The translations under genes were made by a program, and so were the position numbers. The notes under the pieces were generated by a model, which was not told the DNA's origin, made no database searches, and saw nothing but the letters and a program-made list of their open reading frames with translations. From Argopecten irradians (lineage: Eukaryota > Mollusca > Bivalvia > Pectinida > Pectinidae), in the NCBI RefSeq assembly GCF_041381155.1, contig NC_091147.1, positions 11,216,030-11,280,029 on the forward strand: 64,000 nucleotides of DNA, read 5' to 3'. This document shows positions 1 through 64,000 of the stretch, in pieces. How positions within the stretch are numbered: position 1 is the first letter of the stretch; each line of letters starts with the position of its first letter.

Positions 1-1206
1 AAGAACATTTAGGAACTAAGGGTAATTTTAATCATGTTATACATGTACGTATAAGACCGTTACAAACTTTACATGTGTTAGATTTCACAAAATATTCAAA
101 AGTAATCAAAAGTAATTTCTGTAAACCCAGTGTATTAAATGTCTTAATGAAATGTACGTGTGGATTTAAGAGTGAGCATCTTTAGTGAGGGTATGTGCGG
201 TTTTTCTCATATGTTACGTCATGATATATATTTAATGAAAAAAAAAATTAAAAAAAGAAGTTTAAGATGTGAAAAGTTTACGTACGGCATACGAAACAGT
301 AATAAGTACCTAAAGAAAATCTATAAACAATGTGTAATACTATTATGTCAATAGTTCCACAATATGTGGACAAATACCAATGGAATGTTTCTTTCTTAAT
401 ACATTCATCTATATACAAAGTTAACGTTTAACATTATAAAATACATATATCAAAGAGAGTTTTCATGGTTCTCAGCAGATAATATATAAAAAACACGTTT
501 GGTAATTTTAACATAACTCGAATCTTCTTCTTGAAGTTCCATTTATACCTCCAAAGTTAATTGCACTCGCATTCGAGGTGGAGGGTAATCCTCGACACAA
601 AGTGAAAGTGAAAGTGCCCCGTTCAGTATTCATGTTAATTAAAAAACTCGTTTTGAACCTGATCTACAGAAAAATGCCGTCAATCAATAATAACATATCG
701 ATCGATTTTATTTAAGAAATTCCACTTTCTCTATTATGCTTGCTGCTATGTATGCAGTCTGTGAACCTTGGTATATTTCTATGTACACAGTACACTAAAC
801 ATATGACGAGAGCCTGCCGTGAAAGAACCACCTGTTTATTAATTGAAATTTCCATCATGTTCCTTTTTAATCAAAGTGACAATTTGAATTACATGTCCTT
901 ATAGGTTTCTACAGAGACTTTGCAAGACTACAAGAAAATTTAAGATTCCAAAACCATTAACCTCCTATCTAATTGTATAGTTATATTTTGTGACTGTTAT
1001 CTGATAACATGACATTGAAATTATGATTAAGTTGCCAATTGTCTGTTAATTAGGCTCAAGAATTGCTCGAGAAATTACATAATCAGTTAGAGTTATAATG
1101 GATATCGGTATTGATTTACGCTGTAGCGACAACTGCGTTTCAATATTGTTTTCTCTCAAAGTAACATTTTTGGTTGATTTCAATGTCAATAACAACGAAC
1201 CTTGAT
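1..1206. other. Intergenic, no gene seen
   Basis: AT-rich sequence with only short chance reading frames on both strands. It lies downstream of the minus-strand exonuclease gene, so its right part is presumably that gene's 3' UTR and flank. A TTTATT at 835-840 (AATAAA on the minus strand) is a possible poly(A) signal about 370 bases after the stop. Nothing else recognised. Confidence 0.4.
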
Positions 1207-2097
1207 TCATCGACGTTGTTGTTGAACTTTCCTACAAACACGACAAACCTGAGTGCCATTTCTCAATTGTTTGCTTCTGAATTCGTCCGTTGGGAACTTC
1301 CGTTGACATTTGGAGCACTTGGTGGATGCAAATGGAAAGCTCAAGGTGCCTTCTTCTGGTATGATATCCAGGGGAAGGCAAGCATTAAATTCGAATTTGT
1401 CGAAACGTCTCTCTTCCATAGCCCTCCATATGTCTGCATATTTCTCCGAGGCGACGGAAAGTCGAGGAAGGATCTCGTCAGATTCTTTTAGTTTCCTGTA
1501 CATAGGAAACATGGCGACAACATCAACGACACAATAGTCGATCAGAGTTTCCGAGAGAGGTCGAACTTTCCAAATCTCATAGTTATCCCTCAGTTCGTTG
1601 TTTCCCTTCTCTTTTTGCTTCAAAAGTTTTGCGTCGTAGACGTAGTTTTCCAGACAGCGTTTGTAGCCGTTGATATTTTCCACTTCCCAATCCCTGTCGC
1701 ATCTCTTGATCGACTGAGTTTGTGTCCGTCGCGGCCTGTTCTTTCTGCGATAGATGATGTCCAGGAGTTGTAGATCCAACACCCCTGTTATCTTCACCTT
1801 AAATTGGTGCCATAGACTGTCAGAATCCTGTCTGCAATCAAACATCAACTTCTCGATAGATTTACTCTCTAGAATTTCACGGAGGCCATTATCAAAAACA
1901 GACTGTCCAAGTTTGAAGACATCAAAGATAAAAACTTTCGTTTCAGTGGCAATTGTTAGGATTGTCAGTTGACCTTTCCTGCTCAGGTTGACCCCTTCAC
2001 AGTCAACGGCAATTAGCTTTCGGCTTTTGATTTCCGAAAATGCTGAAGCAATAGCACCTTTGTTGTCGATCAATGTATGGTCAGTCGGAGTCGCCAT
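1207..2097 (-). CDS. DEDDy 3'-5' exonuclease domain protein, EXD1/egalitarian-like
   Basis: A 296-residue protein encoded in one exon. The DnaQ-like exonuclease fold is shown by ExoI AVDCEG (Asp32, Glu34), ExoII MFDCRQDSDSL (Asp87) and ExoIII DYCVVDV (Tyr188, Asp192), so all four acidic residues and the catalytic tyrosine of a DEDDy nuclease are present. A C-terminal CxxC...CxxC pair (Cys261, 264, 285, 288) looks like a small zinc-binding module. The family includes EXD1 (piRNA pathway, often catalytically dead), egalitarian and WRN-type nucleases; the layout is closest to EXD1-like proteins, but I cannot place it firmly. I chose the ATG at 2097 although the frame is open to 2133, because the minus strand reads TTATTTTAG|AACCAAGAATGG just upstream. 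That is a good 3' splice site and suggests a spliced 5' UTR exon farther right. Substrate (RNA or DNA) is unknown; with intact catalytic residues, hydrolysis of nucleic acid 3' ends is expected. Confidence 0.8.
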   Translation of the reverse strand: MATPTDHTLIDNKGAIASAFSEIKSRKLIAVDCEGVNLSRKGQLTILTIATETKVFIFDVFKLGQSVFDNGLREILESKSIEKLMFDCRQDSDSLWHQFKVKITGVLDLQLLDIIYRRKNRPRRTQTQSIKRCDRDWEVENINGYKRCLENYVYDAKLLKQKEKGNNELRDNYEIWKVRPLSETLIDYCVVDVVAMFPMYRKLKESDEILPRLSVASEKYADIWRAMEERRFDKFEFNACLPLDIIPEEGTLSFPFASTKCSKCQRKFPTDEFRSKQLRNGTQVCRVCRKVQQQRR

Positions 2098-2107
2098 TCT
2101 TGGTTCT
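2098..2107 (-). promoter_or_regulatory. 3' splice site before the exonuclease start codon
   Basis: On the minus strand the sequence TTACGTTATTTTAG precedes AACCAAGAATGG. It reads as a pyrimidine-rich acceptor ending a 5' UTR intron 10 bases before the chosen ATG. The matching donor was not identified. Confidence 0.5.
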
Positions 2108-2553
2108 AAAATAACGTAAAATATCAATAGCATTTATGAGACTTTAATTTACAATACTATATAATTCTAATTTTACGCACAATCAAATGGAAAATAAAAG
2201 TTGACTTCTTTAATTGTGGTCGAGTCGACATAAGAGGAATACTTGATGCACTTTGAGTTGCTATATTCCAGGTTGTTCTAGTGTAACGAAAATCTCGTGA
2301 TTTTTTTAAAAATTGATAACATTAAAATTAATTTTCTAGCGAATGAAGTTGTCATATGAACTAACTATATTCTTACCATTTAGTTGACGAATTTAATTCA
2401 CTGACCACCATAATGTAATGCGAAATCGCAAAAATATCAACACCGCGAGAATTACCCGCCTTACGTGTGAAATGTTTATGAGTTTCCACAATTCATTATT
2501 TGCACATGACAGAGCTATCTTCCCTTGCGGGCAGGTACATTTTGTATTAATCA

Positions 2554-2561
2554 TGACGTCA
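2554..2561. promoter_or_regulatory. Palindromic CRE-type site TGACGTCA
   Basis: A perfect 8-bp CRE/ATF palindrome about 450 bp upstream of the exonuclease CDS, next to a locally CG-richer stretch (2440-2600). It could belong to that gene's promoter. One site alone is weak evidence. Confidence 0.35.
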
Positions 2562-2619
2562 TGTGTTTCCAAGCGTAACGTCACACTTTTTAGATAAAAC
2601 GACGTGAATTTCGCTGATA

Positions 2620-3367
2620 TAATCATGGCGTCTCAATTGATACTTACCCGTAAGGGAGTTTACTCTATGATATGCAAAGACGGAATAACAAAACATAAGA
2701 TCTATACCAGTGATGTCTGTCGATGTACGAAGTGTACACTTACATATGCATCTACCTTGCATAGCGAATGTACACAAAATAGACACACATAATTTTAACA
2801 TATCGGAAGGAAAATACTACATTTTATTGTGGTCTTGTTATATATAGTTCGCCCTCGCAATAGTAATATTAAGCACTTATACATACCTTGGTGAGATACA
2901 GAAGTCTCTTACGTCGGTTTTAACACTAATTGTTCAATAAACCCCAAAGTACGTCCTCTGAAGTCGTTTCACCTGTGTGACAGTAAATTACTAAAACAAA
3001 TAACGATATCCAATACACGGTTACACTACCCGGAAGTTAGTACTAAAAATAGAAATAATGTTTTCTGTAAACTTAGCACTTACAGAAAGATGAAAACGAT
3101 TTTTCTAATCATGCAGTTTCTATCAGTATTGATGTACAACTCGATAAGGTTGATAACTATCTCACGAGATATCGATATATGTGGAGTTATACCAACATGA
3201 TCATTGGCACAGTCAATAATCCATTTATCAGTAAGGGTTCCCGGAAGTGCACCTGCAGGTGCATTTACTCCGTAAACCAAATCGATATCTTTATCACTGA
3301 CTTCGAGGAACCATCTCGCTTCCCTGGTGCGATTACCCCGGTGTGTTTTTCGGTGTACGTAACATTT
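2620..3367. other. Intergenic, no gene seen
   Basis: Short frames only. An ATG in good context (ATCATGGCG at about 2622) opens a short plus-strand frame with a possible donor CCC|GTAAGG nearby, but no second exon was found, so no gene is called. Confidence 0.3.
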
Positions 3368-4060
3368 TTAATACAACGCGACTAGCGTTTGTATTAATGC
3401 TATCCGGTTTTCTATTGATGTGTAGGACTGTGTAGGACTTGCCCTACAATAACATCTAGTGGTGACCTCTTGAACCATCTCATTCATAAACTTCCCTATT
3501 CATTGAATAATATTCCTTTGGACCAATCAGTAGTCATGGGAAGACTGCCTTCTGATTGGTAGAATACACAGAGTGTGTATAGAATACACAGAGTGCTATA
3601 TGATACACAGCCCATCTAGGTCAACTGTTGCCTGCTGGTGACTCCTCTGTCCAACTTACATAATCTCTGTTAATGGTAATTCAAATTGGACTAACTATCT
3701 AAGGCTTATAGACATAAGAGTTTTAAAGTAAACTAATCATATGCCCTTTTTGTGTACTTTAAAATAATGTTTTTAAATGAATGTTAAACACAGATCTGAG
3801 GTAAAGGCAAAATAACTTATAAGGCTGCCCTCATATGTGCATGGTTTTACCATAATAAGTGTATGTGCAACATAAGAAACAAGAGTATATTAAGGATAAA
3901 AACTCATTGTAATGAAGACCTTTGTTTTCTTTGTGATTTTCATATAGGAACTTTAATTAAGAAAAATGTCAAACAAAACATGTATTTTCTGTGATCAGTT
4001 GAATGTTCTTGAAATAATTGATATTAAAGTCTTTATAATATGGTTTATATATTTTAATTT
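3368..4060 (+). repeat. Interspersed repeat unit, copy 1 of 3
   Basis: Begins with TACAACGCGACTAGCG inside a small inverted repeat (ATACAA...TTTGTAT), then shares with 5968-6610 the stretches TGTGTAGGACT, CTTGCCCTACAATRACAT and CTAGTGGTGACCTCTT, a GACCAATCA...TGATTGGT pair, and a closing AATTAAGAARAATGTCAAAC. No coding capacity. The type of element is not recognised. Confidence 0.65.
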
Positions 4061-5960
4061 TGGAAATTAATTTTATTTCATTCTATTTTTCTGTTTCTGC
4101 TGCGTTGTATTTGCAGTACTTTGAGTACTTTGATTACGATTTTAACGTTTCGAGTTCTGAAAGGCCAAGCTCCAAATCTTTTAAACTCCATGTAGTAACA
4201 AGTGTGATTGATATGATTTCTGTGATATTAATTTTAGTGTATTTAGTATGATTATACACAAATGTACTCATATACAATTACATTTGTAATCCGAGTCATA
4301 TTGTTCACTAGACTATTGTGTAAATGTGTAACGCTATATCAATAAATGTTCTTAGTATTATATTATTATCGGGATATAATTTGATATTTTCGCTTTAATA
4401 TCAAATTTATTTCGTTTTAAAGAAATGTACCGACCACATGTTGCTGGGTTGGGTTAGGTCCCAGATGATAGAGGATGTTTGGTTAGAGAATAATGACACA
4501 ATCCATCTTCTGAGTCATGGTGCTTTATTGTCTTTATATATGTACAAGTGTACATATAAGCATATCATCGTAGAAGCGTATAAGCGTAGAGTCTGTAACA
4601 AGATAAAACAAGACTCATTAAGTATAAGTTCACATTTCAATAATACATAATAACATAAGATTCAAATTAATCATACATACATACAAGATCCCTGTGTAGC
4701 CTACAGTATATCAACATCAGATTCACAATATATATGAATAACATCAGAGTTAATCTATTTATAAACTCTAGAGCAACTATTATAAATTAGACTTTACACT
4801 AATAGATATAGCTTCTGCTATCTATAATAAATACAAGGGGAGACAATCTGTTCCCTCTATAATCTAAAATCAGGGGAGATAATCTGTCTCCTCTATACCA
4901 TATAATATCAGGGGAGACAATTCGCCCCTTTTCAACTATACCATAAATTACTCTCGTCTAAGGGGAGATAATCTATCCACTTAGACACTACAACATATAA
5001 CACTATCAATGCATTTACTAACCTTATATTCTAATACAAATACGAAGACATACACATTATATAAATACACACCTCGCTCTGGGCCGACTCAATTACGCTT
5101 CGATCTATGTTACATTGTTTATTTTTCGACCCAGGGTCCTACACATGAATAAAATATACAATATCACAAAAAGGTCTAAACTTATAAAATATCTCCTTAT
5201 AAAACACTAATTTTCCATCTCTATGACGGTTATAATAGAGATCAATATATACATATTACTTTATATCAAATTGTCTATATAAATAGACAATTACTCTTAA
5301 ATTCAAATACATACTTATGCTTTTACACTTTCAAGTCAATTCAACTTATTCAAAAATAGTTTAATATATTCTGATAATTTTACCAAAATAAAGCAAATAA
5401 ATATAAATAATTTACTTTATGAACATTGCACAGGATATACAATATTAGTAAGAAATAGAAAAAGAAGACTTACAGAAGTAGAAGAATTTCCTCCTAGACA
5501 TATCCAAATTCCACAAAATGTCTGAGAGACCAAAACACACCTGCTCTCATTAAACTCTCTCTGTGAACTGTCCACAGACAAAGGAAAGTTCTCCAAAGAT
5601 AGAATTTTGGAGGGAAAGTTTGACCAATAAAAACACACATTATTATATCAATAAACCAATAAAATCAATAAAAACAATCAGCTGACCAGCCAGGTAAGTC
5701 ACCTGACTGGTACCTACCCACACCTATAACCAAAGAATGTGCTCATCCATCCATGCACTGATTTTTTTCTGTGTAATATACAGGTATACAGGTAAACAAG
5801 ACAGTGGCATATGGACAGTACTGGGACAACATATACATGTAGTGCCGGGGTGCAGCTTAACTTATAACTATACATAAATACACTAATACTAATTACATAA
5901 ACTAATTAGTTACTTAATTAATTACCCTGCCACACACACAATCAAAATCGACTTCTGATG
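4061..5960. other. AT-rich intergenic region with a short AGGGGAGATAA array
   Basis: No gene recognised. Around 4835-4975 the phrase AGGGGAGAYAATC recurs four times at 40-60 base spacing (4838, 4873, 4911, 4960), a weak tandem array. The rest is AT-rich with no clear structure. Confidence 0.4.
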
Positions 5961-5967
5961 TCTGTTT

Positions 5968-7110
5968 TTAATACAACGCGACTAGCGTTTGTATTAATGT
6001 TAAACGGTTTACCATGATGTGTAGGACTGAGTAGGACTTGCCCTACAATGACATCTAGTGGTGACCTCTTAAACCATATCATTCATAAACTTCCATTCAT
6101 AAAATCCCTATTTATTGACTAATATTCCTTTTGACCAATCAAAATGTTGCATTCCCTTTACTGCAGTATGCAGTCATGGGAAGCTTGCCTAATGATTGGT
6201 GGAATTCACACAGCCTCTGTAGAATATACACACACATACTCCCTAACTGTGTCTACATGTGTATACAGCATGTACCTACAATCTACACATGGTTGGGACT
6301 CCTCTGTCTAACTTACATAAACTGTTAATGATAATACAAATTGGAATTACTATAATAGACTTATAGACCTCAGAGTTAAAAAGTAAACAGTTCAGAGCTA
6401 CTTTCTGTGTACATTATAATAATTCTTTAAAATGATTATTTGATAAGGCTGCTCTCATGTGTGCATGGTTTTACCTACATCATAAGTGTGCAACAGGAGT
6501 CAAGAATGTAGGACAAAAGTTCTTTTTAATGAATATAAGACTTAAATGCTTTCTTTACTTTGAAATTGTTTATTTTATGTAGGGATTTTTAATTAAGAAG
6601 AATGTCAAACAATATTCCTTCGGACCAATCAAAATGTGGCATTCCCATTACTGCATTTGTGTGTATGCAGTCATGGGAAGCCTGCTTTCTGATTGGTGGA
6701 ATTCACACAGCCTCTGTGTAGAATATACACACACCTATTCTACATGTGTACACACGTACAACTTACATAAACACTGTTAATGACAATACAAATTGGAATT
6801 ACTTAAGGCTTACAGATCTTAGATTTAAATGTAAACTAATATGAGTTTCTTTCTGTGTACATTATAGTAATGTTTTAAAATGATTATTGATAAGGCTGCC
6901 CTCATGTGTGCATGGTTTCACTATACATACATAACTGTGCAACACAAGAGTCAAGAGTGTAGGACAAAAACTCATTTTTAATGAATATAAGACTTAAATG
7001 CTTTCTTTATTTTGAAATTGTTTAATTTATGTAGGAATTTTAATTAAGAAGAATGTCAAACAAAATATATACATTAGTTGAATATTCTTGAAATAATTGT
7101 AATTGTAAAA
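5968..7110 (+). repeat. Interspersed repeat unit, copies 2 and 3 in tandem
   Basis: Copy 2 (5968-6608) repeats the layout of 3368-4060. A third, 5'-shortened copy starts at AATATTCCTTCGGACC (about 6609), roughly 488 bases after the same phrase in copy 2 at about 6121, and ends near 7110. The shared GACCAATCAAAATGT and TTCTGATTGGTGGAATTCAC stretches and the similar tails show a tandem duplication within the element. No open frame of note. Confidence 0.65.
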
Positions 7111-9999
7111 GTCGGTCACCCGACCACCAGACATTAGACTGCTGATAGATATGCAAAACCTTCAATTAAACTTAATTTTCCAGGACCTACAGTATCTGTT
7201 TTCTGGAGAATGGGGCATCTGCCTAACAGGTTGACGTTTTCATATGGATATACTTCACACGGGATTATGCCACCAGTACATTTGTACAGTAGATTTATCA
7301 GACACTGTTAATATGACTATCCACCGACCTAACCGACCGAGTAATTCATCTTATATTGGGATTGGATGTATTTTTTTAACTTTCATAGCGGCTATGAATA
7401 GCGGAAGTCCGTGCCCACGCGCCTTAACGGTCACCTGAGATCTAGCTGGTACAGAATGTAACACAGATGTGTAAATGTTGCACCCATTAATCTCGTGAAC
7501 TCGGCCGTTGAGCAAATGTTTTAAAATTTACACGGTGAAAATTGTGACAAAAATGGCTCAAAGATGACAAAATGTCTAAATCTTTGGTAAAATAAAATAA
7601 GAAATTTGGAAACTTTTAAACAATCCGCTGACCAGCCAGTATCAGATATCAGTATGACCTTTAATCACGCATCACATCCGTGAATTCATGCAGAAGACGT
7701 TTTCCAACATTTTGATCTCGTCTGGCCTCCCTCCGTAGGATTAATCAACCAAATTACATTTAAGTGATATCTCAACATTATAACCAAGTTTTCTTTGACA
7801 ATTGAACAAATTATGCTTAAACATGTGGTTTCCCTATATAAGCTACACATAAATGACTTCCTCCCTTAACGTCCGAGGCCCCAGGACCACGAAATTCACA
7901 ACTTTTCTAACGTTACTTAAATCATTTTAATTTATGAACAGTATTAGATAACACTAATTCCGTGAATTGAGAAGATTTTTGAAATTTTATTCATTTTGAC
8001 CCCTTTTGGCCCCCGGGGGTCAGTCATGAATTTTTTGTTATGAATAATGATGATGTTAAAATGCTATCTCGGGGTAATAATTTTAAGCAACAAGGAATCT
8101 TTGAACAAATAAAATGTATATTGCATAAGAGTAAATCTGCCCCTCTTGAAAGAATCTGAAAATTCTGGGTTATGAAGTTCATAATTTCTATAAAGGGCCT
8201 TAATTATGACCGAATTATCAATGAAATGATATGCAGTTTTAATCTACCACATCTGTAAGTTAAACCACGGGATTTTTATCATTTATTCGCTTTTTTGGAC
8301 CCTCTCACAACCCCCTTAGGGGTGAGGCCATATAATTCATAATTTTGATTGGCGTTATGAAGGTTTGTGCAAAATGTAGATGAGTTTGCTAAACTGATGA
8401 AAATACAGATGACCAGGCACTATGTTATGGAATAACGCAGTGAATAATCTGTGTTGTAATCAGAATGTAAATTGAGACTTATATTTGGGTGACTTTAAAT
8501 GATTTATCGTAGTATATATTTTTGTAAGATTTGTTTCATGGCTTCGAGACGAAATTCATAAAATTTCAAATGAAATGAATACAAATTTAAGATACCTGCT
8601 ATCATAACATGCACCAATATACATTTCAAATAACTTCAACGCCAAAATGTACTACAAAAATCCAGCTAAGGTCTTTTTGTCCCTCTGTCCTCGAAACCCT
8701 TACGTCATGTCATTTTTCCTAAACATCACTTTATTGTTTCTGTCACAATGGATTTCCTTCTTGGCAAAGCAAATAGAAACCGTTCCATGTTATACTACAC
8801 TAGTGACATATGCAAAAATATTTAGGTGGTTTTTTTTTCGGAACTTTAAAAGGGACAATTCAGTCTAAGAGAACATTAAAATTTGTAAATATATCGGAAA
8901 AAACCCAGTTCTTATGGAAATTAGATCAGTCGGTTTTACTGTGATATGCCTGAAAAGCCCATGGTTGTGACATGTGTGTAGATGTTCAAACTCGCTCGCT
9001 GTCCGCCATTACACATTGTGGTCAAACTTCTTGTATGCCGAACCCTGTCCCTTGCTCGTAGAATAATGCAACTTTTGTCTACAACTGCTCAAATCGTTAT
9101 GACAGTAGTTTGTTTACCTTATTAGATGAATTATCTTGCCTAAAAATCATTTTATCACCTTGTCAGTGGTTATGTGGTTTATTTGTTTAACGTGCGTGAC
9201 TTTGGCTCGGGTATGGGTACAGCGTCTGTATTGTACCTGCTTAATCGTATTGATCAACGATTTGATATTTCAACGATATTAATTAAAATACTTAACAATG
9301 TCGTGGAATTTGTCAATGTTTTACGTTATATGTTTCATAAGAAATGTAGAACAATACATTTATGCTATATTTTGTTTCTTAGTTATATAAAAGAATTAGC
9401 CTGAGTGAATTGTCCCTTTAAACACGGTGAATATGATTATGATAATTTACTAAATATTTTCACCTTCCTTTTTTTGTGCACATAAAATCATGAAAGCAAA
9501 AGGCAACTAATAAGAAAAAGAAATGTATTCATAATCTAAAAATGGAATTTATATGTTTACTCAACAATTCGCGTCTACTGCTGAATTTTTATGTAAACTG
9601 TACATCGTTTTCTCATATTTTTGTTTTGGATGATACTGCGACACCACTGTCAGTTTTCAATGTCAATGGATGTAATGATTCATTTATACCAAAACAATTG
9701 TAATATGAAATCAAATATAATAAGTCCCGTTGAATAACATTTTGTGAATATTGTAAGGATAAAGATCGCCTCAGTACGCAGTCATCAATGGCAGTATCAA
9801 CTACACATGTAAACGACGAACGTTTTGGTGTGACAGCAGTCTGCAATCCCACGGACATAACACTGTGTTTTGAAAGCATCGATCCCTTTGTTGTCTACAT
9901 GGCTATAAGACATAAGTTCACAGTTGACCAAATTGTTTCTGTTTGGCCTTTGTTCTGTTTGTTGACGAAGAGATATTAACACATGATAGTGCGTCTCTT
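7111..9999. other. Intergenic and 3' flank of the reductase gene, no gene seen
   Basis: Only short frames. Near 7990-8340 phrases such as GACCCCTTTTGGCCCCC recall the internal units of the element at 52.6-54.5 kb, so a decayed fragment of that family may lie here. The stretch left of 9999 is the likely 3' UTR of the minus-strand reductase gene; no clear AATAAA on that strand was found close by. Confidence 0.35.
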
Positions 10000-10145
10000 T
10001 CAAACTGGAAGTCCTATCGCCACGAGTTTGCGCACCCACTCTGTCCGGGGAATACAGTCCAACATGAATTTGGCCACGTCCCTCCGAGGTATTTTTCTTA
10101 TGGCACCTTCTACATACTGTCCCTCAGCGGCCTTCACCTCCTTCC
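10000..10145 (-). CDS. BLVRB: Reductase exon 4 (terminal)
   Basis: Starts after CCTTGTTTACAG with a phase-1 join that makes Gly, and ends at the TGA at 10000-10002. It encodes 47 residues including RRDVAKFMLDC and the C-terminal VRKLVAIG strand typical of the family. Confidence 0.85.
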
Positions 10146-13100
10146 CTGTAAACAAGGAAGCAACTGTACACTGTTTATTTTTTGTATAAGCGCCGATTGA
10201 AATGTTGGGCAATACTTCTAGACCTATATCCTTTAAATCAATACTCTAACAATGAGACAAGAAAAACATATAAGCTTTATTACAATGTTACAATTTATTA
10301 ATGCAATGAAACATTTTGAATCACTGGAATATATATGACAGAGAGTAAAACCATTTATATTTAATCTTGCTTCGTCGCTAATATGGACGTGAGCTAATTA
10401 TTTGGTTTGAAACCAACAAAGGAGCACTTTAAATTCTGTCCATAAATGATCGTCAAAAGGAGATCTATATATCTATTTGCTTTATAAACAACGCTACTTC
10501 TTAAATAATCATCACTGAATTGCATCATGGACAAAAGACATTCGTGTGATATTTGCGGGATATTATTGTGCATGTCATTTTGACCCCCAATCAGGCAAAT
10601 TTTCAAAACTGTTATTATGTGACTGATCAAAAGCAAACTTTTTCTCTTTCTGGACGTGCAGTGACTTCAAATGTGACTGATCAAAAGCAAACTTTTTCTC
10701 TTTCTGGACGTGCAGTGACTTCAAATCAAATCATGCACAATGCCTCTCTACTTGGGACGTTATCGCAATCGTAATCTTTCTAGAGAATTTTCAAAACGAA
10801 TTAATTTCAAGTGCATTATCAATTGGTTTTATCATTTGAAGTTCTGCAGTTTTTTGAGAGATACGCCTAAAATACATATGTCCCTGATCAGCAGGTAGCA
10901 GATGATCGATTCAGGCACACTGTGCCCTTGTTTAATCTCAACTTTATCATATAAAGCAATACTCTACGTAGCACTTTGTAGGCATAGCAACATCAGATAT
11001 TATCCTAGTCGTGGATGATGATAGTCGAATTATTTGATTGGCCAATAAAGAATGTAGGAAGTGGGAAGGGGGAGTGTTAGCGATCGGTCAATTATTTCAT
11101 TAGTCAATAAAGGATGTGGGTTGAGTTTGGTGAACAGTCACCACAACTTGGTTGGTCGGTCAGTCCCGGAGGTTTGAGTTTGGTGAAAGGTCACTTACCA
11201 CTACTTGGTTGGTCGGTCAGTCCCGGAGGTTTGAGTTTGGTGAAAGGTCACTTACCACTACTTGGTTGGTCGGTCAGTCCCGGAGGTTTGAGTTTGGTGA
11301 AAGGTCACTTACCACTACTTGGTTGGTCGGTCAGTCCCGGAGGTTTGAGTTTTGGTGAAAGGTCACTTACCACTACTTGGTTGGTCGGTCAGTCCCGGAG
11401 GTTTGAGTTTGGTGAAAGGTCACTTACCACTACTTGGTTGGTCGGTCAGTCCCGGAGGTTTGACTTACCACTACTTGGCTGGTCGGTCAGTCCCGGAGGT
11501 TTGACTTACCACTACTTGGCTGGTCGGTCAGTCCCGGAGGTTTGACTTACCACTACTTGGCTGGTCGGTCAGTCCCGGAGGTTTGACCACTGTGTAGTCC
11601 AAGTCTGTACACTGTTGCTGTAGGTACTCCTCCATTACCGACATACTCTGTAATACACTGGACAGAATCACAGGGCGTATGACCCACTCAAATATCCACG
11701 GACCTCTGCTCTGTGCTGGAGAAGAAACCATTTCAATCTCACTAACACATATCATATGTTTACTTTTTGAAACTTTAATGCTCTATATGCATTTTAACTT
11801 TATTTTCCTTTAACATAAAACACAACATTACTGCTTCATAAACCTTGGCGTTTTATTGCACAATCTGATAAAAACGTAGATCCTCAATTGAACGGAGTGG
11901 TTATAAGGATCTGTGTTTTAATCAGATTGTTTATTGTAGTCCATTCTACCATTATACAAGGACGTAAACTTACCGAAACTTACAGGGATGGTAAAATATA
12001 CAACTCAAACCATTTTATCACATAACTAGCCCGGCCAGTCATGTCATTATACAAGTACTGACTTTTTGTAGGTTAATACGAGGAATTGTTAAACCTGAGA
12101 AAGGTGATATTCCTCAAGGCCGAAGGCCGAGGGAAATATCACCTTTCAAAGGTTTAACAATTCCTCGTATTAACCTACAGTGAACTGCGTTCAAGCGTCC
12201 GGATTAGACTCCTCCCTCAAATGTTGTAACATTCTGTTACGACAGCCAATGAAAACTCTTGGAAGTTGCCTCGATTGGTTAGACTGCATGTGGTGTAGCG
12301 CAAACAATGTTGACTTCAAAGGGATCTACTGATTTGACGTGATCACACCTTTGTACCAAAAAAATGTTAGCATACACTTGAGATAAAAAAAGGTTTCAGA
12401 CATGTTTTTTTAATTCAATCGTACCATATAACCATCGAAAGACAACAACATTATATATTGATAGTTTCGATAAACGTTCTCTGGAACATACACGGTTGTA
12501 GTTGTATATATAAGGCCAAAAAATATGTCTCTTTTCGGTTACATTGGCAAAAAATAGGGTCGGTAGGTAGAGATTTTTTTCAAGTTCAGATGCAATAGCG
12601 AGCTATTTACTAAACAGATATATGGCTCCTATTTATCAACAAAATGATTAAACATTAGTGTCTTTCACTCTTGACTCTTTATCAAACAATGAATAATTGG
12701 AGATTTGACTAAGAAAGATGGTATTAACAGATTAGATTGGCCTAGAGTAAAACTATTAATGGGATCCTTTAAGATAAAGAAACAAAAATTAGGGTCGGGG
12801 GTAAAAAATTGGGGTCGGTCGGGTAACCCTAAACAGACATGTTTTGTTTTTGGCCTAATGTAGATGTTTCATCCGGAAGCATCCTACCTCTAAATGTAAG
12901 CTTGTGAATATGTCGATTTCTATTCAAACCTGGATACGTTTGTGTTGTTCAAGAAGCATAATTTGACGTTTGGAATATACATGTATAAAGTAACGACTCT
13001 CTAGCTCATGTGATATCAAACAAAATAGTACTGTAAAGTTAAGATACCAAATACCATGACTATGGCTATATACATGTAGGTCATGACTTTATACATGCAT

Positions 13101-16100
13101 GCAATTCTGTTTTTATTTAACGATTATTATTGAAATTGCGTACGTTTTTTGAATGTGTAACAGCTATAACAGGTAATAAACTCCGCCCTCATTTAGATTA
13201 TCGATGCTACTAAACTCCGCCCACAGTTTGACTGACGCTATTCCCGAGCCGATAAACGCGCATACGACTGGTTGGAACTATTCACGTGATTTGTGGTTTG
13301 AACGATCCGAAAGGCAATTCCGGACGCTTTAACGCATTTTACTGTACAAAAAGTCAATAATTGTTTTGTTATATGAAATGATTAAAGTTTTGCTATTTAA
13401 AATAATTTTTTAGCAAACACAGCGCAATGACTAATTTGACAAAAAGTCAAGAAAATCTTCATCCGTGTATCCTCAGTACAATGTAGGTACTTTTAGTACT
13501 TCTATTATGCTTTTTCATATTATAATCTTCGAATATACAGCTACATTTAACGTGTGTAAAATACCTTTCCTAATCCTACCACACTGTTGTCTGCCATGTT
13601 TGATTTGGCTATTGCCCGATGATCGGCAATGCTCTATTTTGATTGGTCAAAAATGTAGAAGAGACCGGGAATTCCATGTGTCTGTTTATAGCCAGGTTAC
13701 CGGATTTGCAATGTCAACCTCTGAACAGGTGTTCATCGGTCTCAGGTTGACATTGCATTTTGTCAAGACCTGTCCAAGCGGTCTAGACCAATCAGAAAAC
13801 GGCAAAACTCACAGCCATATAACAAACGGCTATGTCATGAATATCGTAAGACACCTGTGATTAATCAACGTCCTACTGTAACACTATGGTCATGTAAGTG
13901 ACGCCCTCCCATGTATGGCGGTGTGGTTGCGTGTATGTTGTGCGAGGTGCGTGTTTTCGGGAGACTGCGGTATAATCATGTTGTGTTCTTGTATCGTGGA
14001 ACTTTTGCCCTTTTGATAGTGGCTGAATATCACTGAGCATGCCGCCGAAGAACACCAAGCCAACACTACCCCACCCGGTCACATTATACTGACAACGGGC
14101 GAACCGACAGTCGCCCCACTCCCTTTTTGCTGAGCGCTAAGCAGGAGCAGAAACTACCACTTTTATAGACTTTGGTGTTCTCGGCCAGGGGACAGAACCC
14201 AGAGCCTTCCTCACAGGGGGCGAACGCATCACTCAAGGCCAAGAAGTGAGGCGGTGCCAAGGGAGGCATTAGGAAGGATAAAGTCCATTAGAGAAGAATA
14301 GAAAAGATAAGATCCTAAATTTAGTGCGCCATTAACGATCACGCAATAGGGTGCAGCAGGTACATTTCTAACGCCCTACCTGCAGTAATACACAATTGTG
14401 GACGTTACACGTAGGTTTCTGAACCTCATAATCTATTTATACGTGCATATTGTCTCGTTGGATGTTTCGGGACTACGTAAGTTGTGTCCTCTGAACGTGC
14501 CCCATAATCCCTGAAAGCATAAGAGACGAAATCTAAAGTTTTACTTATATTTCTATTTGTAGAAGTTATGTGATAAATAGAATCTTACAATCGTGACTAT
14601 GTGATAAATAATTTATCCTAAATGCTCGTGGCATATCAGATTATTGAACTCGTTTGATAACTTTCATATCACATAGTCGTTTATCTACAAATGGTTTTAA
14701 TATAGTGAGAGGAAGATACAGAAATACGGCCTTAAAATCAGAAAATATGTTCTTGATGATATGGAAGTCGACTTTCATCATATTCCTTATTAAATGTCAC
14801 AATTCTCTGAAATATGAAGTTTTTTAAAATTTATTTTCGTTTGGTCACTGTCCATATAACTTACGTATTGTGTCCAAAGCTGTCATGGCTACTAATCGAG
14901 AATTCCCGGATTTGCGCATTGCCGATACCACAGGTTTGATGGTGTCCTGGTAGAACGTTATGGTATTCCAGCCAAAGAGACTTGGCACAGTGCCAAGACA
15001 GGACATAATGACATCACATCCGCTAAAATGTTGGCTTAAATCATCTTCGCTGAATATGTCAACCTTTTCCACCTGATGAAAAACGGGTATAATCTAGATA
15101 TTAAAAGGATCAGTGTTTAGCGAATACATGATGACTTAGATAACAACTTCGTCTGATCCCCTGTTACCAATTTGATTAAAAACAGATCCTTATAACAACT
15201 CCATTCAATAGAGGATCTGACAACATCCCATATGGGGTTATGTTCGGATGACCTTTTTACCACGTGTTCTTCAGATCAAATTCATTTTCTTTACCACACT
15301 ATCTCAGTTGAAAACGTCATTTCGTCCCAGTATGCCTATACATTTAGCTTTGTTGTGCTCTTTGGGCGAGATTGCTACAAGCACGATAATAAGTCTCACA
15401 GCTTTTTCAAACTTATTCGTCCCTAGTCAAGATTCTGGCAGCAGCATTTTGATTGGCCATGTCCAAAGGTCATCGGAACGTGACCCCAAATGAGATGTTG
15501 TCAGATCAGATTGCCCTATTCCTACAGTGGAATCGAAAATGTCACGATAATACGCATCGTTACAGATTACATTTGTCGTTGTGCCCATATTTCGATTCAT
15601 CCATCAGAGTTATCATTCGTTTCAGTCAGACACCACTGACGGAGTGAATCGAATACTTAACTCTGATAGATGGGAAGGTCAAGATTAAACATCGTGAGTT
15701 TAATGTTGTCATAAATGCAAAGGAGGAAAAAAATATGTTATCATGTCCCTGTATAGTAGCCGTTCGATACACCTGAAGACTAGTAAGATTACTTTACATT
15801 TCAAATAAAATCTGTCAATTAGGCTAGCTTAAGTTTAACTACGCAATCATTTTAAATTATAATAAAAAGTATTTGGTAAGCTATCAATTCACATAATATA
15901 CTGTCTGAGGTTGTAAAGTACGTTGTTAGCTTTTTTCATTTTCTTCATGTTCCATATCCTGTCACAGCGATATAGTCTACGATGTGACACGTACGGTTAA
16001 CTGACGACAAGTATGGCCCATAGCTGTACACAGGTCACACATTTAGGTACATATATCTATAATATAAAATATTACACATCAGTGGACCTACCTTTAATTT

Positions 16101-16229
16101 AGGGTCGCTTATGTGCCCTAATTTGTCCGGGGTCCGCACCAATGCCTTGACCTCGTGACCTCTCTCCAGTGACTCCTGGACCAGCTGTAGGCCAGAGGGA
16201 CCTGTAGCACCGAGAATGGCAATCTTCAT
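10000..16229 (-). CDS. BLVRB: Biliverdin reductase B / flavin reductase-like NAD(P)-binding protein (4 exons)
   Basis: Coding sequence is complement(join(10000..10145, 11551..11715, 14865..15072, 16092..16229)), 218 codons plus stop, close to the usual length of about 206 for this family. All introns are GT-AG and every junction keeps frame (phases 0, 1, 1). The N-terminus MKIAILGATGPSG carries the Rossmann dinucleotide loop (Gly7, Gly10, Gly13), followed by the Rossmann-fold strand CDVIMSCLGT, the strand RLVAMTAL and the conserved loop VVKPPGLTD; the C-terminus has the family's RRDVAKFMLDC helix. Members are cytosolic NADPH-dependent reductases acting on flavins and biliverdin; the substrate here is inferred from family only. 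Introns hold a hAT-like MITE, a foldback complex and, directly behind exon 3, a tandem array made from the exon's own end. Confidence 0.85.
10617..10724. repeat. Perfect 54-bp tandem duplication
   Basis: Positions 10617-10670 and 10671-10724 are identical (ATGTGACTGATC... to ...GCAGTGACTTCAA). The duplication lies in intron 3 of the reductase gene. Perfect identity implies a recent event. Confidence 0.9.
11113..11593 (-). repeat. Exon-donor minisatellite at reductase exon 3
   Basis: Nine units sharing GGTCAGTCCCGGAGGTTT on the plus strand, starting at 11161, 11218, 11275, 11332, 11390, 11447, 11488, 11529 and 11570. The six farthest from the exon are spaced 57-58 bp, the three nearest 41 bp; the difference is a 16-bp block lost or gained next to the donor. 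Read on the minus strand, each unit is the end of exon 3 (CCGGGACTGACCGACC...AGTAGTG) plus, in nearly all, the donor GTAAGT. The plus-strand 143-codon frame here is an artefact of the repeat. Confidence 0.92.
11551..11715 (-). CDS. BLVRB: Reductase exon 3, with 3' end shared with a tandem array
   Basis: Starts after CTTCTCCAG and ends AGTAGTG|GTAAGT, 165 nt. The phase-1 join with exon 2 makes a proline codon. It encodes IFEWVIRPVIL and the conserved VVKPPGLTDQP. The last 40 or so bases, including the donor, are the first unit of the array at 11113-11593. Confidence 0.85.
11861..11929. mobile_element. Minimal hAT-like MITE (termini only)
   Basis: A 69-bp element with the terminal motif CAATCTGAT...ATCAGATTG and the inner GAACGGAGTGGTTATAAGG of the family seen at 27101-27498, but no internal part. 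Flanks TTTATTGC (11852-11859) and TTTATTGT (11930-11937) fit an 8-bp target duplication with one change. It lies in reductase intron 2. Confidence 0.6.
12071..12175. mobile_element. 105-bp near-perfect palindromic MITE with TA flanks
   Basis: The arms GGTTAATACGAGGAATTG... and ...CAATTCCTCGTATTAACC pair almost throughout, around a GGCCGAAGGCC centre. TA lies on both sides (12069-12070, 12176-12177); removing the insert plus one TA restores the TTTTTGTACAGTGAA seen in the other arm of the host element, so the insertion site can be read exactly. Confidence 0.75.
12513..12856. mobile_element. MITE with AGGCCAAAAA termini
   Basis: Left end AGGCCAAAAAATATGTCT; right end, reverse-complemented, AGGCCAAAAACAAAACATGTCT. 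Inner GGGTCGG phrases follow. Non-coding, about 344 bp, inserted in the larger TIR element. Confidence 0.6.
13440..13870. repeat. Non-coding block with internal inverted repeat
   Basis: GCAATGTCAACCT at about 13709 is mirrored by AGGTTGACATTGC at about 13744, giving a hairpin of some 13 bp. The plus frame of 131 codons has no recognisable domain. Possibly part of another foldback element in reductase intron 2. Confidence 0.35.
13880..14385 (+). repeat. SINE/MITE-like repeat family A, copy 1
   Basis: One of at least six copies in the window (also 19.9, 20.7, 21.9, 22.8 and 28.3 kb). Shared landmarks are GGTCATGTAAG, GGAGACTGCGGTATA, a CACCAAGC(A)ACAC stretch, CGGTCACATTATACTGACAA, GCTAAGCAGGAGCAGAAACT, GGGGACAGAACCCAGAGCC and TTAGTCGCCTTTTACGATCA. 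Non-coding. The GTTAAAT(A)ATCAAACAAACA-like tail in other copies fits a retroposed element, but I cannot assign a superfamily. Confidence 0.7.
14865..15072 (-). CDS. BLVRB: Reductase exon 2
   Basis: Starts after TTTTTCATCAG with GTG GAA AAG (Val-Glu-Lys) and ends ACAATAC|GTAAGT, phase 1, 208 nt. It encodes Rossmann strands including VIMSCLGTV and RLVAMTALDT. Confidence 0.85.
15169..15510. mobile_element. hAT-like MITE, copy 1 (right end shortened)
   Basis: Shows the family's inner inverted repeat: GGATCTGACAACATCCCAT on the left, GAGATGTTGTCAGATC on the right, and an AAGGTCATC motif on each side. The outer right terminus is missing. It lies in reductase intron 1. Confidence 0.65.
16092..16229 (-). 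CDS. BLVRB: Reductase exon 1
   Basis: 46 codons from the ATG at 16229. It holds GATGPSG, the dinucleotide-binding loop. It ends AAATTAAAG|GTAGGT (phase 0), before frame closes inside the intron. Confidence 0.85.
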
Positions 16230-17234
16230 ATTATCCAGCTGGAACTCAATGGCCGTCCAGTCCTGTGCACTTGGTCAGTGTATCAAATATATCTGACCAG
16301 TATGTTATCAGTAATGTAATGATTTCATACCGTTTCCACTTGAATAGTATTGAAGACACAAATACAGTAAATACAGTTAATCTGTCACAACCACGCCACC
16401 TATTAGCGGCTCACAATACAGAGAAAACACTTTCTCCCTAAAATTCCTACCCATCAAACGAGTGAAATTATATTTGTGAAGGCAGTGTACACATGTGTAG
16501 CGTTATCACAAGCCGTCTTAGCCGTATCTGGCAGACTAGTCTTAAACTGACAAGTACACAATACAGTCTTTATCACGCGTGCACATATGTTCTACACGAC
16601 CGGTGAGGAATCTAAAGAGATGCACGTAAACGTCATATCGATTCTGTGTACATGTATATAATGTTGGGAAAGGTGTGCGAGTTGTCGCCCTCCAAACACA
16701 GCTGTTTGCTGTGAAACCGAAACATAAGATAAATAGCAAAAGCTCACATAGACCGAGCATCTAAAATGACTATAATATGTCCAAATAGTCAGACCACATC
16801 TGGAGTTCTGTTTCTCCCTATGTGACCCACACCAATTTAATCAAATCACACAAATTAGGGGGGGGGGGGGACACAACACACTGAACAGCACACTTCACAA
16901 CAAGCATTGTATTCCACATTTATACAAGTTCACACAAGGACATGATAGAAAACCTCAACTGGATCCCACTACAAACACACAGTACAAGAACATGATTAAT
17001 ATTATTCTATAAAAGCATACATCATCATGTGGCAATAGCCATATTATACATTTCACAGACTATACGATCAGTAAATCACATTTATCTACACATATCTGCC
17101 ACCAATAATGAAAGCATATGATCAGCTATACGTAGTAGTTGACAATAGCACAATTTTCGGATTTGAATTCGTGATACATAATTGTATAAATCAGAAACAA
17201 ATCAATCTGTTTAGTTGTATGAAACAAATGTTCC
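16230..17234. other. Upstream flank of the reductase gene
   Basis: Contains the reductase promoter by position, but no TATA box or clear element is evident on the minus strand. A run of 13 G lies at about 16858-16870. No gene seen. Confidence 0.35.
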
Positions 17235-17626
17235 TTAAGGATGTATTCATCTGAGCTTTCAGACCCGTTTGAGTCTCGTTTCGACATAGATCAAAAAAGT
17301 TATGAGATTTTCAAATAAAATCTATCAATATCTGTATCAAGTTGTCAGTTACAAATTTTGTCAAAAAATTACATCTATATTCTTAGCAGATTTTTATACG
17401 GGGATTTTAAGAAATCAGCACATTTGGCGGCCATTTTGAAAATGTGCATTTTTTAAACCATTTTTTGCTTAAATTATTTTTTACTGAAATCATCACTGCG
17501 CCAGAATTTCAAACACCTCATTTGGAAATTATGAATTTAATCTCTGGTTTTTCCATAGTATGAGCTCCTATTTCCAAAAATCTATATTAGGAAAAAATAG
17601 ATTTATACAAGAAATTACATCCTTAA
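17235..17626. mobile_element. MITE with TTAAGGATGTA termini
   Basis: Ends are TTAAGGATGTA (17235) and TACATCCTTAA (17626), about 392 bp apart. The TTAA at both ends fits a piggyBac-type TTAA target duplication with GGATGTA as the inverted terminus; the superfamily is inferred. No coding capacity. Confidence 0.6.
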
Positions 17627-19150
17627 AGACGTTCATCTAATTTCCTAAGAAAGATAATTATACACTTATTCAAAGGAACCTTGTATGGGTACTCGTAATT
17701 ACTTATTATTCTATGAAAACACATTATTTTGAGAGTAAATGATCATGTGATAGTCAAATCAGTAAATGAATTTGTAAACTGGTTTTTGGTCTTGACGTTT
17801 ACTGTGCATTATCTTTGATATGGTCTATTTTGAAGATAAATATAATGCAAAAATCTATTTCCACATGGCAAAAGATAATCTATATTAGATATGTTTCTAA
17901 TGATAATAACAGAATATTTTAACATCCTTTCAACATACATTCATGCTAGACATATAATACACATCAAATCAGAACTTTGTTTTGAAATAAGCTCTAAATA
18001 TTACTATCCCATGCTATTTTAAACGGGCAACTAATTCTTAAGTACCTGATGAACATCGTACTACGATAATGTATACATAATGCTATTTCTTCATTACTCT
18101 ACATTTTCATGTTTACATTATAAAGATGATATTATAAACATACATCCTTTTTGTAACTTTCATTCGACATAAACATATTTTAAACAAGCTTCTCGATATC
18201 TCTATCTAACATGTAACTAACCAAAATAAAATGAAGTGTCGATGTCATCTTCCATACAACAAGAGACTCGAGAGGCTTTATCATTAAACAGGAAATACTA
18301 CAAAGAGAATAGCACTACTGATCAATGTTTACTTATGTTATATAAGATTATAAAGACAAATAACTACGTTCTTCAAACAAAATAAGTAGCAAAATAATTA
18401 CTAAATTGTAACACATATTTCAGTTATGTGGAATAAAACCAATTGTCATATAGAAATGATTTAATCGCGTTTTAGCGATACAGTGCCCTAGGTAGCGACA
18501 ACTTCTATACATCTTTTTATAGGATCCTAAATGAACAATGTCAACCTAAAGATATATAGAATGACCAGCTGCCTATCAAGACCATTTTGCTTCTGTCTTC
18601 GAGTGGATGTAAAGTTGACTGATGGTAGCAGATTCCCTCCACATATGTGCGCTTTAACAGCCTTATAAGTGATCGTTCGCCACATGTGTATCTGACGTCC
18701 TCTAACATACTTACAAACTTTATTTACGGCCCTGTCCAATAAATCCTAACGATGCCACTTTACTACTGTCTATGTATATAAAACCACCAGACACCTATGA
18801 TGATGAACTAAAGCAAGTAAGCATGGTGACATTACGTGTAGACATGACTAAATGGATTTGCTTGACGTTAATAATTCTGTGATCATTTTGATACGAGAAT
18901 CAACAGAACTAATTAAGGATTTCAGAGTCAGCCGTCAAAATGTAACTTTTGCCATGAAACCGGAACACTATCATTTTATTTTCCCTGCCTTAAAGAAACA
19001 CCTAGAAATCTAAAATATCTTAACATTATTGCTTTTAAGCAAACAAAATGAAAAACATTATCTTATAGATTATAGGTACCAAACAATTCTAAAACTCTAA
19101 ATTCTAACACAAATAAACATAAAAATTGTTTATACATTGTTAACACATCT
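17627..19150. other. AT-rich intergenic region, nothing recognised
   Basis: Short frames only, no family match, no clear repeat structure. Confidence 0.35.
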
Positions 19151-19155
19151 ACCTA

Positions 19156-19290
19156 TTGATGTGGCGCAGTGGTAAAAGGCGCAACTATGTTTGGCTAGGC
19201 AATTGGGTGCCGTAGATCGCGAGTTCGAGGCCCGGATAGGGTTGTTAGGGTTGTTAGATTTTTATTAAGTCTAAAACACTATATTAAGTG
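19156..19290 (+). repeat. tRNA-derived SINE head
   Basis: GTGGCGCAGTGGTAAAAGGC resembles a polymerase III A box and GCGAGTTCGAGGCCC a B box, about 50 bases apart. The arms do not fold into a complete tRNA, so a SINE or tRNA pseudogene is more likely than a working tRNA. Confidence 0.55.
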
Positions 19291-19398
19291 GTCCATGAAC
19301 CTAAACGGTCATCTGACAATTGATACAATACGTAGACGTATGCAATGTACATGTAGTAGAAAACAAACAATATAAAAGATCAAATCGGCTGAAATTAA

Positions 19399-19473
19399 GA
19401 CTTTGACCTACGTGATATCAGAAACTACTAAAGAGTTCGAGATATTTTTTCTGATATCACGTAGGTCAAAGTC
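19399..19473. repeat. Perfect 26-bp inverted repeat with 23-base loop
   Basis: GACTTTGACCTACGTGATAT... (19399-19424) is the exact reverse complement of 19448-19473. It could be a small foldback element or the stem of a hairpin RNA; no wider element boundary is visible. Confidence 0.85.
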
Positions 19474-19884
19474 ATTAAATTGAAATTAAATTTAAAAGTG
19501 TCCCATCCTGCATGCTACATACCCAATATTTGAATAGTGTAAGCCTTAAATTAAACTTACCGAGAGTCGGATGACTACCTAAACACCTGAAATAATTTTT
19601 ACAAAATTACTTTTAAACATATAAAATTAAAAAAAGGCCCAGAGGACCTGTATCGTTCACATTATTTGTTATGCCAATTTCTGAATAATGGTTAATGGTT
19701 TTTCAAGTATTGAAATGATTTACCTTTAATTTCCTAATTTTGGCCCCACTACTCCTTTCCCCAGGAAGTGAAAGACCAACCATACAAACTTTGTTGCCCT
19801 ATTAAACATAAATAAATTGTAATTTTAGCAGTTTTGTTCTTGCTATTTGTTTTGTTTTTGTTTGACTTTATTTACTCCTATTAA

Positions 19885-20345
19885 CACGATGGTCATGTAA
19901 GGACGTGCCTGCCCAAATTCTGTGTGGTTTCGTGTATGTTGTGCAGGTGAGATTACAGGGAGAACTGCTGGGATTTAACGTGATTTTGTGTCCTTCTTGT
20001 ATAGGTAGAAACTGTTCTGCATTTTATTGTGCTATAATCACTGGAAGCATGCCCCGAAGACACCAAGCAACACACCCCACCCGGTTCACATTAATACTGA
20101 CAACGGCGAACCCAGTCGTTCCCACCCTGTACTGCGTAACCAGCTAAGCAGGACAGCAGAAACTACCTCACTTTTATAGACTTTGGTGTGTGTCTCGGCC
20201 AGGGGACAGAAACCCAGAGCCTTTCCTCACACCGGGGCGAACGCTTCACTCAAGGCCAAAAAGTGAGGCGGTGCCAAGTAGCATTAGGAAGATAAAGTCA
20301 AGTTTAGGAAAAAATATAAAGAATCCTAAGTTTTAGGTCCGGAAT
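19885..20345 (+). repeat. Repeat family A, copy 2
   Basis: Carries the family's GGTCATGTAAGGACG head, CACCAAGCAACACACCCCAC block and GGGGACAGAAACCCAGAGCC block in the same order as copy 1, with many small insertions. Non-coding. Confidence 0.7.
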
Positions 20346-20747
20346 CATTCAGTTGAGCGAAAACAAATTGGTCATAATGAACTACAAATTCGGTCATAAT
20401 GACAATGTAGTTAAACATTTGTTCATATTTTAACACATTAAAAAATTAAATGTTTTTACTGAATTTGTTTCCCTAATCACACCGATTTGATATACAGATT
20501 GATGTTTAACTCTTCATGAGGATGTTGACTGGATTTGTTTCAGATGTTTAGGCCTTCATGCTAGGGTCACATAGGCTGGGTGGCGAGGATAAATCAATAT
20601 TCAATAAATAGCATCAACTAATCATCTTCAGGTGTTGTTAATCTCATATTTAAAGCAGGTTTTTCTTTCAGTTAATTTAGTTTTTTCATGAAAGAATCTC
20701 AAGCAACACATGCATACACTGCAAGCAAAATGTTGTATATGCTGACC

Positions 20748-21215
20748 CTATTGCATCTTATCGTGAAAGGCGACTAAATCTAAGATCTTTTCTTACTTCT
20801 TTGTTTGTTTGATTAAATTAACGTCAAATTACAGCCATGGTCATGGAAGGACGGTCTCTCATATATGTGATGAGTTGCATGCATGGGGTGTAGTTGTATG
20901 TTTTGGGAGACTGCGGTATATTCGTGTTATGTCTTCTTGCATGGTGGAGCTTTTGCCCTTTTTATCGTGTTATATCATTTAAGTCGCCGTGAAAGGAAGG
21001 CTCTGGGATCACACCACAGTCTCTAAAAGTGATAGTTTCTCCCCTGCTTAACGCTGGTTCGCCCGTTTTCAGTATAATGTAACCGGTTGGGTGTGCTGCT
21101 TGGTGTCTTTTGTGACATATGCCAGTGATAGAGCACTATAAAAAGCGCAAGTGTTTCTACTGTAACCACAGTCTCCCAGAACACGTACCTCGCACTTCAC
21201 ACACGCAATCCATGG
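20748..21215. repeat. Repeat family A, rearranged copy 3
   Basis: Starts with an inverted terminal piece (CCTATTGCATCTTATCGTGAAAGG...) and continues with a plus-oriented head (GCCATGGTCATGGAAGGACGG) and inverted middle parts, so two copies have been joined or one was internally inverted. Confidence 0.55.
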
Positions 21216-21246
21216 ACATACACGAGAGGCCGTTCTTGAAAGTATC

Positions 21247-21327
21247 ATCACAGGAGTTTGACGTATATAGGGTTATTTTTTATATATGTATACTTTATAT
21301 TATTGACAGAACGTCAAACTCCTGTGG
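21247..21327. repeat. Short inverted repeat, CACAGGAGTTTGACGT arms
   Basis: CACAGGAGTTTGACGT (about 21249) is mirrored by ACGTCAAACTCCTGTG (about 21312), with an AT-rich loop of about 47 bases between. Probably a small foldback element. Confidence 0.7.
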
Positions 21328-21887
21328 TATCATAAACCAAAGCAAACCAAGTTAAGCCCGATACACCACTGCACGTAAAGGCGACTAAATCTGGGGTCGT
21401 AATCCTCGTGGCTATTTCACGATTTGATATATCTTCAAATCAATATGTTCTGCATAATTACTTCCTATGGTCAAATGGGCTGGTTGACTGGGGACCGAGT
21501 CGTAATCAATTAATGTTATCGTCTGTCAACTTACCATCTTCTGGTTTTCCCTCATGTTATATAGCAGGTTTGTAATTTAGTCATGTTTGTTTCATGAGAT
21601 AAACTCAAACACAACCAACACTCAATGATTTATTTTCATTTTTAGTTGTTTGAGACCCCCAGAAAATCTAGAAGCAAAATCCTGGCTGGCATTGCTTGCG
21701 TTTTGGAAAGGTTTACTTAGATGAAACTTTAGGTATCTGATGCAATTTTGGAGGCAATTTGTATGGAAAAGACATTTTTGTTTGTTTTGTATGATTCATG
21801 AGTATAATCAATTACTCAAGAAAATATCGACTCAAAAAAATAGGCATCCTGCAGGTAGCCATTTTGACGTCGTTAGAATTGGTACCC

Positions 21888-22372
21888 GCTGCCCCTTTGC
21901 CCCTATTGCATGATCGTAAAAGGCGACTAAATTTAGGATCTTATCTTTTCTCATTCTTCCTAACTGACTTTATCTTTCCTAATGCCTCCCTGGCACGTTT
22001 CCCCCTCACTTTGGCCCTTGAGTTGAGCGTTTGCCCCTGTGAGGAAGGCTCTGGTTCTGTCCCCTGAGCCGAGACACACCAAGAGTCTATAAAAGTGTGT
22101 AGTTTCTGCTCCTGCTTAGCGTTCAGCATACAGGGTGAGTGGGACGACTTGGTTCGCCCGTTGTCAGTATAAATGTGACCGGGTGAGGTGTGTTGCTTGG
22201 TGTCTTCGGCAGGCATGCTTCAGTGATATAGCACTATAAAAAGGGCAATAGTTCCACTATACAAGAAGACACAACATGAATATAACGCAGTCTCCCGAAA
22301 CACTCACCTCGCACAACATACACACAACACACCGCATACATGGGAGGCCGTCCTTACATGACCATAGCTGTT
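21888..22372 (-). repeat. Repeat family A, copy 4
   Basis: Reverse orientation; full layout from CCCCTATTGCATGATCGT to GGAGGCCGTCCTTACATGAC, then an A-rich tail with CAAC/CAAAC phrases, as expected for a retroposed copy. Confidence 0.75.
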
Positions 22373-22807
22373 TAAAGAGCATTAAATAATCAACCTAAAA
22401 ACAAACAAATTATTTTATAGTTATAACTAGGATTCGGATTCTATTTCACAAGAGCCAATGCTAATTTCATAGAAATTCTCACTGACAAATTAGACTGTAT
22501 GTGAAGAAGGAAAGTTCATATTTCCTCCGTTCAAATATTTTCCTATGTTTAAGATTCCATTTTAACAAGTGTTAGGTCATTGTTGAAACTGTCAGGAACA
22601 CTGGGAGAGTTTGACAGACATTATTTTCAGCCAGTTTGTTTCGGCACGTTGTAGGAATTCGGTTTTGAACCGAGAAACCTCTCTCAGGTCTTGCTGTATG
22701 AACACTAGTTGTCAAAGCCAGTCTAGCCAAGAAAAAGAGATTTGGAAAGTCATCTTTGTGATGTGTGTATATAGATGCCCAGCATATATGGCGTTAGAAT
22801 TGTACAT

Positions 22808-23262
22808 GCTGCCCCTATTGCATGGTCGTAAAAGGCGACTAAATTTAGGATCTTAGCATCTTTCTTCCAAAATTACTTTATTCTTCCTAACGTCTCCCTT
22901 GACACCACCATGCTTTTGCCCTTTGGTTGAACGCTCACCCCTGTGAGGAAGGCTCTGGTTCTGTCCCCTTGCCGAGACAAACCAAAGTCTATAAAAGTGG
23001 TAGTTTCTGCTCCTACTTAGCGTTCTGCATACAGGGAGAGGAACGGACTGGTTCGTCCGTTGTCAGTATAAAGTGACCGGGTGTGGTGTGTTGCTTGGTG
23101 TCTTCGGCGGCATGCTTCAGTGATACAGCACTATAAAAAGGGCAACAGTTCCACTATACAAGAAGACACAACATGAATATACAGCAGTTCTCCCAAAACA
23201 CACACCTCGCACTTCACACACGTTAAACGCTACACACATGGGAGGCCGTCCGTACATGACCA
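22808..23262 (-). repeat. Repeat family A, copy 5
   Basis: Same order and orientation as copy 4, beginning at CCCCTATTGCATGGTCGT and ending near GGAGGCCGTCCGTACATGAC with a following ATCAAACAAACA tail. Non-coding. Confidence 0.75.
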
Positions 23263-23386
23263 TAGCTATTAGTAGGACGTTAAATTAATCAAACAAACAA
23301 TATGTGTGTATAGAAGATGCCAAAGTTTCCACATTCCGGCCCCCTAGGATAACATTCAGTCATAACAACTTGCTTGGCAAGATATT

Positions 23387-25539
23387 CTACTTTCGCTTGG
23401 TTGGGGTCAAGCAGAGGGGATGTTTTGCAGACCTCCTTTCAATGTCTCCATTCTCCACTGTACATTCTGTTCTTCTACATAAGATCCACAGATTATGGAT
23501 TTCATTGACACCATACATCTCAAAATCTTGTGCAGAAATGAAAGTCAAAAGGCCTGATGGACAGGACTCTAAGCATTGTAGCAATTCTTTATCAGGAAAC
23601 CTGAAATACAATAGAAGATGCTGGTCAAGAATATGTAGTTCAAGGTAGGGGTGCCATGTATGATGTAACTTTCAACATGATTTCAATAGAATGCACCGAC
23701 TCTTTCAGCCTGTAGCTAAAGGTGGATTTTATATAAACTAGGCATAAAGCTAACCACTATTCAAAGTTATATATTTATGTAGCTTGGTATGCATTTATAA
23801 AAATTACATGGACTAGATGTTCATTCGCAAATTCCTTGGTTATGTCCCCCAGGTTGAATGAATTGCGGGTAATATGATCTTTTAATGTAGATCCATTAAG
23901 GTCTCCAGACAAATTTAACAGGTAGGGAGTTTCCACTGTATTCCGTTGCTCCAGCTTATTCAGACAGTTATTCAGCTTTGCCTAAAATCAATTGTTTGAT
24001 TATTTTGGTTTCCCAAAACTTACTAAACATATTATCACACTTAGCATGCAGTTAGATCAAAACCTAACTGGGACCAAAATGTTATCGACATCCGAATATT
24101 CATTTCATCCTTTTTTATTATTACTGACCGAAGGTCAGGATGACCTATTGTCATCATGTTTCGTCCGTCGTCGTGCGCCGTCCGCCGTGCGTCGTGCGTA
24201 AGACTATTTATACAAAAGCCTACTCCTCCTTCATCCTTTGATGGATTTCATCCATATTTGGTTTGAAACATCATTGGGGAAGGACAATCATATTTTATAT
24301 AAATGAGCTTGGTCCAACCCCTAGGGGCTGAGGGGTGGGGCCCCAAAAGGGCAAATTTTCTTATTTTAAGCTTTAAAATCCTACTCCTCCTTCATACTTT
24401 GTGCTGATTTCATCCATATTTGGTGTGAAACGTTATTAGGGAAGGACAATCATATTTTATATAAATGAGCCTGGTCCGACCCCTAGGGTCAGAGGGGCGG
24501 GGCCCCGAAAGGGCAAATTTTCTTATTTTAGCTTTAAAATTCTACTCCTCCTTCATCCTCGGATTGATTCCATCCATATTTGGTGTGAAACATCATTGGG
24601 GAAGGAAAATCATATTTTATATAAATGAGCCTGGTCCGACCCCTAGGGGCTGAGGGGTGGGGCCCCAAATGGGCAAATTTTCTTATTTTAGCTGTAAAAG
24701 TCTACTCCTCTTCCTCCTTGGATGAGTTTAATCCATATTTGGTGTGCACGTAAAACATCATTTGGGAAGGACAATCATATTTTATATAAATGAGTCTGGT
24801 CCGACCCCTAGGGGCTGAGGGGTAGGGCTCCAAAAGGGCAAATTTTCTTAATTTTAGCTGGCCCACTTCCTATTTTCAGGTTTCGGTCTCTGATCTTAAT
24901 GAAAATTGGTCTATAGGGGTTTTAATTGATGCCGAACAACATGCAAACATTTCGTAAAGATTTTGGTATTCCAAGATGGCCGCCTGGCCCACTTCCTGTT
25001 TTAAGGTTTCAGTCTCTGATTTCAATGAAAATTGGTCTATATGGGTTTTAATTGATGCCGAGCAACATTCAAACATTTTCTTAAAGATTGATTCAGAAGG
25101 GGGAATTTTAAGTGAGGACAATCATATTTTATAAAGGACCGAGCTAATCCCATGAGGATAGTACGACAGAGGTCCAAAATGGGAGCTTTTGTTGAATTTT
25201 GGATTTAAAATCTGACTCCTTATATTAATCCTTGAATGGGTTACAACCATATATGGACGAAGGGCTACCAAGTGTTGTTCAACAAATGACATTTACCTAT
25301 TTCAGAAAATTACATGTCAACTAAGGAGTTCCTTGTATTTTTTTATATTAATTGTTAACCACTACTTCATACTGTGACTTTGTAGTTTTGTGCCATGAGT
25401 CAGATGACCGTTAAGGCCCATGGGCCTCTTGTTTATTATTACCAAACAAGGTAATCAATATTTCATATATCTAACAGCAATGACAATGTTGACTTATGAA
25501 GGTAGTTACCAGAACAAGTGCGATGTCGATGTTTTCAGT
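23387..25539 (-). CDS. Unrecognised gene, three in-phase candidate exons
   Basis: Candidate complement(join(23387..23620, 23808..23981, 25510..25539)). The 30-nt exon is bounded by CTTTTTTCAG and GTAACT, the 174-nt exon by TTGATTTTAG and GTAATT, and both are exact multiples of three with open frames. The last exon follows TTCTTGACCAG, or TTGTATTTCAG in a different phase, and ends at a TAG. Together they would give about 145 residues, including TENIDIALVL, LNNCLNKLEQRNTVETPYLL and FPDKELLQCLESCPSG. Composition looks protein-like but I recognise no domain. The 5' end is not found; a minus frame at 25716-25838 starting MRLSLDSLLSYLAERK could be an earlier exon but lacks a good donor. The large element at 24.1-25.4 kb lies in the intron. 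A plus-strand frame covers the last exon, so strand is not certain. Confidence 0.35.
24125..25434. mobile_element. Non-autonomous element with internal tandem repeats, copy 1 (Helentron-like?)
   Basis: Left part GACCGAAGGTCAGGATGACC, then a CCGTCGTCGTGCGCCGTCCG run, then about five internal units of roughly 165 bp (each with a CTACTCCTCCTTCATCC, CATCCATATTTGGTGTGAAA and GGTCCGACCCCTAGGG phrase), then GTCAGATGACCGTTAAGG and a GGCCCATGGGCC hairpin followed by CTTGTT. Subterminal inverted repeats, core repeats and a 3' hairpin fit Helentron-derived elements of bivalves; the class is inferred. Confidence 0.65.
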
Positions 25540-26109
25540 CTGAAAAAAGAAAGCCCCGTTACAGCATACCTCCTTATATTTCAAAACTGACTACTGCTTA
25601 ATATAAATCAGAATATGATGTAATATTATATTATAAATATTGTAATTATACATAATGCATTATATATTCCATTGGAACAATTTCAATTAGTAGTTGAAGC
25701 GCTTTTATTTCATTCTCATTCACAATTATTTCTTATATTGATTCCCATCTTCTTTAGTCCTGCAGCTTTGGAATCTTCAGAATGGATGACTTTTCTTTCG
25801 GCAAGGTAGGACAAAAGACTATCAAGCGATAATCGCATAGAACATCAACACTGCAAGTAGAATGTTAGAATTATGTCTGATGCCTCACCGCATGATCATA
25901 AAAGGCGACTAAATCGGGGAACTTAATCCTTCGTGGCTATACATGGTACATTCATATCTAGACCAAAATATATTGGATTTCTGGTTCACTCCAAACAACT
26001 TCATGTTACGGGAAAACAGTTATTTTCAAAGAAATGCACACTAAATTTGAATACATTATACTTTTTGTTAGGGCCAAGAGATAAATATCCCTGATTTAGT
26101 CGGCTTTTT

Positions 26110-27965
26110 AGGTCATCTGACCCGAAGGGTGTCATCATGCACCGTCCGTCGTCGTGCGCCGTCCGCCGTGCGTAAACTTTTCATTCAAACAACTTCTTTC
26201 TCAATAACCGAAAGGCCCAGGGTACTGATATTTGGCCAGTAGCATGCTGGGATAAAGGGCTACCAAGTTTGTTCAAATGAATGACCTTGACCTTCATCCA
26301 AGGTCACAGAGGTCAAAAAGGCTAAAATCTTGAAACGACTTCTTCTCAAGACCCACGAGACCTATGGTACTGATATTTGGCCTGTAGCATGCTGGGATGA
26401 AGGGCTACCAAGTTTGTTCAAGTGAATGTCCTTGACCTTCATTTAAGGTCACAGGGGTCAAATAGGCTAAAACATTCTTTAAACAGCTTCTTGTGAATAA
26501 CTAAGAGAGGTCTAGAGACCTGATATTGGACCCGTAACATGCTTAAATGAAAGGCTATCAAGTTTGTTAAATGAATAACCTTGATCTTCATTCAAGGTCA
26601 CAGGAGTCAAAAAGGCTAAAATCTTTAAACGACTTTTCAAGAACCAGAAGGCCCAGTGTACTGATATTGGGCATGCAGGATGCTGGGATGAAGGGCTACC
26701 AAGTTTTTTCAAATGACTGACCTTGATCTTCATTCAAGGTCACAGGGGTCAAATAGGTTTAAAATATTTAAACGACTTCTCGACAATAACTAGGAGATCT
26801 AGAGACCTGATATTGGGTCTGTGACATGCTGGGATGAAGGGCTACACCAAGTTTTTTCAAATGAATGACCTTGATCTTCATTCAAGGTCACATGGGTCAA
26901 ATAGGTTAAAATATTTAAACGACTTCTCGACAATAACTAGGAGGTCTAGAGACCTGATATTGGGCCTGTGACATGCTGGGATGAAGGGCTACCAAGGTTG
27001 TTCAAATGGATGACCTTGATCTTCAGTGAAGGTCGCAGGGATCAAATAGGCTTAAATATTAAAAAGACGTTTTCTCAAGAACAAAAAGGCCCAGGATACT
27101 CCAATCTGATTGAAATACAGATCCTAATTACCACTACATTGGATAAGAAGATATGAGAAAATCCCATTAGGGGTCATGTCCAGGTGACCTTTGTAAATGG
27201 CCAATCAAATTGCTGCTGGCAAAATTTTGACAGTGAATTTCAGGGGACGAAATAGTTTGAAAATATGTCAGAATTATTTCCGTGTACGTAGTCATCTCGC
27301 CCAAAGAGCACAACAAAGCTAACCGTATATGTATATTGGGGCGAAATGAGGTTGTCAATTGATATAGCAACGAGCAGAAAATGTATTTGATCTGAATTAC
27401 ACGTGGTAAAAGGTCATCCGAACATGACCCTTAATGGGATATTGTCAGATCCTCTAATGAACGGAGTGGTTATAAGGATCTGTATTTCAATCAGATGGAG
27501 GATACTGATATTGGACCTGCAACATGCTTGGATGAAGGGCTACCAAGTTTGTTCAAATGAATGACCTTGACCTTCATTCAAGGTCACAGGGGCCAAATAA
27601 GCTAAAATCTTTAAACGACTTCTTGAGAATAATTAGGAGGCCTGGAGACCTGATATTGGGCCTGTGGACATGCTTGGATGAAGGGCTACCAAGTTTGTTC
27701 AAGTGAATGACCTCGATCTTCATTCAAGGTCACAGAGGTCAAATAGGCTGAAATTTAAACAACTCCTTCTCAAGAACCGAAATGCCCGGGATACTCATAT
27801 TGGGCCTGCAGCATGCTAAGATGAAGGGCTACCAAGTTTGTTCAAATGAATGACCTTGACCTTCATCCAAGGTCACAGGGGTCAAATAGGCTAAAATCTC
27901 TTTAAACGACTAGGTTGTATTGTGCTAATAGTCAGATGACCGTTAAGGTCCATGGGCCTCTTGTT
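26110..27965. mobile_element. Non-autonomous element with internal tandem repeats, copy 2
   Basis: Left AGGTCATCTGACCCGAAGGG, right GTCAGATGACCGTTAAGG then CCATGGGCCTCTTGTT. Between them about nine units of 160-190 bp, each with TGCTGGGATGAAGGGCTACC, AAGTTTGTTCAAATGAATGA and TTCAAGGTCACAGGGGTCA. A hAT-like MITE splits one unit at 27101-27498. Same ends as the 24.1 kb copy but a different internal repeat. Confidence 0.7.
27101..27498 (-). mobile_element. hAT-like MITE, copy 2, with exact 8-bp target duplication
   Basis: Ends CCAATCTGATTGAAATACAG and, reverse-complemented, CCATCTGATTGAAATACAG. AGGATACT flanks both sides (27093-27100 and 27499-27506), and the host repeat unit reads CCCAGGATACTGATATTGG once the insert is removed. 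An 8-bp duplication is the mark of the hAT superfamily. 398 bp, no transposase. Confidence 0.85.
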
Positions 27966-28296
27966 ATATGAAACCTCCGTCAACTACAAACCAACAAATA
28001 AATGTTTCGCTCCAACGAGTGTGGATTTATGCCTCCGAAGACTGTCTCCTTGGCCTGTTCCTTCCCCTTCTAAAGTGTTCCAATGTTCTTAATGCCTTTA
28101 ATATCGATTTGAAAACTCTGAACAGTATGTAGAATCCGTAAAATTTCAGTTTACAGATCTTCGTCCATTGTTCCCTGCCGTGGTGGACGACGCACCAGAC
28201 AAGAACAATGTCCTATTAATAGATCTCAGGGTCATAAGGATCGAATCCTATATATGCGTATGATTTCGTGGAAAGCTTCAAAGTATTCTTGTTTGT

Positions 28297-28610
28297 CTTT
28301 TATAGTGTTTTTAATAACTGAAGCATGCTGTCGAAGACACCAAGCAACACTCCCCATGGTCACATTATACTGACAACGGGCGAACCAGTCGTTGATAACA
28401 CTTCCTTAATGTTGAGCGCTAAACAGGAGCAGAAACTACCACTTCTACTTTATTTGTCTTTTGCTGTGTCTCGACTCCCAGGAGACAGAACCCAGAGAAT
28501 AGCAAAAGCACGACACATGGTATCAAGGTAGACCTTAGGAAAAAGAAAGTTAGTTAGGAAGAAGAGCAAAGATAAGAAGCTAAATTTAGTCGCCTTTTAC
28601 GATCATTCTT
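28297..28610 (+). repeat. Repeat family A, copy 6, truncated
   Basis: Starts within the family at about TATAGTGTTTTTAATAACTG, carries GACACCAAGCAACACTCCCC and GAGCGCTAAACAGGAGCAG, and ends near TTAGTCGCCTTTTACGATCA. The head is missing. Confidence 0.65.
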
Positions 28611-28667
28611 ACGCCCTAGGTATCAATTAGCTAACCTTATATTTCATTGTTCCGTGTTGAAGATAAA

Positions 28668-29053
28668 TCAATCTGATTAAATCCAGATCCTTATTATCAC
28701 TTCGTTGGATAAGAGGATCTGACAACATCCCATTAGGGGTCACGTTCTGGTGACCTTTGGACATGGCCAATCAAATTGCTGCTTCCAGAATCTTGACTGG
28801 GAGGAATTAGTTTGAAAAAGCTGTCGGGACTTATTTTCGTGCATGTAGCCATCTCGGCCAAAAAGCGCAACAAAGCTAAATGTATATGCATACTGGGACG
28901 AAATGACGTTTTCAATTGAGATAGTAAGGTGAAGAAAATACATTTGATCTGAGGTACAGGTGGTATAAAGGTCATTAGAACGTGACCCCATATGGGATGT
29001 CAGATCCTCTATTGAACGGAGTGATTATAAGGATCTGTGTTTCAATCGGATTG
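28668..29053 (-). mobile_element. hAT-like MITE, copy 3, with 8-bp target duplication
   Basis: AAGATAAA at 28660-28667 and 29054-29061 flank ends TCAATCTGATTAAATCCAG and CAATCGGATTG. The inner part matches copies 1 and 2 (GGATCTGACAACATCCCAT, AAGGTCATTAGAACGTGACC). Confidence 0.8.
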
Positions 29054-29168
29054 AAGATAAAGCCACCTCCAATTAATCTGAACGTGGCAATTTTGTTTCG
29101 ATTTAAAATTAATTTGGTCATTGATAATTAGCCCTAGTCACTCCCTCCCAAAACCTGTCCCCTATCCC

Positions 29169-29518
29169 TTAAAGATGGTCCACCGCTGACAAATGGTATT
29201 TTATCTCCATCAAAAACAGGAGCAGAAGAACTAGTATTTTTATTCAGTTACAAAAGTTACTCATCACCATTAACACCATTGAAAAGTTTAAACTTCTAAT
29301 TTTACTTCAAAAAATTTAGGAATAATTAATTGCGTCCCGAAAAAATATTCGTGGCACTATGTGTTACAAGTACTGATTGAGCATGCACCACAAGCAAAAT
29401 AAATTATTTCATTTTTATATTTTGTAAATATTAGACATTATCTACACAAATAAACACCAATTATTTTTCAAATGATGAGTATCGTTTATGCTAGCTGTTG
29501 TCGGTGGAACATCTTTAA
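29169..29518 (+). mobile_element. TTAA-flanked MITE, family B, copy 1
   Basis: Ends TTAAAGATGGTCCACCGCTG and CGGTGGAACATCTTTAA. The internal sequence is shared with 36511-36874, 38618-38983 and 39717-40042 (AAAAACAGGAGCAGA, CACCATTGAAAAGTTT, AATTAATTGCRTCCCGAAAA). TTAA at both ends suggests piggyBac-type mobilisation; no coding capacity. Confidence 0.75.
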
Positions 29519-32500
29519 CATAGGGCAGCTGAATTACTAAATAGTTATCTAGAAGTCAACCCCTATTATATACTAATATCGTGGCTGTCCGATGGTCTGA
29601 TGTTATCACGCACACAGGTGCTTTTATTGGGCTAGTGAGGATTTCTGTGTTCATGTGTATCTGGGCATAAAGTGTTCCAGTCATACATTGACTAACAAAA
29701 TTTATTGTCCCTCGACTGGGCACGACCAATTCTCCCATGGTGGTTGGTGTTTCAAAGGCAGTTTCAACTTGGGTATTAAATTACGAACGTTATCCAGATT
29801 TTCATCTTGTCATTTCATTTCCGATAGTCATCCGAAATTACCTTCTAACCCTTACAGTACCTATCTCTCTTTGTATTGACACACAACGACCACTTCTATT
29901 GTACTGGAGGAGTGAAACAATGGGAATAACTCTGATATATCAGAAGGCTTTTATCGCAATGGGGAATAATTCGCAGAACTATATAATAGTAGTAAAGTAG
30001 CTAGTTTAGGTTGCTAAACAGTATCGTGGGTGATTAAAAGATTATAATTAATAAGTAGAAACTTTCGTAATTATCGTGACACCCGGAAGTTAAATCAAAT
30101 AAGCAATAGGGGTATGGTGGAAGCACTTGACCGTAAGGAGATCAAACTCTAGAAAAGATACAATCATGACTGCTAGAATCCTCGGGTATACACTTTCGTG
30201 GCTGAACTGTTAGGAATCTTTGGTTAGATCTTCTGAGTCCAATTTACGAGAACTAAAAATGAAAATTATTTCACTCACTTTATTATGAGAAAATTAACTC
30301 AGTGGTTTGGAAAGTAACGAAAATGAAAGAAATAAAGAAACGCTATGCATGTATTGAATATAAAGTAAAGTTGGTTCAAGTATCGTATTAATAACTCGAT
30401 TATTTTGGCTTCGGGTCCCTTCGATTGTACTTATAATAAAATTGAAGATAATTTTCAATAATGTGGTATCAGCATGGTAAGAAAATAATTACAACACAAA
30501 ATACCATCAACGTTTTGTTTATTGATGGGAAAAAATGGAACAAAATAAGAAAACGTTTGATAAAAATATTCTATTAGCAGATCGTTATTTATCATATACA
30601 TATATAAATCATGAAATCAAACTAAAACATGTTTGCTGGTACACTGTAAGTGTAATTTCCGTCGAACAAAGAATACATGTCCAAAATACATATCGACAAC
30701 AACGAACAAGGAATAATGCATGTCATAAGAAAAACGATTTCATCAAGTTGATTAGAATAGATATATAACATTCACCGATCAAAGTATCAAAATAAAGATA
30801 AATGAATTTACCAAGTTAAAACTTAAATAGACATGTAACATCCACGAATTATCAACAACGCATCATGTACGTTTTCGAAAACAGAAAATTAAAAGTTTAT
30901 AATAATTATCAAAACGACAAAACATCTCGATATTCATGTGCTCGTTTTTCTACAAAGAATTCCATGGGTTCCATCAGCTTCTATAGTATCATATACAGTA
31001 CAAACTTAACTTTAAAATAGACTAGTAACAATTCAGTAACCACCGGAGTTTGGTTTTATATGGCGTTATAACTGTAAACCAATGCAAGATATCCTATATG
31101 CTATGCAAAATGAACAGAAATTTTTGCACAAATGCGCAGTGTAGTCTTATAGCAATAAAAATGACCCGATATTGTCAAATTTGTTTCACAGGTTTTTTTT
31201 CCCAGAATGAACAGAAATTTTTTGCAACATCCTAGCATACGTTTTAGGAAAACAAAAAGAAATTCGTATGAAATGTTTAAGGGTTCCTTGTGTGTTTCAA
31301 TATACAGATAGAAATATGTCAGAATTTTTTGTGTAAACAAATGCAAGATAACAATGAAATATCATGTCGCTTTTATGTCGCGTTGCGCAGTGATAGTCAC
31401 ATTGTAATAAAAACGACCCACGTTTTGTCAAATTTGTTTTACAGTTTCATTTCCAGAAAGAACAGAAATTTGTGCAACATCCTCGCATAAGTTTTAAGAA
31501 AACAAAAAGAAACTCATATGAACGTTTTTAAGGGTTTCCTTCTGTGTTTCAACATACAGATAGATATATGTCAGACTGTTTCTAGGATATTTATTTTGGG
31601 ATTACTAAAGATAGATAATCCTTAGTCTGATGTCATGGAAATGACCGGAAGATATAATTATGGATATTGATTTGCCCAAAAGAAGATTTACGTGATCATC
31701 TTATTCGCAAGATCCACTTACTCATTTGCCGCAAAATAAGATGGTTTTTTTTTTGGTATGCAATTCATATTTCAATTTACAATGTGCCTAGTTGTTTATA
31801 CTCGAAATCATTTCTTTGTTGTTTTTTTTTGAAAAGTGTAATTAAAATGTGTTTAGTACTAATCGTTGATTGAAATACTAATCCCAGACAAATATGTTGT
31901 TATTACATGTATTAGAATATGTATTAGTAGATTTATCCTTTTTAAACATTTATGTCAAGCAATTATAAAACCAGAAGAAAATTTATCTATGTAAAGATTG
32001 TTTCAGACATTGATGAAACAGAAAGAAAATTAACTATAAACTCTTATGAAAAATGCATATAAAAGCATTTTGTTATTTTACCAGTCTATTATGCGAATAG
32101 TATACTCTCAAAAAGATTTCCCTACATTGTTATTACAAGAAAAATAACACCAGGTTTCACAAAAATTCGAATCAAATCATGTTTGTAGCTATGTATTGAT
32201 TATCCTTCTGAGCGTTTAGTTTAATCAGAAAAATAGAAAATGCAGCATTGGCAATTTAAATATTTAGATTAGATCTCACAACACCCCTTTACAATTTTTG
32301 GACAGCATTTGAAAAATAACGAAAAGAAAAAATGTGCCTTTCAACACATTATAATTATCAACGATAGTATATTTTGTGTCAGAAAATGGATTGAAATAAA
32401 TGGTTTGAATATATAACAAGGAAATGAAGAGTGGAAAATTATGAGAAGCAATATAATTGACTAAAGTTAGTTACAATGTGCAAAAAAAAGTAATTAAAGG

Positions 32501-33690
32501 GAAATGACGCAAATCCATGTAATTGTAGGACTCATAAGGATAAATGATTATAAATAAACATGTTATTGATTTACAAAGATGAATTGATCAAGTAAAAACA
32601 TCTAATTTTTTAGAATATGTTTTAACTACACTATACGCAGATAATTCGACTGTAAAACAACAATCTGTATTTAAAGAACAAGTTATTTGACTGTCTTTTT
32701 GTGTAGAATTATATATATTAAGAAATTTGTTTCTTAATCCCTTTTCATAAAAGTATTTTTTCGTTGAAGCGTAATAAAGACACACATAAAACACATTCTC
32801 ACATATACACACATAATACAGGTTTCCATTTATAAATGAAATTGACTTTCTATGGTCTTCTTTTATCTTTACTTTGAACGAAATTATGTTTGGTGATATC
32901 AGTGTAATGAAATTGATATCTTCAACTCTTGATAGTAATACACGGTATTTAGATTAAGATGTTCACATTATATCAATCGTATTATGAAGAATTATCAAAC
33001 AATCAAAGAAAAATCGTAATAAAAACCAAATTTTAACCACTGGAACTTTCATATACATGTGTTGATTACTCTAATTAAGTATTCTGGTTAGTCAAAGCTA
33101 ATTCTAATGACAAAGAGAGTACCTGTAGACGTGATATTCTCGAACATCAGTTTTTAGGTCCGGAAATATAGTGTTTTACTATTTTGTCATCATATATTAG
33201 AAAAAGTGATAGGAACAACTTGATATGTATCTTTTAACTCAATGTTTATTAGTTAGGACTGAAGACTGACACATAGAGTCTAACATAATAAAAATGACAG
33301 TGAAGAAACGCTTTATTACTTCTAACCACAGTTTATATTTTGTTACTCATATGTCATAAGTACATTTTGAAACATCTTGTAAAAGATACACCGCCATCAG
33401 AAATAAATCAGATAAGATAAAATCAAAATATATTGAAATTAAATAATGTAAGAAGTATTATAAACAATCTTACAACACATATATTTAACTTGAAAACAGA
33501 GTGTTGTAATTCTCTTTTGTTTATACAAATTACGCACTTTGTTCATCACTTCTCTAAACCTACAAGAACAAACAATTCATGCTATAATTTAACTGTGACA
33601 TTTAATAATAATCTGGTACTTTTGGACATAATCATGCAGATTAATGCTATTATACATCTGCTATTTACCGAAAAGCTCAAACCGCGTTGA
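29519..33690. other. AT-rich intergenic region, no confident gene
   Basis: Long AT-rich stretch. Overlapping short frames around 29556-30000 on both strands start at the same CCATGG and have no recognised domain. A degenerate tandem duplication of about 250 bp lies at 31128-31578 and is listed separately. Nothing else is supported. Confidence 0.35.
31128..31578 (+). repeat. Tandem duplication of about 250 bp
   Basis: GCGCAGTG(T)AGTC, TTGTCAAATTTGTTT, GCAACATCCT(A/C)GCATA, AAAACAAAAAGAAA and TACAGATAGA occur in the same order at 31134-31330 and again about 250 bases later. The copies are diverged. Confidence 0.6.
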
Positions 33691-33854
33691 CTCTTTCGGT
33701 CAGTTCTGACAGTGAGAGCTGTTTCTATTGTCCGAGAGTCAAGACAAGGTGAGCACTAATTTAGTAATCAGTCCCGGTCAAAGCCATTAGCATTACGTAA
33801 CAGTATTAGTGACGGGTTGAGTTGGAATATTTGGGCGTAAAACCCCAGCTTACG

Positions 33855-33960
33855 TTTGACCAATCAAAGTTTTGTGTCATGGATATTTGTATTTTGAGTT
33901 AATTTTTATTATCCAATCAAAGTCTCGTCTTTTCGCGGATAGTCACTTTAAAGTGTCTCT
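33855..33960 (+). promoter_or_regulatory. Promoter region with two CCAAT boxes
   Basis: GACCAATCAAAG (CCAAT at 33860-33864) and ATCCAATCAAAG (33913-33917) lie 53 bases apart, in the same orientation and both followed by CAAAG, just upstream of the presumed first exon ending at 34041. No clear TATA box. Confidence 0.45.
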
Positions 33961-33976
33961 AGTACCCAAATTCATC

Positions 33977-34041
33977 ACTTCTCTCTGGGACAGAATAAAG
34001 ACAACAGTAAACTTCATCGGCTGTTCTCTCATATTTTACAG
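33977..34041 (+). other. 3' part of a presumed non-coding first exon; also copy 1 of a 65-bp duplication
   Basis: The stretch ends CATATTTTACAG and is followed at once by GTGAGCG, a good 5' splice site. The same 65 bp, with 3 differences, recur at 35387-35451 directly before the cysteine-rich frame. The transcript model (CCAAT boxes, exon, donor, then acceptor at 35451) is inferred. Confidence 0.5.
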
Positions 34042-35451
34042 GTGAGCGTTTTCTATTTTATTGTATCTAATTTAACATGTACACTATTTTATAAAGTTTG
34101 TAACGTTAGCCAATATGCATCAATACTTTTTAATTGTTTTGTTTCACGTCTCAAGAAAATAAAATAATATATTTGAAATGTTAAATGCATTATATTTAAC
34201 ATTTAATTAATTCAGATATGAATTTTATATATTTTTCAATGCAACTTATAAACGACAAGTCTACTGAATTTTCCGTATTATCTGTTTTGATGCACATTTT
34301 GTGAATGAGGAATATTTAGCGAAAACTATAGAAAATGCTTTGCATAAATTATATGTATATCACGGCATTGATTATGCATCAAATTAAACATTGGTAGTGT
34401 GCCACCTACTCTAAAAGTATAGCTGTTTAGAGTTATCGCCCTTTGGTTAAATGCTGCATCAGGGCAAAAGGTTTCAAAATATCCTTTATTCACAACTACA
34501 GATATTCTGTCCTTGTACGACATGTGTTTCCTTGTTCAGGTACCTGTTTATTTTATGCGTAATTGATTATAACCTTCTGTACCTATGATTTATTCAAATT
34601 AAAGCTTATTATATTTGAATACTGCTTTTCGCTAATTCACCTTCTGCACATGCAGATTCTGATATCTGAAATAACCATTGCATTATTAATAAGCTGCATA
34701 TATAAATACTTAGGTTCAGAATGTTATAATTCTTGTCATACTTATTTTATGTGAATACATATTTTATAACTGAAACTGAGGTACTGTCTTAGTGTCAGGT
34801 TTTGAATATTATAATACTTATGCTTTTGTTTGTGTACATATAACATTATCTTTGGAAATTGTCTTTTGTGAATCTAAAATCCTATTTTTGGAATACTTTA
34901 TGAGCTTGAAACATTTCGTTAATCAGAAGTAAGCACATTCAAAAGTCAATTATTTCAAATTAAATAAGCATTTACTGTAAACATTTATTCTGTTAATGAG
35001 TTAACATTAACTATTTTATCAATAACAACAATAACAATAACAACAATACCTCTCACTGCAAGTGAACTCTACCACATCTAATTTCCCCCCATTTAAATAT
35101 ATTGATTATTCCCCTTTGTTCACAGCTAAAGCCTTGACCTTTGAATTATTGTAAAGTCTCAAATTTAACAAGATCTTAACTTATGTTGGATTAATTTCAA
35201 TGTGAATACAGCTCATTTATTTATTTTAATTCTACAATTGTAAATGTTCAAATAATCCTTATCCTGTCCTTGTCCATTATTTGTACTGACAATTAATCTC
35301 TATTACATTATGTAAGTCAATTGTCCATGTCCATCTTAATCTATAACTATGATGTTTTGTAATAATTTATATTTTGTATTATGAAGACTTCTCTCTGGGA
35401 CAGAATAAAGACAACAGTAAACTTAATCGGCTGTCTTCTCATATTTTACAG
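34042..35451 (+). other. Presumed intron whose 3' end copies the end of exon 1
   Basis: 1410 nt, GTGAGC...TTTTACAG. The last 65 nt duplicate the last 65 nt of the preceding exon. No other gene was found inside; the rest is AT-rich. Intron status depends on the transcript model. Confidence 0.4.
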
Positions 35452-35488
35452 AAACTACATATCATAAAAAAACACGGAACACAACGCG

Positions 35489-35908
35489 GTGAAATATACA
35501 TTAGGGAAACCGAGAATACAGGATAACCATGGAATTACAGATATTGAACTATGGGATGAAGAGAATTGTGGCTATTGTATGCAATACCAGGAGATATGGA
35601 GATGTTGTCCGAGATGGGAAAACATCATATGTCCAGATTGTTTCGTATTACGAAACGAATGCCTAAGATGCGGATACAGTACACCTAAAGAGGGAAAAAG
35701 ACGGAGACAGCTATGGAACCTTGCATTTAGGGCTAAATTCGGACGAGAGGTTGTACGTCGTCACACAGGGATAAGCCTGTTCCCTAATTTAGACGTTTTT
35801 CATGAATTGTTGAATACTGGTTCGTTCACGGACCATCGTTCTCTGGGGAGTAGATGCATAACATATCCAGAAGCAAAACGGGTAGTGAAAGAACAGCTCA
35901 GGACATAA
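35489..35908 (+). CDS. Cysteine-rich hypothetical protein, start unclear
   Basis: The frame is open from a TAA at 35465 to the stop at 35906-35908. It encodes eight cysteines in a compact block (counting from the GTG at 35489: C27-x2-C30-x8-C39-C40-x7-C48-x2-C51-x6-C58-x2-C61), enough for two zinc ions in a RING-like or treble-clef fold, followed by a basic stretch GKRRRQLWNLAFRAKFGREV. I do not recognise the family. No ATG exists in frame before residue 31, so either translation starts at that Met, losing the first CxxC, or an upstream exon joins after 35467. An acceptor at 35451 alone would put the TAA in frame. An AATAAA at 36059 fits a 3' end. It could be a young or decaying gene. Confidence 0.45.
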   Translation: MKYTLGKPRIQDNHGITDIELWDEENCGYCMQYQEIWRCCPRWENIICPDCFVLRNECLRCGYSTPKEGKRRRQLWNLAFRAKFGREVVRRHTGISLFPNLDVFHELLNTGSFTDHRSLGSRCITYPEAKRVVKEQLRT

Positions 35909-36058
35909 ATTGCAACGCCATATCTCGACCATGATGAAGATAACCATACATACTGTACATTGTACACGTATAAAAAGGCCTTTTTAAGGGCCAACCACTT
36001 TTTTCGAAAAGCTGTCAATATTTCGCTCGGAAATACGCACACCAAGTTATATAAAAAA

Positions 36059-36064
36059 AATAAA
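36059..36064 (+). terminator. Poly(A) signal AATAAA
   Basis: A canonical hexamer 151 bases after the stop of the cysteine-rich frame, in sense orientation. It supports that frame being the 3' end of a transcribed gene. Confidence 0.45.
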
Positions 36065-36452
36065 GTCCATTTATATATTGGTTTTTTTTTCTTGCTAAAT
36101 AGTCTTCTTTAAATTTTTATGATTTCCACTTCTAATGAATTCACTCAATTCAAACATTCCTCTGTCACCTTAATATCACTCCGTAGCATCAGCTTCCTCA
36201 TCAAATTTGCATGATTTCCCTTCTCATGAATCTACTCTATGCAATCATATCTAAATGGATTTTTCTTAAACCGTGTTTTGTTAACCCATGTTTTTGGTAA
36301 CTACATTTCGTTTAACACATATAACTTTTCCCTGGAGAGAAGCATATCGCTTTTATGTTCACCGTAAAACCTATTATTTCTCTGCGGAAAATATAATAAA
36401 TATCTATATTATATAAATTATTGCACAGTACTAACTTTTTTTAAAGTTTGGA

Positions 36453-37055
36453 GGTGTCATGACCCGCACTTTGTAGAAACTCCATTTAAACATCGTGTAG
36501 CTCACTTACTTTAAAGATGCTCCATCGCTGACAAATGGTAATTTTTCACTATCAAAAACAGGAGCAGACTATTTAGTATTTTTCTTCAGTTACAAAAGTT
36601 ACTTACTTTACACCATTACCACCATTGAAAAGTTTGAGCTTCTAATTTTACTTCAAGTTAAAAACATGAAATCTAATTAATTGCATCCCGAAAAAATTCC
36701 GTGTCACTATATCCTATATGGAATGAAGTACTGATTGCGCTTGCACCAAAGGCGAAATAAATTATTTTATGTTATTTTTTGTGCTAATTAGACATATATA
36801 AACACGATTAAACACCAATTATTGTTTAAATGATCAATATCATTTATGCTCTGTCGGCGGTGGAGCATCTTTAACCGTCACCGCCATGTTCATTTTTCTC
36901 TCGGAACGCTTCTTGACTTTACATATCGTGACTACATTGTGCAAATTATGTAATGTTGTGCTTGTCGGTAAACTCGAGAAGCGTTGAGCTACGTAGTGAG
37001 CTACGCGATGTTTAAATGGAGTTTCTACAAAGTACGGGTCATGTCACCTCCAAAG
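36453..37055. mobile_element. Foldback element with 60-bp inverted arms, hosting a MITE
   Basis: TTTGGAGGTGTCATGACCCG...GTAGCTCACT at 36453-36510 is mirrored by AGTGAGCTACGCGATG...TCACCTCCAAA at 36996-37055. The TTAA MITE at 36511-36874 sits directly inside the left arm. Non-coding. Confidence 0.75.
36511..36874 (+). mobile_element. TTAA-flanked MITE, family B, copy 2
   Basis: Ends TTAAAGATGCTCCATCGCTG and GTCGGCGGTGGAGCATCTTTAA-type (TTAA at 36871-36874). Full length, 364 bp, same internal sequence as copy 1. Confidence 0.85.
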
Positions 37056-37600
37056 GAGATTGTGGATGGACACACGTAGATTTTGTGATTTTGGCTTGGT
37101 TTTTGAGGTACCCATTAGAGCCGAGACGGCATTTCGGCCGGACAGGGAAATGTCTACCTAGCATATTTTTCGTAAATTTCCCGATTCATCAAGCCATAAC
37201 TTCGTCAATACTTGGCCAATTTTGTTCATCAAGCACTCAATGGAAAGTTAAATTATTTCTCTTTAAGGCAAGATATCCGTCAATGTTGTATAGAACCTAT
37301 TTATTGAAATAAACACGGTTTTAAAAAAATAGGTCCGTTTTCTCGACCGCCGAGTTCATACCCTTGACACTATAATATATATATGTATACTATTGGTTAA
37401 TTTTTTTCGTGCCAGGTCCCTGTGCTCTGAAAGTATTGATTTTACTTTTTTTCCGGTCACCACATGAACGGCCTTTAAATCAATCACACCAATGAGACAT
37501 ACATTTACTGCATTCATTATAACACTGTAAGGCAATTCTGCAAGATCAGCAAACATTGTTGATTTACCTTGAATATCTACATACACAGTATGGTACCATA
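37056..37600. other. Region without a confident gene
   Basis: Plus (37016-37312) and minus (37356-37664) frames of about 100 codons exist. The minus frame reads into the SINE at its N-terminus and neither has a recognisable domain or splice support. Confidence 0.3.
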
Positions 37601-37603
37601 TGT

Positions 37604-37745
37604 AACAGGAGAGGAGAAAATGTAGCGGCAAGACTGGGATTCGATCCCGGGACTTTCCGAACACTAACTGAGTGCTCTACCGACTGAACTACCTGGTCAT
37701 CGATAATCGACCCAGTCCAGTCCCGCTACACTCCTCCCTCCTTTT
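37604..37745 (-). repeat. tRNA-derived SINE, copy 1
   Basis: On the minus strand: TAGTTCAGTCGGTAGAGCAC (A-box-like) and GATCGAATCCCAG (B-box-like), then TCTTGCCGCTACA. The acceptor arms do not pair, so it is not a functional tRNA. A shared GATNATCGACCCAGTC body links it to the next copy. Confidence 0.7.
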
Positions 37746-37807
37746 TTGAATACATACGAAACCCTTTCAAACACCACAACCGTTGGTTATTTAGTTGGGT
37801 GCCAATT

Positions 37808-37890
37808 CTGTAACAGGAGAGAAGATAATGTAGCTCTTCCGACTGAGCTACCTGATCACCAATAATCAACCCAGTCTGATCCCGCTACAA
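37808..37890 (-). repeat. tRNA-derived SINE, copy 2, internally deleted
   Basis: Same flanks (TCTGTAACAGGAGAG..., ...GATCCCGCTACA) and TAGCTCAGTCGGAAGAGCTA head, but the B-box region is missing. It lies 60-70 bp from copy 1 in the same orientation. Confidence 0.65.
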
Positions 37891-38441
37891 ATATTTATCT
37901 GGTTGTTTTATCTCCCTTCCTATTTTCAATCTACCTTTATGACTTAGAATCTTACCTGGTGGAAAAGAATACTTTGTCTTACAAATTTTGACAAATTATG
38001 CACACTGTGATTGTTGCAAGCTAAACTACGTATCCGCTAGCTGATTGCTGTTGATTGTTAATGATCTCAAACACACTAATTACTTATTGTGTCAATTTAA
38101 AGTTATATGTTCCGTAACTGGCCGAAAATTTGGACATGTTATTTTTTCTTCAATTATCTATTTAAAACCATAAGTTTTAATGAATAAAGCTGTGAAAATC
38201 ATTCAAATGGACAGACAAACATATATAATGCCTTATAAACGTTAGTTAGAACACATTGGTTATGCACTGTGAAATTCTTGTTTTTTTATGCCTTATACAT
38301 GTTTAGATGGAAACAAACCTTCAGAAATCACTTTACAATTACTAATAATACTGTAAAAATGTGCAATGAAATCGGGGACAAGAATATGGCTTCATGGTCT
38401 GATCGTATGTACTCATTTCACTACACTGTAGATGTTAGTAT

Positions 38442-38473
38442 AATGATTTTTGGCAGTACTGCCAAAAATCATT
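38442..38473. repeat. Perfect 32-bp palindrome without spacer
   Basis: AATGATTTTTGGCAGT is followed directly by its exact reverse complement. It could extrude as a cruciform or bind a dimeric factor. No wider element visible. Confidence 0.9.
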
Positions 38474-38617
38474 TTGAGCTCTTTTTTGTAGTTGTAAAAT
38501 TAAAACATATACATTGTAAGTATTGTAATTCTCAAAATGTTGGTAACTTTTGGAGTTGAATAACATATTAAAAGCTCTCCTTGATTCGTGACTATGACAA
38601 ATACGGCACTTATAGCT

Positions 38618-38983
38618 TTAAAGATGCTCCACCGCCGACAGAGCATAAATGATATTCATCATTTGAACAATAATTGGTGTTTAATCGTGTATATATATAT
38701 GCCTAATTAACACAAAAACTAACATGAAATAATTTGTTTTGCCTTTGGTGCATGCGCAATCATTACTTCATTCTATAAAAGATATAGTGCCACGGAATTT
38801 TTTCGGGATGCAATTAATTATTTTTCATATTTTTAACTTGAAGTAAAATTAGAAGCTCAAACTTTTCAATGGTGGTAATGGTGTAAAGTAAGTAACTTTT
38901 TTAACTGAAGAAAAATACAAAATCGTCTGCTCCTGTTTTTGATAGTGTAAAAATAACATTTGTCAGCGGTGGAGCATCTTTAA
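38618..38983 (-). mobile_element. TTAA-flanked MITE, family B, copy 3
   Basis: Reverse orientation. Ends TTAAAGATGCTCCACCGCCG and CAGCGGTGGAGCATCTTTAA, 366 bp. Confidence 0.85.
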
Positions 38984-39673
38984 GTAAATATATTCTACTC
39001 TTTTCAAATATTCCTGATTACTATTCATGTGTAATATCTCAAAATATTGACATGTGCACGGAGTACGGCGGACCAGACCGCCGATGTTTTGGACATCTGC
39101 TAGATATTTCAGTTTCATGTTACATGTATTATTATCAGACAGTTGTTTTATTCCGTGCGCGTATTCTAGAATTATAATCCGCCGTTCTATTATCAGTCTG
39201 AAGTTAAGTCACTCTTTCGTCAACGGTCATCGAAACAAAACCTGCAGGCAGATTACAGTATAATAAAACTGTGTAGAAGATCAATTATGTAACATCTTTA
39301 TTTGACCTCTTTATATAACGGTGATTTTGGTAAAAGTGATATTGAAAAGTACTGTTGGAGACTATCATGTGGGCTTTCTAAAACTTTGTGTCACATTGCA
39401 TTACAAATATGAAGGTTAACTATAATTTGTGTTCAGACGGTTGCTTACATATAAATACACATTATTACATGCTTATTTGTTGTTATAATCCATCATCCGC
39501 AATTATATTATTTGATAATGAATATTACTCAACATATTTGTGTATACAAGGATTTATAAGTGAGAAGGCTCATATACGTCCTTGGTGTATATTAGATATG
39601 CTCGGATTTTCCACTATTTCATGGTCATGTGACGTTCAATATATAGCATATTGACTCGGTGTTTCCATTTTTA
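38984..39673. other. Intergenic, no gene seen
   Basis: Short frames only, none with a recognised domain. Confidence 0.3.
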
Positions 39674-40085
39674 GAAATGTTATAGTTAAAACATATTCTA
39701 GACAACTGGACCAGGATAAATGATGTTAATCATTTGAACAATAATTGGTGTTTAATCGTGTATATATATGCCTACTTAACACAAAAAATAATTCAAAATA
39801 ATTTATTTCGCCTTTGGTGCATGCGCAATCAGTACTTCATTCCATATAAGATATAGTGTCACGGAATTTTTTCGGGATGCAATTAATTATTTTTCATATT
39901 TTTAGCTTGAAGTAAAATTAGAAGCTCAAACTTTTCAATGGTGGTAATGGTGTAAAGTAAGTAACTTTTGTAACTGAAGAAAAATACTAAATCGTCTGCT
40001 CCTGTTTTTGATAGTGAAAAAAAACCATTTGTCGGCGGTGGAGAAATGTTATAGTTAAAACATATTCTAGACAACTGGACCAGGA
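39674..40085. mobile_element. Both-end-truncated family B MITE between 43-bp direct repeats
   Basis: Positions 39674-39716 and 40043-40085 are identical over 43 bp (GAAATGTTATAGTTAAAACA...GGACCAGGA). Between them is a family B fragment (reverse orientation) that lacks both terminal inverted repeats. Not a normal transposition footprint. Confidence 0.85.
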
Positions 40086-41600
40086 AAAATCTGTAACAAC
40101 TTGTAGAGCCATCTCCTAACATACAACGAAAAAAACAAGAGACAATAGACATAAACAAATACAAAATTTACATTTTCATAAAATAAATGTCTCTAACAAA
40201 TATTAATGTTTTTCTTGTAATAGATACACATTAGAGATTGTCTTTCATATTTGTTAAAGAAACGAAATATCTAATATAAAAATCAATGACCTTTACTTTG
40301 TTGATGTCAATCATTGACATACTTAATTAATGTGTTGACGTTTTTATAGAGTATTGTGTATTATTATATACATGAATAGTCTTTTTAAAAGTAATTAAAC
40401 GTTGGCACTTAGTGTTCAATCTACGATTATTTTTCGTGGGTCCTTTTCAATGGTTTTTGTGAAAACAATGGGTCCCACAGTGTTATAGATACCCATTCCC
40501 AGAAATTTCACGGGTCCTTTTAAAATTCTGTGAGTCTAGGACTCGGGATGCGCACGTATCACTGGGCACTCCAGTACAAGGTAACTTTCATCCTCGTTAC
40601 TCCAGGGGTTCCGGTCACATACGATATCTCATAGCAAAACTGAGAGCAGCGCAGGGGAACAAATCTGAACCAATCACAGGCGTGCAAAAAATATATTAAA
40701 ATACTCAAAGCTACACAGTCAACCACAGTGTACCGTTATACGTCTCTTTTGATGTACATCAAAGGACTAAATTCTGTTGCCTCAAGTTTAACTGTGAGGT
40801 AGTCCAGGGGGTAGAGATCGTATGAAATGCGTACACATATTCTTTGCTCACTCTATGGATAGCATTTTGGGCATTTTGCTGATTGTACACACTAAAATAA
40901 AAATAATCATTTTAGCATTTTTTGCTACGCCATTTTGTTACTGGAGAATTTGTAATCTCATTTTTTTGTCTCATTCTAAATACTTGATCTATCAAATCCA
41001 TCTGATTCAAGATGGAATTAAACCAAGTGCACTGAAAACATAATGGCCTGATAATGACCTTGAGAAATAGGGATGAGTATGAAAATATCATGTTCTTTAT
41101 AGTTTACTTTTAGAAATTAAAAGCATTGCAAATTTTTCCCTATGTGCTTTTGTAGGTATCACTCATATTTTCATTTTTTTAAGGACAATTTTAAAAGTGA
41201 CTTTGTCCGGCTCTAGGTGCATGTGCGTTCTGCTTAAAACATTTCTCTTTTGCTAAAGAAAAAAGAAAGGTTTAAGCAACTTTTACAATGGTGTTTTCTT
41301 ATCTAGACTCTACGGATAATGAGTTTAAAACCTACATGTCCATCACATTTGTACTAATATCAGAAACATATACATACACATGTATATGTTTCTGCTAATA
41401 TAAATAAAAAATATGTTTGTCTAACCGAATAAGGTCAATAAATAATTTAAAATATAATGACTAATTCAGTCAAGCATCCTTTATTTATACTAGAGATTAT
41501 GTCGCATTATACATCACGTATGCATATTATTGCTACCTTGTGTAATTAGATAGTATCTATTTAAATCTCTGGTTCATGTAAGGCGTTGAGAAAATGGTTA
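40086..41600. other. Intergenic region upstream of the filamin-like gene
   Basis: No confident gene. A short inverted repeat ATACATACACATGTATATGT lies near 41370. The right end leads into the 5' region of the filamin-like gene. Confidence 0.3.
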
Positions 41601-41607
41601 CGCTATT

Positions 41608-41620
41608 CCACTAGAGGGCG
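41608..41620 (+). promoter_or_regulatory. CTCF-type motif CCACTAGAGGGCG
   Basis: Exact match to the core CTCF consensus (CCASYAGRKGGCR), about 400 bp upstream of the filamin-like start codon. CTCF is conserved in bilaterians. Occupancy cannot be judged from sequence. Confidence 0.5.
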
Positions 41621-42017
41621 AATATTAATCCATTCTAAAAATAGAGCCGGGGAAGTCGCCCCTGTATCGCTTGATTGACTATATAGGTAAACCGGTTTGT
41701 GTTGGTGAAATAATTTAAATATGAATACACAGGCGAGCCACTCAACGTCAATGAAGGAAGGCACTGTTCACACCCATATATACTAGTACATGGTTTCGGT
41801 ATAGTGCAACTGGTGTCCTAAGATATACAGAAAACGTCTGCAGCCCAACCGCGGGAAACAGCAGACTCGGACATCTGATAGTTAATTAGCGGCCAGAGGC
41901 AAATACCTGACTGTCAAATCGATAGTGGAACAGGGCTGCTTTCATCTGTACCGGCCCGACTTGAGACTGAGTCCAGTGTAGTATACCTGTGTACATTGAG
42001 GAAGAAAACAGGTGAAA

Positions 42018-42345
42018 ATGTCGTTTGTAAACAGGGCGTTATCTCGAGAGGGACATGCTGCCATGAGCATGAGGGGTGAGACTGACCGATGGATTCTGAT
42101 ACAGAAAAACACGTTCACTAACTGGGTAAATGAACAACTTAGGACCGGGGGTAGTAGTAGATTGGTAGAGGACCTCCAGACAGCCTTTGAAGATGGTGTT
42201 TTACTGTGTGCTCTTATTGAATCTCTACAAGGAAAGAAAATCGGTCGTGTGATTAAAAAGCCCCTGAACCACCATCAGAACCTGGAGAATTGTACTCTGG
42301 CACTGACCGCCATCGCCAATGATAACGTACGCCTGGTCAACATAG
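42018..42345 (+). CDS. jbug: Filamin-like exon 1: start and most of CH1
   Basis: 109 codons plus one base, ending AACATAG|GTAAGT. Begins MSFVNRALSREGHAAM; the CH1 signature WILIQKNTFTNWVNEQL starts at residue 25. Intron 1 is 7.3 kb. Confidence 0.9.
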
Positions 42346-45300
42346 GTAAGTTCTTGTTTTTAGATGATCGGACCACACCTGTGCAGGTAACATGTGTACA
42401 GGTGTAAGTGTTGTAAATAAGAAATCAGCCTCAGTAATCGATAACACCTGTGTATCAGGTGTAAATATCAGGTACTAAAGTATTATAATGTAGCAATATA
42501 AGATATTTGTAATGAAAACATCTTGAATGGGAAGAGGGTGGCGGATAGGATATTAGGAGATTGGCGGATGGGGGGGGGGGGGGTATCTTGTCCAGCTGTC
42601 ATACCTCCCCATGCTAGTTGGACTGGTTACAGTTCTCGTTTGATCAGATACAGGTAACATCATCAACAGGTAATATCATCGTCAGACTCTTCACCTGTAT
42701 ACTGTTTTGGTAATTTACCTGTATATTGTAGACAGGTAGATAACAGGGTTGATCAGACCGTAGGTGACAGGTGTGAAGATGGGATTAACCCCTAGAGAAG
42801 CTATATACTGGAGATCTTTATTTCGATCTGCCTAGTTATCGTCTGTGTATTATAAGTTTCCCTTAAAACAAAGACAGGTTGTTGTTATTTACCTGGGCAA
42901 ATTTGTACAGGCCCCGGGGTGTGGAGGTGATGTATAGTTAGAAAGAAGACCTTGATTTACAGGTAAAACAGATACACCCTCCATTACAAATGTATACATA
43001 CTAAGGTGACATCGTACAACATTTAAGTTTTTTAAGCATTTCATATATCATATATAACATATTTTTCCATAAAGATTATTTCTCTAAAATGTTGATACCT
43101 GCAGAAACACTGGTTTGTACCTATAGTGCCTGCATAATGTATAGAAAATATTTTCTTTATTCAGTAATTGTAATCTATAAGATGAGTGTCAAATAACTGA
43201 TATGAAAATGGTTTTCCATTGATTTCCTGTCGTCCTTTCTAAAGTGTTAGTTATTGGTCCCTTTTCCTTCAAAGTACAAGAGGATTAACTGGAAGTGGAG
43301 TATATTAAATTAGCTAATTTATAAGTTAATGACCTACATAATTCTTCCCCTATTTATCTTTTTTGTCCTAATAATAGACTTTACTAATTGAATCTAGCCT
43401 CTATCCCCCTATCAGTCACAGTATAAATACATGATTTGGTTGCATACTTTCCTACAATTTGTTTGGTATTTATATGATAACTATGATTTGAAACAATCTT
43501 TACCTACTACAAATGGCTGTATATTTTATCAAATAACAGAGAATTGAATTACACAAATCTATTAGTTACATATTAAGATATGCGGCTCTTTATCATCTGT
43601 AAAATGATTGTATGATTGAAATACATGGTTCTGTCTCCTGTAAATGGTTGTATGATTGAAATGTTCTGTCCCATAAATGTTGTATATTCTGTTCTCCCTG
43701 TAAATGGTTGTATGATTGAATTGCATGGTTCTGTCCCCTATAAATAGTTGTATGATTGAATTACATGGTTCTGTCCCCTATAAATAATTGTATGATTGAA
43801 TTACATGGTTCTGTCCCCTATAAATGGTTGTATGATTGAATTACATGATTCTGTCCCCTATAAATGGTTGTATGATTGAATTACATGGTTCTGTCCCCTA
43901 TAAATGGTTGTATGATTGAATTACATGATTCTGTCCCCTATAAATGGTTGTATGATTGAATTGACAAATCGCCAGCTGTATAGCTGTCAATCAAACCGCA
44001 CATGACTTTGCATTTTGTATTGTATGTGCTACGATGTTTGCTCCGACATAGAATAGAAACATGTGCGTTTGTGAGCACGAGGCGTGGCTATATTACAGCT
44101 GGCGATCGGTCAATTACATGATTCTGTGCCATACAAATGGTTGTATGGTTATAATGGTTGTATAATTGAATTACACGATTCTGTCCACTATAGATTACTA
44201 TATAATTTAATTACACGATTCTGTCCCCTATAAATGACTGTATAATTGAATTACACGATTCTGTCTCCTATGAATTAATATATAATTCAATTACACGATT
44301 CTGTCCCCTATAAATGACTGTATAATTGAATTACACGATTCTGTCTCCTATGAATTAATATATAATTCAATTACACGATTCTGTCCCCTATAAATTATTG
44401 TATAATTGAATTACATGATTCTGTCCCCTATAAATGGCTTTATATTTAATACCTTGACTCTGTCCTTTATAAATAGTATGTGTAATTGAATTATGTGAAC
44501 ATGTTAACACTATATACTGCTGTTACTGAATATAAATAGTCTGTGCAATAGAATGTTATCTCCTGTTTTTATGACCTGTTTTACTGACCATATTTAAGAC
44601 CTGTCAGTATGTTCATCTGTTTGGTACTGTAAAGCTAGTTTTTGTGGCCACCTATTTAGTGAATTAATGACCACTGTCAGAGAGGATGCACCTCAGGCAT
44701 GTCCAGGTGCTCTATAGCTTACACTTATATACTAAAGGAATGCAATACACACCCATCAGGCTAGACCCAAGTTGTTGATACAATTTTCCAAGCCGAGTTC
44801 TTATACTAGATGATCTCCCCCTATACTGGCCACAAAGCCCAAAGTTGTTGATAAGATTTTCTCAGTAGAGTTCTTATACGAGGTTATCTGTCCTGATTAG
44901 AAACTTGAAATCAGACATGCCACAGAAGACAACAATTATCAAGCCTAGTTTTTGTTATATTATTACCTGATTATAGCCATTGTTAATCAGAATAGACACC
45001 CACAATAATATGACACCCATATTGTGTTTTGTCATGTCTTGGATGATAAGGTGATATGGTTTATTGTTGGCACTGGCAGTAAAAGTCTTTATGTTGAAAT
45101 GTCAAAATTATCACATATATATGATTGAACTAAAGCTTGTTACTCTTTGCATTACTTAGAACATTTGATTATACATGAACAGTCAAATCTGTCTATTAAG
45201 GACAACTGTCTATAATGTATAAAAAAAATACAGCTCTCTGTAAAGGACATCTGTCTGAAGAGGTCACCTGTCTATAAAGGACACCTGTCTATAAAGGACA

Positions 45301-48300
45301 CATGTCTATAAATGACATCTGTCTATAAAAGATACCTGTCTATAAAGGTCAGCTAGCTCTCTATAGAGGAGAAAGCCATCAATCCCATTTGTTGTAATTT
45401 ACTTCATAGATATATATATCATAACTGACTATTCTACAAAACGACCTGTTTGCTATATATTGTCTTGGTGTCTTAATTAGACAGGTTTGACTGTAATTAG
45501 ATCAGCATCATCCCAGAGTGGGACAACTGTGTTTGACTTACCATTCGTGTATGGCTGTATAGTTCTAGATATAGCACAAAAGATAAGGTATTATCACAAG
45601 GGGACAAGAATTATGGGGAATTTAGTCACGTGATCAGATGGTATATATCGTAAACAACAAACTTCAGGCACACTTCAGGTAGAAACTTTACTAAAACCAA
45701 ACGTTTTACTGAACTGATTGTTTTGCATTTTGGTACACAGTACATGTAATATACACATCCTAACTATATTCCTGTAAAAAACATTTTCATACAAAATATA
45801 AGTTATTTGTTGGTCAAGTTTGATAATGTGGATGGATCAATTGCAATGTCCCCACCGAGGCAGAGTGGTTAAGAAGCCGAAACATATTACTATAGCTACA
45901 AGCGCTCCACCTGTGGGACACAAGTTCAAATCCCAATTGGGCTAGTGCAGTTGCCAGGTACTGTCTGTTGTTAGGTGGTTTTTTCCTGTGTACTCAGGTT
46001 TTCCTACTCCATCATCACACCTAGTGGCTACATCCTTTCATTACCCTGGCTGTTGATAGGATGTAAAATCCTTTCATGAATTATCAGTTTTGATATGCAA
46101 GCTACTCTAGATTTTATAGTCACCAGAACGCAAATCAATCAACGTACAATGTAGTAAAACACTAATTATTGCACATTTTGTTACCTGAAACTTGCTAAGT
46201 ACTATACCTGTTGATCATGTGGCTTCCTTTATATCGACTATACCTATAAGCCAGATATTATGTAATCAATGTTCATTCCATTGAAGTACATATTGTCATG
46301 TCAGAAATTTTCTTGAAAGAATGTACATTAACCTTGACCTATTAAATCTATGTGTTATTTTGGAGTAAATACATACTAACACGTTCAGCAACCTGGAGAA
46401 CTGGTCTAACAACTGTATACACATATATACATAATAGAAAACAACTTTCAACAAAAGCACACTGGTACAATGACAGTCATTACTGAAAACCCTCTAATAG
46501 GTGTTATGTACTCCTGTACGATAGGAAATGCAAGTCTGCAGATTCCAAACAATTCAGATTAATCTATAGATTTACTATGTGGAAGCTTTTACACATTGAA
46601 TTTTATGGCTTCATACATATTCATGTTTTCTTCATGCACCAGCGACTCTGAATTATGTCGTAGTAATTTAATACATTTGCTTTCATATATTGATGTAATG
46701 GGTCACTACACATGTATTTACAGACTTTCCATTTCAGCATGTCACGTAGTTTGTTTTGATTGTATAGATTTAGATTTACCTTTCAATTTACATATATAAA
46801 TGTAGATGAAATAACAATAATTACGTTATAAGGTGTAAATCAGTTCACATCATACAATATATGATAAAAAATCAAAACAAGATCATGAAATGCTCTACTG
46901 CCAGGTAATATAAGCTATAAATATGTTTGAAATAAACCCAGCCAAGACTATTACATGTGTTATCTGTGTATATATATAGGGGATGAATGTCATATTGTAA
47001 GCACAACAGAACATACAGCAGTGTGCTTCATTCAATTTGTCTTGTCTACTTGCAATTGTTATTCAAGCGCTTCAATTTGCTTAAATGACTTCATGGAGCT
47101 ACTGAGTGAACTTGAAGTCTTGAAATAAGAAACCAGTCAAGATTACTTCATGATTTAGGCTGAATAAAATGAGATATATATTTCAATTGCTAGATTACCG
47201 AATAGATATCTTGGTGTCTAATTTATTGAATGACTCAAACTGCACTAACTTTCTTCAAGATCTATGACATTGATAGGTTTACTAGCAATTTTACCTATGG
47301 TATGTGGGTTTCCAAGCCTTTATAGCTTAGGCTGTTAAATGCCTAAATCTTTTTGAAAAATTCCATTTTTAAATGGCTATTTTCTGGAGGACTGATCATT
47401 TCTAGGTGGTTTATTTTCTATCATAAACATGACACCAGTCTCTGGAATACTATGCTGTATTTGAATGATAAATTCATGTATCATTAAAATTTGCCTTGAC
47501 GATTTTTGTCTGTCCGGTTCCAAAGTTAAGGGGAGATAATTAGTATTACAATTCAATGGAGAAATTCTTATCAACAACGTAGGGCCTGATTGTCAGTTCA
47601 GGTCACCTATAAAATGTATAAAATGTTACTTTTCAAATTCCAAAAATGATTGTTTCAGACACACATTGGTTATTGATAAGACATGTTATGACAATACATG
47701 TACAGAGGATCACAAATAGGTTCTTATCAGTTTTTCTTCATATGGCAAAATCTCCACAAGTGTTTCAAAAAATTAATCTTTAGATAAAATCTTCCAAAAT
47801 CTCCCTAAATAAATCTACTGATCATGAAGACCTAGTTGACCTTACTTGACCTCGTGTTAGGATGACCGTGGACTATGTGTACCTGTATTTCATTGTAAAC
47901 TGATCATCATCTCTGGTGTGACTAGATCAGGCCGTAGGGAGAATTCTGTCAATGAGGCAGAAAGTTTGTTGTCTAGATGTGTGTACAGTGACCCTACCAT
48001 TGACTGGTAAATATTTATACAGTCCAAACCCAGGTGACTAAGTGATCATCGTTTTACATACAAACCTAACATACTACGTAGTTGGTTATTTTTACAGGTA
48101 AGACCTAAAACAAAACATTAAATTTTATTGAATAAAAATTTCCTGATGTTTCTTCAGGGGTAGATATGAATAAATAAATAAAAGTGAGATAGGACTATAA
48201 AAAGGGTCAAGATTGATCGAGTTTTACAAATTCTAAGAAACAATACATTTATACCACAACCTACCAAAACAGACATTCACACATTACATGGTATGTATTC

Positions 48301-51300
48301 TGCTTTGATGGTTTAGTTATTTTCCTGTCCATAAAATATAGTATACTTAATACCATGTATGATATTTGAATGTAATCCCTCTTGGTTGGAAGTCACTGTC
48401 TGGTGTATGACTCTTTCCAGACAGTTTATGTTTATGTATTCAGAGATGTATACAATTTTTAAAACATTCTGACTTTTGACATTTGTACATGGTAAAAGGT
48501 AATACCTGCATGTGAAATTATGAACTTTACCTGAAGTTCTAAAACAACATTGATAAGTTCACCGTGTAGCGTGATAGATATTTATCATGCTGTATGACGA
48601 ATATGGCAGGTGTTTCTCTCTATCCCAGACAAGTTATTTAGAATGACAGTTTGTTTGTCTGTGTTAAAATCCACACTGCCACTAATCCTTTAATAAAATA
48701 AACTCAACATTCGTCATTATAGTCGCATAGTAGAGGTATGTACAGCTCATATGTAAATAAGGCTGGTGATATATAGCTAGATCACTGCATATTAGATCTG
48801 CCAGGTTACACCCCTAACCTTCGATTTGTATGCACCAGGATATTTATTCTGGGTACGAACAATACTTTTTATTGTCGACATGCTCTGTCATGTTTGAGTG
48901 GAATATCCATATTAGAAATGACAATCCTAACTTGATCTTTGCATTACTCTAGTGCAATGATCTTGAATACCAAAGAAAACTACCTCTGCCAGATAACTCA
49001 CGGTGTTTGAATAACTCATTCATGATTTCAACCCCCGCCTTCTCCTCTAGGCCAATGTACCTTGTATCCCCACCTCTGGGCCCTGTAACAACCACATCCC
49101 TTTTACTGTGTAATGTAAAGCCCCACCTAGCTCGACCGCTATCCATAGGTCTGGTATCGGGCCCCACCCCCTTTTCTGGCCAAGTGCACCTCCACATTAA
49201 TTCCCCACCCACCTTTCTGAATCATATATGCATAAGCTACTCTTCCATTCTTTAGGACCCAGTTTTATGATCATATTCCTTAACTTTAAATTCTCCATAG
49301 GAAAAACATTACAAAAGTTAAGGAAAACCTTTAAGTTAACGAGCCTTCCTTCAAATACGTAATGCTTTCCTAAGGAGAATTTTGATTTAAGGGATTCCTT
49401 AAATTTAAGGAATGTTCACAAAACTGGGCCCAGTTGTGTCAGCCCAAATTCCCTTTATGTGCCCAGGTATCAGCCCCTCTTCCAATTCATTGAGGTTCTG
49501 ATACACAAGATACTAAAATAAAGTTGAGATTGAAATTTTGTAATTAGAGGAATTCAGGAAAAAGTGAAAAATTAGGCATGAAATAAGAAATATGAAGAAT
49601 CCTAATCATTCTGATTTTCTCTTTTCTCTGTTTACAGGCAGTGACGACATTTCAAACGGTAACCTAAAGTTAATATTGGGCTTGATATGGCATCTTATTT
49701 TACGATACCAAATCGGCAAGACCAAGTTTCCTGCCAAAAAGTTGATGCTGGCATGGTTAAAAGCTGTTATCCCAGAATGCAACATCACCAATTTCACAAC
49801 ATGCTGGAACGATGGCGTGGCACTTCAGTAAGTTCTGACAAAGGATCTAAGGTTTAAGATATTTACATGTAGCTAATTAAAGAAATTATATATGCATGAA
49901 AGATTAGAATCAATCAATTTGTCTACCCATGAATTTAAAGAGTAAAAAGTCCTTCATGTAATGACATAGTAATTATAACCTTTTAACAGAAAATACTGAT
50001 TTATCCCTGAAGAAAATTCAAACGCTGGAATAGTTCATTATGAATGTTCAGGAGTAAATTAGTTAATGCATTTGAAATGTGTTTGTATTACATAAAAAAC
50101 AAGTTGGCTTATCCTTCCGATGTTAATGAAGTATTTATCTTAAGGCAAACTTAGCTACTAGGATTTGTGTCAGATTTTGTAGAAGAATCAGTAGCATCAT
50201 GTTGTGTGTTCTTTTGTCCACAGTGCCCTGATAAACTACTGCAACCCAAACATCGAGGAGGCTTCTAACTGGCGCTACCTCAGTCATAGCGATAGGTATG
50301 TATAGTCAGGGAATTATCTGCCCTGATAGAGATACCTCAGTCATAGCGATAGGTATGTATAGTCAGGGAATTATATCCCCTGATAGAGCTACCTCAGTCA
50401 TAGCGATAGGTATGTATAGTGGGGGGAATTATCTCCCCTGATAGAGATACCTCAGTCATAGTGATAGGTATGTATAGTCGGGGGAATTATCTCCCCTGAT
50501 AGAGATACCTCAGTCATAGTGATAGGTATGTATAGTGGGGGGAATTATCTCCCCTGATAGAGATACCTCAGTCATAGTGATAGGTATGTATAGTTGGGGA
50601 ATTATCTCCCCTGATAGAGCTACCTCAGTCATAGTGATAGGTATGTATAGTTGGAGAATTATCTCCCCTGATAGAGCTACCTCAGTCATAGTGATAGGTA
50701 TGTATTGTGGGGGGAATTATCTCCCCTGATAGAGATACCTCAGTCATAGTGATAGGTATGTATAGTCGGGGGAATTATCTCCCCTGATAGAGCTACCTCA
50801 GTCATAGTGATAGGTATGTATAGTTGGGGAATTATCTCCCCTGATAGAGCTTTCTCAGTCATAGAGATAGGTATGTATAGTCAGGGAATTATCTCCCCTG
50901 ATAGAGATACCTCAGTCATAGTGATAGGTATGTATAGTTGGGGAATTATCTCCCCTGATAGAGATACCTCAGTCATAGTGATAGGTATGTATAGTTGGGG
51001 AATTATCTCCCCTGATAGAGCTTTCTCAGTCATAGAGATAGGTATGTGTAGTCAGGGAATTATCTCCCCTGATAGAGATACCTCAGTCATAGTGATAGGT
51101 ATGTATAGTCGGGGAATTATCTCCCCTGATAGAGCTACCTCAGTCATAGTGATAGGTATGTATAGTTGGGGAATTATCTCCCCTGATAGAGATACCTCAG
51201 TCATAGTGATAGGTATGTATAGTTGGGGAATTATCTCCCCTGATAGAGATACCTCAGTCATAGAGATAGGTATGTATAGTCTGGGAATTATCTCCCTGAT

Positions 51301-54300
51301 AGAGATACCTCTGTCATAGTGATAGGTATGTATTGTGGGGGGAATTATCTCCCCTGATAGAGCTACCTCAGTCATAGAGATAGGTATGTATAGTTGGAGA
51401 ATTATCTCCCCTGATAGAGCTACCTCAGTCATAGTGATAGGTATATATAGTTGGGGAATTATCTCCCGTGATAGAGATACCTCAGTCAAAGTGATAGGTA
51501 TGTATAGTTGGGGAATTATCTCCCCTGATAGAGCTACCTCAGTCATAGAGATAGGTATGTATAGTCGGGGAATTATCTCCCCTGATAGAGATACCTCAGT
51601 CATAGAGATAGGTATGTATAGTCAGGGAATTATCTCCCCTGGTAGAGATACTTCAGTCATAGTGATATGTATGTATAGTTGGAGAATTATCTCCCCTGAT
51701 AGAGATACCTCAGTCATAGTGATAGGTATGTATAGTTGGAGAATTATCTCCCCTGATAGAGATACCTCAGTCATAGTGATAGGTATATATAGTTGGGGAA
51801 TTATCTCCCCTGATAGAGATACCTCAGTCATAGTGATAGGTGTGTATAGTCGGGAATTATCTCCCCTGATAGCTACCTCAGTCATAGTGATAGGTATGTA
51901 TAGTCAGGGAATTATCTCCCCTGGTAGAGCTACCCCATTCATAGTGATAGAGAACGCAAACTTTGCATTCAATACCAATTTCAAAAAAGTATTTTGACTG
52001 CAATAATGATTGACTGAGCTGGCATGAAACAACTGTTTTGTTATCAGATCAATGTTGTAGGAAATAATTAAATGTTAAATATCTTACCAACTAAAATGTT
52101 TCGCTCAAAATCACTAAATGCCAATATATTATATTGTACTTTGTTAAATTGTACCTGAAGTTGAATTATGAATTAGAACAAATAATTGACAAGATCATAG
52201 TTATATAGCAACTCCTTTGCTGTTCAAGTTGTGTGGTGATGTTGGTTTTTCCTTCGCCTACAGCCTAAACAACTGTAGCAATGCCATGAATCTGGCCAAG
52301 AAGCACTTTGATATCCCCTTAGTGGTAAGACCGGAGGATCTGTCCAGTCCCGATCTGGATGAGCTGTCCGGAATGACCTATTTGTCCTACTTCATGAAGA
52401 TTGACTCACCAGGCTACATGGCCACCCGGGCAATGGTCCGCAACCTTCTCAAGAGCGGCAACTTCAACAACTTTACAGTAAGTTTATAAAATTGTGTGAC
52501 ACAATCTCAGCTATGCACATGGCCAGTCTCCAGTTTATAAGAACTTCACAGCAAGTTATATACACTAATGTCAAAAGTTCTTGGCTAATCATACATCAAC
52601 AAGTTTCTAATTTAGCAACTTTTAAAGTTTTTAGGTCACCTGAGACGAAGTCTCAAGTGACCTATTCTAATCGCCTTTTGTCCGTCGTCTGTCGTGTGTT
52701 TGTAAACAATTTTAATTTTCGACTTCTTCTCACAAACCGCTGAAGCAATTTCAATGAAATTTTGCACAAACCTTCTAAGGCATAAGGCCAATCAAAATTG
52801 TGAATTATATGACCCCCACCCCCCAGGGAGCTGTGGAAGGGGCCAAAAGGGGAAAAAATGACTAAAATTTTAAAAATCTTCTTCTCCACTCACAGATGTG
52901 GTAGAATCAAATACTCTTCATAGATAGAAAATTCTCAAGGCCCTCAACAAAAATTGTGAATTATATGACTCAAGTTTACCCCTGGGGAGGGGGTTAAGTT
53001 TACTATAGTTTATATAGTGAAAACACATTTTGAAGCATTATTTGGTAATTTATGATAGGAAATTAGTTAAATGATGTCAGAATTATCCAGATAAGATGGT
53101 CATTGAATCCTATTAACAAATTTTCCATGATTGACCTCCAGGGGCCTTAGGGGCGTGGCCAAAAGGGGTCAAATAGGCTAAAACTTCAAAAATCTTCTTC
53201 TGAAATTCCGAAACTGGTAGAATCAAATACTCTTCATAGATGAAAAGGTGGTAAGGTCCTTTACAAAAATTGTGAATTATATGACCCTGGGGTCTCATGT
53301 TTCCCCCTGGGGAGGGGGTCAAGTTTACTATAGTTAATATATAGGAAAAACACATTTATGAACGTTATTTGCTTATTTTTCATAGGAAATTAGTCAAACT
53401 GGGTTAGAATTATTAGCCTGAGTTAGTATTTTATCGTCATATCCATATTGGTCCTGGCTGACCCCCAGGGGCCTTAGGGGCGGGGCCAAACGGGGTCAAA
53501 TAGGCTAAAACTTCAAAAATCTTCTTCTGAATTCACAGGTTTGATGAAAGCAGATACTCTTGATAGATTGAAAGGTCTTAAGGCCCTTTACAAAAATTGT
53601 GAATTTCATGTCCCTGGGATCTCAGATTTCCCCCTGGGGAGGGGGTCAAATTTACTATAGTTTATATTGGAAAAACACATTTATGAACATTACTTGCTTT
53701 GTTTTCACAGGAAAATAGTCAAACTGGGTTAGAATTATTAGCCTGAGATAGCATTTTAACATCATATCCATATTGGTCCTGGCCGTCCCCCAGGGACCAG
53801 AGTGGCGGGGCCAAAAGGGGTCAAATTGGCAACTCAAAAATCTTTCTTCTGAATTCACAGATTCAATGAAAACAAATACTCTTCATAGATTGAAAGGTCT
53901 TAAGTCCCCTTACAAAACGTGTGGATTTCATGGTCCTCGGATTTTCCCCTGGGGAGGGAGTCAAATTTACTATAGTTTACATAGGAAAAACACATTTATG
54001 AACATGATTTGCTTAGTTTTAATGGGAAATGAGTCAAACTGGGTTAGAATTATTAGCCTGAAATAGCATTTCAACACAATATCCATATTGGTCCTGGCTG
54101 ACCCCTAGGGACCAGAGGGGCAAGGGCCAGAATGGGTCAAATAGGCTAAAATTTAAAAAATCTTCTGAATTCACAGGTTTGATGGAACCAAATAATCTTC
54201 ATAGATTAAAAAGTGAAATTTATAAAATCACTGACACTGACTGACTTCTAGTTTGGTTTTGTTGTTTAACGTTGGCAAAGCAAATTGGAATTTTAAGCAT

Positions 54301-57300
54301 AAGGTTCGGTAACATAATACACTAACTATCAAAATGAAAAACAAAAAAGAATAATTCTAATACGGAGGTTCAACTTTCGTTTATTCTAATTTGTAAATAC
54401 TTTTTACAGATTTGAACCAACTTTGCAATGCTCTTTCTGTATCTGCACTCAGGTGACCGTCAAGGCCTCTTGTTGCAAGCTGTTGTCACAGACAGAATGT
54501 CAACATATTATGATAAAGTTTACTTTTGAGATGGAATGAATATTCTTAGTTTTGTATCTACTATTATCATTACTGTATAGTATATGAAATTATGTCATGA
54601 GATGTTTTTGATTCCCAATTTAATTTATTTGATTATAATATTGTGAATCATGTGCACATTTACTCTATAATAATATCTTGATTTTTTTATATTAAGTTAA
54701 CATAAACTGAATTTTTCAAGTCCATTGTTTAAAGTTTCCAATATATCTGATGCCACTGTAGATGTTAACGATACTGTTGATAACTTACAGGATGACTGGG
54801 CTGACGGCAGACTGTTGTGTAACCTTGTTACCTCCCTTGGAGAGTCTGCTTCTCCTATTGGTAGTTCAGAGGAAAACTTACAGTTAGGTAAGACTTCATA
54901 CACAATGATTTGGTTTGATTAGTTTAAAGTCCTATTAATCATCAGTGTCATTTGAGGACATGTCCGGTTTAGATGGTGGAGGGAATCCAGAGTACCCAGA
55001 GAAAAAACACTAACCTGTTGTTTTAGCCGGGAAACTGCTCCACATGGGATTCAGACTCACAATCCAGAGGTGGAGGGCTTGTGGTAATGTCAGGACATCT
55101 AGACAACTTGACCACTGTGGCCCTAATGCAAAGTGACAAAACATCAAGGAAATATGGTCTTTTCTTATCTACTTCAGGAATATATAATGTAAGTAAAATA
55201 AGCATTTCAAATTAGATAGAATTTCATTGCAAAGTCACATGTTTTGTGTTGACCAGGTATTGATGCTGCCCGTAGACTCGGAGTTGAACCAATACTTACA
55301 GCTAAGGAGATGTGTGACCCTGAGGTCGACCACATTGGGATCATGGCATACGCTGCCTACTTCAGTAACTTCAAACCTGTCCGTTCGGCTGCTGAAAAGG
55401 TTGTCATGGAAGCAGGACCCAGGAATGTCTTCATTGACCAGGAGGTATTCATAGTGATTTTCATATTCCTAATTTAATCACCCCCGAAAACAAACTTACA
55501 TTTGTCTAGTTCAAAGGTTGGAACAGTCCAATTTGGAATTTCTGGGACAAATGAGTTAAAATGAATTTAGAGCTTGCAATTTACACATAGTCATAGGTAC
55601 TGTGAATCATTTTATTCTGATATAGTAAATTTTGTAATTTTTGCAGAGTTTCTTTTGCTCCATATTTTGAAAAATATCCTGATATATCTTTGTGAAACTT
55701 CATTCGGATGTTTTCCTTAGTGTCTGGTTGTCTTTATTGCATTATATTACAATATATATATATATATATATATATCTAAATTATTAGGTGCTTATCTGAT
55801 AATTTAAAATCTTTGTTTATATCCATACATTTGTTTTACAATGTTTAATTTAATCCTATTTTACTGAAGTCAGCTTTATTTTGTGAACTCTTTTGTCTCC
55901 TTTTCCAGGCTGATTTCTCGCTTCGTATTGATGATCCTGAGCTGGTTTCGTCTGATGTGCGTGCTGAGATTAAGGGACCTGACTCAAACCCTACAGTTAA
56001 CTTTAACTGGGTGGGAAGTCGGGCTACAGGAACCTTTACTCCTACAGAGACCGGCCACCACAGGGTGAGACTCATACCTACTAAAATAACATTTCACACT
56101 TCATTTAATAATTTTAGATATCCCCTTTTCTTCACATATCATCAAGTTCCCATCCTTACAGAATATCACAGAAAAAATTTCTGATTCATGCACAAAAAAT
56201 CTTTTATTGATAATGGATCATATTTGTTGTAAATGAGAGGTTACAGCAACCTTCTACCTCTGGGTTGAAAGTTGAAAACGTATACAGAGCAATAACTAAA
56301 GCACAGACAGAGGTTGGTGAGTTTTAAACTGACATCATAACCTGACATATCAACCAACCAAACCCATTATTAAGTGACATCCAGCCTTGCCCACAAGGTT
56401 AATCTACTTCATCATTACATGATCCACATATTTAAACCCTATATCAAATGTAAAATGTTTGTTTTTTTAGCTGAATGTTTACTGTGAGAACTCTCTCATT
56501 GTTGGATGTCCAGTATCCTTCAAGGTCGTCGCTGATAGGTCAAGGGTCAGGTACATCGGTCCGGACAGGTGCTCGGCTGGTCTCATCTCCGAACTAAAGG
56601 TCAGTAATACAATCATTTACAGCACATATAGGCAGAGGAAGCCAAGTTCATTGGTAAATATGCTACCTAGTTAACTTACCTGTAGACGGTACAGATCAGC
56701 ATCCTGGTCCTTTTACAGAAATAGTTTTAAATTTTGTTTTTTGAAAAAAATACCAAAGAACTACCCAGAATACAAAAAAAAAGAAAAACCATTGTGACTA
56801 AAATTCACATCAGTATTTATATTTAAACTCTGACATTGTGACGATTCATGAAAACATGTTTTAAAACTGACATATATGTATAATAAATGAGTAGTGAGAT
56901 GATAAATGTGTTTTAGTTTTACATGATAATACAAATCGTGTTTCATTGTTTAGGTTGATGTGACCAGTGCAGGACAGGGTGACATCCAGTGTGAGGCCCG
57001 GGCTCCTACTGGACGCACACAGAACTTATCTGCTGTCTATCGTAATGGCAATTACGTGATGCACTTCACACCATCAGAAGTTGGTGAGTGAATCCCAAGT
57101 GTTCCTCCGTAAATGTGTTTAGACTTGACATGATTGCTAGAAAAAAGCCAATCTTAACATAGCTCAAACACATCAAAAAATTTGAAACAAAAACATTTCG
57201 TAACAGTTGATATTTTATCACTTTCTTTCATTACAGCAGAATGCTGCCATGTGTACTCATCCAATGTCGCAGTAAACGTCATTTCATATATGATACAAAA

Positions 57301-60300
57301 TACAAAGTCATATACGGTACAACTAATGTTGTTTGTTTTCCAGGTATCTGGCAGGTGTCCGTACTGTATGACGGAGAACATATTTCGGACAGTCCATTCA
57401 ATGTGACTGTGTTTGATCCCTCAAGGATCAGAGTGTATGGATTGGAAGGAGGAGCTGTTGGTACCGGCCTCAAATTCCATGGTGAGTGGTTTGGGCACTC
57501 GAGTGGTCTGTGAGCTCGCAGTATATTTCATTCTACATTTGTAATGGAGAACTTGCCTCTATAATAAAAAGGCTTCTTGGAAACAATTTCTGAGGTGAAA
57601 ATGATAAAAGAATGTGTCTGTGATTAAAGTTTCAACAGTTTTATCATATATAACAAGTCACCTAATGTCCACTTTCCCATTGGTACAGCTGACACCTCGG
57701 AGGCAGGAACAGGGGAGGTAACTGTACAGGTGTCGTGTAATGGTTCACATGTTCCGTCCTACATCCACCAGGACCGTGTTGGGCTGTACAGTATAGACTT
57801 CACACCCGAGGGGGCAGGCACCTACAGGGTCGAGGTCTACTTCAACGACATAGAGGTCAGAGGTCAGTATACAAGGTCAAGATTTATTTTAATGACATAG
57901 AGGTCAGTACAGGGTCAAGGTTTACTGAAATAACAGAGGTTAGAGGTCAGTATATAAGGTCATGGATTTTTGTAATAACAGAGGTTAAAGGTCAGTATAC
58001 AGGATCAAGGTCAACTTTGAATGAACTGGAGGTAAAATACAAATATTAACAAAAATTGTACATCTGGTAAAGAAAACAAAGAAAATATTTAATTGAAAAG
58101 TAGGATATTTGTAATCTATTAATGTACTATTTTGTGATTAACTACAGTGATATAACTTCATTTTCTAAATCTTCGAATGTCTTGTGCAAACAACCTCTCG
58201 GGTTAGTACACGGTTGGTAATTACAAGGGTACCATTTCAGGTTCTCCCTTCACACTGGAGATTGTAGATTCTGGCCAGGTCACTGTTTCTGGAGACGGCC
58301 TTAGTTTGGTGCCAGTGAATCGTACGGCCAGCTTTGTGGTCGACACACAAGGATCTGGGTCCGGCAACGTGGACGTGGAAATCATGGGTAGGTGTTAGTA
58401 TGAATGTGGGGAGTCAGGTGTGAGAGGTGAGAGTGAGTGTTGATGTGTGTAGTTGTAATGTGAGAGCTGTGGTATGAGTACTGGTGTATTGGTGTATGAG
58501 TTTGAATGATGAGCTGCCATATACTAAAACTGCTGGGGTATGTGGCTGGTAGTGGTTTTATATATAGCGTACAGATTAGGTAGTCATTTAGTGTCTAACT
58601 ACTAGATACTGGCCATATACATTTCATCAATTGTAATATAAATAATACAACTTGTACTTATCATCTTAATGGCTCAGATGTAAGGAGGCTTATCATATTA
58701 ATGGCTCAGATGTAAGGATGCAAGTTTTAGGAATCCAGAGTGCCTGGAGAAAACTCACATCCAGATGACCCTTGACATTTTGTATGTCCTTGCTGGGAAT
58801 TGAACCCTGACTGGAAACGCGAAAGGCACTTTCTCGTCCAATTGCCATCTACATCTTATTATGTCTGGGTTAAGACAACAACAGTGGTCACAATCTGCTA
58901 AAATCTGCCACAACTACACAAAGCCATCTATTTATCATCCAAGTCACACATGCTAATCATGGCAGTGTGAAATATTGATTAATATTGTAATCTTGTTATT
59001 GGTCCTATAAAATAACCCTTATAAGGAAATAACCCTACAACCAAGTGCAATAATCTTGGTTACATTATGATAACCTTGGTACCTTTTTATAAACAAGGTA
59101 CCTAATGATACCCCAATATCTTATGATAACCCTGGTACCTTGTGATAACCCTTGTACTTTGTGATAACCCTGGTACTTTTTGATAACCCTGGTATCTTGA
59201 TTTCCCTGGTATGTTAAAATAACCCTGGTTCCTCATGATAACCCTGCAACCTTATAAAACATATCTTATAATAACCCTGCAACCTTATGATAACCCTGGT
59301 ACCTTGTGATAACCCTGGTACCTCGTGATAACTCTGGTACCCTGTGATAACCCTGGTATCTTATGATAACCACGACAATCTATGATAACATTGGTATCGT
59401 CTGGTAACTCTAGGATATCATTTGATAACTCTGTTATCTTGATAACCCTGGTATCATCTTGTAACTCTGCGGTATCATTTGATAACTCTGGTATCTTGAT
59501 AACCCTTGTACCTTATGAAAACCCTTAAAGTACCCGACGGTAGCCCTGGTACCTTATGACAATCCAGATAGATTATGATGACTTGAAAGAGTGTGACAAC
59601 CCTGGTAACTTGTTATACCCGTGTTTCCTTGTGACAACCCTGGTAACTTGTTATACCCCTGTATCCTTGTGACAACCCTGGTATCTTGTTATACTCCTGT
59701 ATCCTTGTGACAACCCTGGTAACTTGTTATACTTCTGTATCCTTGTGACAACCCTGGTAACTTGTTATACTCCTGTATCCTTGTGACAACCCTGGTAACT
59801 TGTTATACTCCTGTATTCTTGTGACAACCCTGGTAACTTGTTATACCCCTGTATCCTTGTGACAACCCTGGTAACTTGTTATACTCCTGTATCCTTGTGA
59901 CAACCCTGGTAACTTGTTATACTCCTGTATCCTTGTGACAACCCTGGTAACTTGTTATACTCCTGTATCCTTGTACTGTATCCTTGTGACAACCCTGGTA
60001 ACTTGTTATACTCCTGTATCCTTGTGACAACCCTGGTAACTTGTTATACTCCTGTATCCTTGTGACAACCCTGGTAACTTGTGATACCCCTGTATTCTTG
60101 TGACAACCCTGGTAACTTGTTATACCCCTGTAGCCTTGTTATAACACAGTATCCAATGGTATGTTTATAACCCTAATTGATGTGTATGATAACCCAGGTA
60201 ACTTGTTATACCCAAATATCCTTGTGATAACCCTGTATCCTTGTTATAACCCAGTATACAATGGTACGTTGACAACCATGAGTGATGTGTATGATAACCC

Positions 60301-63300
60301 TGGTAAATGTGTAATCCTCTCTTCATTCAGAATAAATTGGTTTAGTGTCCTGTTAGTAATGGTTATCTGAGTGTAATGATTTTGAAGAAACCTTGTAATA
60401 ATGATTACTCCATGTTAATAACACCAATGACTTTCTGGTCCATAATAAAACACTGGTAACTAAGTGTTGCCATTTCTCCTACTACATGGCTCACTAAAGA
60501 CGTTCCTGTTTGAGGAATTGGGAGATTTATTATACTTTCTTTTCTTACATTTTTATATTGTTTTAAGATTAATATAGTTGATATTTTTTGATGACATATG
60601 AATGACCAAATTGTGTGACAATAACTGATTAATCATGACAGTAACCTATTGCTAGATGTCTGACAACGAACAGTACAGGTTGATTACCGAGATCATTACA
60701 ATGTCAGACGTTGGGTAGTTGGTCTACTGTTGATAAAATATACTCTAAATGATAAAATTTCTACATACATTGAATAGATTTTGTGACGATTCTTTTTCTG
60801 AAAAATTAAATAACCATCCAGATAACCAGGATCAATGAGTTTATCATTAATTAATGTTCAGCAATTTAATTAAAAAAGAAAGAAACAAAATGACTTCATC
60901 ATCACAAAATCCTAAATGATGTAGAACTCCTGCATGTTATTAATATAACACTGTGGAACCATGAAAACAAGGAAAATATTACTATGATGGCTATTACCCT
61001 AAATATTTACTTTTTGGTACGTTGAATACATCTACTTTACATTATCAAGGGGAGATTAATTTGTTGCATGCACTTTACATTATCAAGGGGAGATAACTTA
61101 ATTATAATCTACTTTATATTATCAAGGGGGAGATTACTTTATTACATCCACTTTACATTATCAAGGGGAGATAACTTGATTATAATCCACTTTACATTAT
61201 CAATACTTACCTACAAAAGCAAATATATATGTAATATTTACCAAAGACAGAATACAGTATATTTCCTTTATTGTTATGAGTATTTTTGATTTGTCACAAA
61301 TTTTCTGTTAAAGATGTTTTACTCACAGATCTGGTAGAATATGTGTGTCACCTGTTTTAGGATGGCATGTCTTGGGTTATCAGTGTACACACAATCACCT
61401 TGATTACCTGGTGTTTATGAACAACAAATGTACAATTCAAATGATGGTTCACACTATTGGAATTCAGGCACGAGAACTAGACTTATCATATGATTGACAA
61501 TTAACAAAGAAAATATTTAAATGAAATTGAATTGCCAGTGAGACTGATAATCTAACAGAGTAACATCTAAGCTACTGCATGCCTCTAACAGGTTTATATG
61601 CATCGTGTTCCTCCTCTAAACCAACAACAGAGAAATTAATATCAATAACATATTAGCATCTTGTTCCTATACTCAATGAAGATAAACATGAAAAACCTTA
61701 CCACTAATTTCCGTCATCTAAAGCAGCTAAGGCAAGAATACGGCAGAAACCTTGCCTCTAATTTTCGTCATATAATCTGAAGCAGTCAGTGCCAGATACG
61801 GCTACGGCGATTGTTGATATATTCTGGATAGTAATTCTCTATAGAGACGTCGGCCTTGCAGGCTTTGGTCGTGGTGCTGTTGATGACAATCTACCGTATA
61901 AATACTCTGGCTTTTATTTTTAAATTGAAAACTTTTCTACTGGCCAATCATAACGAAGCATGAAGATCTGCACCCATCACTGTACTGCACTCACTGGGTT
62001 GATGTAATTTGATTGGTGCTTTAGTGAGGTAAGTCTGGGTAGAATAGTTCTGAATGATATGATTGGTTAATAATAGTGGAAGGATGGTGATTTCCTCTCA
62101 ATAATTATTTTGCATGAATTGCATGCATGTATTTATACATATTTGCTTAGTCTTATATAAAGCCTTTCTCAAAAATGTATTTCAAAAAAGAAAAAAATAT
62201 TTATAGCTAATTTTTTTCTGCATTTCATATATATGTATTCCTCTACTGATATTTAAATTAAATAAAAATACCTTAATTATAAAAAAAATTCAAACCTGCA
62301 TATAACATACTATTTTTTATGAATGCATGATCAGATCATAAAAGTTCAAAGTGGATTTCTCTTTAAACATGAAAAAAAAAAAAAAAAATATTGTAAACCA
62401 TTCATATTTCATTTGATATTATTTTTGAATTGACTTAAAAATCCAATGTACAGAAATATGAAGTATTATGGAATTTACCATCCATCTACTCGTTGTCGTG
62501 CTCATGTTGGTGATTATCTAGCATGCCATTTATTTAATGACATTGTACACAGCTGCCATATTTTAAGTTCGGTGAATGTCTTAGTTAGTGTTATTATCAT
62601 ATTATCTTGCATGAAGAGCATCATACTCAGCTTCTAACTTGACTGTCACATAGTTTGGTTTTTGTAGGAAAGATGAAACTTATTTAATGTTATGCTTTAT
62701 TTAAATGTCCATCAATATACATGTACCTATTATTTTGGGTATTAACATATTTGATTTTGTAAAAGTTTGAAGTAGGTCAAACATTTATTAGTTATTGAAG
62801 AAAAGTTAAATTATTTTTTTCTTGCAATTTAATCATGACTATTTCAATCTTGTAGTAATACAAATTTAATTTTAAGTTTGATCTTAAAAAATCTAAATTC
62901 TTTTATAAAAACACAGTTTACATTTTGAATCAAGGGACATGGATATAAATCATGGCAATCTTTTTACGTTAAAAAAAATATCCCAAGCCTCCTAGAGAGA
63001 TTTAGAACTAAATTTACCAATTATATTTTATCTATTTAATCTGTGTATATTTAAAAGACCCATCTCCATCTTTGTGTTATGAACATTTTTCCATCTAGGA
63101 TTAAAAGTCTAGCTTAGTCTTGTTATATTGATAAAGGATGAATATTGGTTAAGTGGACCAAACCAAAAACATGATCATACACAAAAAATTTACCAGTAGG
63201 CCTTAGATTCTGACATTTAATTGCTATACACCCTTATGGCTTAAGGGGCGGAAATCCAGATCAGAGGATGTATCTTATATTCTTACATTTGTTGAAATAG

Positions 63301-64000
63301 CTGAGGAAAGGATTGAGAGAGATGAAAATATTTTATTATAGCGCCATCAGGCAACAAGGTCAAGGCCAAGGTGACGAAGGACAGAGGCAGATACCAAGTC
63401 GACTATTCTCCTGTAGAATCAGGTAAGTTTCTGTTTCTGTGTTACCTACATGTATCTCCTGTAGAATCAGGTTCTATTTTACCTACATGTATCTCCTGTA
63501 GAATCAGGTAAGTTTCTGTTTCTGTTTTACCTAGTGTATCTCCTGTAGAATCAGGTAAGTTTCTGTTTCAGTTTTACCTAGTGTAGGGATCAGTACAAGG
63601 TTCTATTGCCTTTTTGATAGACTTCTATCAAGTACATTTATCAAAGCTTTTGTTTTATCCCGCCTCAGAAAAGAATCTTGTATTCCTATTTGTTAAAATG
63701 ACGTTGTGTTATATCCAAGATACAGTCAAATCAGGTTAGTAGAAATCGTATCAGGTTTGGATGATAGAGTTATTGTTCTTTGCCCCAAACGTCATTAGCA
63801 ACAATATGGTCAAGTCATGCTTTGCGACGACGGCACTTAAAGAGATGGAGACAAAATGTTTGAATGATAGCGCTGATGACCACTTTCAAAGCAAACTGAA
63901 ATCTGCTGTATTTGGTGGCCAACGTTTAGAATATTTTGGACAAGAAAGTACAATGTATTTCTGTTCAATTTTGTGCAGGTGACACATCCACTCCTATAAA
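42018..64000 (+). CDS. jbug: Jitterbug-type filamin: three CH domains plus filamin repeats (3' end outside window)
   Basis: Coding exons join(42018..42345, 49638..49827, 50224..50295, 52264..52477, 54791..54887, 55257..55444, 55909..56064, 56471..56599, 56954..57083, 57344..57481, 57689..57862, 58241..58387, 63342..63422), probably continuing at 63979. All junctions are GT-AG and in phase, giving 681 codons so far. CH1 spans about residues 25-133, CH2 about 141-247, CH3 about 251-345 (FTDDWADGRLLCNLV, then GIDAARRLGVEPILTAKEM and IMAYAAYF). Filamin Ig repeats follow from about residue 364, with SPFNVTVFD and SPFTLEIVD repeat endings. Conventional filamins have two CH domains; three CH domains before filamin repeats is the arrangement of insect Jitterbug. 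Role by family: actin binding and cross-linking in the cytoskeleton. Start ATG in context GTGAAAATGTCG, with an in-frame upstream GTG ignored. Confidence 0.9.
42376..42773. promoter_or_regulatory. Cluster of six CACCTG/CAGGTG E-boxes in intron 1
   Basis: Sites at 42376, 42399, 42445, 42456, 42692 and 42768, all within 400 bases of the exon 1 donor. This hexamer is bound by Snail/ZEB-type and some bHLH factors. A candidate intronic regulatory element. Confidence 0.4.
43590..44460 (+). repeat. 40-bp minisatellite in intron 1, split by a MITE
   Basis: Unit TATAAATGGTTGTATGATTG...ATTCTGTCCCC of about 40 bp. About nine units precede and eight follow an inserted MITE at 43963-44111. Units on the right side carry TATAATTGAATTACACG where left units carry TATGATTGAATTACATG. 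Confidence 0.85.
43963..44111. mobile_element. 149-bp MITE inserted in the 40-bp array, AATT flanks
   Basis: Ends GACAAATCGCCAGCTGTA and, reverse-complemented, GACCGATCGCCAGCTGTAAT. AATT lies on both sides (43959-43962, 44112-44115), and removing the insert restores the array's TTGAATTACATG. Superfamily not assigned. Confidence 0.8.
45225..45355 (+). repeat. 17-18 bp tandem repeat, ACCTGTCTATAAAGGAC
   Basis: About seven imperfect units in intron 1 of the filamin-like gene. Confidence 0.75.
45848..46095 (+). repeat. tRNA-derived SINE in filamin-like intron 1
   Basis: A-box-like GGCAGAGTGGTTAAGAAGCC and B-box-like ACAAGTTCAAATCCC, then GTGTACTCAGGTTTTCCTAC and CCCTGGCTGTTGATAGGATG. The body phrase matches SINEs I know as common in molluscs; exact family not assigned. 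Confidence 0.7.
46100..49250. other. Filamin-like intron 1, remainder
   Basis: No exon supported. Short frames on both strands (for example 46596-46799, 48949-49212) lack domains and splice signals in a consistent phase. An AAGGGGAGATAAT motif occurs at about 47529. Confidence 0.4.
49255..49431. mobile_element. MITE with GGRCCCAGTTTT termini
   Basis: Left GGACCCAGTTTTATGATCAT, right reverse-complemented GGGCCCAGTTTTGTGAACAT, and long inner inverted homology around CCTTAAATTTAAGG and GGAGAATT. About 177 bp in filamin-like intron 1. Confidence 0.75.
49638..49827 (+). CDS. jbug: Filamin-like exon 2: end of CH1, start of CH2
   Basis: After CTCTGTTTACAG, ending GCACTTCA|GTAAGT, 190 nt. Encodes GNLKLILGLIWHLILRY (last helix of CH1) and LMLAWLKAVIPECNITNF (start of CH2). 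Confidence 0.9.
50224..50295 (+). CDS. jbug: Filamin-like exon 3: CH2 middle; 3' end shared with array
   Basis: 72 nt between TTGTCCACAG and GATAG|GTATGT. Encodes ALINYCNPNIEEASNWRYLS; the join to exon 4 makes a serine codon. The last 21 bases and the donor are the first unit of the 57-bp array that follows. Confidence 0.88.
50275..51945 (+). repeat. 57-bp exon-donor minisatellite behind filamin-like exon 3
   Basis: About 29 units of 56-59 bp. Each holds TACCTCAGTCATAGYGATAG, which is the exon 3 end, then GTATGTATAG, which is the donor, then GGGGAATTATCTCCCC and TGATAGAGA. The first unit starts inside exon 3. A few units have altered donors (GTATAT, GTGTGT). Because the unit is 19 codons long, frames of 170-220 codons appear on both strands; they are artefacts. 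Confidence 0.95.
52264..52477 (+). CDS. jbug: Filamin-like exon 4: end of CH2, start of CH3
   Basis: After TTCGCCTACAG, ending AACTTTACA|GTAAGT, 214 nt. Encodes FDIPLVVRPEDL, MTYLSYFMK (end of CH2) and VRNLLKSGNFNNFT (first CH3 helix). Confidence 0.9.
52633..54476. mobile_element. Non-autonomous element with internal tandem repeats, copy 3
   Basis: Left AGGTCACCTGAGACGAAGTC, right CTCAGGTGACCGTCAAGGCC followed by TCTTGTT. About five internal units of 250-300 bp with CTTCTTCTGAATTCACAG, CCCCTGGGGAGGGGGTCAA and TTTACTATAGTTTATAT phrases. Same terminal plan as the 24.1 and 26.1 kb elements, different core. It lies in filamin-like intron 4. Confidence 0.7.
54791..54887 (+). CDS. jbug: Filamin-like exon 5: CH3 core
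   Basis: The acceptor ATAACTTACAG at 54790 is the only nearby AG that joins exon 4 in phase; it yields NNFT|DDWADGRLLCNLVTSL. Frame upstream of it is also open, which can mislead. Ends TTAG|GTAAGA, 97 nt. Confidence 0.88.
54955..55112 (-). repeat. tRNA-derived SINE, minus orientation, filamin-like intron 5
   Basis: On the minus strand: CACAGTGGTCAAGTTGTC (A-box-like), TGTGAGTCTGAATCCC (B-box-like), then TCTCTGGGTACTCTGGATTC and CCTCCACCA. Same body type as the copy at 45.8 kb. Confidence 0.65.
55257..55444 (+). CDS. jbug: Filamin-like exon 6: end of CH3
   Basis: After TGTTGACCAG, ending GACCAGGAG|GTATTC, 188 nt. Encodes GIDAARRLGVEPILTAKEM and HIGIMAYAAYFSNF, the last part of CH3. Confidence 0.9.
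55750..55775. repeat. (TA)n microsatellite
   Basis: About 12 TA units in filamin-like intron 6. Confidence 0.9.
55909..56064 (+). CDS. jbug: Filamin-like exon 7: first filamin repeat, part 1
   Basis: After CTCCTTTTCCAG, ending CACCACAGG|GTGAGA, 52 codons, phase 0 on both sides. Encodes ADFSLRIDDPELV and GTFTPTETGHHR, the latter a filamin-repeat strand motif. Confidence 0.88.
56471..56599 (+). CDS. jbug: Filamin-like exon 8: end of repeat 1, start of repeat 2
   Basis: After TTTTTTTAG, ending GAACTAAAG|GTCAGT, 43 codons. Encodes LNVYCENSLIVGCPVSFKVV and VRYIGPDRCSAG, the start of a filamin repeat. Confidence 0.88.
56954..57083 (+). CDS. jbug: Filamin-like exon 9: repeat 2 middle
   Basis: After CATTGTTTAG, ending GAAGTTG|GTGAGT, 130 nt. 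Encodes VDVTSAGQGDIQCEARAPTG and YVMHFTPSEVG, typical of filamin repeats. Confidence 0.88.
57344..57481 (+). CDS. jbug: Filamin-like exon 10: end of repeat 2, start of repeat 3
   Basis: After TTTGTTTTCCAG, ending TTCCATG|GTGAGT, 138 nt. Encodes IWQVSVLYDGEHISDSPFNV and VYGLEGGAVGTGLKF. Confidence 0.9.
57689..57862 (+). CDS. jbug: Filamin-like exon 11: repeat 3 middle; 3' end shared with a decayed array
   Basis: After CATTGGTACAG, ending GTCAGAG|GTCAGT, 174 nt. Encodes DTSEAGTGEVTVQVSCNGS and GAGTYRVEVYFNDIEV. Its last 45 or so bases recur in degenerate form in the intron behind it. Confidence 0.9.
57823..58030 (+). repeat. Decayed exon-donor tandem array behind filamin-like exon 11
   Basis: About five units of 40-47 bp of the form TACARGGTCAAGGTYTA...RACAGAGGTYAGAGGTCAGTA, the first being exon 11's own end plus the GTCAGT donor. 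Units differ at many positions, so this array is older than those at exons 3 and 13. Confidence 0.8.
58241..58387 (+). CDS. jbug: Filamin-like exon 12: end of repeat 3, start of repeat 4
   Basis: After TACCATTTCAG, ending ATCATGG|GTAGGT, 147 nt. Encodes GSPFTLEIVDSGQVTVSGDG and NRTASFVVDTQGSGSGNVDV. The following intron is about 5 kb. Confidence 0.9.
58677..58855 (-). repeat. tRNA-derived SINE remnant, minus orientation, intron 12
   Basis: Minus strand: AGGGTTCAATTCCCAGC (B-box-like), then TTTTCTCCAGGCACTCTGGA and TTCCT. A short tandem AATGGCTCAGATGTAAGG pair lies at its 3' side. Confidence 0.55.
59020..60320 (+). repeat. Compound minisatellite in filamin-like intron 12
   Basis: 59030-59570 holds irregular units of about 18 bp around GATAACCCTGGTACCTTGT. 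59600-60130 holds about 14 units of 38 bp (CCTTGTGACAACCCTGGTAA...CTCCTGTAT). 60130-60320 is degenerate. Both parts share ACCCTGGTA, so the 38-mer probably arose from two diverged short units. Confidence 0.9.
60400..61030. other. Filamin-like intron 12, no structure recognised
   Basis: AT-rich intronic sequence; nothing supported. Confidence 0.35.
61033..61205 (+). repeat. About 40-bp tandem repeat with AAGGGGAGATAAC
   Basis: Four to five units of ACTTTACATTATCAAGGGGA followed by GATAACTTRATTATAATCC. It lies in filamin-like intron 12. Confidence 0.8.
61206..63341. other. Filamin-like intron 12, remainder
   Basis: AT-rich with an A run at about 62370. No exon found in the phase needed between exons 12 and 13. 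Confidence 0.35.
63342..63422 (+). CDS. jbug: Filamin-like exon 13: repeat 4 middle; 3' end shared with array
   Basis: After ATTTTATTATAG, ending GAATCAG|GTAAGT, 81 nt. Encodes APSGNKVKAKVTKDRGRYQV and DYSPVES, a filamin strand motif. The last 16 bases plus donor start a four-unit array. Confidence 0.85.
63407..63587 (+). repeat. Exon-donor tandem array behind filamin-like exon 13
   Basis: TCTCCTGTAGAATCAGGT starts at 63407, 63455, 63492 and 63539. Units 1, 3 and 4 continue AAGTTTCTGTTTC, so they carry intact GTAAGT donors; unit 2 reads GGTTCT and has lost it. Spacing is 48, 37 and 47 bp. Confidence 0.92.
63979..64000 (+). CDS. jbug: Possible filamin-like exon 14, cut by window end
   Basis: An acceptor TTCAATTTTGTGCAG lies at 63978, and the phase-1 join with exon 13 gives GlyAspThrSerThrProIle without a stop. 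Only 22 bases are visible, so the call rests on splice signal and phase. Confidence 0.4.

Follow-up and report, generated by a model that had tools for sequence, protein, structure and literature searches.

The DNA analysed here, hereafter the window, is a stretch of 64,000 nucleotides (C14:11216030-11280029) from a genome of 845.8 Mb. Its exon borders were assigned from the reading frame and splice signals in two genes: a filamin-like gene, which provided 13 donors and 12 acceptors, and a gene that we take to be a reductase, a name carried over from the original prediction, which provided one of each. The acceptor of filamin-like exon 5 is absent from these 13 acceptors, and all window counts cover the filamin-like gene and the reductase exon. 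The putative name filamin is drawn from Pfam matches to CH domains at 42.0, 49.6, and 54.7 kb, the last of which falls under the family cut-off, together with a reading of the sequence. An open frame on the minus strand (positions 1207-2133) matches the 3'-5' exonuclease domain PF01612 of Pfam at E = 2.9e-18.

Analysis using TRF revealed tandem arrays at all four places where the original prediction had put an array straddling a 5' splice site, namely reductase exon 3 and filamin-like exons 3, 11, and 13. The reductase-like exon occupies 11551..11710 on the minus strand, with both acceptor and donor placed; its open frame ends in ..VVKPPGLTDQPSS|G and the donor, GTAAGT, starts from 11550. The associated array (11140..11587, minus strand) consists of 41-bp units beside the exon followed by 57-bp units. 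Its first unit includes the final ~37 exon bases, and GGTAAGT occurs in every unit except the last, partial one. The filamin-like exons, all on the plus strand, were placed by frame and splice signals. Exon 3 (50224..50295, ending ..YLSHSDR) is followed by 29.4 copies of a 57-bp unit (50276..51950), in the first of which the final ~20-26 bases of the exon are followed by GTATGT. At exon 11 (57689..57862), the array is decayed, with a unit of ~45 bp (57852..58001), and by eye extends slightly past both TRF ends. At exon 13 (63342..63422), the array has units of 37 and 47 bp (63407..63585); TRF reports it from 63435, and the exon copy of ~16 bases precedes this. The minisatellites at 43.6, 45.2, 59-60.3, and 61.0 kb touch no placed border, as the original prediction had held. 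Finally, arrays of long period (143-327 bp) at 24220-24859, 26224-27897, and 52839-54211 look less like local duplications than like pieces of dispersed repeats.

To compare borders, the 24-mer centred on each donor or acceptor was matched to the adjoining 190 bp of intron. The best intron copy of the donor 24-mer scored 24/24 at the reductase exon and at filamin-like exons 3 and 13, and 21/24 at exon 11. On the exon side of the same four donors, the best match was at most 13/24, in agreement with the claim that growth is into the intron only. The remaining ten donors scored at most 17/24, a value reached by filamin-like donor F4, which was left out of the count, and the 13 acceptors scored at most 14/24. 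In the window, an array whose first unit holds the exon end and which extends intron-ward only was thus observed at 4/14 donors and 0/13 acceptors; this one-sidedness and the anatomy of the arrays are direct observations. The original prediction had considered four such arrays far more than chance placement would give. This stands against the rate at random points (2.0%, P(≥4/14) = 0.00013). It holds less well against the donor rate elsewhere in the genome (6.9%), for which P = 0.013 in a window picked after the fact. The window is rich in donor arrays, yet such arrays are not rare genome-wide.

The frequency of arrays elsewhere was evaluated using a random sample of 19 stretches of 10 kb (190 kb), a twentieth draw having proved nonexistent. 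The sample contained 67 arrays of period ≥10, and the genome is very rich in minisatellites. Two of the 19 stretches are nearly one minisatellite each: L006 (1-9723, 41 bp x 236), in which the array takes up the whole stretch with no start visible, and L023 (1-9168, 35 bp x 261). Three of the 67 arrays, chosen for a donor-like unit, were inspected. By exon context, at least two (at L008 and L023) are exon-seeded donor arrays, a lower bound since three were inspected. At L008, an exon ending GETGSGKSTQIPQFILE, presumably DEAH-helicase-like to judge from its motif, is followed by 101 copies of 33 bp (263-3627). The donor array at L023 has a 43-bp unit in at least 14 copies.

Rates per border were determined from 116 exons collected through Pfam searches for myosin head (56 of 82 matches) and kinesin (60 of 130), a sample taken mostly strongest match first and not at random. 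Borders were placed by script near the match ends, except for those placed by hand (L029, L040, L056, L067, L069, L073, L082) and one that was corrected (L111). Two of the 116 lacked a testable acceptor border, leaving n = 114. In a comparison with solved structures, a myosin exon proved to be of a non-muscle type, which was uninformative as to lineage. Using a cut of ≥19/24, an intron-side copy of the border was found at 8/116 donors (L035, L044, L057, L111, L114, L120, L122, L124) and 4/114 acceptors (L030, L047, L059, L128). Donors L088, L094, and L127 (score 17), L134 (18), and L143 (seen by eye) lie outside the first count, and acceptor L053 (17) and an exon-start duplication (L056) lie outside the second. 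Among the acceptor arrays, L047 (60 bp) and L059 (56 bp) are clear, and L030, L053, and L128 are weaker. At L143 (~315-500, gene orientation), a kinesin donor array, the first donor keeps its GT and the copies have lost it. At L056 (~81-320, gene orientation), the start of a myosin exon carries a 118-bp tandem duplication, not a multiple of three; copy 1 may be skipped through the new acceptor, or the gene or its assembly may be disturbed.

For comparison, the rate at random points in the 190 kb, with no copy on the other side, was 1.98% (453/22825). Against this baseline, donors were in excess (P = 0.002) and acceptors gave P = 0.19. At a stricter cut of ≥21, the values were 7/116 for donors (P = 0.0006) and 2/114 for acceptors (P = 0.40) versus 1.21%. 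Similarly, with a reach of 95 and a cut of 18, 7/116 donors scored (P = 0.0006), versus a random-point rate of 1.2%, for which a block bootstrap gave 0.7-1.9%. The expectation that arrays overlap donors more often than random placement would give was therefore confirmed outside the window. The comparison of donors with acceptors, also put forward in the original prediction, held for the donor excess but not for the contrast itself, which was not significant in this sample (P = 0.37 at cut 19 and 0.17 at cut 21). When the window, itself selected on account of its donors, was added to the sample, the counts were 12/130 donors versus 4/127 acceptors (P = 0.07). Straddling arrays are real, common, and spread through the genome, and occur at ~7% of the sampled donors; these rates and this spread were observed directly.

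We next examined how the rate varies along the intron edge, taking at each position the share of points that lie in the first unit of an array (cut 18, reach 95, 116 exons). The rate was 6.0% at the donor, 7.8% at both +5 and +10 (9/116 each), 3.6-7.4% between +15 and +50, and 2.8-5.6% between +55 and +75. Pooled values were 6.5% for 0 to +15 and 4.8% for +40 to +75, versus 1.2% for random points. The rate is thus nearly level over 75 bp, meaning that the whole 5' intron edge is raised, with a mild donor peak at most. Such a near-level rate is expected if position, and not the donor motif, decides. Counting array starts, 15/116 introns had one in their first 75 bp and 7/114 in their last 75 bp (difference P = 0.12), as did 26/909 random pseudo-borders (cut 20). 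Relative to the pseudo-borders, 5' intron ends were enriched ~4.5-fold (P = 1e-5), and 3' ends gave P = 0.08.

These data bear on whether the genome is simply so rich in minisatellites that some straddle donors, with zero excess. Two donor arrays in 190 kb is near the approximately one expected from a rough hand estimate that used an assumed donor density, and the 3' intron ends do not significantly exceed the pseudo-borders. The donor excess (P = 0.0006 to 0.002, by cut-off) and the enrichment at 5' intron ends speak against it, and chance without excess is disfavoured; we regard it as very improbable. Alternatively, 5' intron ends might be a genome-wide hot zone for array birth, polarised with transcription, such that transcription or co-transcriptional splicing drives the birth of minisatellites in this lineage. 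We consider this broader proposal possible but doubtful.

The original prediction had also offered, as speculation, a mechanism tied to the donor. In such a mechanism, the 5' splice site, or nascent RNA on it (through U1, an R-loop, or a stalled polymerase), would trigger tandem duplication. The excess of donors over random points and the highest first-unit rates at +5 and +10, which may reflect a mild donor peak, are in its favour. Against it, the peak is not sharp, and acceptors are straddled too. The position of the donor within the repeated block was evaluated in 16 donor arrays, a set that does not include filamin-like exon 11, the 57-bp reductase unit, or L035. The units were 30 to 123 bp long, with an exonic share of ~4-73 bases and an intronic share of ~3-92. 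This wide range indicates that the block is not fixed to the donor. A donor-edge signature, in which the block would stop where pairing with U1 stops, was looked for and rejected: the end lies ~3-5 bp into the intron in 4/16 arrays (reductase, L008, L023, L111), a point in favour of the mechanism, but not in the rest.

Genome-wide word searches were a further source of evidence on the same mechanism. Three CAGGTAAGT words at gaps of 22-52 bp gave 3511 matches, versus 100 for a backwards control; single CAGGTAAGT words gave 19404 versus 5409. Triple AAGGTAAGT words gave 1596 matches (control 184), and a GT-broken form, CAGHTAAGT, which covers three words, gave 2923 (control 306). Since the broken form comes near the donor word, the match counts are governed by giant arrays, which dominate both. 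Raw counts were accordingly dropped in favour of array densities among the first 100 matches listed per search. The first 100 CAGGTAAGT matches fell into 64 clusters, four of which had at least three copies. By density, the listed CAGGTAAGT matches amounted to four arrays over the initial 6.5 Mb of contig C1, or 0.62 per Mb with an interval of 0.17-1.58. Among the matches listed for the other words, AAGGTAAGT had two arrays in 5.5 Mb, CAGHTAAGT had nine in 132 Mb, and TTTTTNCAGG had 12 in 686 Mb. The listed donor-word arrays are thus denser per Mb than those of CAGHTAAGT and TTTTTNCAGG, but the densities are uncorrected for word frequency, those of the donor words cover the start of one contig, and the CAGGTAAGT value is based on four arrays. 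The upstream flanks of four CAGGTAAGT arrays were coding exon-like ends at L026 and L027, repeat-like sequence at L024, and no exon at L025. Of the density-counted CAGGTAAGT arrays, three of the four had their flanks examined: L026 is exon-seeded, and L024 and L025 are without an exon. Array density is therefore a weak line of evidence. As a proxy for acceptors, TTTTTNCAGG was rejected as poor, with 14988 matches versus 13844 for the backwards word, so its triple counts (107 versus 91) say little about acceptors. Overall, donor-specific mutagenesis seems unlikely, and no result here calls for an R-loop or U1 mechanism. An origin of the arrays as transposon-borne satellites is likewise argued against by the apparently exon-derived first units, although the L024 array does adjoin a repeat-like flank.

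Arrays could also be kept by selection, either because U1 binding to the many intronic donors would shield the transcript or because in-frame units would vary protein length. The period is a multiple of three in 10/16 donor arrays versus 6/24 other arrays of 28-125 bp, a difference (P = 0.02) that is post hoc and uses periods determined partly by eye; the period list exists in three versions (11/18, 10/17, and 10/16), of which 10/16 was used. Some units are open in frame. Specifically, the L008 array is open from the helicase-like exon over the stretch translated, such that use of a later donor would yield a protein with a variable repeat, and the units of L057 and L134 are open by hand reading. 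Against selection, hand reading shows that read-through would run into a stop before the first unit is over in no fewer than five arrays (reductase, filamin-like exons 3 and 11, L120, L122). The donor columns are well preserved: in four many-unit arrays, there was no selective loss of later donors, the donor columns being no more diverged than others, in a test that cut units at the donor and so favours its retention. Even so, in the largest array, L008, the donor columns are scarcely better kept than the others (1.0% versus 1.2% divergence), and the L143 copies are without GT. Selection for the arrays is, in our view, quite improbable.

The reductase locus offers a comparison between copies. 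A second copy of the exon (L002) lies on the same contig, 132 kb away and inverted, and encodes an identical protein. It shares exon and flanks with positions 10052-13198 of the window, and the flanks are 95.0% alike over 1635 aligned columns. The array is ~448 bp long in the window and at least 1536 bp long in L002, where it starts at 1612 and continues up to the limit of the piece. This difference was observed directly, and it supports an ongoing process; the claim that arrays differ in age and are still forming is borne out to that extent. L002 may be a segmental duplication or paralogue, or an unmerged haplotype. The latter bears on whether copies were added through mis-assembly of reads or haplotypes. 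An artefact of this kind is highly improbable, as the units within arrays differ and decay differently and many unlinked genes are affected. In amphioxus PGBD5, moreover, the repeats were borne out when earlier and newer reads were re-examined, according to the accessible part of PMC3902484.

In two diverged paralogues, L003 and L004, the exon ends by eye at the same position as in the reductase, and there is no straddling array. The reductase intron therefore predates the array in the window. Behind the same donor position, L003 (837-1477) contains an unrelated 42-bp array that begins ~20 bp inside the intron; in this paralogue, a different array was born independently at the corresponding intron edge. 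L004 has no array at the exon border. At the reductase, the one locus at which the paralogues allowed this to be assessed, the intron did not arise through the duplication.

Based on these data, the likely explanation is frequent birth of minisatellites filtered by splicing, for which no special splice-site mechanism is needed. In this model, a short block of about 30-125 bp that by chance spans the end of an exon together with the adjoining 5' splice site would be duplicated in tandem. The exonic first copy would stay under coding selection, with its donor presumably still in use. Later copies would be intronic and spliced out, and hence free to multiply, probably by slippage or unequal exchange, and to decay. 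A high birth rate, combined with least harm at the 5' intron edge, would then yield many arrays there. Removal by splicing of all copies that follow the first donor would explain why these persist, and the suggestion that they are tolerated because they are spliced out fits the arrangement of the arrays. Fewer arrays at 3' edges might be due to added sequence disturbing the branch point or polypyrimidine tract, the 5'-3' difference itself not being significant. Tolerance alone fails to account for the ~4.5-fold excess within 75 bp of the 5' intron end. Besides filtering by splicing, one has to invoke some surplus of array births close to exons, or else suppose that genes contain more unique sequence than the random sample does.

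Should arrays of duplicated donors be present at several percent of all donors, the genome would serve as a natural experiment on spliceosome choice between dozens of identical 5' splice sites, as well as on intron lengthening and the possible starts of new introns. The origin of minisatellites also becomes testable, since paralogues allow array births to be dated, and their positions can be compared with the course of transcription. Annotators of such genomes are warned that exon ends recur many times downstream.

In the open-access literature, we found no border arrays from a mollusc and no per-donor rate for any genome. A related molluscan case is intron 3 of an abalone TSSK1-like gene, which contains a polymorphic 27-bp minisatellite with a copy number of 62 in the legend; overlap with an exon end is not stated in the accessible part of that paper (PMC6905558). 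Internal tandem repeats at exon-intron boundaries have been surveyed over human segmental duplications (PMC2812944). As far as that survey is accessible, these too are minisatellites at exon borders, are polymorphic, and are spliced out or kept. In contrast to the arrays described here, beside which the exon reads as unchanged, the human cases often alter the exon or create introns. In the Rogers model, introns are gained when an exon segment that contains AGGT is duplicated in tandem, and arrays of multiple copies in fission yeast genes are cited in the same paper (PMC4974935, in the parts accessible). The arrays resemble this model in being short tandem duplications that bear splice signals, but the model places the new intron inside an exon, whereas the reductase intron is older than its array.

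The closest counterparts are the mirages of amphioxus, described in Adh3, the globins BflGb6 and BflGb9, troponin C, and PGBD5 (PMC3087553, PMC3902484). In the accessible parts of these reports, mirages are minisatellite-like duplications over exon-intron borders with units of 10-160 bp, many copies of which contain AG/GT; they occur at both borders, are unstable in copy number and length, and are reported to be spliced regularly. The anatomical features of mirages are present here in the DNA as read. Specifically, units span the exon-intron border (4/14 donors in the window; 8/116 donors and 4/114 acceptors elsewhere), unit lengths are of the same order (30 to 123 bp versus tens of bp to ~160 bp), and both 5' and 3' borders are struck, acceptors L047 and L059 being clear examples. 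As for the copy-number instability of mirages between alleles or individuals, the two reductase copies differ in array length (~448 bp versus at least 1536 bp) but may be either paralogues or haplotypes. Unlike the mirage reports, as far as these are accessible, the present study found arrays at ~7% of sampled donors and in up to ~101 copies, measured a background rate, and used genomic sequence alone. As border arrays have already been published for amphioxus, the arrays described here add a new and seemingly frequent case to an established class.
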